Assembly (NCBI GenBank): GCA_018340375.1
Contig: JAFFJZ010000001.1
Span: 11,550,001 to 11,614,000, forward strand
DNA length: 64,000 bases
Direction: 5' to 3'
Source of the DNA: Gonatopus flavifemur
Lineage: Eukaryota > Arthropoda > Insecta > Hymenoptera > Dryinidae
Of the stretch, positions 1 to 64,000 are shown piece after piece. The notes under the pieces are model-generated. The model was not told the origin of the DNA. It made no database searches and saw only the letters and a list, made by a program, of their open reading frames with translations. The position numbers were made by a program, and so were the translations under genes. Numbering within the stretch: position 1 is the stretch's first letter; each line of letters opens with the position of its first letter.

Positions 1-26
1 TTCATCATAGGCAATACACGCTTGGG
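1..26. mobile_element. Right end of a CCC-type element (cut by window start)
   Basis: The first 26 bases end in CGCTTGGG. Their reverse complement matches the left terminus of the element at 57889-58458 (CCCAAGCGTGTATTGCCTAT), so this is one end of another copy of that family. The rest lies outside the window. Confidence 0.6.
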
Positions 27-295
27 ATAGATTTTGTATTAATTTTCAAAATTCTTTCGAATTTTTCTTATAAAATTGTGTGACATTTCATATAGAATTA
101 TGATTTTCCAGGCTTTTCCATGTTAATTTTATGTTTCTGAAGTTTAAATCGTTTATTGGAACGAATTAGTAATCGAATAAGAAAATCTTAATACTGTTAA
201 AGACCAAAAATTTTGCAGTAATTTTTCCAAGTGATGTATTCAGCTCCGAAGGATTGATTTGAAGAATTAAACAACGATCATTCATCAGAATTGGT

Positions 296-601
296 CCCTT
301 ATGAAAAAATCCGATATCGGGATCTCATCGTTGAATCATCAGTTGTATTGATACTATCCGAAATCTATCACGTTGTTTCATGATCGTACAAGTCCGATAA
401 AAATACGATATCTACGATAATTATCCAATGTAAACCCGATATAGAGATATATCGGGAAATCATCGGCTAACCGATTGGTTTCATATCGGATAATTATCGT
501 AGACTCGTCTGATAATGAAACAACACGATAGATTTTGGATAGCATTAATGAAACTGGGGATTGAACAATGAAATCCCGACATCGGGTGTTTTTCATAAGG
601 G
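296..601. mobile_element. CCC-type MITE, 306 bp, TSD GT
   Basis: A near-complete inverted repeat begins CCCTTATGAAAAA and ends with its complement TTTTTCATAAGGG. It is flanked by GT (294-295) and GT (602-603). The arms run inward for over 80 bp around a loop with repeated GATATCGG-type words. It has no coding capacity. The superfamily assignment is unknown. Confidence 0.75.
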
Positions 602-766
602 GTGGATTTGAATTCTCGTTTCGTTTCTGTAAACGGTTGAAAACTTCAGCACCATTTAATTTTAATGAATTTTATAGTAAATATCATGAATTCATGATTG
701 GACTAGACTTGAATTATAAGTTTCAGAATTTTCATATTCATCTGATGTAAGAGATTTCAGACTATT

Positions 767-1489
767 CCCTAGTAGAAATTTTGATATGGAAAACATCAGG
801 TCCAGATCAGGCATGCCTGATTCCTGTTCAGGGCCTGACTCGAGTATTTGATAAGGCCCTGACAAAAATATAAAGTAGGGAGAAGACAAGGTACCGATCA
901 GGAAAACCAAACGTCTCTCAATCAGGATCTGATCAGGGTAGTGTTTGAATTCCAAATCAGGACCTGATCCGGGTGGTAGCGGAATTCCCAATCACGACCT
1001 CATCTAAGCTATATTCTAACATTCAATTTGATTTTCATGGAATTCACTTTTCATAAAATTTTTTGACACTCCCCCAACAGAAGAAATTCTACTGATGATC
1101 CAAATAGACCTCAGTTGAACATTTCAAAAAGACAGGTAAATTTCTAATGAGTCCTGTGACAATTCTGAATAATTTGATACATTCATCGTTCTGAATTGAT
1201 CAGGTCCTGAATCGGCTGTCTTGTCGGTTATCACATGATTGAAATACGGATGAGTCAAGGCAATCCTGATCAGGTTCTGATAGGAATATCATGTCTGAGT
1301 TACTGAAAGGGAAAATCTGACTGGGACCTGTCAATAACCTTGCATTACGTTGTTGTAAGGTCCCAAACAGGATGCCATGTCAGGATCTGATAAGCTAATC
1401 AAAAGTTTTCCTTAATTAGGAGTTCCCTATTGCAGCCTTACGAGAGCCATGCTTCTGATAGGGAAATCCCTGTCAAATTTCTACTAGGG
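767..1489. mobile_element. CCC-type word-array element, 723 bp, TSD TT
   Basis: The termini are CCCTAGTAGAAATTT and its complement AAATTTCTACTAGGG, with TT on both sides (765-766, 1490-1491). The interior is a dense, irregular array of the word ATCAGGACCTGATC and close variants in both orientations. No ORF of note. Apparently non-autonomous. Confidence 0.75.
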
Positions 1490-1652
1490 TTACTCCCACG
1501 TCAAAGAAAGATTTTGTGATCGTTTCGAGGAACCGAAAATTTGTTGTCTCCAAATTGAAAATTTTTTGGAGAAGAATGTTTCTCCGAACCCCGGGAAAAA
1601 TGTTGGTTCCGTGACTGTGTGTGTTGTGTGTGTGAATCAGTTTGCGATCGCG
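1490..1652. other. Spacer with GT microsatellite
   Basis: Non-coding, with a short TGTGTG tract near 1615-1635. Nothing else recognised. Confidence 0.5.
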
Positions 1653-1880
1653 TATAAAAATCTAGAAACTAGCGCATGAGCACCGATGACGTATCAAATC
1701 CAAAAAGTTTCACCGGTTTATTCCGTGGAACTCCTTGGAATAAGAATATGAACCTATGCACTTATCGCATTGCCGCATGAGATGAGCGGATTGGTTCATG
1801 CTTTTATTTCAAGAATGTCTTCTTGCGATTGATATGTGATCGGTGCTCATGCGCTAGATCCTAGATTTTTTTCTCCGTGT
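1653..1880. repeat. Inverted-repeat element, about 230 bp
   Basis: The left arm near 1655-1698 (CTAGCGCATGAGCACCGAT) is the reverse complement of the right arm near 1830-1875 (ATCGGTGCTCATGCGCTAG). The right end carries TTTTTTCTCCGTG, as in the CACGG elements at 6826 and 47896. The left terminus is degraded and no target duplication was resolved. Confidence 0.55.
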
Positions 1881-1889
1881 ATAATCTGA

Positions 1890-2613
1890 TCGTCATTAAA
1901 TTTTCACCATAGTTATATATGCAGTATTGATAGCATATATGTGGTTGAAATTCATACCACGTTTCACTTATGGCCACATGGTGATCCCATATGAGTTCCA
2001 TGTCAATCGATTAAGAATTTAGCAATTTACATTGTTCGACAACATTTTCACAGCATGCTTTCCCTGTGTTTGTGTAATCCGAATGCTATGGAACTCTGAG
2101 CATAGTCAATTCATGACGTGTTTATTGTATGATATAAGTTTCAGGCGAATCAGAATTAACGGCAGAAAAGGGTGAGCAATGAAGTTCCAAAGGAAATGTG
2201 AAAATTTTGTGAATGCCGCTATTATGCGAATATCTTCCGCTCCTATCATCCGATCCTTACGAAATTTTTACCACCCCTGCTTAAAGAATCTCATTGAACC
2301 GATTGATTCTCATTGAGAATCAAGTTTGATGGGTTTAAATCGGTTTTCTGCATCGGAATCAACGAGAATCAATTGGTTCAATGAGATTCTTCAAGCAGGG
2401 ACAGTCATGTACAGTGTCAATAGTGGTTCGATATGAGTTTCAACTTCATTCTTACAGTACAACGGGAGATTGAAAGCAGATATCTTATCGAACATTGTGA
2501 TTTTGTCACCGTTCATATCTGTGTTTCTGGTTATCTGATTGCAATGAAATTTACATCACGTGTTGTTTACGATGCCATAGTGGTTCCATACGAGTTCCAT
2601 TTCAATTAGTTCA
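1890..2613. repeat. Degenerate word region, partly interrupted
   Basis: Recurring variants of GTTCCATATGG and CCACATGGT in both orientations spread over about 700 bp around the nested MITE at 2275-2400. Termini were not found and there is no coding region. Called only on word recurrence, so this is weak. Confidence 0.3.
2275..2400. mobile_element. CCC-type MITE, 126 bp, TSD AC
   Basis: The arms are CCCTGCTTAAAGAATCTCAT and its near-complement ending TTCAAGCAGGG, flanked by AC (2273-2274) and AC (2401-2402). The internal words ATTGATTCTCATTGAGAATC are self-complementary. Related degenerate copies sit near 26772-26850 and 41629-41705. Confidence 0.75.
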
Positions 2614-2756
2614 CCCTCACAGAAACGACCGTTAGAAACGGACAGAACCTCTATCTGAATCGAACGGAGTCAATATGTGTCTTTGAGAAACACATATTGG
2701 TTCCGTTAGATTTGGATAGAGCTTCTGTCCGTTTTCAACGACCATTTTTATCAGGG
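2614..2756. mobile_element. Candidate CCC-type foldback, 143 bp
   Basis: Imperfect arms (AAACGACCGTTAGAAACGGA against TCCGTTTTCAACGACC) end in CCCTCACAG and ATCAGGG. The flanking dinucleotides differ (CA and GA), so there is no clean target duplication. The loop repeats CACATATTG in both orientations. Confidence 0.5.
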
Positions 2757-3406
2757 GAGAGATGGGGAAGCAACGTTTTTGCAATCCACAATATTTGACA
2801 ATGTTTTCAGAACGGGGCCTTCGAATGCCCCGATTTTCATTCCTACCCGGTAAAGTGAAGTATCACAGTAATTTTCAAATGAAATTAACTAATTTTAAGT
2901 ATTCTCACATTTCAACTCGTTCTACTTTTATTCCCCATGTATCAGTGGCTTCGTCCAATGAAATCTGAAACAAACACGATAAAATAATAGGTTGATGAGC
3001 AGATAAGATTTTGGTGAATAACATGTACTTAGAGGTATCAAAAATTGATCTCAAATCCCACAGCGCAAGAGCGGATATAATCTTATATGAAGTATTATCC
3101 AGTTAGAACAAACAAATATTACCCAAGCAACCTACAGTGATTTACTATGTCACTACAATTTCATTACAATGTCACTGCGACTGAAGTATGGTCATGACAG
3201 ATACCTGCGGTATCGATGCTGAGATCGTTTTGATAACGATCTAGATTGTTTCATACTAATCTAGATCGTTCCTAGAACGATCCATTCGGCTTGGTAACAA
3301 TACTGATATCCCTATAATTCAGATAGCTATAACAGGTGAATATTATCGTTATGAGAGCAATATTTTTTTTCAGTGTACCAGTTACATCACCTAATGTGAA
3401 CATTTA
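2757..3406. other. Spacer, no gene; small word cluster at 3122-3293
   Basis: Non-coding. From CCCAAGCAACC (3122) to CGGCTTGG (about 3292) there is a cluster of AACGATCTAGATCGTT-like and TGTCACTAC-like words. It may be another CCC element, but the right end is not clear. Confidence 0.35.
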
Positions 3407-3579
3407 TTGGGTATGGGAATAAGTTTCCGCCGTTTTGGAAAAAGTGTTGCTGCTGATACTATTTTTGAGTTCACTCAAGTGCTATATACTTGTGATTTGG
3501 AAGTGTATATGTAGGGTGTCGATTGCGGTAGTTGACATTTGTTACAAGCGTAAACATAATTTTTTATCTGGTGTCAAAA

Positions 3580-5015
3580 ATGACAATGTTTGTCCCGAAA
3601 AAACAGCATTTGCGGGAAGTTATGCTTCATTATTTTATTTCGAAGAAAAGTGCCGCTGAAACGTATCGTGTACTGTGCAATATTTACGGTGATCACGCTC
3701 CGACTAATACAACTTGTAAAGAGTGGTTTCGACGATTCCAAAGTGGCGATTTTGACGTGAGTGATAAAGAACGCGGAGGGGCACCGAAAAAATTCGAAGA
3801 TGTAGAACTGAAACAATTATTGAATGAAGATGCATGTCGAACCCTAGATGAGTTGTCTGAAGAGTTGGGTGTTGACAGGTCGACCGTCGGTAAACGCTTA
3901 CACAAGATGGGAATTGTCTGAAAAACAGGTAATTGGGTGCCGCATCAACTAAAGGAGAGAGATATCGAGAGACGTTTGGTAACGTGCGAGATGCTTCTGC
4001 AACGGCAGAAAAGAAAGTTTTTCGCATCGTATTGTCACTAGCGATGAAAAATGGATCTATTACGATAATCCTAAGCGTCGAAAAAGTTGGGGGCTGCCAG
4101 GTGTACCAGGTCCAGGGGGGTGCAACTCACCCAATCACCTTCAAATGTTTCGCGAAACGTTTTGTCACCACAGTAAACTTCACTTGAAGTCCGTGAACGG
4201 CGCTGTCTGTAGCTAAGTTAAAATCACGTGATGTTTTTCTTGTACACTACGTACGTGATACGAGTGTCAGTATCGTCATTATCATGTTTGGTTATGTGAC
4301 ATATTCAAGAATTTTATGTATATATCAACACCATTATTGATATGATTTGTCAAGCGATTTCAAATGCAAAATAAGGCGCCGAAAAATTATCGTATCACGT
4401 GACTTTTTCTGATAGTACAATCATCGTCTCTTGCGGACAGTTTGGGAAATACCGAATGGTGACAAAACGTTACGTATAGTTTTTATCGAGTTGCACCCCC
4501 CTGACCAGGTCCATCGACACCGAAAACAAATATCCACGCTTCAAAGATTATTTTGTGCATCTGGTGGGATCAGAAAGATGTCATTTATTATGAACTTCTT
4601 AAACCGTCAGAAACAATCACTGGCGATCGTTACAGACTACAGCTAATACGTTTGAATCGAGCTCTAAAAGAAAAACGACCGGAATGGGACGGTAGACATA
4701 TGATAAACTTATCTTGCTGCATGATAATGCTAGGCCACATGTTGCTCAACCTGTTAAACATATTTGGAAGGAGTGAATTGGGAAATCTTGCCCCACCCGC
4801 CGTATTCCCCAGACATTGCGCCTTCGGATTATCATCTATTTCGATCTATGCAATCAGCCCTTACTGGAGAGCGGTTTACTTCTTACGAAAGTGTCGAAAA
4901 ATGGCTCAATCAATGGATCGAGTCAAAAGAACCTGCTTTTTTTCTCCGAGGAATCCGTATGCTGTCTGAAAGATGGGCAAAAGTGGTCGCTTCCAATGGT
5001 GCATACTTTGAATAA
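3580..5015 (+). pseudogene. Mariner transposase pseudogene, mauritiana-type
   Basis: A relic of a DD34D transposase. The N-terminal helix-turn-helix part runs from the ATG at 3580 (MTMFVPKKQHLRE, then KKSAAETYR and FQSGDFDVSDKER), close to Mos1-type proteins. The C-terminal part has the landmarks YYELLKPSETITGDRY, HPPYSPDIAPSDYH and ERWAKVVAS and ends in YFE. It is dead: an in-frame TGA near 3919, a frameshift near 4017 just before the first catalytic Asp region, a hAT MITE at 4113-4503, a 2-bp insertion near 4700 and another frameshift near 4755. Start and stop were chosen by alignment with the relative at 22641-23676. Confidence 0.9.
4113..4503. mobile_element. hAT MITE, 391 bp, TSD ACCAGGTC
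   Basis: TIRs CAGGGGGGTGCAACTC and its exact complement. The 8-bp duplication ACCAGGTC lies at 4105-4112 and 4504-4511. Removing the element and one duplicate restores the flanking mariner reading, so the borders are exact. CAGGG termini with an 8-bp duplication are typical of hAT elements. No coding capacity. Confidence 0.92.
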
Positions 5016-5130
5016 CATTATGTCATAATCCATTGTTTGAATAAAAATCAACTTTGCTTGAAAAAGGGTGGAAACTTATTCCCATACCCAATATAAGTGG
5101 CGCAAAGCCGATTCAGGGCAGACAAACATT

Positions 5131-5458
5131 CCCAATCAGAAAAATCCGAAATATGCCAATGTTGACAACAGGTGCAGTACAGTGCCAGTATTGGGTCTCC
5201 AACACTTGGTGAACACGTACGAGATCAGTACTGGATACATAAAAATACAGTATTATGCCTGTACTGATAAACCAGTACTGAGAACTTAATACCGGCTAGG
5301 TACTAACCCAGTACTGGCCCTGCACTGATTGCGAATAATGGTATTAGTACTCAATCCCCAGTACTGAAAAGCGTTATCATTCCAGACAAATGCCAGTACC
5401 CTGCCAGTCTTGGCTAGTACTGGTGCAGTACTGCGCCTGTTGTAAATTTCTGGTTGGG
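5131..5458. mobile_element. CCC-type word-array element, 328 bp, copy 1, TSD TT
   Basis: Ends CCCAATCAGAAAAATCC and TTTCTGGTTGGG, flanked by TT (5129-5130, 5459-5460). The interior repeats CCAGTACTGG and half-words (CAGTAC, GTACTG) in both strands. It is nearly the same as 5872-6199 and has the same length. Confidence 0.8.
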
Positions 5459-5871
5459 TTGGTGAAACCTTGGGGGAAAACTTGACTAAGGTTTGGAATG
5501 GTAACATCATACCAGCAATTGATAGATCTCAGTTCTGATGCTTGAAGCAACGAGAGCGAAAGATCGCCAGCGTTGGCGGAAGCTTGATTCAATATTTTTG
5601 CAACGTTGGTCGATACAAAAAACTTCTGCTATAAAATTAATGTTGGATCAAACCTGGATCAATGCCGCTCTGATACAATTTATCTTTGTATTACCAAACG
5701 GACGAAGTAATTATCATTGTCATTGTCAAGGTTGGCTCAATCTAAAATCTTACATTTCTAAATTCACTTGCACACCGTTCCAATGCAATCCAATTGATCC
5801 ATTCAATGATATGATTTTGTTAGGATGAATCGTTTTTTTTTTACCGGGATCTGTTCAATCATTGGGGTTGA
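5459..5871. other. Spacer without recognised feature
   Basis: 413 bp of non-coding sequence between two copies of the same CCC element. It contains one open frame of about 96 codons with no recognisable motif, which I do not accept as a gene. Confidence 0.5.
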
Positions 5872-6199
5872 CCCAATCAGAAAAATCCGAATAATGCCAA
5901 TGTTGACAACAGGTGCAGTACAGTGCCAGTATTGGGTATTCAACACTTGGTCAACACATACGGAATCAGTATTGGATACATAGAAATACAGTACTATGCC
6001 TGTACTGATAAACCAGTACTAAGAACTCAAAACCGGCCAGATATCGGTCCAGTGCAGGGACTGCACTGATTGCGAATAATGGTATCAGTGCTCAATCCCC
6101 AGTATAGAAAAGAGTTATCATCCCAGACAAATGCCAGTACCCTGCCAGTCTTAGCCAGTACTGGTGCAGTATTGTGTCTGTTGAAAATTTCTGGTTGGG
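5872..6199. mobile_element. CCC-type word-array element, 328 bp, copy 2
   Basis: Second copy of the CCAGTACTGG-word element, in the same orientation as 5131-5458, with the same ends. The flanking dinucleotides are GA and CA, so the duplication is lost or was imprecise. Differences from copy 1 are scattered substitutions. Confidence 0.78.
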
Positions 6200-6825
6200 C
6201 AATATTCGTTTATTCTAACTTATTCCTCAGGCACATGCACAAAAAATGAACCAGTCTGTATCGAATACAAAAAACTCGCAAAGTTCTTACTTGCATATTG
6301 CCAGATATAGTCTCACGTTCGCTCAGAATTTCATGGAGCGGTCTAGTTCCCATTGTGTTACGAAGCGTTGTTTGAGCTAAAAGCCGTGTACTATGATGCG
6401 CATTTTCCACATTGGCTACTGAAATAGTAGCATTGTTCACGCGATAATATACCACTGCATCAACTGAGACGGTTACACTATCTTTCGTTAGTACCTATAA
6501 CATTTGAAGATTGGAAATAAACAATTTGATCAATTTATTTTTCATTCATTTGTTTCGAAAGGGTAATTCAAAACGTCGGGACACTATTGTACCCACGGAC
6601 TCATCTCTAAATTTGAAATAGATTTTTCTTTCACAAATTTTAATCTGAGCCTGTTTTGATCATTAGATGCCATTTACCATAAATTCAACTGAAAATTCTT
6701 AAATTTATGGAATCTTCATCATTTTAATTCATCATGTCATAATTAAAATGTGAATTACTTCACAACATTTATGTGAATTTCTTCATAAATATTTCATTAG
6801 TTTGAGTTATTGATATGTTTACACA
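6200..6825. other. Spacer without recognised feature
   Basis: About 625 bp, AT-rich. I see no gene, terminus pair or tandem repeat. Confidence 0.5.
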
Positions 6826-7027
6826 CACGAAAAACAGTAATTAGCTTTGAGATGGACAGTCATTATTTCAGCTCCTGTAGCTAAATTTTAGCTGCTGCAG
6901 CAAAATTTCTAGCTCCATCAGCTAAATTTCAGCTAATGTTGCCGAGAAATTAGCTGTCCTGAGGGTACTGAATCTTTAGCTCTGACAGCTAAAGTTTAAC
7001 TGATACAGCTAAAGATTTCTTTCCGTG
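6826..7027. mobile_element. CACGG-type word-array MITE, 202 bp, TSD CA
   Basis: Starts CACGAAAAACAG and ends CTTTCCGTG, flanked by CA on both sides (6824-6825, 7028-7029). The interior is an array of the self-complementary word TAGCTGCTGCAGCTAAA and variants. Same family as 47896-49561. Confidence 0.6.
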
Positions 7028-7882
7028 CAGCTTTAAGTGTTTGAGACTTAACTATACAATTTAAACGCTCTCAATGTATTCAAATGAAAATTCCAAAGTG
7101 AGAAAAGTTCTGCGTAAAAATGCATTTCAGAAGTTTTCAGAGATGCCCTGCTCATCGAAAAAGTCAGATGAGAAAAATTGACTATTCATTACCTCTTGTG
7201 GGGGAACATCATATGTCCGGGTACGTAAATCCACCCGTGCGTAATTATCGATGCAAGGAAGGATGAAAAAGATCCCTGAAACAGAATAATTAAGAATGTG
7301 AAGGAGATAACATTTATGAATTCCTTACATAACCAGCAAATGTTCAAAACTTGTCGAAAAATATTACATAAATCTTCTTTCAGATATCTACCAGATATCT
7401 TTCAATGCTCCAAAAGATATCTGAAAGTCGTCTTATACAACATTTTCTCACAAGTTCTTATCGTTAGATTCGTTGGGATGGGATAATTGAAAGTCGATTC
7501 GGAAATACAGAACTATCGCTTGGTTCTTGTTTCCGAGTAGAATTCCGTTGTTAGGTAACGGTAAATCAATTCATAAGCTAGAAGTATATTTACTCAAGAG
7601 TGATGTAACCTACACGTATTCAATATTTTTCCGGTATGAACTCTATTGAAATTTCACCAATTCGTTTTCTGATACAGTGCGTTATTGTGTATACAGTATA
7701 ATATGCCATTCATCTGTGGAACATGAAGTAGTCGTTATCGATTACTGCTGTTGTATTCATAGAGATATAAGAATAGTGGAAATGATTTACACATATACAT
7801 GCGTTAGGAATTTCCCGTCACTGTAAAATGGTGCAAAAAATCCCATGAAGTTTGGGATTTTCTGAGAAATTTTATAAATATA
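7028..7882. other. Spacer without recognised gene
   Basis: About 850 bp. It contains a short cluster of AGATATCT words near 7380-7425, otherwise nothing supportable. Confidence 0.5.
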
Positions 7883-8082
7883 CACTGTAAAAAATTATTG
7901 TGGAATTTTCCTCCAGAAAATGGTGGCAGCAAAAGTCTTCCACAGATGGGGAATTTAATTTAGTGGACTTTTCCTTCATTTGTGGAGGATTCAATAAAAT
8001 AATTCCTGAAAGTGGTGGAAAAATCCATCATTTTCGATGGTAAAACCTTTCCCCCACGATGAGGGGAAGAAATCCACCAACA

Positions 8083-10861
8083 TTATCATCATGAAGTAAT
8101 CAGTCTTACGACTGGTTTGATGAAACCCTCCACCCCTGTCTATTATCCGCCAAACGTTTAATTTCTACATATCTACTACATCCCTTGTCTTGTACGATTT
8201 GCTTCATATAACTTGCTCTAGGTCTACCTTTACCAGTTTTACCATTCATTTTCCCTTCCAATATTGTTTTCAATAAACTCTCATGCCGTAATGTGTGTCC
8301 TATAAGATTGCTTCTCCTTTTCACGATGTGTTTCAAAAGATTTCTTTCTTCATTCATCTGCTCGAGTACTTCTTCATTTTTGACTTTGTCTATCCATTTT
8401 ATTCTGAGCATCCTCCTATAACACCACATTTCAAAAGCTTCAAGTCTTCGTTGATCAGTTTTCCCCATTGTCCAAGTTTCGCAACCATATAATGCTGTGC
8501 TCCAAACGTAACTTTTCATGAATTTCTTCCTTACTTCCAAGCTTATATTTTTTGAGCATAATAACTGTCTCTTTCGGTAGAAAGCCTGTTTCTCTTGTGC
8601 TATTCTTGCTCTTATATCTCTTTCGCTTTTGCCGTTCTCTGTAATTATGCTTCCTAGATATTTGAATTCTTTCACCTGTTCAATTGTCTCGGTATCTATT
8701 TTGATTTTCGTTCTTCTAGCTGTTTTCGCTGCTGTACACATCATGAATTTTGTTTTGTCTTTATTTATATTCATACAATAGTTTTCCAATAATATTGTTC
8801 TCATAGTGTTGAGAATATTTTCTAACTCAGTACTACTCGTGGCCAATATAGCTATGTCATCCGCGAATCTCAACATACTTATATTTTCTCCCTGAATCTG
8901 TAATTTCGATTGAATTTCCTCCTTCACTTCGTTCATTGCTTCTTCTATACATAAATTGAAAATCAGTGGCGATAATGAGCATCCTTGTCTCACCCCTCTT
9001 CTTATTTGTGCTTCCCCTTCCTGACCCTCTATGTCTATTATTGCACTTTGATTCTTATATAATTCATATAATATTCTTCTATCTTCATAATTTATTCCCA
9101 CCTTCTTCAGGATCGCAAACATCTTCTCCCAGTCCACATTATCGAAAGCCTTTTGTATATCTACAAAATCTATGTACAGAGATTTCTTCAGCGCTATCCT
9201 TTTCTCTATTACTGTGCTAAGATTGCTTCTCGCGTTCCCCTATTTTTTCTAAAACCAAACTGATCTTCTGACAATCTACTCTCTATTTTATTTTCCATCC
9301 TCCTGTATATAATTTTGGTCAGTATTTTTGAAGCATGTGAAGTTAAACTGATCGTTCTGTAGTTCTCGCATTTGTCTGCCCCTTGTTTTTTCGGGATAGC
9401 GACAATTTTATTCTTTTGGAAATCTTCCGGCACTTCTCCTTTTTCGTACATACCTCTAATCAATTCAAACAGTGCGTCGCGAGTTCCTTCACCGGAGGCT
9501 TTTATAAGGTCCGCACTTATGCCATCTATGCCTGGCGCTTTATTATTCTTCAATTCTTTCAAAGCCTTGTCGAATTCTGATCTCAATATCGAATCTCCCA
9601 ATTCTTCCTCATCTACATCCTCCTCCTTCTCTAAAAGTGCTGTATCATCGTTTCCTCTATACAAGTCTTCCAAATGATTGATCCACTGTTCTATTTTCTC
9701 TTCCGTTTTTATCAATTGTCGTCCTAGAGAGTTTCTAATCTTATTGCTTCTAGATTTCATTTGTCCGAAAAATCTTTTAATAATCCTATATGCTTCATCT
9801 ATTTTTCCTAAATGCAATCTTATTTCTATTTCCTGACATTTCTCTTCTAACCACTGTTCTTTTGCTTTCCTTGATTCTCTTATTATTTTATTTCTCAATG
9901 ACTTGTATCGTTGCTGGCCTTCTTGGCTATCATTATTCTTGTATTTTCTTCTTTCACTTATCAATTCTAAAATTTCTCCCGTTATCCATGGGTTTTTAGG
10001 TTCTACTCCATCATTCTTCAAAATCTCATCCGCACATTCTCTTATATTCCCCTTCATCTTTGTCCATCTCCTCTCTATTCCCAAGTCTTTCTCTTTTTGA
10101 TCTCCCAATTTTTCATCCAACATTTTCTCGAATGCCTCATGTGTTTGTTTTTGCTTGAGGTTCTTCAAATTCCATCTTTTCTGCATTTTCCTTTTCTTCT
10201 TCAGAGATTTGGATTTCAGAGAACATTTCATCATCAACATATTATGATCACTATCTATATCTGCACCGGGATAAGTTTTACAGTTTTTCACTTGGTTTCT
10301 AAATCTTTGTTTCACTAATATGTAATCAATTTGGTATTTTGCTGTATCTCCTGGGATTTTCCAAGTGTAGATTCTTCTTGGATGATTTTCGAATGAAGTG
10401 TTTGTGATAACCATCTTATGATTTTCACAAAATTCGACTAAACGTTGTCCTCTATCGTTCCTCCTCCCTAACGCGAAATCTCCTGTAATGTTGTCCTCTT
10501 TTCCTTGTCCCAGTATCGCATTCCAATCCCCCATCACTATCAAATTCTCTTCTCCCTTCACATATTCTATCACTTCTTCTATTTCTTCGTACGTTTTTTC
10601 AATATCTTCCTCCGAATATGCAGATGTGGGCATGTATACTTGGACTATGACTGTGTCTACCGGTTTTGTTCTGATTCTAACCATCATCACACGTTCATTA
10701 TGTTGCAAATAATTTTCTATTCTATTTCCTACTCTTTTATGCATCACAATTCCTACACCTGCTTGACCGTTCTTTGATCCTGTATGAATTATTCTATAAT
10801 CCCCACTCCAGAAATCGCCCTCTTGTGGCCATCTCATTTCGCTAATCCCCATCACGTCTAT
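8083..10861 (-). mobile_element. RTE-type LINE, copy 1, 5'-truncated, TSD ATCCACCAACA
   Basis: A minus-strand non-LTR retrotransposon of 2779 bp. The 11-bp duplication ATCCACCAACA lies at 8072-8082 and 10862-10872. The 3' end (left) carries a short ATGATGATAA-type tail. The 5' end is cut off inside the endonuclease start. It encodes an endonuclease followed by reverse transcriptase (see the CDS entry). Confidence 0.93.
8106..10861 (-). pseudogene. Endonuclease/reverse transcriptase of an RTE-type LINE (frameshifted)
   Basis: Two minus-strand frames form one polyprotein. The upstream part (about 10861-9209) begins inside an apurinic-type endonuclease: MGISEMRWPQEG, GDWNAILG, IDYILV and DSDHNM are its catalytic landmarks. 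It continues into the RT fingers (NNKAPGIDGISADLIK, IVAIPKKQG, SEDQFGFRKNRGTREAI). The downstream part (about 9200-8106) has DNVDWEKM, RRGVRQGCSLSPLIFNL and the catalytic FADDIAIL box, then a C-terminal tail with GCETWTMGK and LRHESLLKTILEG. A small indel near 9210-9225, followed by TAA and TAG, breaks the frame. The 5' truncation removes the true start. The overall layout fits the RTE clade (proteins often annotated as CFDP2-like). Close to the copy at 46634-47889. Confidence 0.92.
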
Positions 10862-11117
10862 ATCCACCAACAGTGTGAAGGAAAATTCCTCACATTTTTC
10901 ACAGTGTACCGGGAACTGATTACCCGTCCAATGATTGGAGTTTCCCGGTTGCTACATACATGAAAATACACAAAAATTTGGATTATTCAATCAGATTCAA
11001 TACAAACTTTGCCACGGTGAATCACCTGCTTCAAAATTCGTTGGAATCTATTTGAATTGATTAAATTATGAGATTCCACTAGGATTCAATCGATTCGAAT
11101 GGTCATTTAAATGGTTA

Positions 11118-11909
11118 CCCACACAGCACAGAATGTCTCAATGACATATCCAAAATATTATATTTGCAATATGCAATATTCTGGCGGACATCTCAAGAAT
11201 ATTGTCAGAATGTCTCCAGAATGTTTTATGTCATCATCTTTGTGACATTCTGGAGACATTGCTGAGAAATATTGATGAGATCATCTCAGGGATATTTTAT
11301 ACAGGGAAAAATTTCATGATTACGTGTGTCAACAATGGTACAAAAATGGTGCTTTTGGTAGAAAAAAATTTTTCTTTAGAGTGAATTCCTCTGCAAATGT
11401 TATCCAGAATATGATTTGGACGGCTTTGTGAGAGAAATACACATTGAAAGTCGATTATTAGGGAAGGTCTCACAGTAAGGATCGAACCCCAGTTCTCCGA
11501 GTCATAGACAAAGCCTCTCTATCACCTGAGCTATTTACTGAGATGACTTCAACGCCCTCAAAGTGCCAGTCTTGGTCATCATAGTGATGTGGTCCTGATA
11601 AATTCATTTTCATGAATGATCGGGTCTGATGAATGAAAATTATTACTGCCACATAAAATATTGCTACTGAAATATGCTCAGAATATTTCATTTGCGACAA
11701 ACATGAGATATCCCTCATCATAGATTCCCAGAACATTGCAGAATATCATATATGCAATATTTCAATTGCAAGATTCTCATAATATTTGTAATGAATTATT
11801 CTGTCCCCGATATCTATGGAATATCGTTGAAATATTCAACATAGAATGTTTCGAGTGAGATATTTGTGATATTCTGAGAATATTACTGAGACCTTGTGTG
11901 CTATGTGGG
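11118..11909. mobile_element. CCC-type word-array element, 792 bp, TSD TA
   Basis: Ends CCCACACAGCACAGAATG and TGTGTGCTATGTGGG, flanked by TA (11116-11117, 11910-11911). Both terminal thirds are arrays of GAATATTCTGAGACATTCTG-type words in both orientations. The middle (about 11300-11700) is different sequence and includes a tRNA-like stretch, probably a nested insertion. Confidence 0.75.
11468..11544 (-). tRNA. tRNA-like sequence (pseudogene or SINE head)
   Basis: On the minus strand there is an A-box-like TAGCTCAGGTGATAGAG followed about 30 nt later by a B-box GGTTCGATCC. The spacing is tRNA-like and the ends pair (TCTCAGTAA with TTACTGTGAGA). The D stem is short, the terminal stem is 2-3 nt too long and the anticodon stem is poor, so this is not a convincing functional tRNA. 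A tRNA-derived SINE head or decayed tRNA is more likely. Confidence 0.4.
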
Positions 11910-11938
11910 TACTGTTGCAAAGTCTGCATTGAATTCTA

Positions 11939-12054
11939 TTAGGGTAAGGCGGGGTAATATGCCATTGTAGGTAAAATGCCACTTGGGTAATTTTGGAAAA
12001 TATCACCCAAGTGGCATTTTACCCACACTAGAATATTACCCCGTCTTACCTTAA
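11939..12054. repeat. Hairpin, 116 bp
   Basis: Near-perfect inverted repeat: TTAGGGTAAGGCGGGGTAAT pairs with the right end ATTACCCCGTCTTACCTTAA, and the inner arms pair through AAAATGCCACTTGGGT. It looks like a small MITE. A TTAA-type site is hinted at on the right only. Confidence 0.65.
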
Positions 12055-12373
12055 TCAATGGGTTTCAATATTCTTCTTCCACCAGAGTTGGCGAAAATAA
12101 GGTAGTTCATTCAATACATAAGGAATGCACCTCAGTATGTACCACTGAACAAAATTCGTTTCGATAAACAATTGAAATTCAAGCGGGATTCTTTCACACA
12201 TTCTTCCATTCACGGGATGAAGGCTACTCAGAAGTATCTTGAGGGGAGGTTCCCATCTAGCGATCCCAAAATAAGGTGATTTTCTCGAATTTTTTTTCAT
12301 GGAAGGAAGTAAATAAAGAACTCGGGGGTTTCCACGCTTGTTAATTGAATCTTTAAGTACACAAAAAACATTT

Positions 12374-13739
12374 TGGCATTCTTGTCGTATACGGTCTACC
12401 GGAAAGTAGTGATCTACCGAGGTAGAACGCATACTACAACATACACGAATGTTGTATGCGGTCTATCTAAATAGAGCGCATACAGGAACACTATAGGGGA
12501 GGGGTAACGTTAATTCGGCGAGGAAAAAGGCCAATTTTTAGAATTTTTTTAAACGCTATAGGTAATACAAATTCATTTGAATTATAGTGACATCATAATA
12601 GAATATATGAAGAATATTTCCTGAATTTTTCAAACAAAAGTATTCATAATTCACTGGATGGTAGCAAATATTTAGAGGTGGCTCGGTGAGAAACCGGTGT
12701 AGAGTTTAAATCAAAATCTACTCGACCGATTCTTTTGAAATTCAGTATACTACTTCCTCACATAAATAACCAGGTAACCCTGGGAGCATTTTTTCCGGTT
12801 TTGACATTGTTTGTGACACTGAGAAGTGAAAACACCGATTTTCGCTTCAAGAAATGGGCCTATTTGTTATTGTAAAATTAATAATTATCAGAAAACAAAG
12901 CTCCCAGGGTTACCTGGTCATTTGTGTAAGGAAGTAGTATACTAAATTTCAAAAGAATCGTAGAAATCGTAAAAATAGATTTTAATTCAAACTATACACC
13001 GGCTTTTCACCGAGGCGCCTCTGAAGATTTGCTAACATCGAGTCAATTATCAATATCTTTGTTTGAAAAATACTAGAAATATTCTTCATATATTGTATTA
13101 TGATGTCACTATTAATTGAATGAATTTGTATTACCTATAGCGTTTAAAAAATTTCTTGAAATTGTGCCTTAAAAATAGAAAAACAACATAATCATTGATG
13201 AAGAATTCATCATAAGTAATATAAAAATCGATTCATCAATTAATAATTTGGATTAATTATGATCATACATTTGAAATACAGATATGTGAACACATAATGT
13301 CAGTAAGTGTGCATGCATATAAGCATGCGATACATGAATGTACGTACATCTCAAAAAATAAAACATTGTATTGAATATACACAAGTGCCGTTACTATACT
13401 TCCATCCCCCTGACTTCCTCTCATCTCCTATTAAATAATAAAAAAAACGCATAAGTAAATGATTGATAGTGAATAAATGAGTGATAAAAAATGAACAAGC
13501 AACAGATAATAAATAAATAGTGAATACATGTATACAAGTACACAAAGTACGTATTCGCATATCTGTTTCCCCCGTCAGCCCGGGTAGACCGCATACTGCA
13601 ACCTACATCGTTGTTACATGAATTCTATTCAGGGTAGATCCCATACAACAACTGCATGGGAAGCTTCATGCGACCTACCCCGGTAGACCGCATGCAACAA
13701 TCAAAGAACCTCAGTAGCACGCATACGACAAGAATGCCA
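12374..13739. mobile_element. 1366-bp element with 6-bp TSD ACATTT
   Basis: Termini TGGCATTCTTGTCGTAT and its complement, flanked by ACATTT at 12368-12373 and 13740-13745. Both subterminal regions carry words like GTAGACCGCATGCAACA in both orientations. The centre holds a large palindrome (12533-13165). No transposase. The superfamily is unclear because few DNA transposons leave 6-bp duplications. Confidence 0.65.
12533..13165. repeat. Large palindrome, arms about 270 bp
   Basis: The left arm (AAACGCTATAGGTAATACAA onward to AGGTAACCCTGGGAGC) is the inverted copy of the right arm (GCTCCCAGGGTTACCTGG onward to TTGTATTACCTATAGCG). The loop is about 100 bp. Arms differ at scattered sites. Sits inside the element at 12374-13739. 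Confidence 0.85.
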
Positions 13740-13745
13740 ACATTT

Positions 13746-15118
13746 TTTTCAACAAAAAATAATGCCATGGGAATTTGTTGATACGTGTTGAAACACAACC
13801 ATCTACAAAAACAGTGATCAATCGGGCGCCACTATAGCACTAACAAAAATGATCAGACATCAGAAATCCAAGGATTTTTATGAAATATATTATATTTTTT
13901 GGAGGTTGTACCAATAAAACCAATGAAAAGTCCAAAATTAAAACAATGACAGACATGCAAACTTTTGGTAGCGTTGTCTCACCTCTTTTTCGTTCTTTAA
14001 AGCGCTATGAAAACAAAAAAAAGGCAAATGTCATGTCTCCAATAAATTCAATCAGCTTCAAAATAAAAAAAAAAAGCGATCCGTTCAGTAGTTTTTGAGA
14101 AATCGTAGAACCAAACTTGAAAAACATGGTTTCGAGAAAAACGCCTTGGAAGTTTCGGGATACGGATCCTTTAACTTGAGAAAATTTTTTTCATGTACTG
14201 ATTCATTTAACGAGTTTCAAATAACTCGAGTTCTCAAGTTACTTCCTTCTTGAGAAAAAAAATTCGACGAAATCACCTCATTTCGGAATTCGCTTGATGA
14301 GAACCTCCCCTCAAGATATCTTATAATTTCCCAAAAGATGTCTCACGTAGTTAAGATAATCTGAAAAATTAAAACATTTGGTTTTTCTTCAAAAATGACG
14401 GAATTCTTCAACTCTTCTCATTGTGTGTCTCAGAATATCTTTTTCTGGAAGAACATTTGTGCAATGCGAGTTGTATTGATCTATCCATTTCAACACCAGT
14501 ATCTCTTCAAATTGTGATATCATTGCTAATCTTTGAGTACTGAAATACATACAGCGAAAATTTCCATGAGGTTCCATAACTGGATTGCTTGAATACGACG
14601 ATAACTATTATAAATTTAATATCCCCGTCAGCACCATAATCAGGTTGGATGCATCAAGGAGACTATTTCATTCCAAGAAAGTTTCTTTCAAAACTTTGTA
14701 CGGTACAGCAGTGACCAAGCTTTTGACTCGCAATTGACGTCAATCGTGGCCCTCGTCACTGAGTAGGACTGCGTTTTCAATTTCAATTATCCGAATTCAG
14801 GATTTAAAATGAGAAGAGGGAGTCAAGGGGAGCTTCAGGAGTAGAGTTGAAAATGACTATCCGAAGTCTCATCATGTTTTTCAATTGATAAATTAAAAAC
14901 AATTACATTAATTCTATGTACGATATACAGGGTGCTCCATAAATAGTGGTGATGCCGATTCTTGAACACAATTTATACTTTTTCATAGGAAGAATATGTG
15001 TTTTATGCACTGAGAAAAAATTTTTTACATACATTTTTTGAGATTAATCAAATATTCACTCGAATCGAATAATGGAATGCTTGCTTCAAATCAATAAGTA
15101 TTCTAAATCAATGATTTC
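13746..15118. other. Spacer without recognised gene
   Basis: About 1.4 kb, AT-rich. A single TACAGGGTGCTCCATAAA motif near 14928 resembles an isolated terminal repeat. Open frames here (for example 13880-14098) are lysine-rich and low in complexity and show no known motif. Confidence 0.5.
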
Positions 15119-15931
15119 TTCATCACTAGACATCGGATTATATGCATTTGCATATGTGCATATGCAAAACGCATATAATGAACTTTTCATAAAATTTGGC
15201 ATATGAGGATATTTTTTCGTTGATAGTGCATATTTTAGTGTAAAATGTCAAGAGTTTCCGAAATTGGAGAAATCAATAGTGGATTTGAACAATAAACGGA
15301 ATCTTCAACTTTGAGGTATCATCAAATTCTTTTTCCAAGAGATTCTTCATAGTTGTATTCTGGAAACTTTACTGTCAGGCCCCAAGGCTTCAATACAGCA
15401 GGGTCTTTAACTGAATTACCGTAATGAAAATGATAGAAGAAGTTGCACAATTGATACGCGCACTCCCAGAATCATTCTCGATTGAGATCCGAAATAAATT
15501 AAACATTGTGTTTTCAAAAAATCCAAGTTCCAAAGTGCTCGAACGAGTGAATTCTTATATTAACTAGACAAATCAAATTCTGCCTGAATGATTTCGATGG
15601 AAATGGCACCATACTTTAAATTCTGTCTGATGATCTGCTCATATTCGGTTTATAAATTGATACTTAACGACAAGCGTCACAAATTTCAAATAGAAAATTT
15701 GGAAAGACGCATAGTAGTATATTTTTATATGAATTATAATTCATAATTTGGGATTGATGCTCTGGAAACAATCGTATTGTTAAATTTTTATTTTCTAAAG
15801 TATATTGTGCAATTTGCGGAGATTTATTTGATTTATAAAGCTTAGATTTAATATTTGAGCAATAAAAGGTTGATTTCAAATCAAATTCTGAGTTTTTCAT
15901 TGGTGCATATTTTGTTCTTTTTTCGTGCATA

Positions 15932-17254
15932 CGAGGTGTGTTCAAAAAGTAAGGTGACTTTGTATTTTTAAGAAAAAATATTTATTTATTTATCAATATT
16001 TATGTTGTCCCCTTCAAAGTAATCCCCCTCAGATACAATACACTTATGCCAACGGTTTTTCCAATCCTCAAAGCACTTCTCATAAGCACTTTTCGGTATG
16101 GCCCTGAGCTCTTCCAGCGATGCAGTCTTTATCTCTTCAATCGTTGCAAATCTCCGTCCTTTCATAGGTCTCTTTAGTTTTGGGAACAAGAAAAAGTCAC
16201 ATGGGGCCAAATCCGGTGAATATAGTGGCCGAGGCATGATTGTGGTGTTGTTTTTGGCCAAAAAATCTCTCACAAGCAAAGATGAGTGAGCAGGGGCATT
16301 ATCGTGATGCAAAAGCCATGAATTATTTTTCCACAATTCTGGACGTTTTCTTCGTATTGCTTCTCGTAAACGGCGCATAACTTCAAGATAATACTGTTTA
16401 TTGACCGTACGACCATATGGTAAGAACTCCTGATGCACCACGCCATGGTAATCGAAGAAAACAGTGAGCAAAACTTTGACATTTGATCGAACTTGGCGTG
16501 CTTTTTTCGGTCTTGGCTCATTTGGGGTCTTCCATTGGGACGATTGGACTTTGGTTTCGACATCATAACCATATACCCATGATTCGTCACCAGTTATGAC
16601 CCTTTTGAGTAAATCTGGGTCGTCGTTGACGTCATTCAACAGTTCTTGAGCGATGCTCATGCGACGGTTCTTTTGGTCAAAATTTAGCAATTTCGGAACA
16701 AACTTCGCTGACACACGTCTCATGCCCAAAACGTTAGAAAAAATTTCATGGCACGAGCCAAGCGATAAACCAACATCCTCAGCAACTTCTCTGATAGTGA
16801 TTCGACGATTTTCCAAAACAATTTTCTTCACTGCTTGAACGTTTTCATCAGTTGTTGACGTGCTTGGGCGTCCAGAGCGAGGCTCGTCATTGGCATCTTC
16901 CCGGCCATCTTGGAAGAGTTTGTACCACTTGTAAACATTTTTTTTTACTCAGAACAGTTTCACCGTATGCTACTGTCAACATTTTAAGTGTTTCGGAGCA
17001 CTATATTTCATTTTTTACACAAAATTTGATGCAAATCCTTTGATCCATATTTTTCGATAGCAAGAAATCGCCGAGCACGCAAAACACTTATAACCTTTAC
17101 GCCTCTCACAACCAAACAAAAAATGCTATACACTTGAAACTTGGTACAGATGTTCGGGAAGAGTGTGCCAACATAACAAAACAAAAAAATCGATAATCGA
17201 AAGTACGTTGCCCGCGAAATTTGAAAAGTCACCTTACTTTTTGAACACACCTCG
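15932..17254 (-). mobile_element. Mariner, 1323 bp, TIR CGAGGTGTGTTCAAAAAGTA
   Basis: The terminal repeats CGAGGTGTGTTCAAAAAGTA and its complement are next to TA (15930-15931, 17255-17256). The transposase gene lies on the minus strand. The terminal sequence differs from the mauritiana-type copies in this window. Confidence 0.93.
15986..17048 (-). pseudogene. Mariner transposase, two lesions
   Basis: Starts at ATG 17048 (MDQRICIKFCVKNEI). An in-frame TAG follows 15 codons in, and a 1-nt insertion in a run of nine A (about 16939-16947) shifts the frame. From about 16930 to the stop at 15986 the frame is open. It has WYKLFQDGREDANDEPRSG, then HTH part ITIREVAEDVGLS, the catalytic TGDESWVYGYD, HHDNAPAHSS and YSPDLAPCDFF, with 34 residues between the second and third Asp (DD34D). 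It ends near FEDWKNRWHKCIVSEGDYFEG... (family-typical C-terminus). Apart from the two lesions it is close to full length (about 350 residues). Confidence 0.92.
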
Positions 17255-17379
17255 TATTTGCATGCATATTTTGGCATTTTGATAGTGCATATAATCCGAT
17301 ATCTATTCATCACAAATGAGTAGTTCTTGCGTTTAATCGAATGCTTTGTATATGCCAATTGAGGATACCTATGCAATAA

Positions 17380-18535
17380 CGGCGTTAGCGTTCGGAAAGA
17401 GGTAGAAGGATTGATCCAAGCTGACACGAGAGGCCTCGAAAAAAGTCGGAATTTTGGAAAACTGAAAATATGGGGTGATAGGGCTTGAAAACTCAATATA
17501 AGTACCCGTAAACAATTTTTTCTAGGACCAATAGTTTTCGAGAAAAAAAATAAAAACTACCTATTTTTTGAGACGGGGAACTCGTGTTAACTCGGTCATT
17601 TTTCAACGAATCGGGATGAATCTTGTAGATAGTGTTGCTGCGATCTTCGATCCAGATCGAAGATCGTCTCGGATTGGATCGAAATTTCGAGCCAATCTTC
17701 GAGCCGACCTCAATAATTCTGTACGATCCGATCTTCGAGCAGAGCTGAAAAAATTTCAGTCGATCCGAGTTTCGAGCTAAGCCAGAACTATGAGATCGAC
17801 GAGCTAGATCGTCACGGAAGTAATTTCCCTTCAGACGAGGAAACAGAGAAAACATGTGATGAAAAACTGCTTGATTTTACGCATGAAACAATATTGAAAT
17901 TATAATTATTATAATATTGAGATTGAATATTGAGATTATCATGGAATAAGTCAAAGTGTACTTTTTTCCATATTTACCACGGTTTATGAAACAATATCGT
18001 GTTCGATTAGTAGTAAGGTCAGGAATTTTGTAAAAATATATTTACAAAGATATTTTTCTATTATAAAGTTGGTTTTTCTTCACCAATCTTCTGAAGATAC
18101 ATTTAATGATGTATTCACCCACCTATTCATTAGAAGATGCATTCATTGAGTTATCATAAATAATTGACACATTTGTAAAATTTGATTCAATTAGTCATGA
18201 AAATTTCGAGAAAGCGTTAATTTATACTCCAGCTTCAAGAGTTTCAGAAATATGTTCAATTCCAAACAGCTTTTGAATGCGAAAATTCTTTATTAGCATG
18301 TATTTTGGATGGAGATCGTAAGATCGTCGATCTAGCTCGACGATCTTCGAGCCAATCCGAGCTCCGATCAGACCAGTTGAGCTATCGATCCGATCTCCAA
18401 GCCGATCCTCACTGTAAAACACAAGAGTCAAGCCGAGCTCATGCTCAAAACTCGAATTAGCTCGGATCGCGGCAACACTACTTGTAGATTCTGATTCGTG
18501 AGACTTTCCTGAAGACAACAATGTTCCAAAAATGT
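17380..18535 (+). repeat. Repeat R, copy 1 (interrupted by a hAT-like element)
   Basis: 17380-17621 and 18489-18535 form one sequence split by the element at 17630-18480. The same sequence occurs inverted at 25882-25990 plus about 19210-19458, giving a paired, opposite-facing arrangement. Landmarks: GGATTGATCCAAGCTGACAC and AACTACCTATTTTTTGAGAC. The nature of R is unknown and it has no coding capacity. Confidence 0.75.
17630..18480. mobile_element. hAT-like element, 851 bp, TSD CTTGTAGA
   Basis: TIRs TAGTGTTGCTGCGATC and GATCGCGGCAACACTA, flanked by CTTGTAGA (17622-17629, 18481-18488). Repeat R copy 2 shows the unfilled site (inverted near 19245-19270). Subterminal regions are dense in GATCTTCGATC / GAGCTCGG words. 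No transposase. A second copy lies inverted at 55374-56691. Confidence 0.85.
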
Positions 18536-19209
18536 ATAAAAGTGTGCATGAAAGAACAATAATTGTGCATTTGAAAATGTGAGCGAGAGAATGTGACAAG
18601 ATTAGCTTGACGTTCGAATTCTCCGACCTAAAAAACATAACTCTGTGTTGAGAAATGAATTTATTTATATACATTTATATGTAAATATGATCATCATACT
18701 TGGATGAATAATTGATAAATTGAAGGAATGTTTTGTGAAAAAAAAACTCATTCTCCACCCAATAAGAAATTTGTTCTGTTGAGAGAGTTTTTCTCCAAAG
18801 TCCATGCCTTATTTACAAAAACGTTATAAAGAATTTATAAAAGAGAACTGGATGGCGAATTTCATGAAAATTGTTGGATATTTGGATTTCCCAACCCAAA
18901 AAACATTACGTTACAATGAAAAATCCAGTGAATACATGTTTTCCTACGAGCTTTAATATTTAACCGGTAATCGACGGATAATCGTGACATTTTGCCGTTG
19001 CGCGTTAATGAATAATCCGCTGTATTTTGGAAACTAATAGTCCAATCGATCTGTAACTCTCCAAAAAGTTTGTCCATGCACTAATGAACAACTTCGTCGC
19101 TTTGAGTCTTTCCAAATCGAAAATTCCTTCGATCCTTCTTGAACGCAAAGCGTTGAAAAGTGGTTTTTACTTTGGATTAAAAATTCAATAATTTCTTATT
19201 AACTTTCAT
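18536..19209. other. Spacer between inverted repeat R copies
   Basis: About 670 bp, non-coding. Nothing recognised apart from its position at the axis of the R inverted pair. Confidence 0.45.
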
Positions 19210-19951
19210 GCATTTTTGGAACATTTTTGTCTTCAGAAAAGTCTCACGAATCAGAATCTACAAGATCCATCCCGATTCGTTGGAAAATGACCGAGTTAGG
19301 GCGAGTTTAACATCGAAAAATATCAATTTCCCGTCTCAAAAAATAGGTAGTTTTTATTTTTTCTCTCAAAAACTATTGATCCTAGAAAAAAATTGTTCAC
19401 GAGCACTTATATTGGGTTTTCAAGCCCTATCAGTCCCTATTGAGTTTCAAGCCCTACCCAGGGTACCCAAGGTCCAACGCATAGAATAAAACCGCGAGCG
19501 CCCGCGCCATCTGGGAGTGGAGCGGCATGAAATAGGAACTAGTGGTCACTAATACATGCGTATAGGTACATATGTGTGCACACAACAAAATTATATGCCC
19601 GTGTGATTTTCAGGCCGCCGTGTGGCGATGTGTATATGTATTTAAATAAAGTAGACGTGTATGTCAACACCAAGTTTTAAAAGTGAAAAAGTGTGAAGAT
19701 AAAATATATAATAAACTGGAAAAGTGTACGCATGAATAGGGTGAACCCGGAGGAATAAATAAAATATCATTTCAAAGAGAATCATCAACGAATACCGCTG
19801 ATTTGACCAACTTTGTTTCTACTTTGCAGGTTAGTAAATTTATTATTATGATAGTACATAACATAAACTTTATGTATATGAAAATATTTCATTTTCATTA
19901 AACAGGTCAATAAAATTGAATAAAATAATTATGACACATTTTGATTTCCAG

Positions 19952-21190
19952 GTTACAAGATGTCGAAGAAAACGTGTGCTGTAGCAACTTGTTCGAGGAA
20001 GGTGGGGAGATTTTTCAAATTCCCTAATCCATCTGTCCATTTTGAACGTGTAGTCAAATGGATCTTCCTCCCAACAAGTTGCAGTTCAGAACTATGTGTG
20101 CAACCCATTTCGAGGAGAAATACCTTTTGGCACATCGATTGAGACAGTCTGCGATACCAACATTAAACTTACCAGGTATGTTCCCCATTTTCTTATGTCT
20201 TTATATTTTTACTAGAATGTGAATTCATAAATGAATAATAATAAATTGGTAATGAAATCATTATTTATTTGTCATGTGTTCAATAAATTGCATAAATTTA
20301 TTGAATTATGACTTGAAAAACAAATAGTCATAACACATGCAATTTTGTAATCCAATTCTTCCATTTCTTTCAGCACCCATTGACGCCTCTGTATATGTGG
20401 ATAGGTACAAGGAGGAATGTGCAGGAAGACGTAAAAGGATAGACGGAATGCAGTCAACTACTTCGCAGACCATTCATCCTACGATAGGAGTACAGCGAAT
20501 CCAGCCAGCAGACCATTCACTGCCATCGGCATCAACAGCGATGGACATGGGAGACACCATGGAGATTAGCATCGCAGAAGGAAATGTTGAGGACACTGCG
20601 ACTCCAACTGGAGAATCATCAAGACCCGAAGGGAACATGAAGCTCCGACGAACGTTCAGAATAGATCATGATAGATCAGACTGAAGCTCCGTTGGAGCTC
20701 AAGTTTAGATTCGGAAACGTTCGACGAAGGTCCGATGAACGTTGAAATGTCCGCTTGAAAATAGCTTGAATGAAGGTTCATAGAACGTTTATTAAAGATT
20801 CTACGAAGATTCATTCAACCTTCAGTTTTTTATGTTTCAGACGGAATTACAATTATAGTTAGAAATGCCCCAATCTTTCATTTTTTCGTGGAAAAATATA
20901 CTTTGAAAAAAACTTTGATCGAAAAATTGCAACTCGAACGAACCTTTAGCAAACGTTCGATGAACGTTTTATAAACGTTCATTCAAACTATTTTCAAGTG
21001 GACATTTCAACGTTCATCGGACCTTCGTCGAACGTTTACGAATCTAAACTTGAGCTCCAACAGAGCTTCAGTCTGATCTATCATGATCTATTCTGAACAT
21101 TTGTCGGAGCTTCATGTTCCCTTCGGGGAGGAATCAGCCATCCAGGACAAAAGGATGAAGCAGTACATTTAGAACCTCAATCATTCAACG
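19952..21190 (+). pseudogene. THAP-domain exons of a P-like transposase (broken)
   Basis: Exon 2 (19952-20175) follows a TTTGATTTCCAG acceptor and ends before a GTATGT donor. Exon 3 starts at 20374 after a TTTCTTTCAG acceptor and ends at 21190 before GTAAGT. The phases match across the intron. A possible noncoding exon 1 ends at 19829 (GCAG then GTTAGT). The protein starts MSKKTCAVATCSRKVG, followed by FFKFPNPSVHFERVVKW. In another frame come MCATHFEEKYLLAHRL and SAIPTLNLP, together forming a C2CH THAP zinc finger (C-x4-C, later C-x2-H). A 1-nt-class frameshift near 20060-20075 separates the halves. Exon 3 is split by the element at 20625-21127; removing it with one GA copy leaves exon 3 in frame through to the donor. 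No catalytic domain follows. Confidence 0.72.
20625..21127. mobile_element. CCC-type word-array element, 503 bp, TSD GA
   Basis: TIRs CCCGAAGGGAACATGAAGCT and complement, with arms of over 140 bp. Flanked by GA (20623-20624, 21128-21129). It carries the palindromic words GAACGTTC and GATCATGATAGATC. It is inserted in THAP exon 3, and excising it in silico with one GA restores the frame, which fixes the 2-bp duplication. Confidence 0.88.
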
Positions 21191-22468
21191 GTAAGTATCA
21201 GGATTCTTTCTTGAAATATTATGATGATGCATGAAAAAATATACATTAAAGGTATATACAAGAATCAGAATCAATTGAATATTTATATTGTTGCATGTGA
21301 GGTATAGTAGTGAACGAAATTCCCTGTGCTTGTAATTTGAGAGATGATTTTTCTAACGGTAAGAATCTCACACTCTATTTATAACTACATGTGTCATTCA
21401 ATGAAGTTGTGAACAAATATTTTTTTGGAATCAAATCACAGTCAAGTATCCATCATGCCAACTGTCTGAAAGAATGTACGATCATTACCACTTTTGTACA
21501 CCTCTGATGATTTTTCAAACGGTCATCAAGTCACATGGAATGATAGTATTTTCCCAATCAACAATCTGTATGAAATGGCACAACCAGCCACTTTGTTGGA
21601 ATAAATGCTTTGCAAATAAGAAGTAGGTATCCACAAAACTTGAGACGATAGAGAAATTGACTTATAGCTTGGGAGCGCAGTAAGTTTTCTGCACTCTGAT
21701 ATTACTATGAACTATTGGCACGATGGATGGTTCATGGTAGTCAGAGTAAAGGAAACTCACAGCGCTCCCAATATATAGATCAATTTCTTTATCGTCTCAA
21801 GTTTTGTGGATACCTACTTCTTATTCGCAAGGCATTTATTTCAACAAAGTGGCTGGTCATGCCATTTCATACAGATTGTTGATTGGGAAAATACTATCAT
21901 TCCATGTGACTTGATGACCGTTTGAGAAATCATCAGAGATGTATAAAAGTGGTAATGATAATACATTCTTTCAGACAATTGGCATGATGGATACTTGACT
22001 GCGATTCGATTACAAAAAATATTTGTACATAACTTCATTGAATGGCACATGTACTTATAAATAGAGTGTTAGATTCTTACCGTTAGAAAAATCATCTCTC
22101 AAATTACAAGCACAGGCAATTTTCTTCACTACCTTACCTCACATGCAACAATATAAATATTCAATTGAATCTGATTCTTGCAAATGGAGCTAATAATTGT
22201 TTCATATATAATTATTGATAACTACATGCATAGTTCAATGAAGTTGTTTCTGAATAATTTTTGACAATCTATCCCTCATAAGTATCTACCGTGCCAATAG
22301 TTCATAGTAACATCAGAGTGCAGAAAACTTACTACGCTCCCAAGATATAAGTCAATTTCTCCATCGTCTCAAGTTTTGTGGATGCCTACTTCTTATTCGC
22401 GAGGCATTTATTTCAACAAAGTGGTTGGTTATGCCACTTCATACAAATTGTTGATTGGGAAAATACTA

Positions 22469-23752
22469 TTAGGTGTACAAATAAGTTTCCGCGGTTTGTC
22501 AAAAGATGGCCCCACCAGAAGGTTATGGAGAAATTGTCAGATGTAAAACGTAATATCCCAAGTTTAGTCATCTGGCAACACCATAACCTTAAAGTACTAG
22601 TGATTCCGTATCAGCATCACGTAATTTTTTTCGTGCAAAAATGTCAAGTTTTATTCCGAATAAGCATCATTTGCGGGAACTTTTGATTTACTTCTTTAAT
22701 GTGAAAAAATCTGCAGCTGAGGCGCATCGATTGCTTCTAGAAGCATATGGTGAAGCTGCTTTAAGTGAGAGAAGTTGTCAGGAATGGTTTCAAAAGTTTA
22801 AGAACGGTGAGTTTGACGTTAAAGACAAAGAACGCAGTGGAAGGCCGAAAGTGTACGAAGACATGGAATTAGAAGTACTATTGGAGGAAGATTCGTCCCA
22901 AACGCAAAAAGAACTTGCACTTACTCTACAAGTGACTCAACAAGCAATTTCACATCGTTTAAAATCGTTAGGAATGATTCAAAAACAAGGAAATTGGGTT
23001 CCATATGAACTAAAGCCGAGAGACGTTGAACGCCGATTATGCATGAGTGAAATGCTGCTTGCCAGGAATAAAAAAAAGTTTTTTGCATCGTATAGTCACT
23101 GGTGACGAAAAATGGATTCACTACGATAGTCCAAAGAAGAGAAAGTCATGGGTTAAGCCCGGCGAACCATCAACATCGACAGCTAAGCCGAATATTCATG
23201 GAAAAAAACTCATGCTGTGTATTTGGTGGGATCAGCTTGGTGTCGTGTATTATGAATTGCTGAAACCAAGCGAAACCATTACTGGAGCTCTCTACCCAAC
23301 ACAATTGATGAGATTGAGTCGGGCACTTAAGGAAAAACGCGCCCATTACTACTCCAGACACGACAAAATTATTCTTTTACACGATAATGCTCGTCCACAT
23401 GTTGCGGCGCCGGTAAAAACATACTTGGAAACACTCAACTGGGAAGTTTTACCCCACCCGCCGTATTCACCAGACTTAGCCCCTTCTGATTATCACCTGT
23501 TCCGGTCGATGGCACATGGTCTGTCTGAGCAGCGCTTCACATCATATGAAGACACCAAAAATTGGGTAGATTTGTGGATAGCGTCAAAAGATGAAGAGTT
23601 TTTTCGACGGGGTATCCGAATGTTGCCAGAAAGATGGGGAAAAGTAGTGGCAAATGATGGAAAATACTTTGAATAAAACGTAATGTACTTTTCCTTTACA
23701 ATAAATTCCTAATTTTTTATAAAAAACCGCGGAAACTTATTTGTACACCTAA
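22469..23752 (+). mobile_element. Mariner (mauritiana-type), 1284 bp, nearly intact
   Basis: TIRs TTAGGTGTACAAATAAGTTT and complement, next to TA (22467-22468, 23753-23754). The neighbouring tandem units show the unfilled site (ATACTATCATTCC). Full mariner length and a coding region with a single frameshift suggest a recent insertion. Confidence 0.95.
22641..23676 (+). pseudogene. Mariner transposase, one frameshift only
   Basis: The start at 22641 (MSSFIPNKHHLRELL) matches the usual Mos1-type N-terminus. The HTH region runs through KKSAAEAHRLL, ERSCQEWFQKFKNGEFDV and TLQVTQQAISHRL. After the frameshift come the catalytic TGDEKWIHYD, LLHDNARPHVAAPV and HPPYSPDLAPSDYH, then ERWGKVVANDGKYFE and stop, about 345 residues in all. 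The only lesion is a 1-nt length change in a run of eight A near 23069-23077, just before the first catalytic block. All three catalytic Asp are present. If the A-run length is a sequencing error, the gene could be functional. Confidence 0.94.
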
Positions 23753-24765
23753 TATCATTCCATGTGACTTGATGACCGTTTGAAAAATCATCAGAGGTGT
23801 ACAAAAGTGGTAATGATAATACATTCTTTCAGACAATTGGCATGATGGATACTTGACTGCGATTCGATTACAAAAAATATTTGTACATAACTTCATTGAA
23901 TGGCACATGTACTTATAAATAGAGTGTTAGATTCTTACCGTTAGAAAAATCATCTCTCAAATTACAAGCACAGGCAATTTTCTTCACTACCTTACCTCAC
24001 ATGCAACAATATAAATATTCAATTGAATCTGATTCTTGCAAATGGAGCTAATAATTGTTTCATATATAATTATTGATAACTACATGCATAGTTCAATGAA
24101 GTTGTTTCTGAATAATTTTTGACAATCTATCCCTTATAAGTATCCACCGTGCCAATAGTTCATAGTAATATCAGAGTGCAAAAAACTTACTGCGCTTTCA
24201 ATATATAAGTCAATTCCTCTATCGTCTCGAGTTTTGTGGATACCTACTCCTCATTCGCAAAGCATTTATTTCAACAAAGTGGCTGGTTATTCCATTTCAC
24301 ACAGATTGTTGATTGGGAAAATACTATCATTCCATGTGACTTGATGACCGTTTGAGAAATCATCAGAGGTGTATAAAAGTGGTAATGATAGTACATTCTT
24401 TCAGACAATTGGCATGATGGATACTTGACTGCGATTCGATTACAAAAACTATTTGTACATAACTTCATTGAATGACACATGTACTTATAAATAGAGTGTG
24501 AGATTCTTACCGTTAGAAAAATCATCTCTCAAATTACGAGCACAGGCAATTTTCTTCACTACCTTACCCCACATGCAACAATATAAATATTCAATTGATT
24601 CTGATTCTTGCAAATGGAGCTAATAATTTTTTCATATATAATTATTTATAACTACATGCATAGTTCAATGAAGTTATTTCTAAATAATTTGTGACAATCT
24701 ATCCCTTATAAGTATCTATCGTGCCAATAGTTCATAGTAATATCAGAGTGCAAAAAAATATGTGA

Positions 24766-24840
24766 TTATTTATGTATGGTTATGTGTATGTTTGTATGTA
24801 TGTATCTATGTATTTATGTATGTCAATCATGTATACAACA
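24766..24840. repeat. TATG-type microsatellite
   Basis: Imperfect ATGTATGT / TATGTATC tract at the end of the 575-bp array. Confidence 0.7.
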
Positions 24841-25039
24841 TTATGTATATACAAAACAATCACCTTGTAAATCTGTATATTTTTAATTGAATCGTTTGAT
24901 TTTGTCAAAATAAATTTCTTTTAGGATACTGAGACATTACTAATTACATGTTCTATGCTTTATTTTGAATTCGTTTCAGAAAACTACCTAAACTTTCATG
25001 AAAAGAATTTTTGTATAGTTCCAGCATATATGACTCGGA

Positions 25040-25612
25040 AAAAAAACGTTCCTATAAAGTGCTCTTCATTTTTCATTTCGAAGGATTCTGAATCGCTTGG
25101 TATGTATAATATGTGAACACATTTCTGAAATTTTCCATCAATTTATTCCAGCACTTGGTAAAATTTCGAGGCGAATTTTTTAAAAAACCATCCTATAGAG
25201 TGCTGTTCATTTTTCATCTCGAAAGATTCTGAATCGATTGGTATATATGATTTGTGAATGAATTTTTTTAATTTTCCATCAGTTTATTCCAGCACTTGGT
25301 AAAATTACGAGGTGGAATTTTTTAAAAAACCATCCTATCAAGTGCTGTTCATTTTTCACCTCGAAAGATTCTGAATCGATTGGTATATATGATTTGTGAA
25401 TGAATTTTAATTTTCCATCAGTTTATTCCAGCACTTAGTAAAATTTCGAGGTGGAATTTTTTAAAAAACCATCCTATAAAGTGCTGTTCATTTTCCATCT
25501 CGAAAGATTCTGAATCGATTGGTATATATGATTTGTGAATGAATTTTTTTAATTTTCCATCAGTTTATTCCAGCACTTAGTAAAATTTCGAGGTGGAATT
25601 TTTCAACCATCA
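25040..25612. repeat. 140-bp tandem repeat, about four copies
   Basis: The string CATCCTATxAAGTGCTGTTC recurs near 25047, 25188, 25330 and 25469, ending near 25607. The period is 138-142 bp. It lies just inside the right end of the P-like element. Each unit includes CCAGCACTTGGTAAAATT. Confidence 0.85.
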
Positions 25613-26090
25613 CGACTTCATTATTTCTCGTTTGAAAAAACTCCTTGTTGTTTAGTCCCTCCAAAAATTTCCATTCAATCCTATATTTTTATAAAAATTG
25701 AAAAAATAAAAATGTTCATACCGGGGCCCGGGATAATTGTGGCACCGGCACTGAGATACATGTACACGGATGCGTATGTAATGTGACCATTAGTTCCTAT
25801 TTTATGCCGCTCCACTCCCAGATGGCGCGGGCGCTCGCGGTTTTATTCTATGCGTTGGACCTTGGGTACCCTGGCCCTACCTATTTTCAGTTTTGCAAAA
25901 TTCCGACTTTCTTTTCGAGGCCTCTCGTGTCAGCTTGGATCAATCCTTCTACCTCTTTGCGAGTGCTACCGCTGTTATTGCATGGGTGTTCTCAATCAAT
26001 ATTCTTCAGAGAAATCACAAATAAATATTTTCCCACACTGAGAAAACAGATAACCTTGAAAAAACTCATAATTTATGAATGTTTGGCGTT

Positions 26091-26250
26091 GGTCTGACCC
26101 GAGTCAAAATACTTACGTGAACGAACCTTTAAAAGTACCATAATTTCTTAGACTTTTATAAAGAAGTATGGTACCTTCCTCATAAAAGTCCCAGCCATTA
26201 TGGCACTTTTAGAGGTATCTTCACATAAATATTTTGACTCGGGTTAGACC
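26091..26250. mobile_element. Foldback MITE, 160 bp
   Basis: Arms GGTCTGACCCGAGTCAAAAT and its near-complement ATTTTGACTCGGGTTAGACC. The centre repeats TAAAAGTACCATAAT words in both orientations. No duplication was resolved (GTT left, ACA right). Confidence 0.65.
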
Positions 26251-26338
26251 ACAGTCGTACATACAGGTCTGGACACTTCAGTGGTGGGGGCGACCCGCTT
26301 ATGAACCAAATTTTGATTTCTATTTTCAGCCATAAGAT

Positions 26339-27440
26339 CCCAATAACATACAATTGTTAAAGACATCTAAAAGATGTCTGAGAAAAGACATCTTTTCGAC
26401 ATTTCTAAAAGACAACTTATGGACTTCTTTTAGATGTCTCACTGAAGACATTTCTAAGAAGTCTCTTTAAGTTATCTTAAAGGTGTCTAATAGATTTTAT
26501 TTCGAAGATGTCTTTGAAGATTTAATAAAAGGCATCTTTTAGATATCTTGGAAATCAAAATCACAATATTAATAATATAATAATATACCGATAATGATTA
26601 TAGGCCTGAATTGAAAAAAAAGACAATTTTGATATAAAATCAAATAATTGACGACTTTCATTATAAAAATTTTTATAATCTCATAGTGTGCATTGTTTCT
26701 ACTGACCAAATTGAATCACGTCGGACCACAATTGATGTTGCACGGATTGAAGATTTAATTCCGTTTAAGTACTCCTGCTTAAAGAATCTTATTGAACCAA
26801 TAGAATCTGCATCGGAATCAGTGGGTTCAATGAGATATTTTGAACAGGCGTACAAGAAAATTCTACGGTCATAGTTTGTAATACCAAAAAAACACGAAGG
26901 TCCAAAGAATATTCAGTGAAGGTGCATTGAACGTCCGGACATTGGATGGTCCGTACATTCCTTGAACATAAATGTACGTATAATGAACGTGAATTTCACC
27001 TAAAAGATCTGTGTCTTGGGGAAGTTACAGGGATGAAATATATCATTCGCAAGACATTTTCAGATCATCTGAAAGTGTGCTTCAACCGTGGTTAATAAAA
27101 CCTATCCATTCCTATTGAATGTGATAAATTCACATTAAAATTCGAATTCTGCACGTTTAATAGGAATAAATGGGTTTTTTATCAATCAGGGAAGAGGTCC
27201 TAAGAAAAATTTGCATCATATCTAAAGCTCGTCTTGAAGAAGTCTAAAAGATATCTTCTAGATATCTAGTAAGAGTTCTAAAAGATGTCTTACTCAAGAC
27301 ATGTTTTGGATGTCTGACACTGTCGCATAAGACATCTTTCAGACTTCTTTTAGATATCTTTTAGAACACTTTGTAAGACATCTTGCGAAGTCGCAAGATA
27401 TCTTTTAGATTTTGAAAAGATATCTTTTTGTCTATGTGGG
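26339..27440. mobile_element. CCC-type word-array element, 1102 bp, TSD AT
   Basis: Ends CCCAATAACATAC and TTTTTGTCTATGTGGG, flanked by AT (26337-26338, 27441-27442). The opposite arm of the host foldback reads CATAAGGTGTCGCC where this arm is interrupted as CATAAGAT / ATGTCGCC. The word is AAAGATATCTTTTAGATGTC, dense in both terminal parts. The middle is ordinary sequence with a degenerate relative of the MITE at 2275. A second, interrupted copy is at 40974-44273. Confidence 0.82.
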
Positions 27441-27679
27441 ATGTCGCCTGCAGTTCAGGGGTAATATATCATCTTAACCTTTGAAAAATATCGATTTGCA
27501 CAGCGAAAGTCAAAGGAGATGATATTATTAACTATATTGATAAGAATGCCGAAATCTCGCGTTGTATCAACATGTAAAACGAAGTACCTGCATTATAAAT
27601 ATCAAAAGACATTTGACTGGAATTCATTTCCACTTCAATTTCAATTAGATTGCATCCTTCATATCATTTGAATAGGTAA

Positions 27680-28043
27680 CCCAAGCAGACACGAAGATGT
27701 CTTTTAGAATTTTAAAAGATATCTTTCAAAAGTACAAGGAGTCTTGAAGAATTTTCTGAAAGATATCTTTTCGCATTCGAAAAGATGTCTTATGGAACAT
27801 GAATAGATTTCTGAAAGATGTCTCGGAGACTTCTCTAAGATATCTTCAAGGAGAAATTAATAAATCTAGAAGAGTTCTTCAAGATTTCTTAAAGATGTCT
27901 TGCAAAATTGATAAAAATGTCTTAGAAGAAGCTTGAATTTATTCACGAAAAAAAATTCTGAGTTCTTCTTTTTCCTCCCCTTCTTGAAGATCTCTCAGTT
28001 GAGTATTCTTTTAGATATCTTCAAGAACTGCATGCTATGTGGG
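27680..28043. mobile_element. CCC-type word-array element, 364 bp, TSD AA
   Basis: Ends CCCAAGCAGACACGAAGATG and CATGCTATGTGGG, flanked by AA (27678-27679, 28044-28045). It is filled with AAGATGTCTTTTAGA / AAGATATCTT words, the same vocabulary as 26339-27440, but it is a separate insertion. Confidence 0.78.
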
Positions 28044-28242
28044 AATATAGAACACAATACCTGTTAATAATTGATTCTATTGCTTCTCTACAATAAATAC
28101 GATTTTCTACAAGTCATTGAATTTTATAGGTTATGATCACAAATTACCCCTGAACTATAGGCGACACCTTATGGCTGGAAATATGATTAAAAATTTGGTC
28201 CATAAGCGGGTCACCCCCACCACCGAAGTTTCCAGACCTGTA

Positions 28243-29095
28243 TATGGGGTGTCCCAGAATGCAATAATTTCCCGTTTGAAAAACATTTTTTCGACGCTTA
28301 GTTTTGGAGATATAAGCATTTTTAGATTTTTTTTCCAATCCAAATCATTCAAAAACACTGTATGCTCCATACTTGGGCTTAACACCATTCGCTAAGTTGG
28401 GAAACGGCGGATTTGTGAGAAAAAAATTAAACTAAATACTTTTTTTATAAAAAAGAATCGGTTCTGTTCAAGAATCAGCATCACTAGAGAGACATTGGTT
28501 CGAAAATATTGGCTCAAACGTGACCACTCGTATCACAATAAACAAATCCTTCACTGTTAGAAAAATCTGTCTTAAACTCAACAGTACTATTATGAAATTT
28601 TTTACATAAAGATTTCATTAAATTTCATACGAAATTTTGTATGAAATTTCATGTTTTCATATTAAATTTAATAATCGTTCTTAAATTTAACATGAAAATA
28701 TAAAATTTCATACAAAATTTCGTACGAAATTTAATAACTAATTTAAAAACTATTTTATCATTGATAGTTCCGGAGCTACAGCGATTTGAAGTTGTTGAAT
28801 TCTGATTGGCTGAAAGCTAAAAAATTTCCAATCGCTCTAGCTCCAGAACTATCAATGATAAAATGTTTCAATTTTTTTCTGGCAAATCCACCGTTTTCCA
28901 ACTTAGCGAATGGTACTAAGCCCAAGTATATAGCATACAGTGTCTTTGAATGATTCAGATTTGAACAAAAATCTAAAAATGCTCATATCTCCAAACCTAA
29001 TCGTCAAAAAAATTTGCTCCAAACGATAAATTATTGCATTTTGGCTGCAGAATACACCTGGGAGATCCGGTTCGCGAATTCTGGGACACTCTGTA
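28243..29095. mobile_element. Long-arm foldback (GTGTCCCAGAAT type), 853 bp
   Basis: Arms of about 200 bp: the left has GGTGTCCCAGAATGCAATAA, ACACTGTATGCTCC and TTCGCTAAGTTGGGAAACGG, and the right has the complements. Each end lies next to TA (28241-28242, 29096-29097). The inner part carries ATTTCATACGAAATTT-type words and a sequence repeated inverted at 29335-29515. Confidence 0.7.
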
Positions 29096-29515
29096 TACGA
29101 CCGTGGGTGAGACCAACGCCAAAACTCCATAAATTATGGGATTTTTCAAGATACCTTTTTCTCCGTGCAGTAAATATATTTGTGAAGAATATGTAAAAAT
29201 TCGATATATTTGTTATAAAAAAGAATGGATTGCATCAAGAATCGAAATCACTTCCCAGAAACCATTTCACACCTTGCAAGGCGTATCGCTTACCAAACAC
29301 TGTTAGAAAAATCTGTCTTAAACTTAACAATAATATTATGTAAAAAACTTCATAATAGTATTGTTAAGTTTAAGACAGATTTTTCTAACAGTGAAGGATT
29401 TATGTATTGTGATACGACTGGTCACGTTTGAGCCAATATTTTCGAACCAATGTCTCTCTAGTGATGCTGATTCTTGAACAGAACCGATTCTCTTTTATAA
29501 AAAAAGTATTTAGTT
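28433..29515. repeat. Inverted duplication of about 170 bp
   Basis: 28433-28600 (with GAACCAATGTCTCT reading on the minus strand) recurs inverted at about 29335-29515, ending in AAAGTATTTAGT. One copy is inside the foldback at 28243-29095, the other just outside it. Confidence 0.7.
29298..29393. repeat. Hairpin, 96 bp, CACTGTTAG ends
   Basis: CACTGTTAGAAAAATCTGTC pairs with GACAGATTTTTCTAACAGTG across a 10-nt loop. The same end sequence appears near 28553 and, diverged, near 59638. Confidence 0.8.
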
Positions 29516-30430
29516 TCCATAGACTTGTATAAGATATCGATAAAAATTTCATATATCCTGTATAATAAAAAAGAATCGATTCTTTTGAAAATTGGCATGA
29601 CTATATATCTCTCTGCAAGGAATTTTCTCAAGATCTCAAATGCTGTACCGGAAGATATTTTTAATTGGGTAGTGCCACGCCACTCGTATCTCCTTAAGCA
29701 CCCTGCATTATTACAAGAAGCTTTGAAGGACATTCTCTCCCTTCGCGTTGTATCTTGATGCGGCTTGAAATGGTTTCAAAGTGATGGGCACCAAGAATTC
29801 CTAGTTCAGTTTTGATCTATGGCTTCACGTTTTGATATTTGAATACACATTTGAAGGTTTGAATTCTTTATTCGCAATTTATCGAAGAAATGCTGATTTT
29901 CAATATGAATGATAAAAACTGTAGATTTATTTCTGTAATGAAAGGTTCATAAACTCACCAGGTCCTTTTGCCCCTCCAGAAAGTAGACGACCTAATCGGA
30001 ATATCACAGCTCTTTCGTATTCTTGCACAACCTGATCGGATAAAGAAATTCAAATCAATACAAACGTATATCTTAGGTCAACGTAGAACGTATTAAAATG
30101 CATGAAATTTCATTTTCCACTGTTTCAACGACACTGGTTTTCCGTTGAACCCACAATAACTAAAAACAGAATGAATATTTTACTCAAAAAATGATTAAAA
30201 AATTTCCTTGTCAATTTCTCTGGATGATCAATCCAATTGATAAAATGTTGATCAATCCGCTCCTGGAAGATTGTTGTCAGGCTTTGAAAGATTCTTGTCA
30301 CGTGAAATTGGGTGAAAAAATAACGAATGTTCTATCCGATTTTATCTGGAATTACCTCATTGGAACATCCTGTCGAAAATTGATAAAAATGTCGCTGCCA
30401 GTTTTGACAGATTGGGCGGAATTTGGTTAT
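29516..30430. other. Spacer without recognised gene
   Basis: About 900 bp. Short open frames (for example 30191-30466) have no recognisable domain. Nothing else seen. Confidence 0.5.
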
Positions 30431-30969
30431 CCCCCTGGTGAGCAAAATTTCCCTGAACATCATTGAAATTCTCAGAGATTTTCAGTCGATATTTCCTGAG
30501 AGGATTTCGGAGGTATTCATAGTTTCTCAGAAGAGTTTCAGTGGTTTTCAGAACAATTCGAAGTTTCATCAGATATTTGGAAACAAGGTTTATACACTGG
30601 GAACCCAATTTCTTGGACTGAAAGAAACTTTTCTTTGCCCTCATTCTAATAAATCTTTTTTTCAATAGAAAAAGTTTTCATCAGATTGAAACAAAAAATT
30701 CTCAAATTGAAACAGAAATATAATTTTTCTTGAATTTGAGGAATGTGATTTCAATTCAATGAAAAATTTCTCCATTGAAATAAATGATTTTTCCCATCGG
30801 AAAGAAGATTTCTCAAAATAAAGGCAAATAAATTTTCTTCAAGTTTAAGAAATTGGGTTCTCAGTGTAAGTTTTCAAAGTTTTTAGGATTCTCTCATGTT
30901 TTTTCAGAGTTTCTTCAAAGGTTTATACTGAAATTCTGAGAAATTTTCACAGAAAATTGTCCCCCAGGG
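30431..30969. mobile_element. Candidate CCC-type word-array element
   Basis: Bounded by CCCCCTGGTGAGCAAAATTT and the complement-like AAAATTGTCCCCCAGGG. The interior repeats TTCTCAGAGATTTTCAG words. No matching target duplication was found, so the borders are uncertain by a few bases. Contains the MITE at 30595-30866. Confidence 0.5.
30595..30866. mobile_element. CACTG-type MITE, 272 bp, TA duplication
   Basis: Ends CACTGGGAACCCAATTTCTT and AAATTGGGTTCTCAGTG, next to TA (30593-30594, 30867-30868). Interior words include GAAATTTTTCTTGA / AAGAAACTTTTC in both orientations. Confidence 0.7.
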
Positions 30970-31289
30970 TTCGGGTAAAACCAGGGAGAAAGTTTATGAG
31001 TTTTTAATTGAGTTTAACGTGACAGGAGTCTGATAAACTTTTTTTCTCGGTTCTGTTTGATATGCTAAGCATTTCCAGCAACAACATCGGACGTTGACAG
31101 AGAATTTTGAAGGATGTTTTGGAGAAATCTCGCAAAAATTCATAGAGTATCATCGAAATTCTTCTAAAAATTTCTGCACCTCCATCAACAGAATTCAATT
31201 TAACATCTCCTTCTCCATTATTCTTTAAATTTCTGTATTGTGTGGAATTCCACAGAATTTCATATACTATCGCTAAATTGAGCTAGAGT

Positions 31290-31670
31290 CCCGTACAGCA
31301 CAACCACCGATTCTCCACCCAGGACTCCGGTGGACTGGAGGTGGAGAATCAGTGAAGAAATGAGAGCTGTGGAAATAAGAGAGAAATAAGGGAGAGTCTC
31401 CGTTGAGGCAACGGAGAGGTGGCGTGGATTTGCCCGCCCCCTTTATTTTCAATGAAATTTATGTTAATGGATTCACTCATTGAAATTTGGTTGTGTAAAT
31501 CGACAGATATGAATTTTATTGAAAATAAAGGGGGCGGACAAATCCACGTCGCCTCTCCGTTGCCTCAACGGAAACTCTCCCTTATTTCCACGGCTCTCAT
31601 TTCTCCACTGATTCTCCACCTTCAGTTCACCGAAGTCCTGGGTGGAGAATCAATGGTTGTGCTGTACGGG
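31290..31670. mobile_element. CCC-type foldback, 381 bp, arms about 165 bp
   Basis: Ends CCCGTACAGCACAACCA and TGGTTGTGCTGTACGGG. Long arms include GATTCTCCACCCAGGACT and CAACGGAGAGG. The CCC....AGCACA start matches other CCC elements (11118, 45302). Flanks GT and AA do not match. Confidence 0.7.
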
Positions 31671-32265
31671 AATTGCTTATTACAGTATGAAGATTGAAGG
31701 AAATTACAATCATTTAAAACAGAAATCCCGTAATGATCGATAATGATTGTTGGATGTTGATGAGTAATTATATGTTTTGAATGATGGGGCTGCTAATGGG
31801 GAGAGTCATCATCTCTTTCATTTTCATTTTAATCTAAATTATGCTTGACACGCACGCATTCACTTATTGTAAATGGGTTCACCTCACAAATTTATCTAAG
31901 AAATTTACTCGAAAAACTCATTCAAAATCCTATCTTGCTCATCGTTATCAACTGGATAACTAACTGAAATGAGTGAATTAAATTGTTTATTCAATGTATT
32001 AGAATTCAATCTTGTTTCATCTGAAAATTTTGTATCTGAGGAAGTATTAATTTTCATATGATCGAGGTCATGAAACAGAAGAATCCCATACGGTTGAATT
32101 ATTGATACTATACCTTGAAGCATAAGAATAATGAAAACGGCATTGTTATAACCACAATCACCCATGAAACGGCTATCAAAATTCTTCCGAAACCTGTGCT
32201 TTCTTCATCTTTCGTGTCTTCCGCTGAAAAAAAACAAAAATATATGAATATCAGTCCCACCAAAG
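31671..32265. other. Spacer without recognised gene
   Basis: About 595 bp with no recognisable coding or repeat structure. Confidence 0.45.
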
Positions 32266-32355
32266 ATGCATAGGGGAGCATGGGTCACAGTGGATCACGG
32301 GGCACAATGGATCAGCGCACGTATTCAGTTCATAAAACGAATGTGCACGCTAGTA

Positions 32356-34518
32356 CCCTAGCGGATTCAAAATGACCGAAATAAATTGGTCAGTTTTCGG
32401 TCATTTTTGGGTTCGGTCATAAACAGGTTTTTCACTGGAAGGTGACTGAATCGTAACCATATTATTGAGCATCCAAAATGGACCTCAAATTGAGTAGCTA
32501 ATTGGTCAGGGTGAAGTCATTCAAATGCACAAACCTGAAAATGACCAGAGAAACCAAACACGTATGGAGAACAATGATGGACGAATATTGGTCGTGCGGA
32601 GCCCAAATCACCGGAAATTGACTAAAATACATCGTCTGACGGTCAATGAGATTTGGGATGACTTTGGTGATTTTGAGGTCGATTACCGAAAATGACCGGA
32701 AATCTCTGATGGAAATTCGAAGTGAGAATCTCCACATAATTCGATCATTTTTCGGTAGTTATCAAGTCTGATCAAAATTGAATCATCAAAAGGTGAAAAA
32801 GCGGACTTATCGAGGTTCTCCGCCAGTAGATGACCATCGTGACCCCTTTTCATTGGATCCTTGGTCAAGTGTTTTGACCGAGAGCTAACCTCAAACAACA
32901 CCCAGTATGTAAGTCCTACGTGGGTCATAGTCGGGTCAATCGAGCACATGGACTTGTGAATGACCGAAAAAAGAGTACAACGCATGCACAACGCTGACGG
33001 ACGAATGTTGGCCGTGCGAAGCCCCAATCACCGGAAATTGCCTAAAATACATCGTCTGACGGTCCAATGAGATTTGGGATGACCTTGGTGATTTTGAGGT
33101 CGATTACCATAAATGACCGTATATCTCGCATGCAAATTCGAAGTAAGAATCTTTACTTAATTCGGTCATTTTTCGGTGATTCTTGGGTCTGATCAAAATT
33201 GGGTCATCAAAAGGTGAAGAAGCAAACATATCGAGGTCTTCCACCAATAGATAATTATATTATGACCCTGTTTCACAGGGTGCTTAGCCAGGTGTTTCGA
33301 CCAAAAACTAGACTCAAACAGGACACAGCATGTAAGGTCAAATGCTGGGCGTGCAAAGCCCAAATGACCGGAAATTAACTGACATCTATCGCACGACGAT
33401 CCAATCAGATTTGGGATGATTGTGGTAATTTTAAGGTCACTTACTCAAGATTACCGGAGATCTTTGATGCAAATTCAAAGTGTCACCAGGACTAGCACTT
33501 TGTATGCGATGATTTATTTTAGGTTGGTTTGTTGAAAATGACTGGAATATGAACCAATCGAATTCTCCATCGGATGGGGCGTTTCCAGTCATTTCGATGA
33601 AATGGATCGAATCTCGACCACATGAATTCACGGGTAATTCTGGGTAATTTTAGTTTGAAAAATCACCAAAATTTGACCAGTACTAGCGCTTTGTACGCAA
33701 TGGTTCTTTCACGGTTGGTTTGTTGAGGATAACTGGAATATGACCGGATCGAATCCTCCATCGACTGGTGCTTTCCCAGTCATTTCGATGAAACCAACCG
33801 AAATTTGACGACATAAATTCAGGGCATATCTTCAGGGGCAGTTGTAACCAAAAAATTCGTTCTACAAGAAAACGGTTAGTTCTAAAACGTGAAGAGGATT
33901 CATGTATGCTGCTCTCTAAATCTGAAAGAGTGAAAAATCACGTGTTTCACTCCACTAAGTCTCAAAAGTGAGCCAGTCCGCTTCGAGTGAACCCTCACTC
34001 TTTTAGAGTGAAAAATTGACTCTAGAATTTGAGTGGCTGTGAGTTTCTAACCTTGAACCTTAGAATATCATTCTAAAAGAGTAGAAATTTCACTCAAAAT
34101 TTCGACAGGCTCACTTTTGGCTGGCTGAAGAGTGGAACCTCACTCTAAAAATTTTAGAGAGTGTAAAATAATGATTCTACGGATCGTTTTTACCTTTTGG
34201 AACCAATCGTTTCCTTGTAAAACTAAATTGTTAGTTACAACTGCCCTCTTAGATTATGCCCTGCATGAATTCACGGGTCATTTTGGCCACGTCTAGTCTG
34301 GAAACTCACCGCAATATGACCAGTAACAGCGTTCCTTGTGCAATGGTCTATTTCTGGTTGATTCGTGGGAAATGATCAAAATATGACCTAATGAAATCCA
34401 TGCTCATGTTTCGCAATTCCAAAGAAAATGGGTCATTTTTTGTCCGGTTTTCAGTCGAAAAAATTCACAAACTGACGTCATATTTCGGTCATCTTCGGTC
34501 TACTTGAATCCGCTAGGG
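32356..34518. mobile_element. CCC-type word-array element, 2163 bp
   Basis: Ends CCCTAGCGGATTCAAAATGA and TTGAATCCGCTAGGG. Filled with TGACCGAAAATGACC / GGTCATTTTCGG words in both orientations over 1.7 kb. Flanks are TA and AT, so no exact duplication. Terminus and words resemble 41732-43708. Carries the hAT MITE at 33820-34263. Confidence 0.75.
33820..34263. mobile_element. hAT MITE, 444 bp, TSD CATRAATT
   Basis: Ends CAGGGCATATC and GATTATGCCCTG, with inner GGGCAGTTGTAAC in both arms. Flanked by CATAAATT (33812-33819) and CATGAATT (34264-34271), 7 of 8 identical. The centre is an array of AGAGTGAAAATTTCACTCT words. Confidence 0.75.
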
Positions 34519-35264
34519 ATAGTATCGCTTTTTAGGCACCCTTTTTCAACCTCATCTTGAAAGGTCGCTGAACTGCAAGGTGTCTTAACGTGTGTTTAGT
34601 GTACTGTTGCTACTGATGACATGTGAGTCTGGATTTTATATTCACGAAGAATTTGATATGTCTTGCTTTTCTGCTCATGAACATCTAAAGTGAAGGGTTG
34701 GCAAGTCATTTTTATTCATGGATGAATTATTTCTGCAGAAATCAACCTTAATATATAAGTACAGTGGATCGGGGACTATTTTATACCAGTCGATCGTGTT
34801 CTAGTTTGTCCCATAAGCAAATGCTTACTGAATAATATACCCCTGATCGGTTGAACCGTTTTGAATAATATTTCATCTCTCCGTAACAATTCAAGATTCC
34901 TTAAAATTGTATTCGGAAACCCGAATAAAGAATTGATGTAGGTTGTGAATCTTGTAAACAAAGATGGATTGAAAATCAGAACTGCTGCAAAATTGAAAGG
35001 CTTCCCTCTCACCACCGTTACAGCGTTACTGTGAGAAATTTCAAGGTTCTGAGAGTCTAATCCATGAAATTATCCACTGTAACCCAGATATGGGGTATGG
35101 TGGATCAAATTATAAAATTCCAGAAGATGATAAAAACTTGGTATTTCATTTACACGAATCAACAATATTGCTTGTTCATTTTGTGGGTGAGGGAATATTG
35201 TATATGTATATGAACTCCCATGCTGGAACGTTCACTACTTTTGAAGTTATAGGGCATGGAAAAA
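34519..35264. other. Non-coding stretch inside the 32266-35297 block
   Basis: No gene or repeat recognised. Confidence 0.45.
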
Positions 35265-35297
35265 AAGTGATCCACTGTGACCCATGCTCTCCTATGC

Positions 35298-37342
35298 ATT
35301 AAAAATCATAAATGGTTCCCCAACCGTCTCAAACTGAACTTCATATTTGAATAGACCATAAAAGTGCCTTGATGATGTTAATGACATTGCATTGGTGAAC
35401 CTTATGCAGAACATCCAGCGGCTTTTACGTTTCATCTTTATGGAGGCAATGTGGATGCATGGAAGACGTGAACATAAGATAGAGAAACGGAAAAGCAACG
35501 TAAAAACGACAGAGAGATACTCAACGATCGATGGTTGTTCTGCCTTACGGTATCTGCACTAAATTTCATAGGATTCGTTTGCAAAATGTTGATGAAAATT
35601 TGCGGATTTGTGCGAAGTGGATATGAAGTGTGGTTTTCACTGTGGACACTAATCAGTTGGAAACACTTGAACACTATTTGGAAACTTATTCATATCATTG
35701 ATAACTCACATCCAATGATACGTTTTCTTATGTCATCCGGACGTGTATTGATAGAACCTATCGGACCGATAGCACCATTCGCGTTATTCATCGTTGTCAT
35801 TGGAATGGACATGGTTCAATATAATTTTATTTCCATTCATAAATAGTCTACCTAAAAATCGTACAGAAAATTACATTAGAGACAAATTAGCAATCCTCAT
35901 TCAGGAAATATTTTGTCAACGAAAAGTTTTTATTATCATTATGTGAATATTAGAATGGGAAGCATTTATATAGATGAACAAAATTTTGTAGCCCAGAAGA
36001 TAGTGCAGAGTTCATAGAGAATTCTTTAGGCACTTCAATCGAACTCTGGAATCCTTCAAGGATTCATGGATGAACTGTGTGGTGTGAGGAAGGTGATAAT
36101 AAATCCACTCGGCACACTTGAAAAGATAACAGATTTTTTAACTATGTTCAATCCCGTAGAAAATTTTCCCCCGTCAATTTCCACAAACTTGCAAAATTTT
36201 CATATTTTTCCCTTGTGTTGAGGAAAGAATGGGCAAAAATGAGGAAATTTTGTAGGAATCAGGGAAACTTTCCCGAAGGAATGTTAATTTCATATAGCAA
36301 TTAATTAGGCTGATCCGAGTAAACAAATTTTTCAAAATTATATATAATTCGTATACTGAAAAAATAATTTAGCTGCAGCAGCCAAGTGGCTAGCACGATC
36401 ATGGACAGCCATGAAATTAGCTCTTGCTGCTGAATTTTTATTACCACAGCAAAAGAATTCACATTTACAGGTATTTCATTTGCTCTGAGAGCTCAAATTT
36501 AACTGCTGGAGCTAATGAGTTTCTATCGGAATTAATGAGCTTCTTCACACCGTAATTGACACCAAAATTGCACTACAAGTCATCACGCCCATTTATCACT
36601 CTGAATATCCTCAGTTGGAGCACAGTTACATCTAATATCCATCGAATTCACATTAAAATACCGAAATACTACGAGTTTTATAGTTGATTTACACTGACAC
36701 CTAATCAACATAATAAAAACACATGGTGTAACAATTCCGTTGAATCACAAGGAATGTTTGATTTGAAAATATCCAATATTCTAATTCGCAGCTCGCTAGA
36801 GTATTCCGTTTGTTTTTCCATTTGTTGTTCATATTAACTTGGTAAAAATATATCTGATGACATTGAATGCAGTTTACTTTAAATCAATAGTATACGTAGC
36901 AGGATGCAATTTAACTTCCCAGTGGTTTTAATTTTATTCGTGTTCCAACGTATTTACTATGACTTTTTCTAGAAAGTTCAACGTAATCAGAAAAACAACT
37001 TTCTACGTTCAGTTCGATTGTACAAGGTTGAGCAAAGTTTGGGAATTCCGTGCACAAGATTTGAAAGCAATTGTCACATATATTCATATATTCAATCCCT
37101 CACAGATTCTGTGAAAATTCAAATCCAATTTGTTATGAAAACCATTTCAATGTAGTATTGTATTTGAATTCCAATAAGAGGTTTTGTTTGCTAAATTCAA
37201 TACAGATTTTTAGCAATTGCATCCAGAAATTTTCAACAGGGTAAATACAATTGTTCTCAATCATATTGAATACTTTATTGAAGATTGAAAGCTATGTTAA
37301 TATTGTTGTATACATTTATACATGAAATCAAACGTTTCGAAC
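35298..37342. other. Spacer without gene; decayed AGCTG words at 36355-36545
   Basis: About 2 kb. 36355-36545 shows TAGCTGCAGCAG-type words like those at 6826 and 47896 and may be a decayed relative. Open frames around 35438-35846 have no motif I recognise. Confidence 0.45.
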
Positions 37343-37344
37343 TA

Positions 37345-37545
37345 CACTGTAAAGAATAGCCTGAAATTTACCGCGAAATTTATTGAAGTTAATATGAAAA
37401 TGCATGGAGAATCATAATTTTCGATAAAATTTCATACAAATTCACAAGAAAACACAGAAAAAATTTTCGAAAATTATTACAAAATTCATTTTTTCATTGT
37501 TTTATATAAATTTATATGAAATATCGGAACCAATTTTTCACGGTG
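37345..37545. mobile_element. CACTG-type MITE, about 201 bp
   Basis: Ends CACTGTAAAGAATAG and CCAATTTTTCACGGTG. TA on the left (37343-37344), CA on the right. Words of the AAATTTCATATAAATTT type fill it. Confidence 0.5.
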
Positions 37546-39055
37546 CATGATCGCGATGAATCAACTAATTAAATATCATAGTGAAGTAATAAAGTAACTG
37601 AATGTTTCAAATTCCACTTAACAGTTGACCCTTGTGTCCGATGAATATTGTATTCGTTTGTTCTACAGCACATGCAATTTCATATTCACATGGAATCCGC
37701 GGTCAAAGTATATACAATAATACTTAGAAAAATTTTTTTATAACTCCATTCAAAATTATTACATTTTGAATGATGTATTTTTCCAAACCTCAATTCGGAC
37801 TTCTTTCATGTTCCTATTATATTTATTCTCATAGGAAAAGAGAATTCATGAACAAATTGTATGAAATCCCTAAACGAACGTTAGAGAGTTTCTAAGCTCA
37901 AACGTCTGACCATGTTCATTTTGTTCTACTTAATTTTAATAATTTTTATATGAAACATACTTTGTCGTCCCACATTTTCTGTGACAAACCGACTTTGAAA
38001 GTAATTATATTATTTACAATGGAAATGAAAATTTCCAAATTTATCGAATTTTCTCGGTAGTGCACCAATTTTTCAATAAAATTCTCGGAAAATTATGATA
38101 TTTACTACATTTCGTTATGTAATCACTAAAATTTCGTTAATTTTTCCATTACATTTACTGATTTTTTTACAGTGTAGTTAGATCCGGAATTTTTCATCAG
38201 TTTTCTCCCAGAAAAGCGAAGCACTTGAGGATGTTTGTCCGACCACATCTCCTCACGGATACCCATGGAATATTCGATACACATCCTGTCTTACGCCACA
38301 CTTTTAGATATCGATGTTCTTTGAGTACTGTATTGCTGTTATCAAATGATATTAATCGAATATAATTCTTATGCAATCTTGGACGACAGTTTTGGGAAAT
38401 TTGAAACATCTCTTGTCCTTGAAATATATCTTTCAAGCGTTTTATGTTTTTTTGCAACAAATTTTCAAACGTATATACGAAATAGAACCTTTCGTAGAAT
38501 GTACAAATGAGACCCACCAAACACATATGTTAATGAATGTTTATAGAATTGTCAAATGAGACTGTTTCAAATATGTACATTCGAAATTTATTATTTTTAT
38601 TCAATCCACGTTCTATCAAGGTGTATAGGGGACCTATGAAATCATCTCTTTGGAATGTGCATGGAGGATATTTCGAATATTCATACAAAATTTATAGTAT
38701 ATTTTGATGTTATTTAGATATTATTTCCGGATATCTCAAAGACAAATGAGTGTATGGAATAGGGAAAGTGTTCCAGCAATGTGGATTATTTTTTAGAATT
38801 TTAATTTTCTGTTCCCATATAGCACAAAATCCATACCAACTCGAGGAGAGTTCTTTAAGACTCCGATTAGAATTTTAAGAATTCATTGTAAATTTTCAAA
38901 AATTCTTTTTGAACTTTTGCGTTGTGTGGAAATATCTCGGTAATGTCATAACAATATTTTGGAATCGTTCTAGAGATATTAGTGCTGTGTGAACCATATC
39001 CGAATGCAGATATTTCTCGTAATGAACTTAAATCTATTTTCTCACACAATTGTAA
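37546..39055. other. Spacer; possible small CCC element at 38814-38931
   Basis: About 1.5 kb, no gene. From CCCATATAGCACAAAATCC (38814) to AACTTTTGCGTTGTGTGG (38931) the ends are loosely complementary and the start fits the CCC....AGCACA pattern, but the flanks do not match. A lone TTTTTTTACAGTGTA at about 38163-38177 looks like an unpaired CACTG-type end. Confidence 0.35.
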
Positions 39056-39057
39056 TA

Positions 39058-39715
39058 CAGTCCGCTCTCTCAACAGTGCCGGTGATGGGAAAGTAGGGGA
39101 GTATTTTTCTTAGAACTCATGTACCCCCACCATTGGCGTACGCGTATGTTCTCAACATTCGTAAGCCACTCTCGCAATAGTGCCACACGCTTGTGTATGC
39201 AAAATTACTCTCTTCTGTCTTCTATCGGGTACAACATACATAGTATTTACACTCAATTCTACGAGGATCAATTTTATGAAGTCCAAAACAAGGTTTGGAG
39301 TAATAATTTGTATAAGATTTATGCATCCATTTTATGTGTATTTTTGGACAATTCATAGAATCATTGAATATTGAATACATTTCATCAAGACATCAGAATA
39401 TCAGATAGAAAATAATAAATAATTATCATTTTGTAGTGTATAGAAGTAATTATGGAGCTCCAGGCAAGAACAAAAAAACGAAAAGGTAGTAAAGATTTTT
39501 CTTCTCTCGACACATTTGCCATGATGGAACATGGATCAGAGTAATTGAACATCAGTTATGAAGAGTTCTTGATCATATTTGCGGGTGGCACTATTGCGAG
39601 AAACGGTTTCAAATGTGATGCCACACGATAGCGTGATGGATGGTGGGGGTAGTGTTCGAGCACGAATGAGGAGAATCGGCACTATTCAGAGTGGCACTGT
39701 TGAGAGAGCGGACTG
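39058..39715. mobile_element. TA-flanked MITE, 658 bp, TIR CAGTCCGCTCTCTCAACAGT
   Basis: TIRs CAGTCCGCTCTCTCAACAGT and exact complement, next to TA (39056-39057, 39716-39717). Inner partial repeats include CTCGCAATAGTGCCAC in both orientations. Non-coding. Confidence 0.8.
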
Positions 39716-39826
39716 TAATCGATAAAGACACGACTCCTAAGTAGCAACGAACATTCGGACCTACATACGAAATGTTAACAACATTCGTGGAATATTCGAG
39801 AAAAATTATTATGAATAAACTCTGTA

Positions 39827-40062
39827 CACTATAAAAGAACAAAACTCCCGAGAAAAGTTTGGAAGTTTTTCACCGATCATGTTTTAGAAAATTCACAAAC
39901 AATTTTCGTCAGTTGACAAACATTTTTTGACAAATTATTAAAATTGTTTTGTAACTCACATGAAATTTGTAGTCCCTCAAATAATCTGGAAATTTACAAA
40001 TCCGTAAGTTATCCATCATATTTTTCTTCTTGGAAATTCACCAACATTTTTTTTTTATAGTG
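39827..40062. mobile_element. CACTATA-type MITE, 236 bp, TA duplication
   Basis: Ends CACTATAAAAGAAC and TTTTTTTTTTATAGTG, next to TA (39825-39826, 40063-40064). Interior words of the type AAATTTACAAACAATTTTCG and complements. Confidence 0.7.
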
Positions 40063-40973
40063 TACATGTGTATAGTACTTTCAAAATTTATGATGGGGTG
40101 AAATTCATAAATTTCTGCTGCGGTAAAATAATTCGATTGTTTTCACAATAGAAGTAACTTCTCATGAAAACATCCGAATCATTTCAATGTAGCAGAAATT
40201 TTGGAGAGTTATTTCTTTTATGGATCGTTAATCTAATGGTTATCGTTTATCAACTGAAAATCCCTCTCAATCAGAAAAGATATTTCACTTTTGTTTTCTT
40301 CTTCGATCGAGAATATGGCTCTACGATTGAGAGTATTTTGAACAAATGAAAATTCTTTCACCACGAAGACTAATCATATCAATTGTTTTGGGTATGTATA
40401 TCGTACACTCAATGACATCCGTTCGATGATTGTACATAGCATCGATGAAATGGCGTCATTAGAATGTGCATAGAATATATTTCAAATATTCGTGAAATGC
40501 TCATAGTACATTCCGGTGCTACTTCTTATCGATATGTGACTTACACTCAAAAGTATAACATGGAAATTTTCCGGTTTTGTTTGCCATGTCGGATCATATA
40601 TCAACCAATTCATATCTTTTACAGTGCATTTGTCGTCAATGGGAATAATGTGCGTACATACAGAGATAAACCAAACCTGATGGTTGAATTCTTTGATGAT
40701 TGAATGAGCACTGTCGTTGGTGTTGTTGGGACAATGTGACAACATCACCTGGGTAACCCAACACTGCATATAGTAACTAAGCTTTCCCTCTGTCAAGGTT
40801 CTTACAAGCTCATACGTATATCATCAATCTTTAAATACTGCGCAAGTTCAAGTTGATACTATAATCACGCATATATGACAAGTCCAGTGACCGTTTTGTA
40901 CTTGAATAATCATTCCTGAAACATCTGAAATAGAATTTTATATTTATAATGAATTTCACGTACTTTCAGAGGA
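40063..40973. other. Spacer without recognised gene
   Basis: About 900 bp, no supportable feature. Confidence 0.45.
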
Positions 40974-43900
40974 AAGATGTCTAATAAATTTTATTTCAAA
41001 GATGTCTTTGAAGATTTTATAAGAGACATCTTTCAGATATCTTGAAAATCAAAATTACAATATTAATAATATAATGATATACCGATAATGATTATAGGCC
41101 TGAATTGAAAAAAATATCAATTTTGATATGAAATCAAATAATTGGCGACTTTCATTAAGAAACCTTATGAAATCTTGCGAGTCTTGCATCTTTCATAGGC
41201 TCCATAAGTTTTTATCAGGTTTTGCTTGGTATTTTCAGCAGGAGTGTTGCAATCAGCTTCTTCCATCATGTATTGAACTTGTTTACTGATTACCGTATCC
41301 CAAACGCACATTTGCTTAAATTTGGATTAATACTTTGTTAATTATAAACACACTTAGAAGTTTGAGTATGTTTACATACTTTCGAAGGAAAACATTTCTT
41401 TGTCTTTTCTGGTTTTCTGCCAAGACTTGTTTCTATCAATGAAACTTCTTCAAAAAAAAATTTCAATTTGAAATAATAAATTTGTAGAGAATGTTTTTAT
41501 ACTCTTCGATTAAACTTGAAACAAAATAAACGAATCTCATAGTGTGCATTGTTTCTACTGACCAAATTGGATCACGTCGGACCACAATTGATGTTGCACG
41601 GATTGAAAACTTAATTCGTTCGAGTACTTCTGCTTGAAGAATTTTATTGAACCAATAGAATCTGCATCGGAATCAGTGGGTTCAATGAGATATTTTGAAC
41701 AGGCGTACAAGAAAATTCTACGGTCATAGTTCCCTAGCGATTTGGTTTTTACCGAAATTTTTGGTAAGAAATTGGTAATTTTGTGGTGTTGTAATATTGT
41801 GGTTAGAAATTGGTTATATTGTGGTCAAATCGTTGTACCGTTTGTGTCTTTTTTGTACCACATAATTACCAACAAATTACTACACGATCGGTATTTTTAT
41901 GGGAGAAGTTTTGGACAAATTTTGGTAAAGAATGACGGATTCAACAGGATGTACAATTCGGTTCCTTTTTGGAAAAAATATGCCTGACATTATCGCAAAT
42001 GGAAGGAACAAAATTGGTAAGTTTTTGGATAATTTCGAGTTCATCACCATGAAACCAGCGAATCTTCAGTGCTACTGATTGGTAACAATGTGGTTCCTTT
42101 TTGGAAAAACATCTTGAAAATACCGCTGATGGGAGGAACCAAATTGGTCAGTTTTTGGTTACTTTCCGGTTCATAACCATGGGATTACCGAATTTGCATT
42201 GGTACTCATTGGTAACAATTCGGTGCTTTCTTGGAAAGAGTATACCTGGAATTACTGCGGATGGAAGGAACAAAATTGGTCAGTTTTTGGATAATTTCCG
42301 GTTCACAACTATAGAATCGCCAAAACTTCAGTGCCACTGATTGGGGAAAAGTTGGTTTCTTTTCGGAAAAAAATATGCCTGAAATCACCGCAGATAAAAG
42401 CACCCAAATTGGTCAGTTTTTTGATAATTTCCGGTTCACAACCATAGAATTACCAAAACTTGAGTGCGACTGATTGGCAACAATTTGGTTCCATTTTGGA
42501 AAAAAAAGCCTGAAATTACCGCAGATGGAAGGAACCAAATTGGTCAGTTGTTGGATAATACCCGGTTCACAACCATAGAATTACCAAAATTTCAGTGTCA
42601 CTGATTGGGGAAAATTTGGTTCCTTTTCGGAAAAAATATGTCTGAAATTACCCCAGATGGAAGAAACCAAATTGGGCAGTTTTTGGTTCATTTCCAGTTC
42701 ATCACCATAAAATTACCGAATCTTCTGTGCTACTCATTGGTAACAATTTGGTTCCTTTTTGGAAAGAGTATACCTTGAATGACCGTGAATGAAAGGAACA
42801 TAATTGGTGAGTTTTTGGAAAATTTCCGGTTCACAACCATAGAATCACCAAAACTACAGTGCTACTGATGAGTAAAACTTTGGTTCCTTTTTGGAAAACA
42901 GCTTTGAAATACCTCAGATAGGAGGAACGAAATTGGTCAATTTTTGGTTATTTTCCGGTTCATAACCATGAAATTACAGAGTTTTCATTGGTAGTCATTG
43001 GTAACAATTCGGTTCCTCTTTGGAAAGAGTATACCTGGAATTACCGCAGATGAGAGGAACATAATTGGTAAGTTTTTGGAAAATTTCCGGTTCACAAACA
43101 TAGAATCACCAAAGCTACAGTGCTACTAATTTGTAAAAATTTGGTTCCTCCTATTCGCGGTAATTTCAGGCATTTTTTTCAAAAAGGAACCAAATTGTAA
43201 CCAATGCCGGATTCTCAACATTCGGTAAATCTTCGGTTTTTAACCACGAAACAACCAAGAAATGACCAAGAAGACCATTACATTCCTGTAATCTGGTAAA
43301 AAAAGTGATTTGGTTCCAAGAAGGTACCGAATCGTGACCGATGAGTCGCACTGAATATCCGGTAATTTTATGGTTTTAAACCGGAAATTTACTAAATATT
43401 GACCAATTTGGTTCCACCTATTCGCGGTAGTCTTAGGCCTTTTTTTCCAAAACGGGACCAAATTGCAACCAATGCAGGATTCTCAACATTCAGTAAATTT
43501 TCGGTTCTTAACCACGAAGCAACCGAGAAATGACCAGAAACACCATTTCTGTGATCTGGTAAACAAATGGTTTTGTTCCCAAAAGATACCGAATCGTCAC
43601 TGATGATTAGCACTGAAGATGCGGTTGTTGGTTATTTTGTGGTAAGAAAAAGTCACAAACGTACCGAAATTTTTTGGTAACTTTTTGGTAACCTCAAAAT
43701 CGCTACGGTTTGTAATTCCAAAAAAACACGAAGGTCCAAAGAATATTCAGTGGAGGTGCATTGAACGTCCGGACATTACATGGTCCGAACATTCCTTGAA
43801 CATAAATGTACGTATAATGAACGTGAATTTCACCTAAAAGATCTGTGTCTTGGGGAAGTTACAGGGATGGAATATATCATTCGCGAGACATTTTCAGATC

Positions 43901-44273
43901 ATTTGAAAGTGTGCTTCAACCGTGGTTAATAAAACCTATTCATTCCTATTGAATGCAATAAATTCACATTAAAATTCGAATTCTGCACGTTTAATAGGAA
44001 TAAATGGGTTTTTATCCATCAGGGAAGAGGTCCTGAGAAAAATTTGCATCATATCTAAAGCTCGTCTTGAAGAAGTCTAAAAGATATCTTCTAGATATCT
44101 AGTAAGAGTTCTAAAAGATGTCTTACTCAAGACATGTTTTGGATGTCTAAAACTGTCGCATAAGACATCTTTTAGACTTCTTTTAAATATCTTTTAGAAC
44201 AGTTTGTAAGACATCTTGCGAAGTCGCAAGACATCTTTTAGATTTCGAAAAGATATTTTTTTGTCTATGTGGG
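40974..44273. mobile_element. Second copy of the 1.1 kb AGATATCT-word element, interrupted
   Basis: Matches 26470-27440 closely and ends at the same GTCTATGTGGG. The 5' part (homologous to 26339-26470) is missing. It holds about 360 bp absent from copy 1 (41160-41530) and the 1977-bp insertion at 41732-43708. Confidence 0.82.
41732..43708. mobile_element. CCC-type word-array element, 1977 bp, TSD TT
   Basis: Ends CCCTAGCGATTTGG and CAAAATCGCTACGG, flanked by TT (41730-41731, 43709-43710). The paralogue at 26872-26880 reads uninterrupted (CATAGTTTGTAATACC), so borders are exact. The whole interior is an array of AACAATTTGGTTCCTTTTTG, ATTACCGCAGATGGAAGGAA, CCGGTTCACAACCATAGAAT and complements, spaced about 110-120 bp on the left half and inverted on the right half. 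No ORF of note. Confidence 0.9.
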
Positions 44274-44780
44274 AAGCTACTAGCTTGAGCACTTTTGGAG
44301 TATTCTAATAGGTGTTCCGGTTAATAATGTCGATTTCGGTAAGACACGATATTACTGATACGTTTGTTGGTACACGAAAAGACCGAGTCTATCAATATTC
44401 AGAAAGAATTTATCAACGTTTAGAAAAATGACTATCAAATTAAGGAAAAAAGGGATCGCTGAAAAATCTCCGTAGTGAATCTACCAAAAATTCGTAGTCA
44501 AAATATTAACAGTTGATAGTTTCATTGGTATTTTTCACATTGAAACTATCAATTGTTAATACATCGACTATGAATTTTTAGTAGAATCACTACAAATATT
44601 TTTTAGCAATCCTCGTTTTCCCTAAATTGACAGTCATTTTTCTGAATATTAGTCGACCAGGTCTTTCTGTGTACAAACAAATGACGTCTATGTCGTTTTG
44701 AGGGTTAGAAATACGTCATCAAAAACCAATTTGTCCTGAATTGTCAGTGTGCAAAAAACATAGTTTCTATAGCTTTGAGA

Positions 44781-46038
44781 ATGTCGAATTACGTACCAGA
44801 AAAAGTCGTCTTGCGGGGAAGTTTAATAACCTTCTTTCATTTGAAGAAAACGGCTGCTGAAAGTTATCGATTGTTGATTGAAGCTTATGGTGAACATGTT
44901 ATAACCTAAAAAACTCGTAAACGATGGTTTCAACGCTTTAAAACTGGTGACTCTGATGTAGAAGAAAAGGAGCGTCCAGGTCAGCCACAAAAGTTTGAAG
45001 ATGCAGATTCGCAAGCTTTATTGGATGAAGACTAGTCAAACGTTGAAGCAATTGGCAAATGCATTAAATGTCGCCCAATCCACCGTTTCTGAACGGCTAC
45101 ATGCATTGGAAAAGGTCCAGAAGGTAGGGAAATGGGTTCCATATCAATTGAAAGACAGAGACATTGAAAGACGAAAAACCATTTGCGAAATTCTGCTTGC
45201 CAAGCAGAAAAGAAAAAGTTTTTTGCATCGGGTCATCACCGGTGATGAAAAGTGGATCTACTTTGATAACCCAAAGCGACAAAAATCATGGGTAGACCCA
45301 GCCTAAGTAGCACAAGAACTTCTCAAATATGCTATGGTGACTCTATGAATGTGAAAGGGTGTGCGAATGAGACTATTTTGGATAAATTCGTTGAGATATT
45401 CTATGGAGGTGCATAGCACATAATTATTCGAAACAGTCTCATTTGGGGGTTCTATACGCATGTTCGTAGGATTTTCCAAACACGCTCTTAGCATTTATAA
45501 CCTCTTCTGCTACTTGGGAGGCTAGCCTTCAATATCACAACCAGTGCGCAATGTACATGGAAAGAAGGCTTTTCCTTGGTATTTGGTGGGATAATAGGGG
45601 AGCTGTGTATTACGAACTGCTGCAACCTGGTGGATCGATCCCTGGCGATCGTTACCGACAGCAATTAATAAGTTGAACAGAGCTTTGCAAGAAAAACGAC
45701 CAGAATACGCACAAAGACACGACAAAGTCGTTTTTCAACATGATAATGTTCGGTCGCATGTTGCGAAAAGTGTGAAAAACTATTTGAAGAACATGAGGTG
45801 GGATGTCCTACCCCATCCGCCGTATTCACCGGACTTGGCCCCTTCGGACTATCACCTATTTCGATCGATGCAGCACGGACTTCCAGAACAACATTTCCAT
45901 TCTCACGAAGAAGTGAAAATTTGGCTCGATGAATGGTTGGTCTCAAAAAGTGAACAATTCTTTTGGCAAGGAATCTATGCTTCGCCAGAAAGATGGGAGA
46001 AAGTCATAGCAAACGATGGCCAATACTTTGATTATCAA
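44781..46038 (+). pseudogene. Mariner transposase pseudogene, mauritiana-type
   Basis: Begins MSNYVPEKVVLRGSL with KKTAAESYRLLIEAYGEHV, then an in-frame TAA near 44906, a TAG near 45031 and a shift into the frame carrying TLKQLANALNVAQSTVSERL, KVGKWVPYQLKDRDIERR and TGDEKWIYFDNPKRQKSWVD. The 217-bp CCC element interrupts it there. After it come a TAG, a frameshift near 45580, and FQHDNVRSHVAKSV plus HPPYSPDLAPSDYHLF, ending KVIANDGQYFD without the usual stop. Catalytic Asp codons survive but the gene is dead. Confidence 0.92.
45302..45518. mobile_element. CCC-type MITE, 217 bp, TSD AG
   Basis: Ends CCTAAGTAGCACAAGA and TCTTCTGCTACTTGGG, flanked by AG (45300-45301, 45519-45520). Removing it with one AG restores the mariner reading around WVDPG, which fixes both borders. 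The centre has GAGACTATTTTGG / CGAAACAGTCTCATTTGG inverted words. Confidence 0.88.
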
Positions 46039-46112
46039 GATAATTCATATTGTTACGTAAATAAACGCCCAAATTCTGCAAAAAAATCGACATTATTAAC
46101 CGAAACACCTAT

Positions 46113-46470
46113 TACGTATATTAGGGTGTTTCATTTTAGAGAGTAGAAATTAAAATGTGTAATTACTGTGGACTTCGTTTACGACTCGAGTTTGAGTCAT
46201 ATCAAAATTATATGTGTCAAGTTTCAAGGAGATTGGACAATACTTAAGGGTTGCATACTTTGAACAGTTTTATAAGAGTGAGTTGGAAAACATTCGTGAT
46301 GTTAATCACTCTCATTCCGAAATCGAACAATCATAAACTTTGAATAGGAAAAAAAGAGGGAATGCTGATCACCGGGCAATGATGGTCATCGTATTATCTC
46401 GATAATTATTGCACGTATCTGCACATAAGGGATGTCGTGGAGTGAGAAGGATATGAAAAGCACTCGTGAT
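46113..46470. other. Spacer without recognised feature
   Basis: About 360 bp, nothing supportable. Confidence 0.45.
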
Positions 46471-46613
46471 TAGAGATGGGCGATACCTATCGATATCGAT
46501 ACGTTTCTATAGAATTTATATGTAGTTTAAATATATGTCAATAAAATTTTGATAAAAACTTGATACTTATTTTATAGAAACGTATCGATATCGATACGTA
46601 TCGTCCATCTCTA
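46471..46613. mobile_element. hAT-type MITE, 143 bp
   Basis: Ends TAGAGATGGGCGATAC and GTATCGTCCATCTCTA, with CGATATCGATACGTTTCTAT paired in both arms. The flanking octamers CTCGTGAT and CTGGTGGT share 6 of 8 bases, a decayed 8-bp duplication. Confidence 0.72.
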
Positions 46614-46633
46614 CTGGTGGTAACACCACTGGT

Positions 46634-47867
46634 GATGGAGAAAGTGTTTTGAAAAAGGTAGAAATCGATTTTAAGGATGAGAGAATAATGTGTGCATTAT
46701 ATAAGAATCAAACCGCAATAGAAGTAGAGGGTCAAGAAGGAGAAGCACAAATTAGAAGAGGGGTGAGACAAGGATGCTCACTACCACCATTGATTTTCAA
46801 TCTATATACCGAAGGAGCGATGAACGAAGTGAAGGAGCAAGTGCAATTGAAATTAAAGATTCAGGGAGAAAATGTAAGCATGTTGAGATTTGCGGATGAC
46901 ATAGCTATATTAGCTACGAGCGGTGCTGAGTTAGAAAATATTCTCAACACTATGAAAACAATATTACTAGAAAAGTATTGTATGGATATAAATAAAGACA
47001 AAACAAAATTCATGATTTGTACCACAGCGAAAACATCAAGAAGAACCAAAATCAAAATAGATGCAGAGACAATTCAGCAAGTGAGAGAATTTAAATATCT
47101 AGGAAGCATAATTACAGAAAACGGTCAAAGCGAAAGAGATATAAGAGCAAGAATAGCACAAGGGAAACAGGCTTTCCATCAAAAGAGACAGTTACTATGC
47201 TCAAAGAATATTAGCTCAGCAGTGAGGGAAAAATTCTCGAAGAGTTACCCCAGTAAACATTTTTCCCCCTCAACATTTCAAACATTCATTATGTTCTCTG
47301 AATGCTAACAGAAAGTTCTCTAATGCGTCGATTTCGGAAATCTTTTTGATTCCTTCTTCGTGATGTCCGGAAGTTATCAGAATGTAATCCAAGTCAACTT
47401 CCTGATAACTTCCGATATCACGAAAAAGGCATCAAAAAGATTTCCGAAATCGACGCATTGGTGAACTTTCTATTAGCATTTAGAGAACATAATGAATTTT
47501 TGAAATGTTGAGGGGAAAATGTTTACTGGGACGTTTGGAGTACAGCATTATATAGTTGTGAAACTTGAACAATGGGAAAAATAGACCAACGAAGACTTGA
47601 AGCTTCTAAAATGTGGTCTTATAGAAGGATGCTTAGAATACAGTGGATAGAGAAAGTCTTTTGAAACATGTCGTTGAAAGAAGGATAGAAGTAATCTGAT
47701 AGGACACATATTAAGGCATGATAGTTTATCGAAAACAATATTGGGAGGAAAAATGAATGGTAAAACTCGCAAAGGTAGACCTAGATTAAGTTATATACAG
47801 CAAATTATACAAGATAAGGGTTGTCGTAAATATGTAGAAATTCAGCCTTTAGCGGATAATAGGTAGG
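46634..47867 (+). pseudogene. Reverse-transcriptase fragment (RTE-type)
   Basis: From KKVEIDFKDERIM onward it aligns with the RT of copy 1: RRGVRQGCSLPPLIFNL, the catalytic FADDIAIL, DKTKFMICTTAKTSRRTKI and FKYLGSIITENGQSERDIR. The open frame runs into the insertion at 47249. Past the insertion the sequence resumes at VWSTALYSCET with a TGA replacing the following Trp, further frameshifts and an internal deletion (the part matching VKNEEVLEQMNEE of copy 1 is missing). Endonuclease domain absent. Confidence 0.9.
47249..47530. mobile_element. CCC-type foldback, 282 bp, TSD AC
   Basis: Ends CCCAGTAAACATTTTTCCCC and GGGGAAAATGTTTACTGGG, arms over 110 bp, flanked by AC (47247-47248, 47531-47532). 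Its host codes KSYVWST uninterrupted in LINE copy 1, so the 2-bp duplication is certain. Confidence 0.92.
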
Positions 47868-47940
47868 GTTGGATCACTTCATGATGATGATGGTGCACGG
47901 AAAGAAAAAATTTGCTGACGCAGCAAATCGAGGTATTATA

Positions 47941-49233
47941 CGAGGGTGGATTGATAAGTTTCCGGCCTGACCAAGAAAAACAACGTTTTTAAGAATTTTT
48001 TTTTTTTTATTTCTCAACATAATCTCCTCCAAGGCTGATACATTTCTCATAGCGGTGTTCTAGTCTAGTAATGCCATCTCTATAGACTGATCCGTCAAGC
48101 TCCTCAAAATACCCATTTACAGCTTCGATTACTTCTTCATTGTCCGCAAATCTCTTACCGCCAAGCCATTTTTTGAGGTTAGGAAACAGATAATAGTCAC
48201 TCGGGGCTAGGTCTTGAGAGTAGGGAGGGTGCGGCATTAATTCAAACTTCAGATCGTTGATTTTAGCCATCGCAACGATTGACGTGTGCGCTGGTGCGTT
48301 ATCGTGATGAAACAAGATGTTTTTCTTCGCCAGATGAGGTCGTTTAATTTTCACTTCGTGGCTCAAACGTTGCAATAAGTCTGCGTAGTATTGACCAGTG
48401 ATAGTTTTACCCTTTTCAAGGTAATCAATGTATATAATACCTCTTGCATCCCAAAAAACAGTAGCCATAACCTTGTTCGCCGAAAAAATTGTTTTTGCCT
48501 TCTTTGGAGTTGGTTCCCCTGGTCCAATCCACTGTTTAGACTGTTCTTTGGTTTCAGGAGTGTAGTGGTGGACCCAAGCTTCGTCAACGGTTACGAATCG
48601 ACGCAAAAACTCGCTTGGATTACGCTTATACAACGCCAAATTGGCGGTAGAAATGTTCTTTCGAATCAATTTTTGGTCGACTGTTAGCAAACGCGGCACC
48701 CATCTTGCACAGAGCTTTTCCATATACAAATGTTGGTGCAAAATATTTTGTACACGTTCATATGACATCTTACAGGTCTCAGCTATCTCACGAACTTTTA
48801 ATCTGCGATCTTTCAGCACTATTTGATGGATTTTTCGATCATATCTGGAGTTGTGACCTCAATGGGGCGTCCTGAGCGAGGCTCATCAGAGGTGCTCACA
48901 CGACCCTTTTTAAACTCGGAAACCCACTGCTTAACGGTTGAATATGATGGGGAGGATGTCCCCAGTGTTGCGTCCATCTCTTCTTTAATTTCCTTCGGCG
49001 TTAACCCCTTCAAATAAAAGTATTTGATGACAGCACGATTTTCCAGCTTTTCCATTTTTACGAAAAACACAGAGGCGTCTTGGTCAGCGTGCTCTCAAAA
49101 CTAAACTAACATGGCGATCGGACTGAAACTATAGCTACAAGCTATCTAAGGATGGTACTATAGAACGCCACCTCAAGGTAGGCCTAGTGGCGCCATCTCT
49201 TGGTCAGGCCGGAAACTTATCAATCCACCCTCG
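47941..49233 (-). mobile_element. Mariner, 1293 bp, TIR CGAGGGTGGATTGATAAGTT
   Basis: TIRs CGAGGGTGGATTGATAAGTT(TCCGGCC) and complement, next to TA (47939-47940, 49234-49235). Minus-strand transposase with one frameshift. The TIRs look identical over at least 27 bp, suggesting a recent insertion. Confidence 0.95.
48007..49055 (-). pseudogene. Mariner transposase, one frameshift only
   Basis: The start at ATG 49055 ([17 protein letters not shown]) fits mariner N-termini better than the Met five codons upstream. The first part ends at IEKSIK-stop near 48819 because the run GAAAAATCC has one A fewer than needed; in the next frame the protein continues VLKDRRLKVREIAETCKMS. Catalytic blocks: VTVDEAWVHHY, FHHDNAPAHTSIV and YSQDLAPSDYYLF, with 34 residues between the second and third Asp (DD34D). 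It ends ISLGGDYVEK and stop. Total length about 350 residues. Apart from the A-run it is intact. It belongs to another mariner lineage than the copies at 22469 and 15932. Confidence 0.94.
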
Positions 49234-49563
49234 TATATAGAATAGCAAAATTTTTTGCTGACCTAGCTAAAAATGTGCTATAACAGCAATCGTGTTAGCT
49301 ACGATAGCAATTTTTTAGCTGTGGCAGCAAAAAATGTTTGCTCCGCCAGCAAATTTTCAGTATTATATACAGAATAGCAAACAAATTTTGCTGGGATAGC
49401 AAACATTTTTTGCTGCCGCAGCTAAAAATTCGCTGTCGCAGCTAACAAGATTGCTGGAACAGCAAATAGTTTGCTCCTCACAGCAAAAAATTTGCTGCTC
49501 TGGCAAAAGGAACCCAGCAAAAGTAGATTTCGCTGCCACAGCGAATTCCTTTTTCTCCGTGTG

Positions 49564-50025
49564 GTAACGCACTCGGTCATTTGACTTGCACGATTGATTG
49601 ACGAAAAGTATTGTTCATTTCTCGACCGATCGGGAGTGATGTTTCTTTTAATTCAGATGAAAGCTAAGAAGGTTATATTCAACTTTGTTTGGAGATTCAT
49701 ATACAGCCATTAGATCCTGAAACGTTATATTGTAATTGATCAAAATAGTTTTCATTCAAATCTGTTGAGTATGTTTTGTGTATTCTGTTTCATAAAATTC
49801 AATCACTATGAGTAAATCCTCCCCTCAGTATATAATGGATTATGTTGTTCGAGATGGCCCTTCAAGAATCAATTTTGTTTCAAATATCGTCAAAAGCCAG
49901 AACACGGCTAGTACGAAGGCGTTTGATAACACATGGGAAGCACATAAGTACCGCACACCACAATTCTGTGAATTTCAGTAGTTGCATATGGAAGTTATTC
50001 AAATGCCATTTCCTATGTACAATGC
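49564..50025. other. Spacer without recognised gene
   Basis: About 460 bp, nothing supportable. Confidence 0.45.
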
Positions 50026-50363
50026 TACTATGTCCAAAAAGTGAGGTCACATTTGAATTCAAACTCTGTATGCAAATGTATTTAGGGAAGTGCAGTTATT
50101 TTGAGGTCAGTAAGACTGTCTCTGATATCCAGGCCCAGGGTCACATCAAAATATTCATTAGTGGTTGAGATACGCTTCGTTTTGTACACTGCTGAAAGTG
50201 AATTTTTCGATTTTTATAATGTCAACATTTGTTGAGCAAAGAATTTGTATTAAATTTTGTTTGCGGAATTAATTTTTTGATGCTGATTCGTTGAAGATGG
50301 TGCAGGAAGCCGTTGGTGATGAGACGATGTCGAGAAAAAATGTTGACAAGAGGTATAAAGAGT

Positions 50364-53260
50364 CCCTGGTTGAACGAACCGATTAATTCCGACCAAATCT
50401 GATTGAATGAATCGTACGCACTTTGGAGCATCAATATTTGGTGATTGAACTTCAATCAGAATTGGTCGGCTTGAATAGGAATCAATGGACGGGCTTCCTT
50501 GAATGGTATTGAATGAGGGATGTACAAGTGAAACAAGGGACACTCTTGCAGAGGGGAATGGGGAGGAATAGAGGAATCCGATTGAATTTGGTTTGAACAT
50601 ATTTATGTTTCTAGATTCAATAGGCATTTGACTTTTTCGATTTTCATATGAAATTCGATAGGATTCAATGATCATTTCACTGATCGTGATCAAATCAGAA
50701 TCAAATGATTGGTTGAATATAGAAAATCGGGGATTTTCGTGATTCAGAATCAAGAAGTAAATCAACGGATGGATGAATGAGAATGAATCAGCATTCGCCT
50801 AGTAATGTTGAGATGGAATAGATAATCAGATTCAATGGGAGAAAGCCCATTATAAGGGTAGAATGTTGTTAATGAGAGATGAATGAGATTGTTTCAGAAC
50901 ATTGTGCAGTCGATATCCTGATTCAATACAATTGGATTCAATGAGCATGCGGACGAATCAATCACTGTAATTATTTGAGAAACAATCGGTGCATGTACGG
51001 AATGAATGAATTGGAAGAATGGGGAACGTGGACATTGCAAGCGAATTGAATTCATTGAGTATTTTTCCAATTAAAAATATTTTACGTTTGGAATCAGATA
51101 CGTTAGGAGAATAGCTGATTGGATTCTATAGTAGGGAATGATTCATATGGCGATACAGGATGGGAAAAATTAATATACAAGGGACAGTATTCCGAACGAG
51201 TTGTAGACAGGGATCGCGCAATTGACCCAATCAAAGTCCATAGGGATTGAGCCGATTGGACACATCTGTAGGCATTCGGGTTTCCTCCGGGGATAGGCTC
51301 TATTTTTCAATCGGACTCGATCCGGGCATGACCGACTGGACTCTATAGTACCCAATGATGCATATTACGATTCTGAATCAAAATCACATTGAGACACTAA
51401 TATGCAAGTTACACTATTCCGAATGAGTTATAAACAGAAATCACACGATTGACCCAATCAGAATCAATCGAGGTCCAGCCGAAGTGAAACACCTGTAGGC
51501 GAATGGAATTTTATCGGAGATAGGGTCTACTCCTGAATCGGAATCAGTAGGTCGATGACCAAATGAATTCTATAGTATTCAATGATACATATGACGATTT
51601 GGAAACGAAATTACATTGAAACACTGATATGTAAGTTATACCATTCCCAATAATTTGGAAACAGGACTCACACAATAGCCCCAATCAGAGTCAATTGGGA
51701 CTCAGCCGATTCGGGACACTTGTAGGCGAACGGAACTTCATCAGAGATAAGCTCTATTAGGTAATTGGGTTCAATAGGATGATGACCGATTGGACTCTAT
51801 AGTATTGAATAATCCATATGACAATTCGGCATCGTAATCATCGTGGAAACACTGTCATGTAAGTCATACTATTCCGAATGAGTTGGAAACAGGGCTCGCA
51901 CGATAGACCCAATTAGAGTCAGTCACAGTGGAAAAGGAACAAAATGTTCAGAAATTTTTCTTCACCGATTTCAGATTCTTTACATCGTTTTTGATGTAAA
52001 GAGGAAGAGGAAAACATCCTTCGTCGTCTGCTTCACAGCTTAGTACTTGAAAGATTGAGTTATTCGTGATCGACCGGATTGAGTACGTGATATGTTACCT
52101 TCAGAATGTAGATACTATCTCATTGAATGAATCATCCACCCGATGTTCGTGGAATCTCGTTCGCAAAGGAAAATCCGAATAGAGGAAAAACCTATTCTAT
52201 TCGATTTGGAGGCTCTATGCTTTCCTATAGACTTTGTCATGATTTGATATTCAATCACGTCAAAAGAATCAGCCACTTTTTCATTGGAACGTGCTAATGA
52301 ATCGGCGGGACATCTAATGAATCCCATTGAGATGAAAATGTCGGTATCACTGAATGCTGAAACCGGACCAAAATTCATGTAACAGCGTTTATTCATCCTC
52401 GATGGGTTTATCCGTCATGCACGGATTCAGTACGTGACATCTCGAATATTTCCGACAGTACCTGCACAGTGTGCACGGTGCACGAAGCGGTTTTCAAATC
52501 AACTAAGATTTTCATTTTGGATCAATCCAATAAAAAGATAAAGTGAATCAAGCACCGCTTCGCGCACAGTGCACATTCTGCACGTACTGTCGAAAACACA
52601 TTTTACTGTCAAAACAACACAACAGATACAATGTCATTGCATAAATCCTCGAATGTATCATTCAATTCATCTCAGTCACATCGGAACGTTTGTAGCAGCT
52701 TGATCGTGAATTGCAATCCAAATCATCAACCAACTGATTGAATCCGATTGGGATACTCTATGCTGCCCCGTAAATTTGCTGATGGATTTTAATTCAATCC
52801 CGTCTAAATCAATCGGTCATTCGCTCATTGGAACTCTCCCTTGAATCGGCGAAACGCTGAATGAATTCCATTGAGATGGCGATGTCAATATCACTGCCCG
52901 TCCGATCCAAAACCGTGTAACAATCCGTATTCATCCTCATTGGCTCCATTCGTAATCGCATTGATTCAGTACGTGATATCTTACTATCAAAATGCAGATA
53001 CCATCTCATTGAAAAATCATCGAATATCTGAATCGTTCCCTGATTCAGTATCATCAAAGCTTAATGTTATCATGCAAATTGGAGCTCATTCAATCCAGTC
53101 ATTCATACCCGCTTCATTTCCTATTCAACAATAAGAAAGCCCATCCCAGTCATCTGATTAGATTCAATCGGCATTTCACTTGCACAATGTTCCGATTCAA
53201 TCCGATTGGTCGATTCAGCAAACGAATTTGGTCGGAATCAATTGTTTCTTTAACCCAGGG
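50364..53260. mobile_element. CCC-type word-array element, 2897 bp, TSD GT
   Basis: Ends CCCTGGTTGAACGAACCGAT and AAAGAAACAATTGATTCCGA-type complement finishing TAACCCAGGG; arms share TTCCGACCAAAT. Flanked by GT (50362-50363, 53261-53262). The sister mariner reads GAAGAGTTCCAAG without interruption (63354-63366). Entire interior is an array of GATTCAATCGGAATC / TTGGACTCTATAGT words. In 51130-51900 a block recurs about every 230-245 bp (CTATAGTATTCAATGATAC). Largest element of its type here; no coding capacity. Confidence 0.9.
52452..52592. repeat. Inverted repeat inside the 2.9 kb element
   Basis: CGACAGTACCTGCACAGTGT is the near-complement of the right end ATTCTGCACGTACTGTCG, with CGAAGCGGT in both arms. 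Likely a nested MITE of about 140 bp. No duplication resolved. Confidence 0.6.
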
Positions 53261-53724
53261 GTTCCAAAGAGGTCGAGCACGTGTCGAAGACGAAAAGCGT
53301 CCCGATCGACCATCAACTCCAACAGACGAGGTTCACGTCCAAAAATTCAAAGATTTGCTGCTTGTAAATCGTCGATTAACAATTGGAGATCTTGTTGGTG
53401 ATGTTGGGATTTCAAAAGGATCAGTCAATACCATTTTGAAGGATTCATAGGGTCTGAGACGCGTCAAATCTCGATTGGTACCGAAAACACTCCGACCATC
53501 GTAGATTTTACTAGAACTCTTATAAATATTACGAGAAATTCTAATAGTGCCGTATTTTACTGAACGCGTTAGTAAATCTTATGAAACATTTTTCTCCGTG
53601 AATGCTTTCTAACTATCAGGATGAGATGAGACGTGGATTTATGTAACCCGGAAACAACCGATCAATCAATTGAATATCGCGCTAAAGGTGAGACAAAACC
53701 AAAAAAATCGATTATTATTCTTCG

Positions 53725-54701
53725 TAGAGACCCTTCAATCAGAGTCTGGTCAACAGGCTGAAAAATGTGAATGCATTTTGATTGGTCCGCCATGTTTCCT
53801 CTAAACTGAGTTGGAGAAATTGCGGCGAATTCAAAATTGTTATTTTGCATACACTCAGTTTTCCATAACACTTCAGTTATATAAGCAAAATATTCACAAA
53901 CTGGAGGGTGAATGTGCGTCAACTTCTCAGTTGGACTGCAAAATGAATTTTGAAATTAATTCCGAAAATTTAAACATCGAAGTGTCTAGAAGGTATAATG
54001 GAAATTAAGTAACGAGTGAAACTAACCTAGATCAACGTAAACAGTTTTCACCATTTCACCTCTCCATGTGGCGTCAAACTTTAACATTATAATTTTTTAT
54101 AAAAAATCATTTTTCGTGCATTCTATTTAAACGCAGTGTACGTTTTCTGTGTATTTCGTGTGGCACAACAACGTACTCATGATGAAACTTCCACAATTAG
54201 GTAGGTATAGAGACCCTTTGATATATCACTCACCTGATTGTGGAAGTTTCATCATGAGTACGTTGTTGTGCCACACGAAATACACAGAAAACGTACTCTG
54301 CGTTCAAATAGAATGCACGAAAAATGATTTTTTATAAAAAATTATAATGTTGAAGTTTGACGCCACATGGAGAGGTGAAAATGGTGAAAACTGTTTACGT
54401 TGATCTAGGTTAGTTTCACTCGTTATTTAATTTCCATTACAACTTCTACACACTTCGATGTTTAAATTTTCGGAATTAATTTCAAAATTCATTTTGCAGT
54501 CCAACTGAGAAGTTGACACACATTCACCCTCCAGTTTGTGAATATTTTGCTTATAAATCATGGAAAACTGAGTATATGCAAGATAACAATTTTGAATTCG
54601 CCGCAATTTCTCCCACTCAGTTTAGAGGAAACATGGCGGACCAATCAAAATGCATTCACATTTTTCAGCCTGTTGACCAGACTCTGATTAAAGGGTCTCT
54701 A
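53725..54701. mobile_element. Long-arm foldback, 977 bp, TSD ATTCTTCG
   Basis: Ends TAGAGACCCTTCAATCAGAG and complement; arms of roughly 450 bp nearly identical (including GGTCCGCCATGTTTCCTCTA). The 8-bp duplication ATTCTTCG lies at 53717-53724 and 54702-54709. TAGAG termini and 8 bp suggest a hAT-driven foldback; no transposase. Short central spacer contains another TATAGAGACCCTTTGATAT. Confidence 0.88.
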
Positions 54702-54784
54702 ATTCTTCGAATACCGTAGTATTATGCATTCCCTCCCGCCGGGTCAAACTGTGAACAAGGAACATTATTCGAGCATTATGCGTA

Positions 54785-55373
54785 CACTGTAAAAAGTGTC
54801 GATGAATATTACGATGCGAGAAAGTAATTTTAATGAAAAATTTCCCTATACTACATTCAGTAATAATGCAAGTATGATTGTAAACCTACCGTAATCAATA
54901 TGAGAAGTTTACAGTTGCCCTGTAAATGTGCGATAAATTCGTGAAATTACTGTTCCCAATATCGAAAAAAATCTTACCTAGTATCAATATAGTAATTTTC
55001 CTAGCATTGACAGTATTGATAATTTCTAATGATTTTCATAACTTCAAGGAAATTTACTGTAAATTCAGTAAAAAAACAGAGACGACTGTAAAATCAATAT
55101 CTGGAATTGCAAACTGATCTTAGAACAAAATGATTTTCTTTTTCGTTGTCGGGAAGATTATTTTGTGTTAATTCAACTCAAAAGAAAAATTATCAAAACA
55201 GTTTGAATTTTTAACCAGTCTGTCGGTTGAACACACCCACAGTTGCGATCAATTGATTCGCGTATTATACATCGTTCGATCTTTCTGTTCGCTGAAGCTC
55301 GTCAATGTGAATATAACGGCCACTGATTGTCATGCGGTCAAAATTAAAATACATCCATAATTATCTTGCTAAT
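54785..55373. mobile_element. TA-flanked insertion, 589 bp, type unknown
   Basis: Sits exactly between the first TA of the hAT-like element (54783-54784) and a second TA (55374-55375). It starts CACTGTAAAAAGTGTCGATG, like CACTG MITEs, but the right end (TTATCTTGCTAAT) is not complementary. Interior words of the AATTTACTGTAAATTCAG type. Interpretation is by context. Confidence 0.45.
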
Positions 55374-56691
55374 TAGTGTTGCCGCGATCCGAGCTGATCC
55401 GAGTTTTGAGCATGGGCTCGGCTTGGCTCTTGTTTTTGACAAACAGGCTCTGCTCGCAAATCGGATCGACAGATCCGCTGCTCAGATCGAAGCTTGGATT
55501 GGCTTAAAGATCGTCGAGCTAGATCGAAGATCTCACGATTCTACTTCGTTCAAAACAAACGCGAATAAAAAATTCTTGCATCCAGGGGCTCCTCGGAATA
55601 GAGCATACAGTATGTTAACGCATATGTCTTTTTTGAATTACGCGCGTTACGGTAAGCTTTACAGCGAAAAATAACGTTTGGCAACACTGCCACGAATGCT
55701 ACAGATGCGCCGTGAAAAAAGAATTACGTAGTAGTTCGTTACAAGTTGTTGCTTCTTCTGTTCAAGACTCGAACACGCTAAGAACAGCGAACAATGTCAT
55801 TTTAGAAGTAAAAATTTAGCAACATCAACGTGTATATTATTAGTGTTTAATTTAATGTCCTTATAATGTTTTCCAACTTAACAAATGAGAATAAAAAGCG
55901 TGATGTATAAGTCACTGGGTGATTTTCATTTAAAATAAAAAAAACCCGACACAGTATACAGGCCATAAATTTGAATGATCTTAAAGACATTTAACATTTT
56001 TACATCTTCGCTGTTCGAAGTTGATTCAATTCATATAAACTACATAAATAATAATCAGAGAATGTCTAAACAATATAGAACACAATAAACTTATGTGAAT
56101 AAAGTAAGTTGATTTCCTAGAACAAACACATCAACTGAAAAAAATTGTTTCTCCTTTGGGTGTATTCAAACTTTTGACCTGTACTGTATTCCTGAAGCTC
56201 TTGAAGTTTAGGTATAAAACAACGTTTTCTCAAAATTTTTATGACGCGGCAAATCAAATTTCATAAATGTTAGTTATGGAAACTCCATAAATGCATCTTC
56301 CAATGAATAAGTAGATGAATATATCATTAAATCCATCTCCAGAGGATTGGCGATGAAGAAAAATTCACTTTATAAACATATTTTCTTAATATCGACTCCG
56401 CGACTAATCAAACATTAAACACGATATTGTTTCATAAACCGATTCTGACAAATGAAATTTCATGAGATTTGATCAGAACATTGTCCAAGATTCGATGAGA
56501 TTTTGCGAGATTCAGTGAGATTTGGCGAAAATCAATGGTTTTTCTCAACCAGGGTCCTTCGTCTGATAAGAAATTTTCTCAGTAACGATCTAGCTCGTCG
56601 ATCTCATAGTTCTGGCTTAGCTCGGAACTCGGGTCGACTGAAATTTTTTCAGCTCTGCTCTAAGATCGGATCGAAGATCGCGGCAACACTA
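55374..56691. mobile_element. hAT-like element, 1318 bp, second copy (inverted)
   Basis: Ends TAGTGTTGCCGCGATCCGAG and GATCGCGGCAACACTA, inverted relative to 17630-18480; both subterminal parts align with that copy. With the 589-bp and 193-bp insertions removed, the flanks are ATTATGCG (54775-54782) and GTTATGCG (56887-56894), an 8-bp duplication with one change. Interior has about 500 bp more than copy 1, including a TTGGCAACACTGCCACGAA stretch. Confidence 0.72.
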
Positions 56692-56884
56692 CTCACATAA
56701 CAATTCATGTCTTGCGATGTCTTTTAGATAAATTTAAGATGTCTTGCGCAACACATTTAGATGTCTTATAGATATCTTTTAGACCGAAGAAGAGTTTTAG
56801 ACATCTAAAAGACATCTAAATGTGTTGCGCAAGACATCTTAAATTTATCTAAAAGACATCGCAAGACATGAATTGTTATGTGGG
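56692..56884. mobile_element. CCC-type perfect hairpin, 193 bp, TSD TA
   Basis: Ends CTCACATAACAATTCATGTC and GACATGAATTGTTATGTGGG; arms of about 80 bp are nearly perfect. Flanked by TA (56690-56691, 56885-56886). Words AAGATGTCTTTTAGATAT as at 26339 and 27680. Nearly perfect arms suggest a young insertion. Confidence 0.82.
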
Positions 56885-57339
56885 TAGTTATGCGTCGTTT
56901 ACGTGAAGCTATTCGCCTCAACAGAACGGAATTGTGACAAGACAACTCTTGGTTTTTGCACCACGACAATGCAGCGGCTCTCGCTGCATTGATTCTTCGT
57001 GACTATTTCATGAGAAACCCGACCCATATCGTTCCACAACCAGCATATTCATCTGATTTGGCACCATGCGACTTCTGGCTATATTCAACAAACACAAAAC
57101 ACCGCTCCAGGGACACCGTTTTGAATCAATAGAGGAGATCCAAGCCGAATCGAAGAGAGAGCTGAAGGCCACCCCGGCAACCAACTTTAACAACTGTTTC
57201 GAAAATTGGAAAATACGTTGGCATAAGTGCATTGTATCCGGGAGGGGGGATTACTTTGAAGGCAATGAACTTGATTTGGGAGAATAAATAAAGATTTTTG
57301 AAAATAAGTGCTATTTCACCTTATTTTTTGAACACAGTA

Positions 57340-57886
57340 GTACATGAAATCATTCAAATTGTGCAACTTGTGAATATTAATCAACTCAGCTGGAGTTTTG
57401 CATACAGATTTTTTAGATGCGTAGAACCAAGAATCCAAGCGAAATCACATGACAATTCCAATTCTAGGGGTATGGAACGACCTAACGTATATTCTATGGA
57501 TGGCTTGAAAACATGTTTTTTGCTACGTTCAAAATCTTTCTGCTGATTCTTTGAGATATCTTGTGCAACAGTTTATTTTGTTATCTTTGAGACATCTCTC
57601 TCTCTCTCTCTCTTTCTCTTCAAAATACTCCATGGAGAAATTGAAGAAAATTTTATAATTGCTGATAAACGTTTTGAATCATGAATTTTACATTTTATGT
57701 GGTTTTCAATCTTATCTGTTGTTTCGAATGAGAAGCAGACTGTGTAGGAATAATGAATTGTCCAAAAATTTCTCCTATCTCCAAGAAATTCTACTTCAGT
57801 TTATTTTTCCGATTTTTTCTTTCTTTTGAGAATTCTCTATCGGTTCTTATAAGAAATCTTTAGCCGAGTTTTGAATTACTAATTCA
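57340..57886. other. Spacer with TC microsatellite
   Basis: Non-coding. A (TC)n tract lies at 57594-57620. Nothing else recognised. Confidence 0.5.
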
Positions 57887-57888
57887 AA

Positions 57889-58458
57889 CCCAAGCGTGTA
57901 TTGCCTATAATGGCAATGGGCCCCAGGCTGGGTCCATCCTCTTCAACCCAGTATTGGGGAATGACGATGGGGCCCATGTTGGCTCAATCTTGGCCCTGTT
58001 GTGCTTTCCCATACAATTATGGTTGGTAGAAAATGGAAATAATGAATCTTAGTGCAGGCACATTTGAACTTGGCCCCAATTTGGACCAGCGTTAGGCCAA
58101 GATTGTGGTGAATTTATATCCTGAGCACGTGCGTACAATCCTCAGCATATATGGATTTTGGTCCCACTTTGGCCCAGTCTTGGGCCCATATAGGCTGAAA
58201 TTCATGCCTGCTGGTGTAGAATTCGAAGCAATTTTCCAATTTCAAAAAAAAAAGGAAGGGGCAGTATTGATTGCCTAGTTTGGGTTCATGCTGGGCCCAT
58301 GATGTTACCAATCCTCGGGCAAAGCAATACAGCCAAGCTGGGAACGATTTTATCATCTCAGGGTTGGCCTCATTTGTCTGCCCAGCTTGGCCCCACGTTA
58401 GGCAGCATGGGCACCCACCCTGGGCGTAGATTGGGCCCACCGTTAATACACACTTGGG
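57889..58458. mobile_element. CCC-type word-array element, 570 bp, TSD AA
   Basis: Ends CCCAAGCGTGTATT and AATACACACTTGGG, flanked by AA (57887-57888, 58459-58460). Filled with TTGGGCCCAAGCTTGGCCCC-type words, much more GC-rich than its surroundings. Same family as bases 1-26. Confidence 0.8.
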
Positions 58459-58460
58459 AA

Positions 58461-60302
58461 GTGCTCATTCAAAATCATTATTGTTCCATAGTAAATTGCG
58501 CCGTACGAAATATTTGAAACAAGTTTGAAATTGAAAATGATTCCTATTAGATGTATCTTTGAAGTGAATCAAGTCCTGAAATTTGTCCGAATTAAGGTCT
58601 CATAAAGTCTTTGAAGATTATATATCACAAATTAATTATGTATTTATCCTCCCACATACTATTCCCATAAAATAAATCAATAGAATGAGGGAATAGAAAA
58701 TTTTTGTGTATTTTGCAACTCTGATAATCCCATATCATTCTGATGTTCCGTTTAAATTTACATCACGTTGTTATCGTAGACGTTCAGCGAGTGCATTTTT
58801 TGTTATTTACAACGGAAAACCATCGGAATCTGTTTAACATTCAAGTGAGGGAATGAGAATTTCATTGGAACATATTTTACATGTCTCATCCACCTCTATA
58901 AAAAACACGAATTATTTGTAAGACAGGTGTTATGTATCTTACGCTTTACTCGGAGATACCTTATTAGACATGAGTTTTTGCTGCATTATCATAACTTTTT
59001 TTACTTTTTCAACAGATGAGAGTCTAAACTTAGCTGGAGTAGAACTCATTCTCATCGTCTAATTGAGGGATTCAAGATACACTTTTTGCCCTTTCTCCTG
59101 AACAATACAAATGAAAGTACCATGCGAAGACAATGTCATAGGGTATTTATTTTGTCTTAAAAGATCTCTGATTGAATCAAGGGAGATTGAGGAGCCAAAC
59201 GCACGAAGGAAAAATTCCTGCTGAAATGGTGATTTGATAAAATCTGCGTCTACCGTTACGATAACGATAATAATTTTTTTGCAAGGTATTTGCTGATTCA
59301 GCAAATTTTCTAGCTGTTTGTATATCTATAATGCTGAATTGCTGGATCAGCAATCGTTTGCTGAAAGACCAAAATTTTTACTGTGATGGCAAACTTGTTA
59401 CTAATTCAGCAAAAATATTTGTCATACAAATGTTTTTCTCTGAGTGCAGGATAAAATCGGATGCTATTGAGATAAGGGAGGAATTAATTTCTTTCTGAGA
59501 ATTATCGATAGATTATAGGCGTCAGAATAAAAGATAATTGAAAAATTTGAAAATAATAAAGCATTGGTCGCCAAAGAGTTTGTAGATTCCGAAAGGATTT
59601 GGTATGCTGAAAAATGAATTCTGATTTTATTTGCACTGTTAGAAAATTTCTTAAATTTAATACGAAATTCTTTATGAAATATCATATTTGCATATTGAAT
59701 TCAAGTTTGATGATGAAATTTCAGAATTTCCCTCTGAAATATAACAATTGTTTATTGCTGAAGCAGCAACATGATTAGACACAACATCAAACTTTTTCGT
59801 TTTACTAAGAAAGTTTTCAGTATTATATACAGAATAGCAAACAAATTTTGCTGGAGGGACTGTATTGAAAAATATTTGTTGTCAGTATTTAATTGGATTG
59901 TTGAAGCTACAAATATCAATCGGAATTGATTATGAACTTTCAACAGCGTTCGACTAGTTTTATCAAATTTGAGATGCTAGACAGATGCAAATAAAAAATC
60001 CATCAATTTTGTATCACATCTCCCGTAAAAAAACTCGGGTTGAGAAATTCTCAAACAGCATTCTAACTGACATTTCAAACAGGGTTGTGTATAGTACTGA
60101 TTTCCTCCTGTAACATGAAAGGAAGTTAATTTGTGCCAGGAACACTTGATTTCTGTAATAAAGAAATCCACTCCAAACACCATTGAACGAAGATCCATAC
60201 TCCCTATTATTCCTCTTATCATTCTTATTTTGACATCCCACAGAAATGTTGCAAATAGACTTATCCCTCAACAAGGAGAGAAGCCCAGAAACTACGTCTC
60301 GA
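58461..60302. other. Spacer; TTTGCTG words at 59270-59440
   Basis: About 1.8 kb. 59280-59430 has TTTGCTGATTCAGCAAAT words and a right end TTTTTCTCTGAGTGCAG, a decayed relative of the CACGG family. 59814-59855 matches 49357-49397 almost exactly. No gene. Confidence 0.45.
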
Positions 60303-60521
60303 ATGAGTTTGAAGGTCATCTTTATTTCCCTCTTGCTCTTTATATTCTGTTTTTTTCTCACCGCTGGCTTCTCCGATCTCATCTTCGACCCTCAGCTCAC
60401 GAACAGAATACATATGCAAGATGTCATACAAAAGAGGTACTACCTAGTAAAGGATACGTTCAATGAAACTTTTTTTCTCAAGTTCTTCCCTCCCACACAG
60501 CTATTTTTACATCATAGTTGA
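60303..60521 (+). CDS. Short ORF with signal-peptide-like start (uncertain)
   Basis: A 72-codon frame beginning MSLKVIFISLLLFIFCFFL and continuing TAGFSDLIFDPQLTNR, with an NxT site (FNETFF). The N-terminus has the form of a secretory signal peptide (one basic residue, then about 14 hydrophobic residues). An upstream Met at 60246 would add 19 residues and bury the signal, so I prefer 60303. A possible AATAAA lies about 80 bp downstream (near 60604). There is no homology I recognise and no sign of codon bias. It could be a chance ORF or an exon of a small secreted peptide gene. Confidence 0.25.
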   Translation: MSLKVIFISLLLFIFCFFLTAGFSDLIFDPQLTNRIHMQDVIQKRYYLVKDTFNETFFLKFFPPTQLFLHHS

Positions 60522-62164
60522 CTTTGTGAATTTTAATATTTAGTTCCTCTTGATAAATTCGTTCAAAACGTGCAACGGAATTCACATCTTCTATTATAAT
60601 CGAAATAAATTCTCATTTGGTACATGATTTTTTATAATAAAGTGGTTATTAATGGATCGTTTTGTTATTTAAAATCAATCGAGTCAAAGTAACAAATTTT
60701 TCATCATCTTAATTATATAATATATAATAATATTACGAAATTTGTGAAAGAATTCAAAAGAAAAATAATTTTGTTCTGAAATAGAAATACAATGAGCATG
60801 GAATTTTATTTAATCGAATAGTGGAAAGATGAGTCCCATGGAATGACGTTGAAGAAATTAAATATTCCTCTCTAAAATACGAAAGGATATGGATTTATAC
60901 AACGCACTTATGCATGCGCTCATCGATCGCTCGACCGAAGCTATTCGGCCAATAGGATACACTGAGAAAAGTGTCCGGGATTGATCACCATTCATTCTGG
61001 CTCTCATGACGATTCTAGAATAGGGGTTGAGTGATAGCATCGCATTCTAGTGAGCATTTTATCACGTGAACTTATCGTCTCCATGGAAACCTCAATGGTT
61101 TATCGCACTTTATACGATGTTGAGTCGTATGGGTTACAAATTTACAATATCTGTCACCCACTTATTACTCCTTCTGGTGATCAGTAACTTATATATGAAC
61201 AACCCACATGGTTTGTTCATTCCATCTAGGATACGTCCACGTGGTTTTATCATCACGTGCACAAAGGTGATTCATATCAAGTTCCACTGAAATTACATGG
61301 GAGCCTTGTTTCAATGGATTGAAAATGAATTGAATATTTCCTTTATAGATTCCGCAAAATTCAAACTTGAAAAATTATATACCGATGTGGAAAAATTGTC
61401 AAAATTATATGTAATTTCTGCATGATTGAATAAAAAATTTGATATAAACTATTTTATTGAGGTATGTCATATACGTATTATTCATGGTTTATATATGAAC
61501 CATTCAATTCCTAAATGATTTGTCACGATCCCACGTATTTTCTACTCCCTTTGGCTAATTATCTCAGTCAATTCAACCTAGAGGAAAATTTAGATTTCAA
61601 ATTGAGAAGCGTGGGATTGTATTTCCCCCCACATTAGGTGGTAACTACTTCTGCAAACAAAAAATCAGTCTGAAGGTTAATTGAATGGGGAGTGTTCGAT
61701 GACTGTGCGTATCTTATTGTACCGCAAGGGTTGATGTCCTTCTCCTGAGGACCTGTAGCTATTTTTAATTGAAAGAGTTTTGCCATGATACACAAATTCA
61801 CTAATTAATCGCATACGCAACTTCTGCCCACATGAAAGTTTGCCTTGTCCTTGCAAAATTCCCTTGTTTTTTCCCCTTATTTCTTCCTTGAAACATGGGA
61901 AAGGAACACGGAAATTTGGTAACTTTGTGAAAATGAACAGGGAAAGCTTTTCTACGGGTGGTTGTCAATTCGTAAACTTATGAACATTCAAAAAAAAAGT
62001 ATCGTTTTTTTTTATTCATATCTCGGAAGTGGCTGGACAGAGAACAAAACTAAAATTGGCATATCGCCCTCTCTTAATGGGTACTGGAAGACCAAAAATT
62101 ATGGAGAAAATCGGAGATGCAGAAGCTAAATGGTGTTCGATTTGGCGTGGAATGCCCTATATAC
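60522..62164. other. Spacer without recognised gene
   Basis: About 1.6 kb of AT-rich sequence. Short frames (for example 61066-61290) have no motif. Nothing supportable. Confidence 0.45.
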
Positions 62165-62343
62165 TATTGCGTCCAAAAAGTGAGGTGACATTTGAATTCA
62201 AACTTTACGCGCAAATGTATTTGAGGTTAGTAAGACTGTCTTTAATATCAGTGCCAAGGGTCACATCAGAATATTGATTAGTGTTTGGAATACGCTTCGT
62301 TTTGTACGCTGCTGAAAGTGGATTTTTCGATTTTTATACTGTC

Positions 62344-63217
62344 TCCTGTTGGACCAACTTGGTACCAGCTGGTGCCAGTTACAGACCATGATGGTTGGCC
62401 CAACAACCAATATGGGACCAATTTGGTTCCGACCGTTGTCAAATTGGTTCAAGCTAGTGCCAGTTATAAACCATGATGGTTGATCCAACAACCAATATGC
62501 GACCATCTTGGTTGCCACTGGTGCTAGTTACAGGCCATGTCGGCTGACTCAACAACCAATACAGGATCAACGTAGTTCCAGCTAGACTGGCCCGATTCCC
62601 ATTGTACCGAATCGAACTTGATTCATTCCAAGAAGCACCAATATCAAAGTAATTTTGAAAACCCAGCATGATGCACGTTTGTTTATACCAAGAATAATTA
62701 AAGAACGTTATTAAAAAAATATCAACAAATATAAGTGTATTGTTAATGCAAACAACCTGACAAACTGATAACCGAATCGTAAAATCTGTCTAATTGCCAA
62801 ATATAAAGAAACGATGCCTTTCAAATTAATCACAAATTAAAGAAAAATCTCGGAATGCCAGTGAGACAAAACTGTGACCCAATTTGATCAGAATGTCAAA
62901 ATTCTGGATGAATCGTACAGAAGTTACTGTTCTACTGGAGTTTCTAAGATTCATTTATCACTATCTGAGGCCGTACCGAACATGGTCTGCTCCAGGTTCA
63001 TACTAGGACTGGATAGAACCATGCAGGGTAGTACCGACCTCTAGGTTGACCCATATTAGGTAGTACCAGCGTGGCTAGGACCAATCTGATCCCACGTAGG
63101 TTGATCCTACGCGGCATGGTCCCACCTGACATAGTTCGACCGTGTAACCAAATTCCTACTGGTCCTACCCAGCATGGTCGAACCTAGCTGAAACCCAGCT
63201 GGATCTTTTCAACAGGG
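62344..63217. mobile_element. CCC-type word-array element, 874 bp, TSD TC
   Basis: Ends TCCTGTTGGACCAAC and CTTTTCAACAGGG, flanked by TC (62342-62343, 63218-63219). The sister mariner reads through the site (ATAATGTCAACATTTG at about 50217). Filled with TTGGTACCAGCTGGTGCCAG, AGTTACAAACCATGATGGTTG and TAGGTTGGTCC words in both orientations. Confidence 0.85.
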
Positions 63218-63223
63218 TCTGCA

Positions 63224-64000
63224 TTTGTTGAGCAAAGAATTTGTATGAAATTTTGTTTCCGGAATGAATGTTCTGCTGCTGATTCGTTAAGGATGATGCA
63301 GAAATCCTTTGGTAATGAGGCTATGTTGGGGAAGAATGTTCACAAGTGGTATGAAGAGTTCCAAGAAGGTCGAGAACGTGTCGAAGATGAAAAGCGTACC
63401 GGTTGACCATCAACTCCAACTGACAAGGTTCACGTCCAAAAATTCGAAGATTTGCTGCTTGTAAATAGTCGATTAACAATTGGAGATCTTGTTCGTAATG
63501 TTGGCATTTCAAAAGGATCAGTCAATACCATTTTGAAGAATGTACAGGGTCTAAGACGCGTCAAATCTCGATTGATACCGAAAACACTGAATTTCCTGGA
63601 AAACCATCGTCGCGTTGAAGTGTGTGAAACAATGCTTTCTGACTATCAGGACAAGATGAGACGTGGATTTATGTAACCCGGAAACAACCGATCAATCAAT
63701 TGAATATCGCGCTCAAGGTGAGGCAAAACCAAAAAACTCGATTATCATTGTTCGATTACCGTGGTGTTGTGTATTTTGAGTTCCTTCCGCCGGGTCGAAC
63801 TGTCAACAAAGAATATTATTTGAGCGTTATGCGTCGTTTACTTGAAGCTATTTGCCCAAAGAGAACGGAATTGTGGCGAGACAACTCTTGGTTTTTGCAC
63901 CACGACAATGCAACGGCTCTCACTGCATTGATTCTTCGTGACTATTTCACGAGAAACCCGACCCATATCGTTCCACAACCAGCATATTCATCTGATTTGG
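63224..64000 (+). pseudogene. Mariner transposase, 3' part beyond window
   Basis: Reads FVEQRICMKFCFRNE, KNVHKWYEEFQEGRERVEDE, LLVNSRLTIGDLVRNVGIS, SVNTILKNVQGLRRVKSRL, then HHDNATALTALILRDYF before the window edge. The usual ATG (as at 50219) is CTG-like here, and the CCC element splits the first codons. Lesions include TGA after KRTG (63403), TAA near 63676, and further stops and shifts. A pseudogene. Confidence 0.85.

Follow-up and report, generated by a model that had tools for sequence, protein, structure and literature searches.

Short, non-coding elements that begin with CCC and end with GGG recur along a 64-kb stretch of the Gonatopus flavifemur genome (here called the window), raising the question of whether they are transposons of one kind and which transposase would move them. 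We delimited 18 such elements, in line with the figure of at least 17 (one-base variants allowed) in an earlier reading made from the sequence alone (the sequence-only reading). Their termini are exactly CCC or GGG in 32/36 cases and carry a one-base change in 4/36. Matching dinucleotides of nine kinds, given below in element order, flank 15/18 elements, up from the 13 matches on which 2-bp target duplications of free composition had been proposed; the other three (5872-6199, 31290-31670, and 32356-34518) lack matching flanks. As had also been stated, termini differ between families while several share a box, which we identify as CCCANNYAGCACA. A 19th candidate at ~38816-38931 was discarded, its right terminus not being GGG and a duplication being absent. 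The elements, none of which is assigned a strand, are:

e1, 296-601, ends CCCTTATGAAAA; duplication GT
e2, 767-1489, ends CCCTAGTAGAAATTT; duplication TT
e3, 2275-2400, ends CCCTGCTTAAAGAATC; duplication AC; related copies at L069 and L071
e4, 5131-5458, CCCAATCAGAAAAATC / CCCAACCAGAAATTT; duplication TT
e5, 5872-6199, e4 family; GA/CA flanks, unmatched
e6, 11118-11909, CCCACACAGCACA / CCCACATAGCACA; duplication TA (TT in the related L053)
e7, 20625-21127, ends CCCGAAGGGAACATGAAG; duplication GA
e7b, 26339-27440, CCCAATAACATAC / CCCACATAGACAA; duplication AT; empty site 28116-28226
e8, 27680-28043, CCCAAGCAGACACG / CCCACATAGCATG; duplication AA
x17, 31290-31670, CCCGTACAGCACA at each end; GT/AA flanks, unmatched
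x16, 32356-34518, ends CCCTAGCGGATTCAA; TA/AT flanks, unmatched (TAGTA on both sides when one base is tolerated)
e9, 41732-43708, CCCTAGCGATTT / CCGTAGCGATTT; duplication TT; empty site 26817-26934
e10, 45302-45518, CCTAAGTAGCACA / CCCAAGTAGCAGA; duplication AG; within a mariner relic
e11, 47249-47530, ends CCCAGTAAACATTTT; duplication AC; empty site 8450-8567
e12, 50364-53260, CCCTGGTTGAAC / CCCTGGGTTAAAG; duplication GT; empty site 63300-63417
e13, 56692-56884, CTCACATAACAATTC / CCCACATAACAATTC; duplication TA
e14, 57889-58458, CCCAAGCGTGTATT / CCCAAGTGTGTATT; duplication AA
e15, 62344-63217, TCCTGTTGGACC / CCCTGTTGAAAAG; duplication TC; empty site 50165-50279

Separate copies of related elements carry differing duplications, e10 having relatives outside the window with AC (L069) and AA (L047). 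A second copy of e7 (L073:305-807, 99.4% identical) again has GA, in flanks that are otherwise different.

Because the 18 elements were picked partly for matching flanks, tests blind to the match were needed, namely pair tests, empty sites, the mariner frame around e10, and genome pairs. A strict window test, restricted to pairs with a TIR of at least 12/14 and pairing that does not extend outward, found a 2-bp repeat at 7/19 CCC pairs vs. 178/2516 pairs of the other 63 triplets, with raised shares also for ACG (2/4), GAG (5/14), and CAC (5/17). It left out 13 more CCC pairs with outward-running pairing, 2/13 of which had a 2-bp match. Looser rules gave 12/47 CCC pairs with a match, GCG having a higher share (5/16), and the loosest test, with one-base variants included, gave 31/249 vs. 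17 to 26 when the comparison was shifted outward by 1 to 6, a weak signal that is diluted by internal repeats. Some apparent CCC pairs are internal to other elements, such as 53731-54695, whose host element carries an 8-bp duplication. The window pair test showed no increase in 4-bp matches at CCC ends.

Empty sites were found within the window for 5/19 candidates tested, with scores of 136-228; the remaining 14/19 gave scores of at most 51. The empty site of e7b sits in an inverted paralogue and that of e11 in a non-LTR copy. Removal of e10 together with one AG leaves the mariner reading frame continuous over the junction, which a stop codon adjoins. The five empty sites and the mariner frame show that the duplicated target is exactly two bases.

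Across 636 Mb of the genome, CCCANNYAGCACA, the shared end, was counted 18,302 times, vs. 216 for its reversed control. Close pairs of CCCANNYAGCACA-type ends had a 2-bp duplication in 13/16 cases, two loci with identical flanks (L043 and L051, both among the 13) being counted as one insertion. In 198 kb sampled outside the window, 22/79 CCC pairs had a 2-bp duplication before exclusions; after motif-selected ends and two tandem-repeat-rich loci were left out, the figure was 15/44, vs. 88/1099 for 20 control triplets. The highest of these controls was CAC (14/64), the classic CACTA start. That the elements are chance CCC/GGG pairings within repeat-rich DNA is suggested by the many window CCC pairs that lie inside other repeats without duplications and by the weak loosest test, but it is scarcely credible given the five empty sites, the excess of ends over the reversed control, and the duplication rates both in the genome pairs and in the 198-kb sample.

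Tc1/mariner elements duplicate TA and piggyBac elements TTAA; TA in 2/15 and TTAA in none of the 15 matched flank pairs argue against both, and the earlier judgement that Tc1/mariner, PIF/Harbinger, piggyBac, hAT, and P fit poorly stands. It is very improbable that these are non-autonomous ISL2EU or PIF/Harbinger (PHIS) elements: ISL2EU also leaves a 2-bp duplication, but in the published passages (PMC4482050) this is AT only and the ends usually start with GG, while Harbinger duplicates TWA, whereas here AT accounts for 1/15 matched elements and the ends are CCC. The sequence-only reading had likewise seen no obvious match to ISL2EU. It saw none to CACTA/EnSpm termini either, which does not hold for one branch. 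TRC (Transposon Related to CACTA) elements of animals, described by DeMarco et al. 2006 (PMC1636069), have CCC ends and 2-bp duplications, the latter demonstrated by empty sites, examples being SmTRC1 and elements of Tribolium castaneum and Aedes aegypti; an account of a Hydra element (PMC4298943) agrees. We conclude that the window elements are very probably non-autonomous (MITE-like) DNA transposons that belong to TRC, the branch of CACTA/EnSpm (CMC) found in animals. Counting against this reading, the duplication is missing in 3/18 window elements and 3/16 genome pairs.

At least 73 TRC-like transposase matches are present in the Gonatopus flavifemur genome. One such protein (L057:3903-5705), from a locus picked beforehand for its motif, matches TRC box A exactly; the strict published box I is unmatched, but a looser form fits. 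Its match to Transposase_21 is weak and below the cut-off (E 0.0012), and 4/21 aligned proteins match that family, weakly, at E 0.01. The residues D, D, C(2)C, H(3)H, and E are invariant across the 21-protein alignment, the pattern given for CMC in the source passage (PMC12730594). A search of the window detected no TRC transposase coding sequence, bearing out the earlier statement that no transposase is encoded there, and none of 10 ORFs taken from the element ORFs of at least 50 aa reached a curated Pfam cut-off. The sequence-only reading had suggested looking for a longer coding copy with the same termini; none with a TRC gene and both CCC/GGG ends was found, which leaves ends, duplications, and published descriptions as the basis of the TRC assignment. 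At L084 a motif end lies upstream of a TRC gene, where about one such match is expected from the background rate in the 7.5 kb examined, and gene-to-end proximity was not above chance. Two near-identical TRC genes (C348 and C392), tried as a guide to the ends, are alike over 16 kb, pointing to haplotigs or a segmental duplication.

The chance-level proximity and the failure to find an autonomous copy with these ends would also suit movement by some other, undescribed enzyme that has no relation to TRC and arrived at CCC ends and a two-base stagger by convergence. This is improbable, as the ends, duplication length, and box agree with the published descriptions of TRC and TRC-like genes are numerous in the same genome. 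Under the TRC assignment, a TRC transposase encoded elsewhere in the genome would bind the ends and cut the element out; insertion at a two-base staggered cut, followed by repair, would give a 2-bp duplication of any local sequence. The genome's TRC-like genes probably mobilise the window elements.

Subterminal repeats of plant CACTA elements serve as binding sites, and by analogy the family-specific internal repeats here may be putative binding sites. Repeats of 9-mers exceed all 100 shuffles in 8/18 elements (direct) and 14/18 (inverted), although long TIRs explain some of the inverted ones and some background stretches are also high. Taken overall, short repeats are above shuffles in many elements. 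Perfect palindromes were rejected as a common internal feature, 8-bp palindromes being below shuffles in e9, e12, e15, and x16 and mixed in the others.

Other leads were set aside. An e4/e5 18-mer had 13 matches in the public collection genome_contigs, two other patterns had 5 and 13 in viral_contigs, and a 20-mer pattern had none; these matches were read as chance rather than as relatives. Searching the 18 elements against the fetched loci with blastn gave nothing at 1e-3. A THAP-like gene at ~19960-20170 was considered as a partner transposase, but its host element (~19457-25872) is unlike the CCC...GGG set, with CCAGGGTACC ends and a 6-7 bp duplication by eye, and was therefore not taken as partner.

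TRC-type elements are unusually numerous and varied here. It is possible, though on balance doubtful, that this one genome experienced a TRC-dependent burst (>18,000 copies of one end motif) in which CCC and a loosely kept AGCACA box are all that many families have retained, the longer ones often with their own bidirectional short repeats. Were a single TRC transposase, or a small number of them, responsible for moving every family, the enzyme would read minimal ends together with internal repeats that are interchangeable, and new families could then arise from unrelated DNA. The number and variety of families would make this genome useful for asking what a TRC transposase requires of its ends. 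A large MITE population is thereby assigned to a known, rarely named branch, and CCC...GGG, often with CCCANNYAGCACA, plus a 2-bp duplication of free sequence offers a practical diagnostic for annotating insect genomes.

The kind is already known; the window elements form a large, diverse non-autonomous TRC-type set, whose families are not claimed to be unpublished. With the TRC elements of DeMarco et al. (PMC1636069), as described there, they share CCC ends and 2-bp duplications, and the Tribolium end, CCCTAGTAGCAC..., resembles the box CCCANNYAGCACA; they differ in being short, non-coding, and divided into many families with unlike interiors. On a matrix built from the window ends (positions 4-13), the Tribolium end exceeds all 838 other CCC 13-mers of the window, whereas those of Hydra and Aedes rank no better than the top 5.3% and 6.0% of background, which counts against the TRC reading. 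The Hydra element Spongebob / EnSpm-4N1_HM is reported with the end CCCAGCCAACATTGAC and a 2-bp duplication (PMC4298943); it compares with the e11 start CCCAGTAAACATT, a likeness drawn from ends and duplication alone, and at 5.8 kb it is unlike the window elements. The plant-type CACTA core is absent from the window element ends, which are CCC. The CMC-NA MITEs of Glypta fumiferanae ichnovirus and the CACTA elements of the ant Camponotus floridanus, as presented in PMC6004678, are CACTA-type, non-autonomous, and flanked by 2-bp duplications as here, with CAC...GTG instead of CCC...GGG ends.

In the window (C1:11550001-11614000), 18 CCC...GGG elements were delimited, the shortest 126 bp and the longest 2.9 kb. 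Their termini are exactly CCC/GGG at 32 of 36 ends and differ by one base at the other 4. Identical dinucleotides stand on both flanks of 15 of the 18 (all except e5, x16 and x17). Element x16 (32356-34518) carries TAGTA on both sides, given one extra base at its right end, and may either break the 2-bp rule or have a decayed end. Since the choice of elements was guided partly by the duplications, duplication-blind rules were also applied. Among window pairs with a TIR matching at 12 or more of 14 positions and no further outward pairing, 2-bp duplications flank 7/19 CCC pairs vs. 178/2516 pairs for the other 63 triplets. Laxer rules gave weaker signals in the window (12/47 CCC pairs under one; under another, 31/249 vs. 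17 to 26 at neighbouring offsets). Outside it, we sampled 198 kb in 20 stretches, each starting 200 bp ahead of a forward match to CCCANNYAGCACA, an end box common to several CCC families. Duplications flank 22 of all 79 CCC pairs there; leaving out motif-selected ends and two tandem-repeat-rich loci, the count is 15/44 vs. 88/1099 for 20 control triplets picked by us (P 8.6e-7). The highest control share, 14/64, belongs to CAC, as would be expected of the CACTA branch proper.

Five elements are inserted in repeats that have an uninterrupted second copy in the window, and the junction alignment to the empty copy is unbroken when the flanks are joined with a single dinucleotide:

e7b, AT
e9, TT (118 bases aligned, 2 differences)
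e11, AC
e12, GT
e15, TC

No convincing paralogue lacking the insertion was found within the window for 14 of 19 candidates. In a sixth case, e10 (AG) breaks a mariner frame; removing it with one AG restores continuity across the junction, which a stop codon adjoins. The e11 empty site lies in non-LTR retrotransposon remains (8109-10951, minus strand); further such remains lie at 46556-47305.

Across the assembly (636 Mb, 402 contigs), CCCANNYAGCACA occurs 9187 + 9115 times, vs. 110 + 106 for its reversed control. Facing ends at most 1.5 kb apart formed 16 pairs among the matches listed, and all 16 were fetched. Thirteen show 2-bp duplications (GT, TA, TT, TT, TA, TA, AA, TC, TA, TT, TC, TT, TC); the others have TT/AT (L041), CA/TG (L049) and CA/AA (L055). 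Two loci, L043 and L051, are one insertion seen twice, because they have common flanks, and the pairs overlap the 198-kb sample by one element, since L047 is also part of L065. Relatives differ in their duplications: AG for e10, AC for L069 (94% identical) and AA for L047 (69%), and TA for e6 with TT for the related L053. The CCC/GGG elements with 2-bp duplications described in the sequence-only reading are borne out by flank matches (15/18), five empty sites, the e10 frame and genome pairs (13/16), and are a real, abundant, well-defined set of a known kind.

The window holds other elements. Three CAC...GTG elements, from a list pre-filtered for matching flanks, lie at 26036-29167 (CA), 47896-49561 (TG) and 29298-29393 (AA), and perhaps belong to the CACTA branch proper. 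A long-TIR element at 53725-54701, with the 8-bp repeat ATTCTTCG on either side, is presumably hAT-like. Another at about 19457-25872 has termini CCAGGGTACC, is flanked by a 6-7 bp duplication and encloses a THAP-like reading frame; we take it to be P-element-like. By eye, about 6230-7270 and 29960-32230 (minus strand) resemble stomatin-type gene exons, as we assume. Several mariner transposase remains are present:

4505-4966
15989-16948, minus strand
22593-23673
45598-46143 (below the Pfam cut-off)
48010-48858, minus strand

Nine protein queries resembling TRC (Transposon Related to CACTA), the animal branch of the CACTA/EnSpm (CMC) superfamily, gave no coding match in the window (tblastn at 1e-4), and ten chosen element ORFs gave no Pfam match above cut-off. 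One locus in the sampled DNA, L057:3903-5705 (C1:380725-382527), codes a 601-residue frame with one stop. Compared with the excerpted text of PMC1636069, it matches TRC box A exactly and box I loosely, and it contains a CxxC; its domain matches are sub-threshold (DUF1258, 5.6e-4; Transposase_21, 0.0012; DUF4218, 0.058). It has at least 2270 matching database proteins, and the named relatives are mostly from insects, e.g. ants and beetles; taken with the mariner and non-LTR remains, this gives the window the look of insect DNA. Aligned with 20 of 120 relatives listed, it shares invariant D115, D191, C210, C213, H416, H420 and E440, which are compatible with the CMC pattern of DDE with C(2)C and H(3-4)H given in the excerpted PMC12730594, with E440 as a candidate catalytic residue. 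At E 0.01, Transposase_21 matches 4/21 aligned proteins and DUF4218 6/21. Genome-wide, 73 TRC-like matches were scored among 1113 candidates, many of them containing a 600-800-codon open frame. Some may be haplotigs: contigs C348 and C392 (L080+L078+L081 vs. L082+L079+L083) are ~98.4% identical along 16 kb, and the assembly may therefore retain haplotigs and overstate gene numbers.

No TRC-like gene was found between both CCC/GGG ends at L057, in the C111 and C348/C392 copies or in three further upstream stretches. At L057, a locus selected for the motif, a motif end lies 558 bp upstream of the first ORF, and no recognisable right end was found. In the C111 copy, CCCACATAACACACATC lies 385 bp upstream of the reading frame, and a right end was not found within 4.6 kb; the C348/C392 copy has no motif end in the right orientation, and only one of the three stretches has a two-mismatch match. 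Given a background of 0.126 motifs per kb, this is the yield of chance. The gene-end link therefore rests on published TRC elements rather than on this genome. A TRC transposase probably acts in trans, cutting and pasting non-autonomous CCC-ended copies, with insertion probably at a 2-bp stagger. Many longer elements contain short repeats that differ from family to family. Direct repeats exceed all 100 shuffles in 8/18 elements and inverted repeats in 14/18, some owing to long TIRs; in e9, 9-mer pairs number 681 direct and 228 inverted, vs. 26.5 and 26.8 in shuffles, and e3 and e10 are almost free of such repeats. Plant CACTA elements have subterminal repeats, and by analogy the family-specific repeats are putative binding sites.

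The sequence-only reading rightly saw the elements but overlooked TRC within CACTA. It named a further 2-bp group, ISL2EU, which is set apart by duplicated AT and a usual GG start, as the excerpted PMC4482050 has it. A CCC start with 2-bp direct repeats is described for SmTRC1, Tribolium TRC and Aedes TRC in the excerpts of DeMarco et al. 2006 (PMC1636069), which also describe SmTRC1 empty sites and give the TIRs of Tribolium TRC (CCCTAGTAGCACCGAATATTTGTAAAA) and Aedes TRC (CCCAGTCAAC). Scored on a matrix built from positions 4-13 of the window ends, against the remaining 838 CCC 13-mers in the window, the Aedes 10-mer quoted there ranks in the top 6.0%, a Hydra end from the excerpted PMC4298943 in the top 5.3%, and the Tribolium end outscores all 838.
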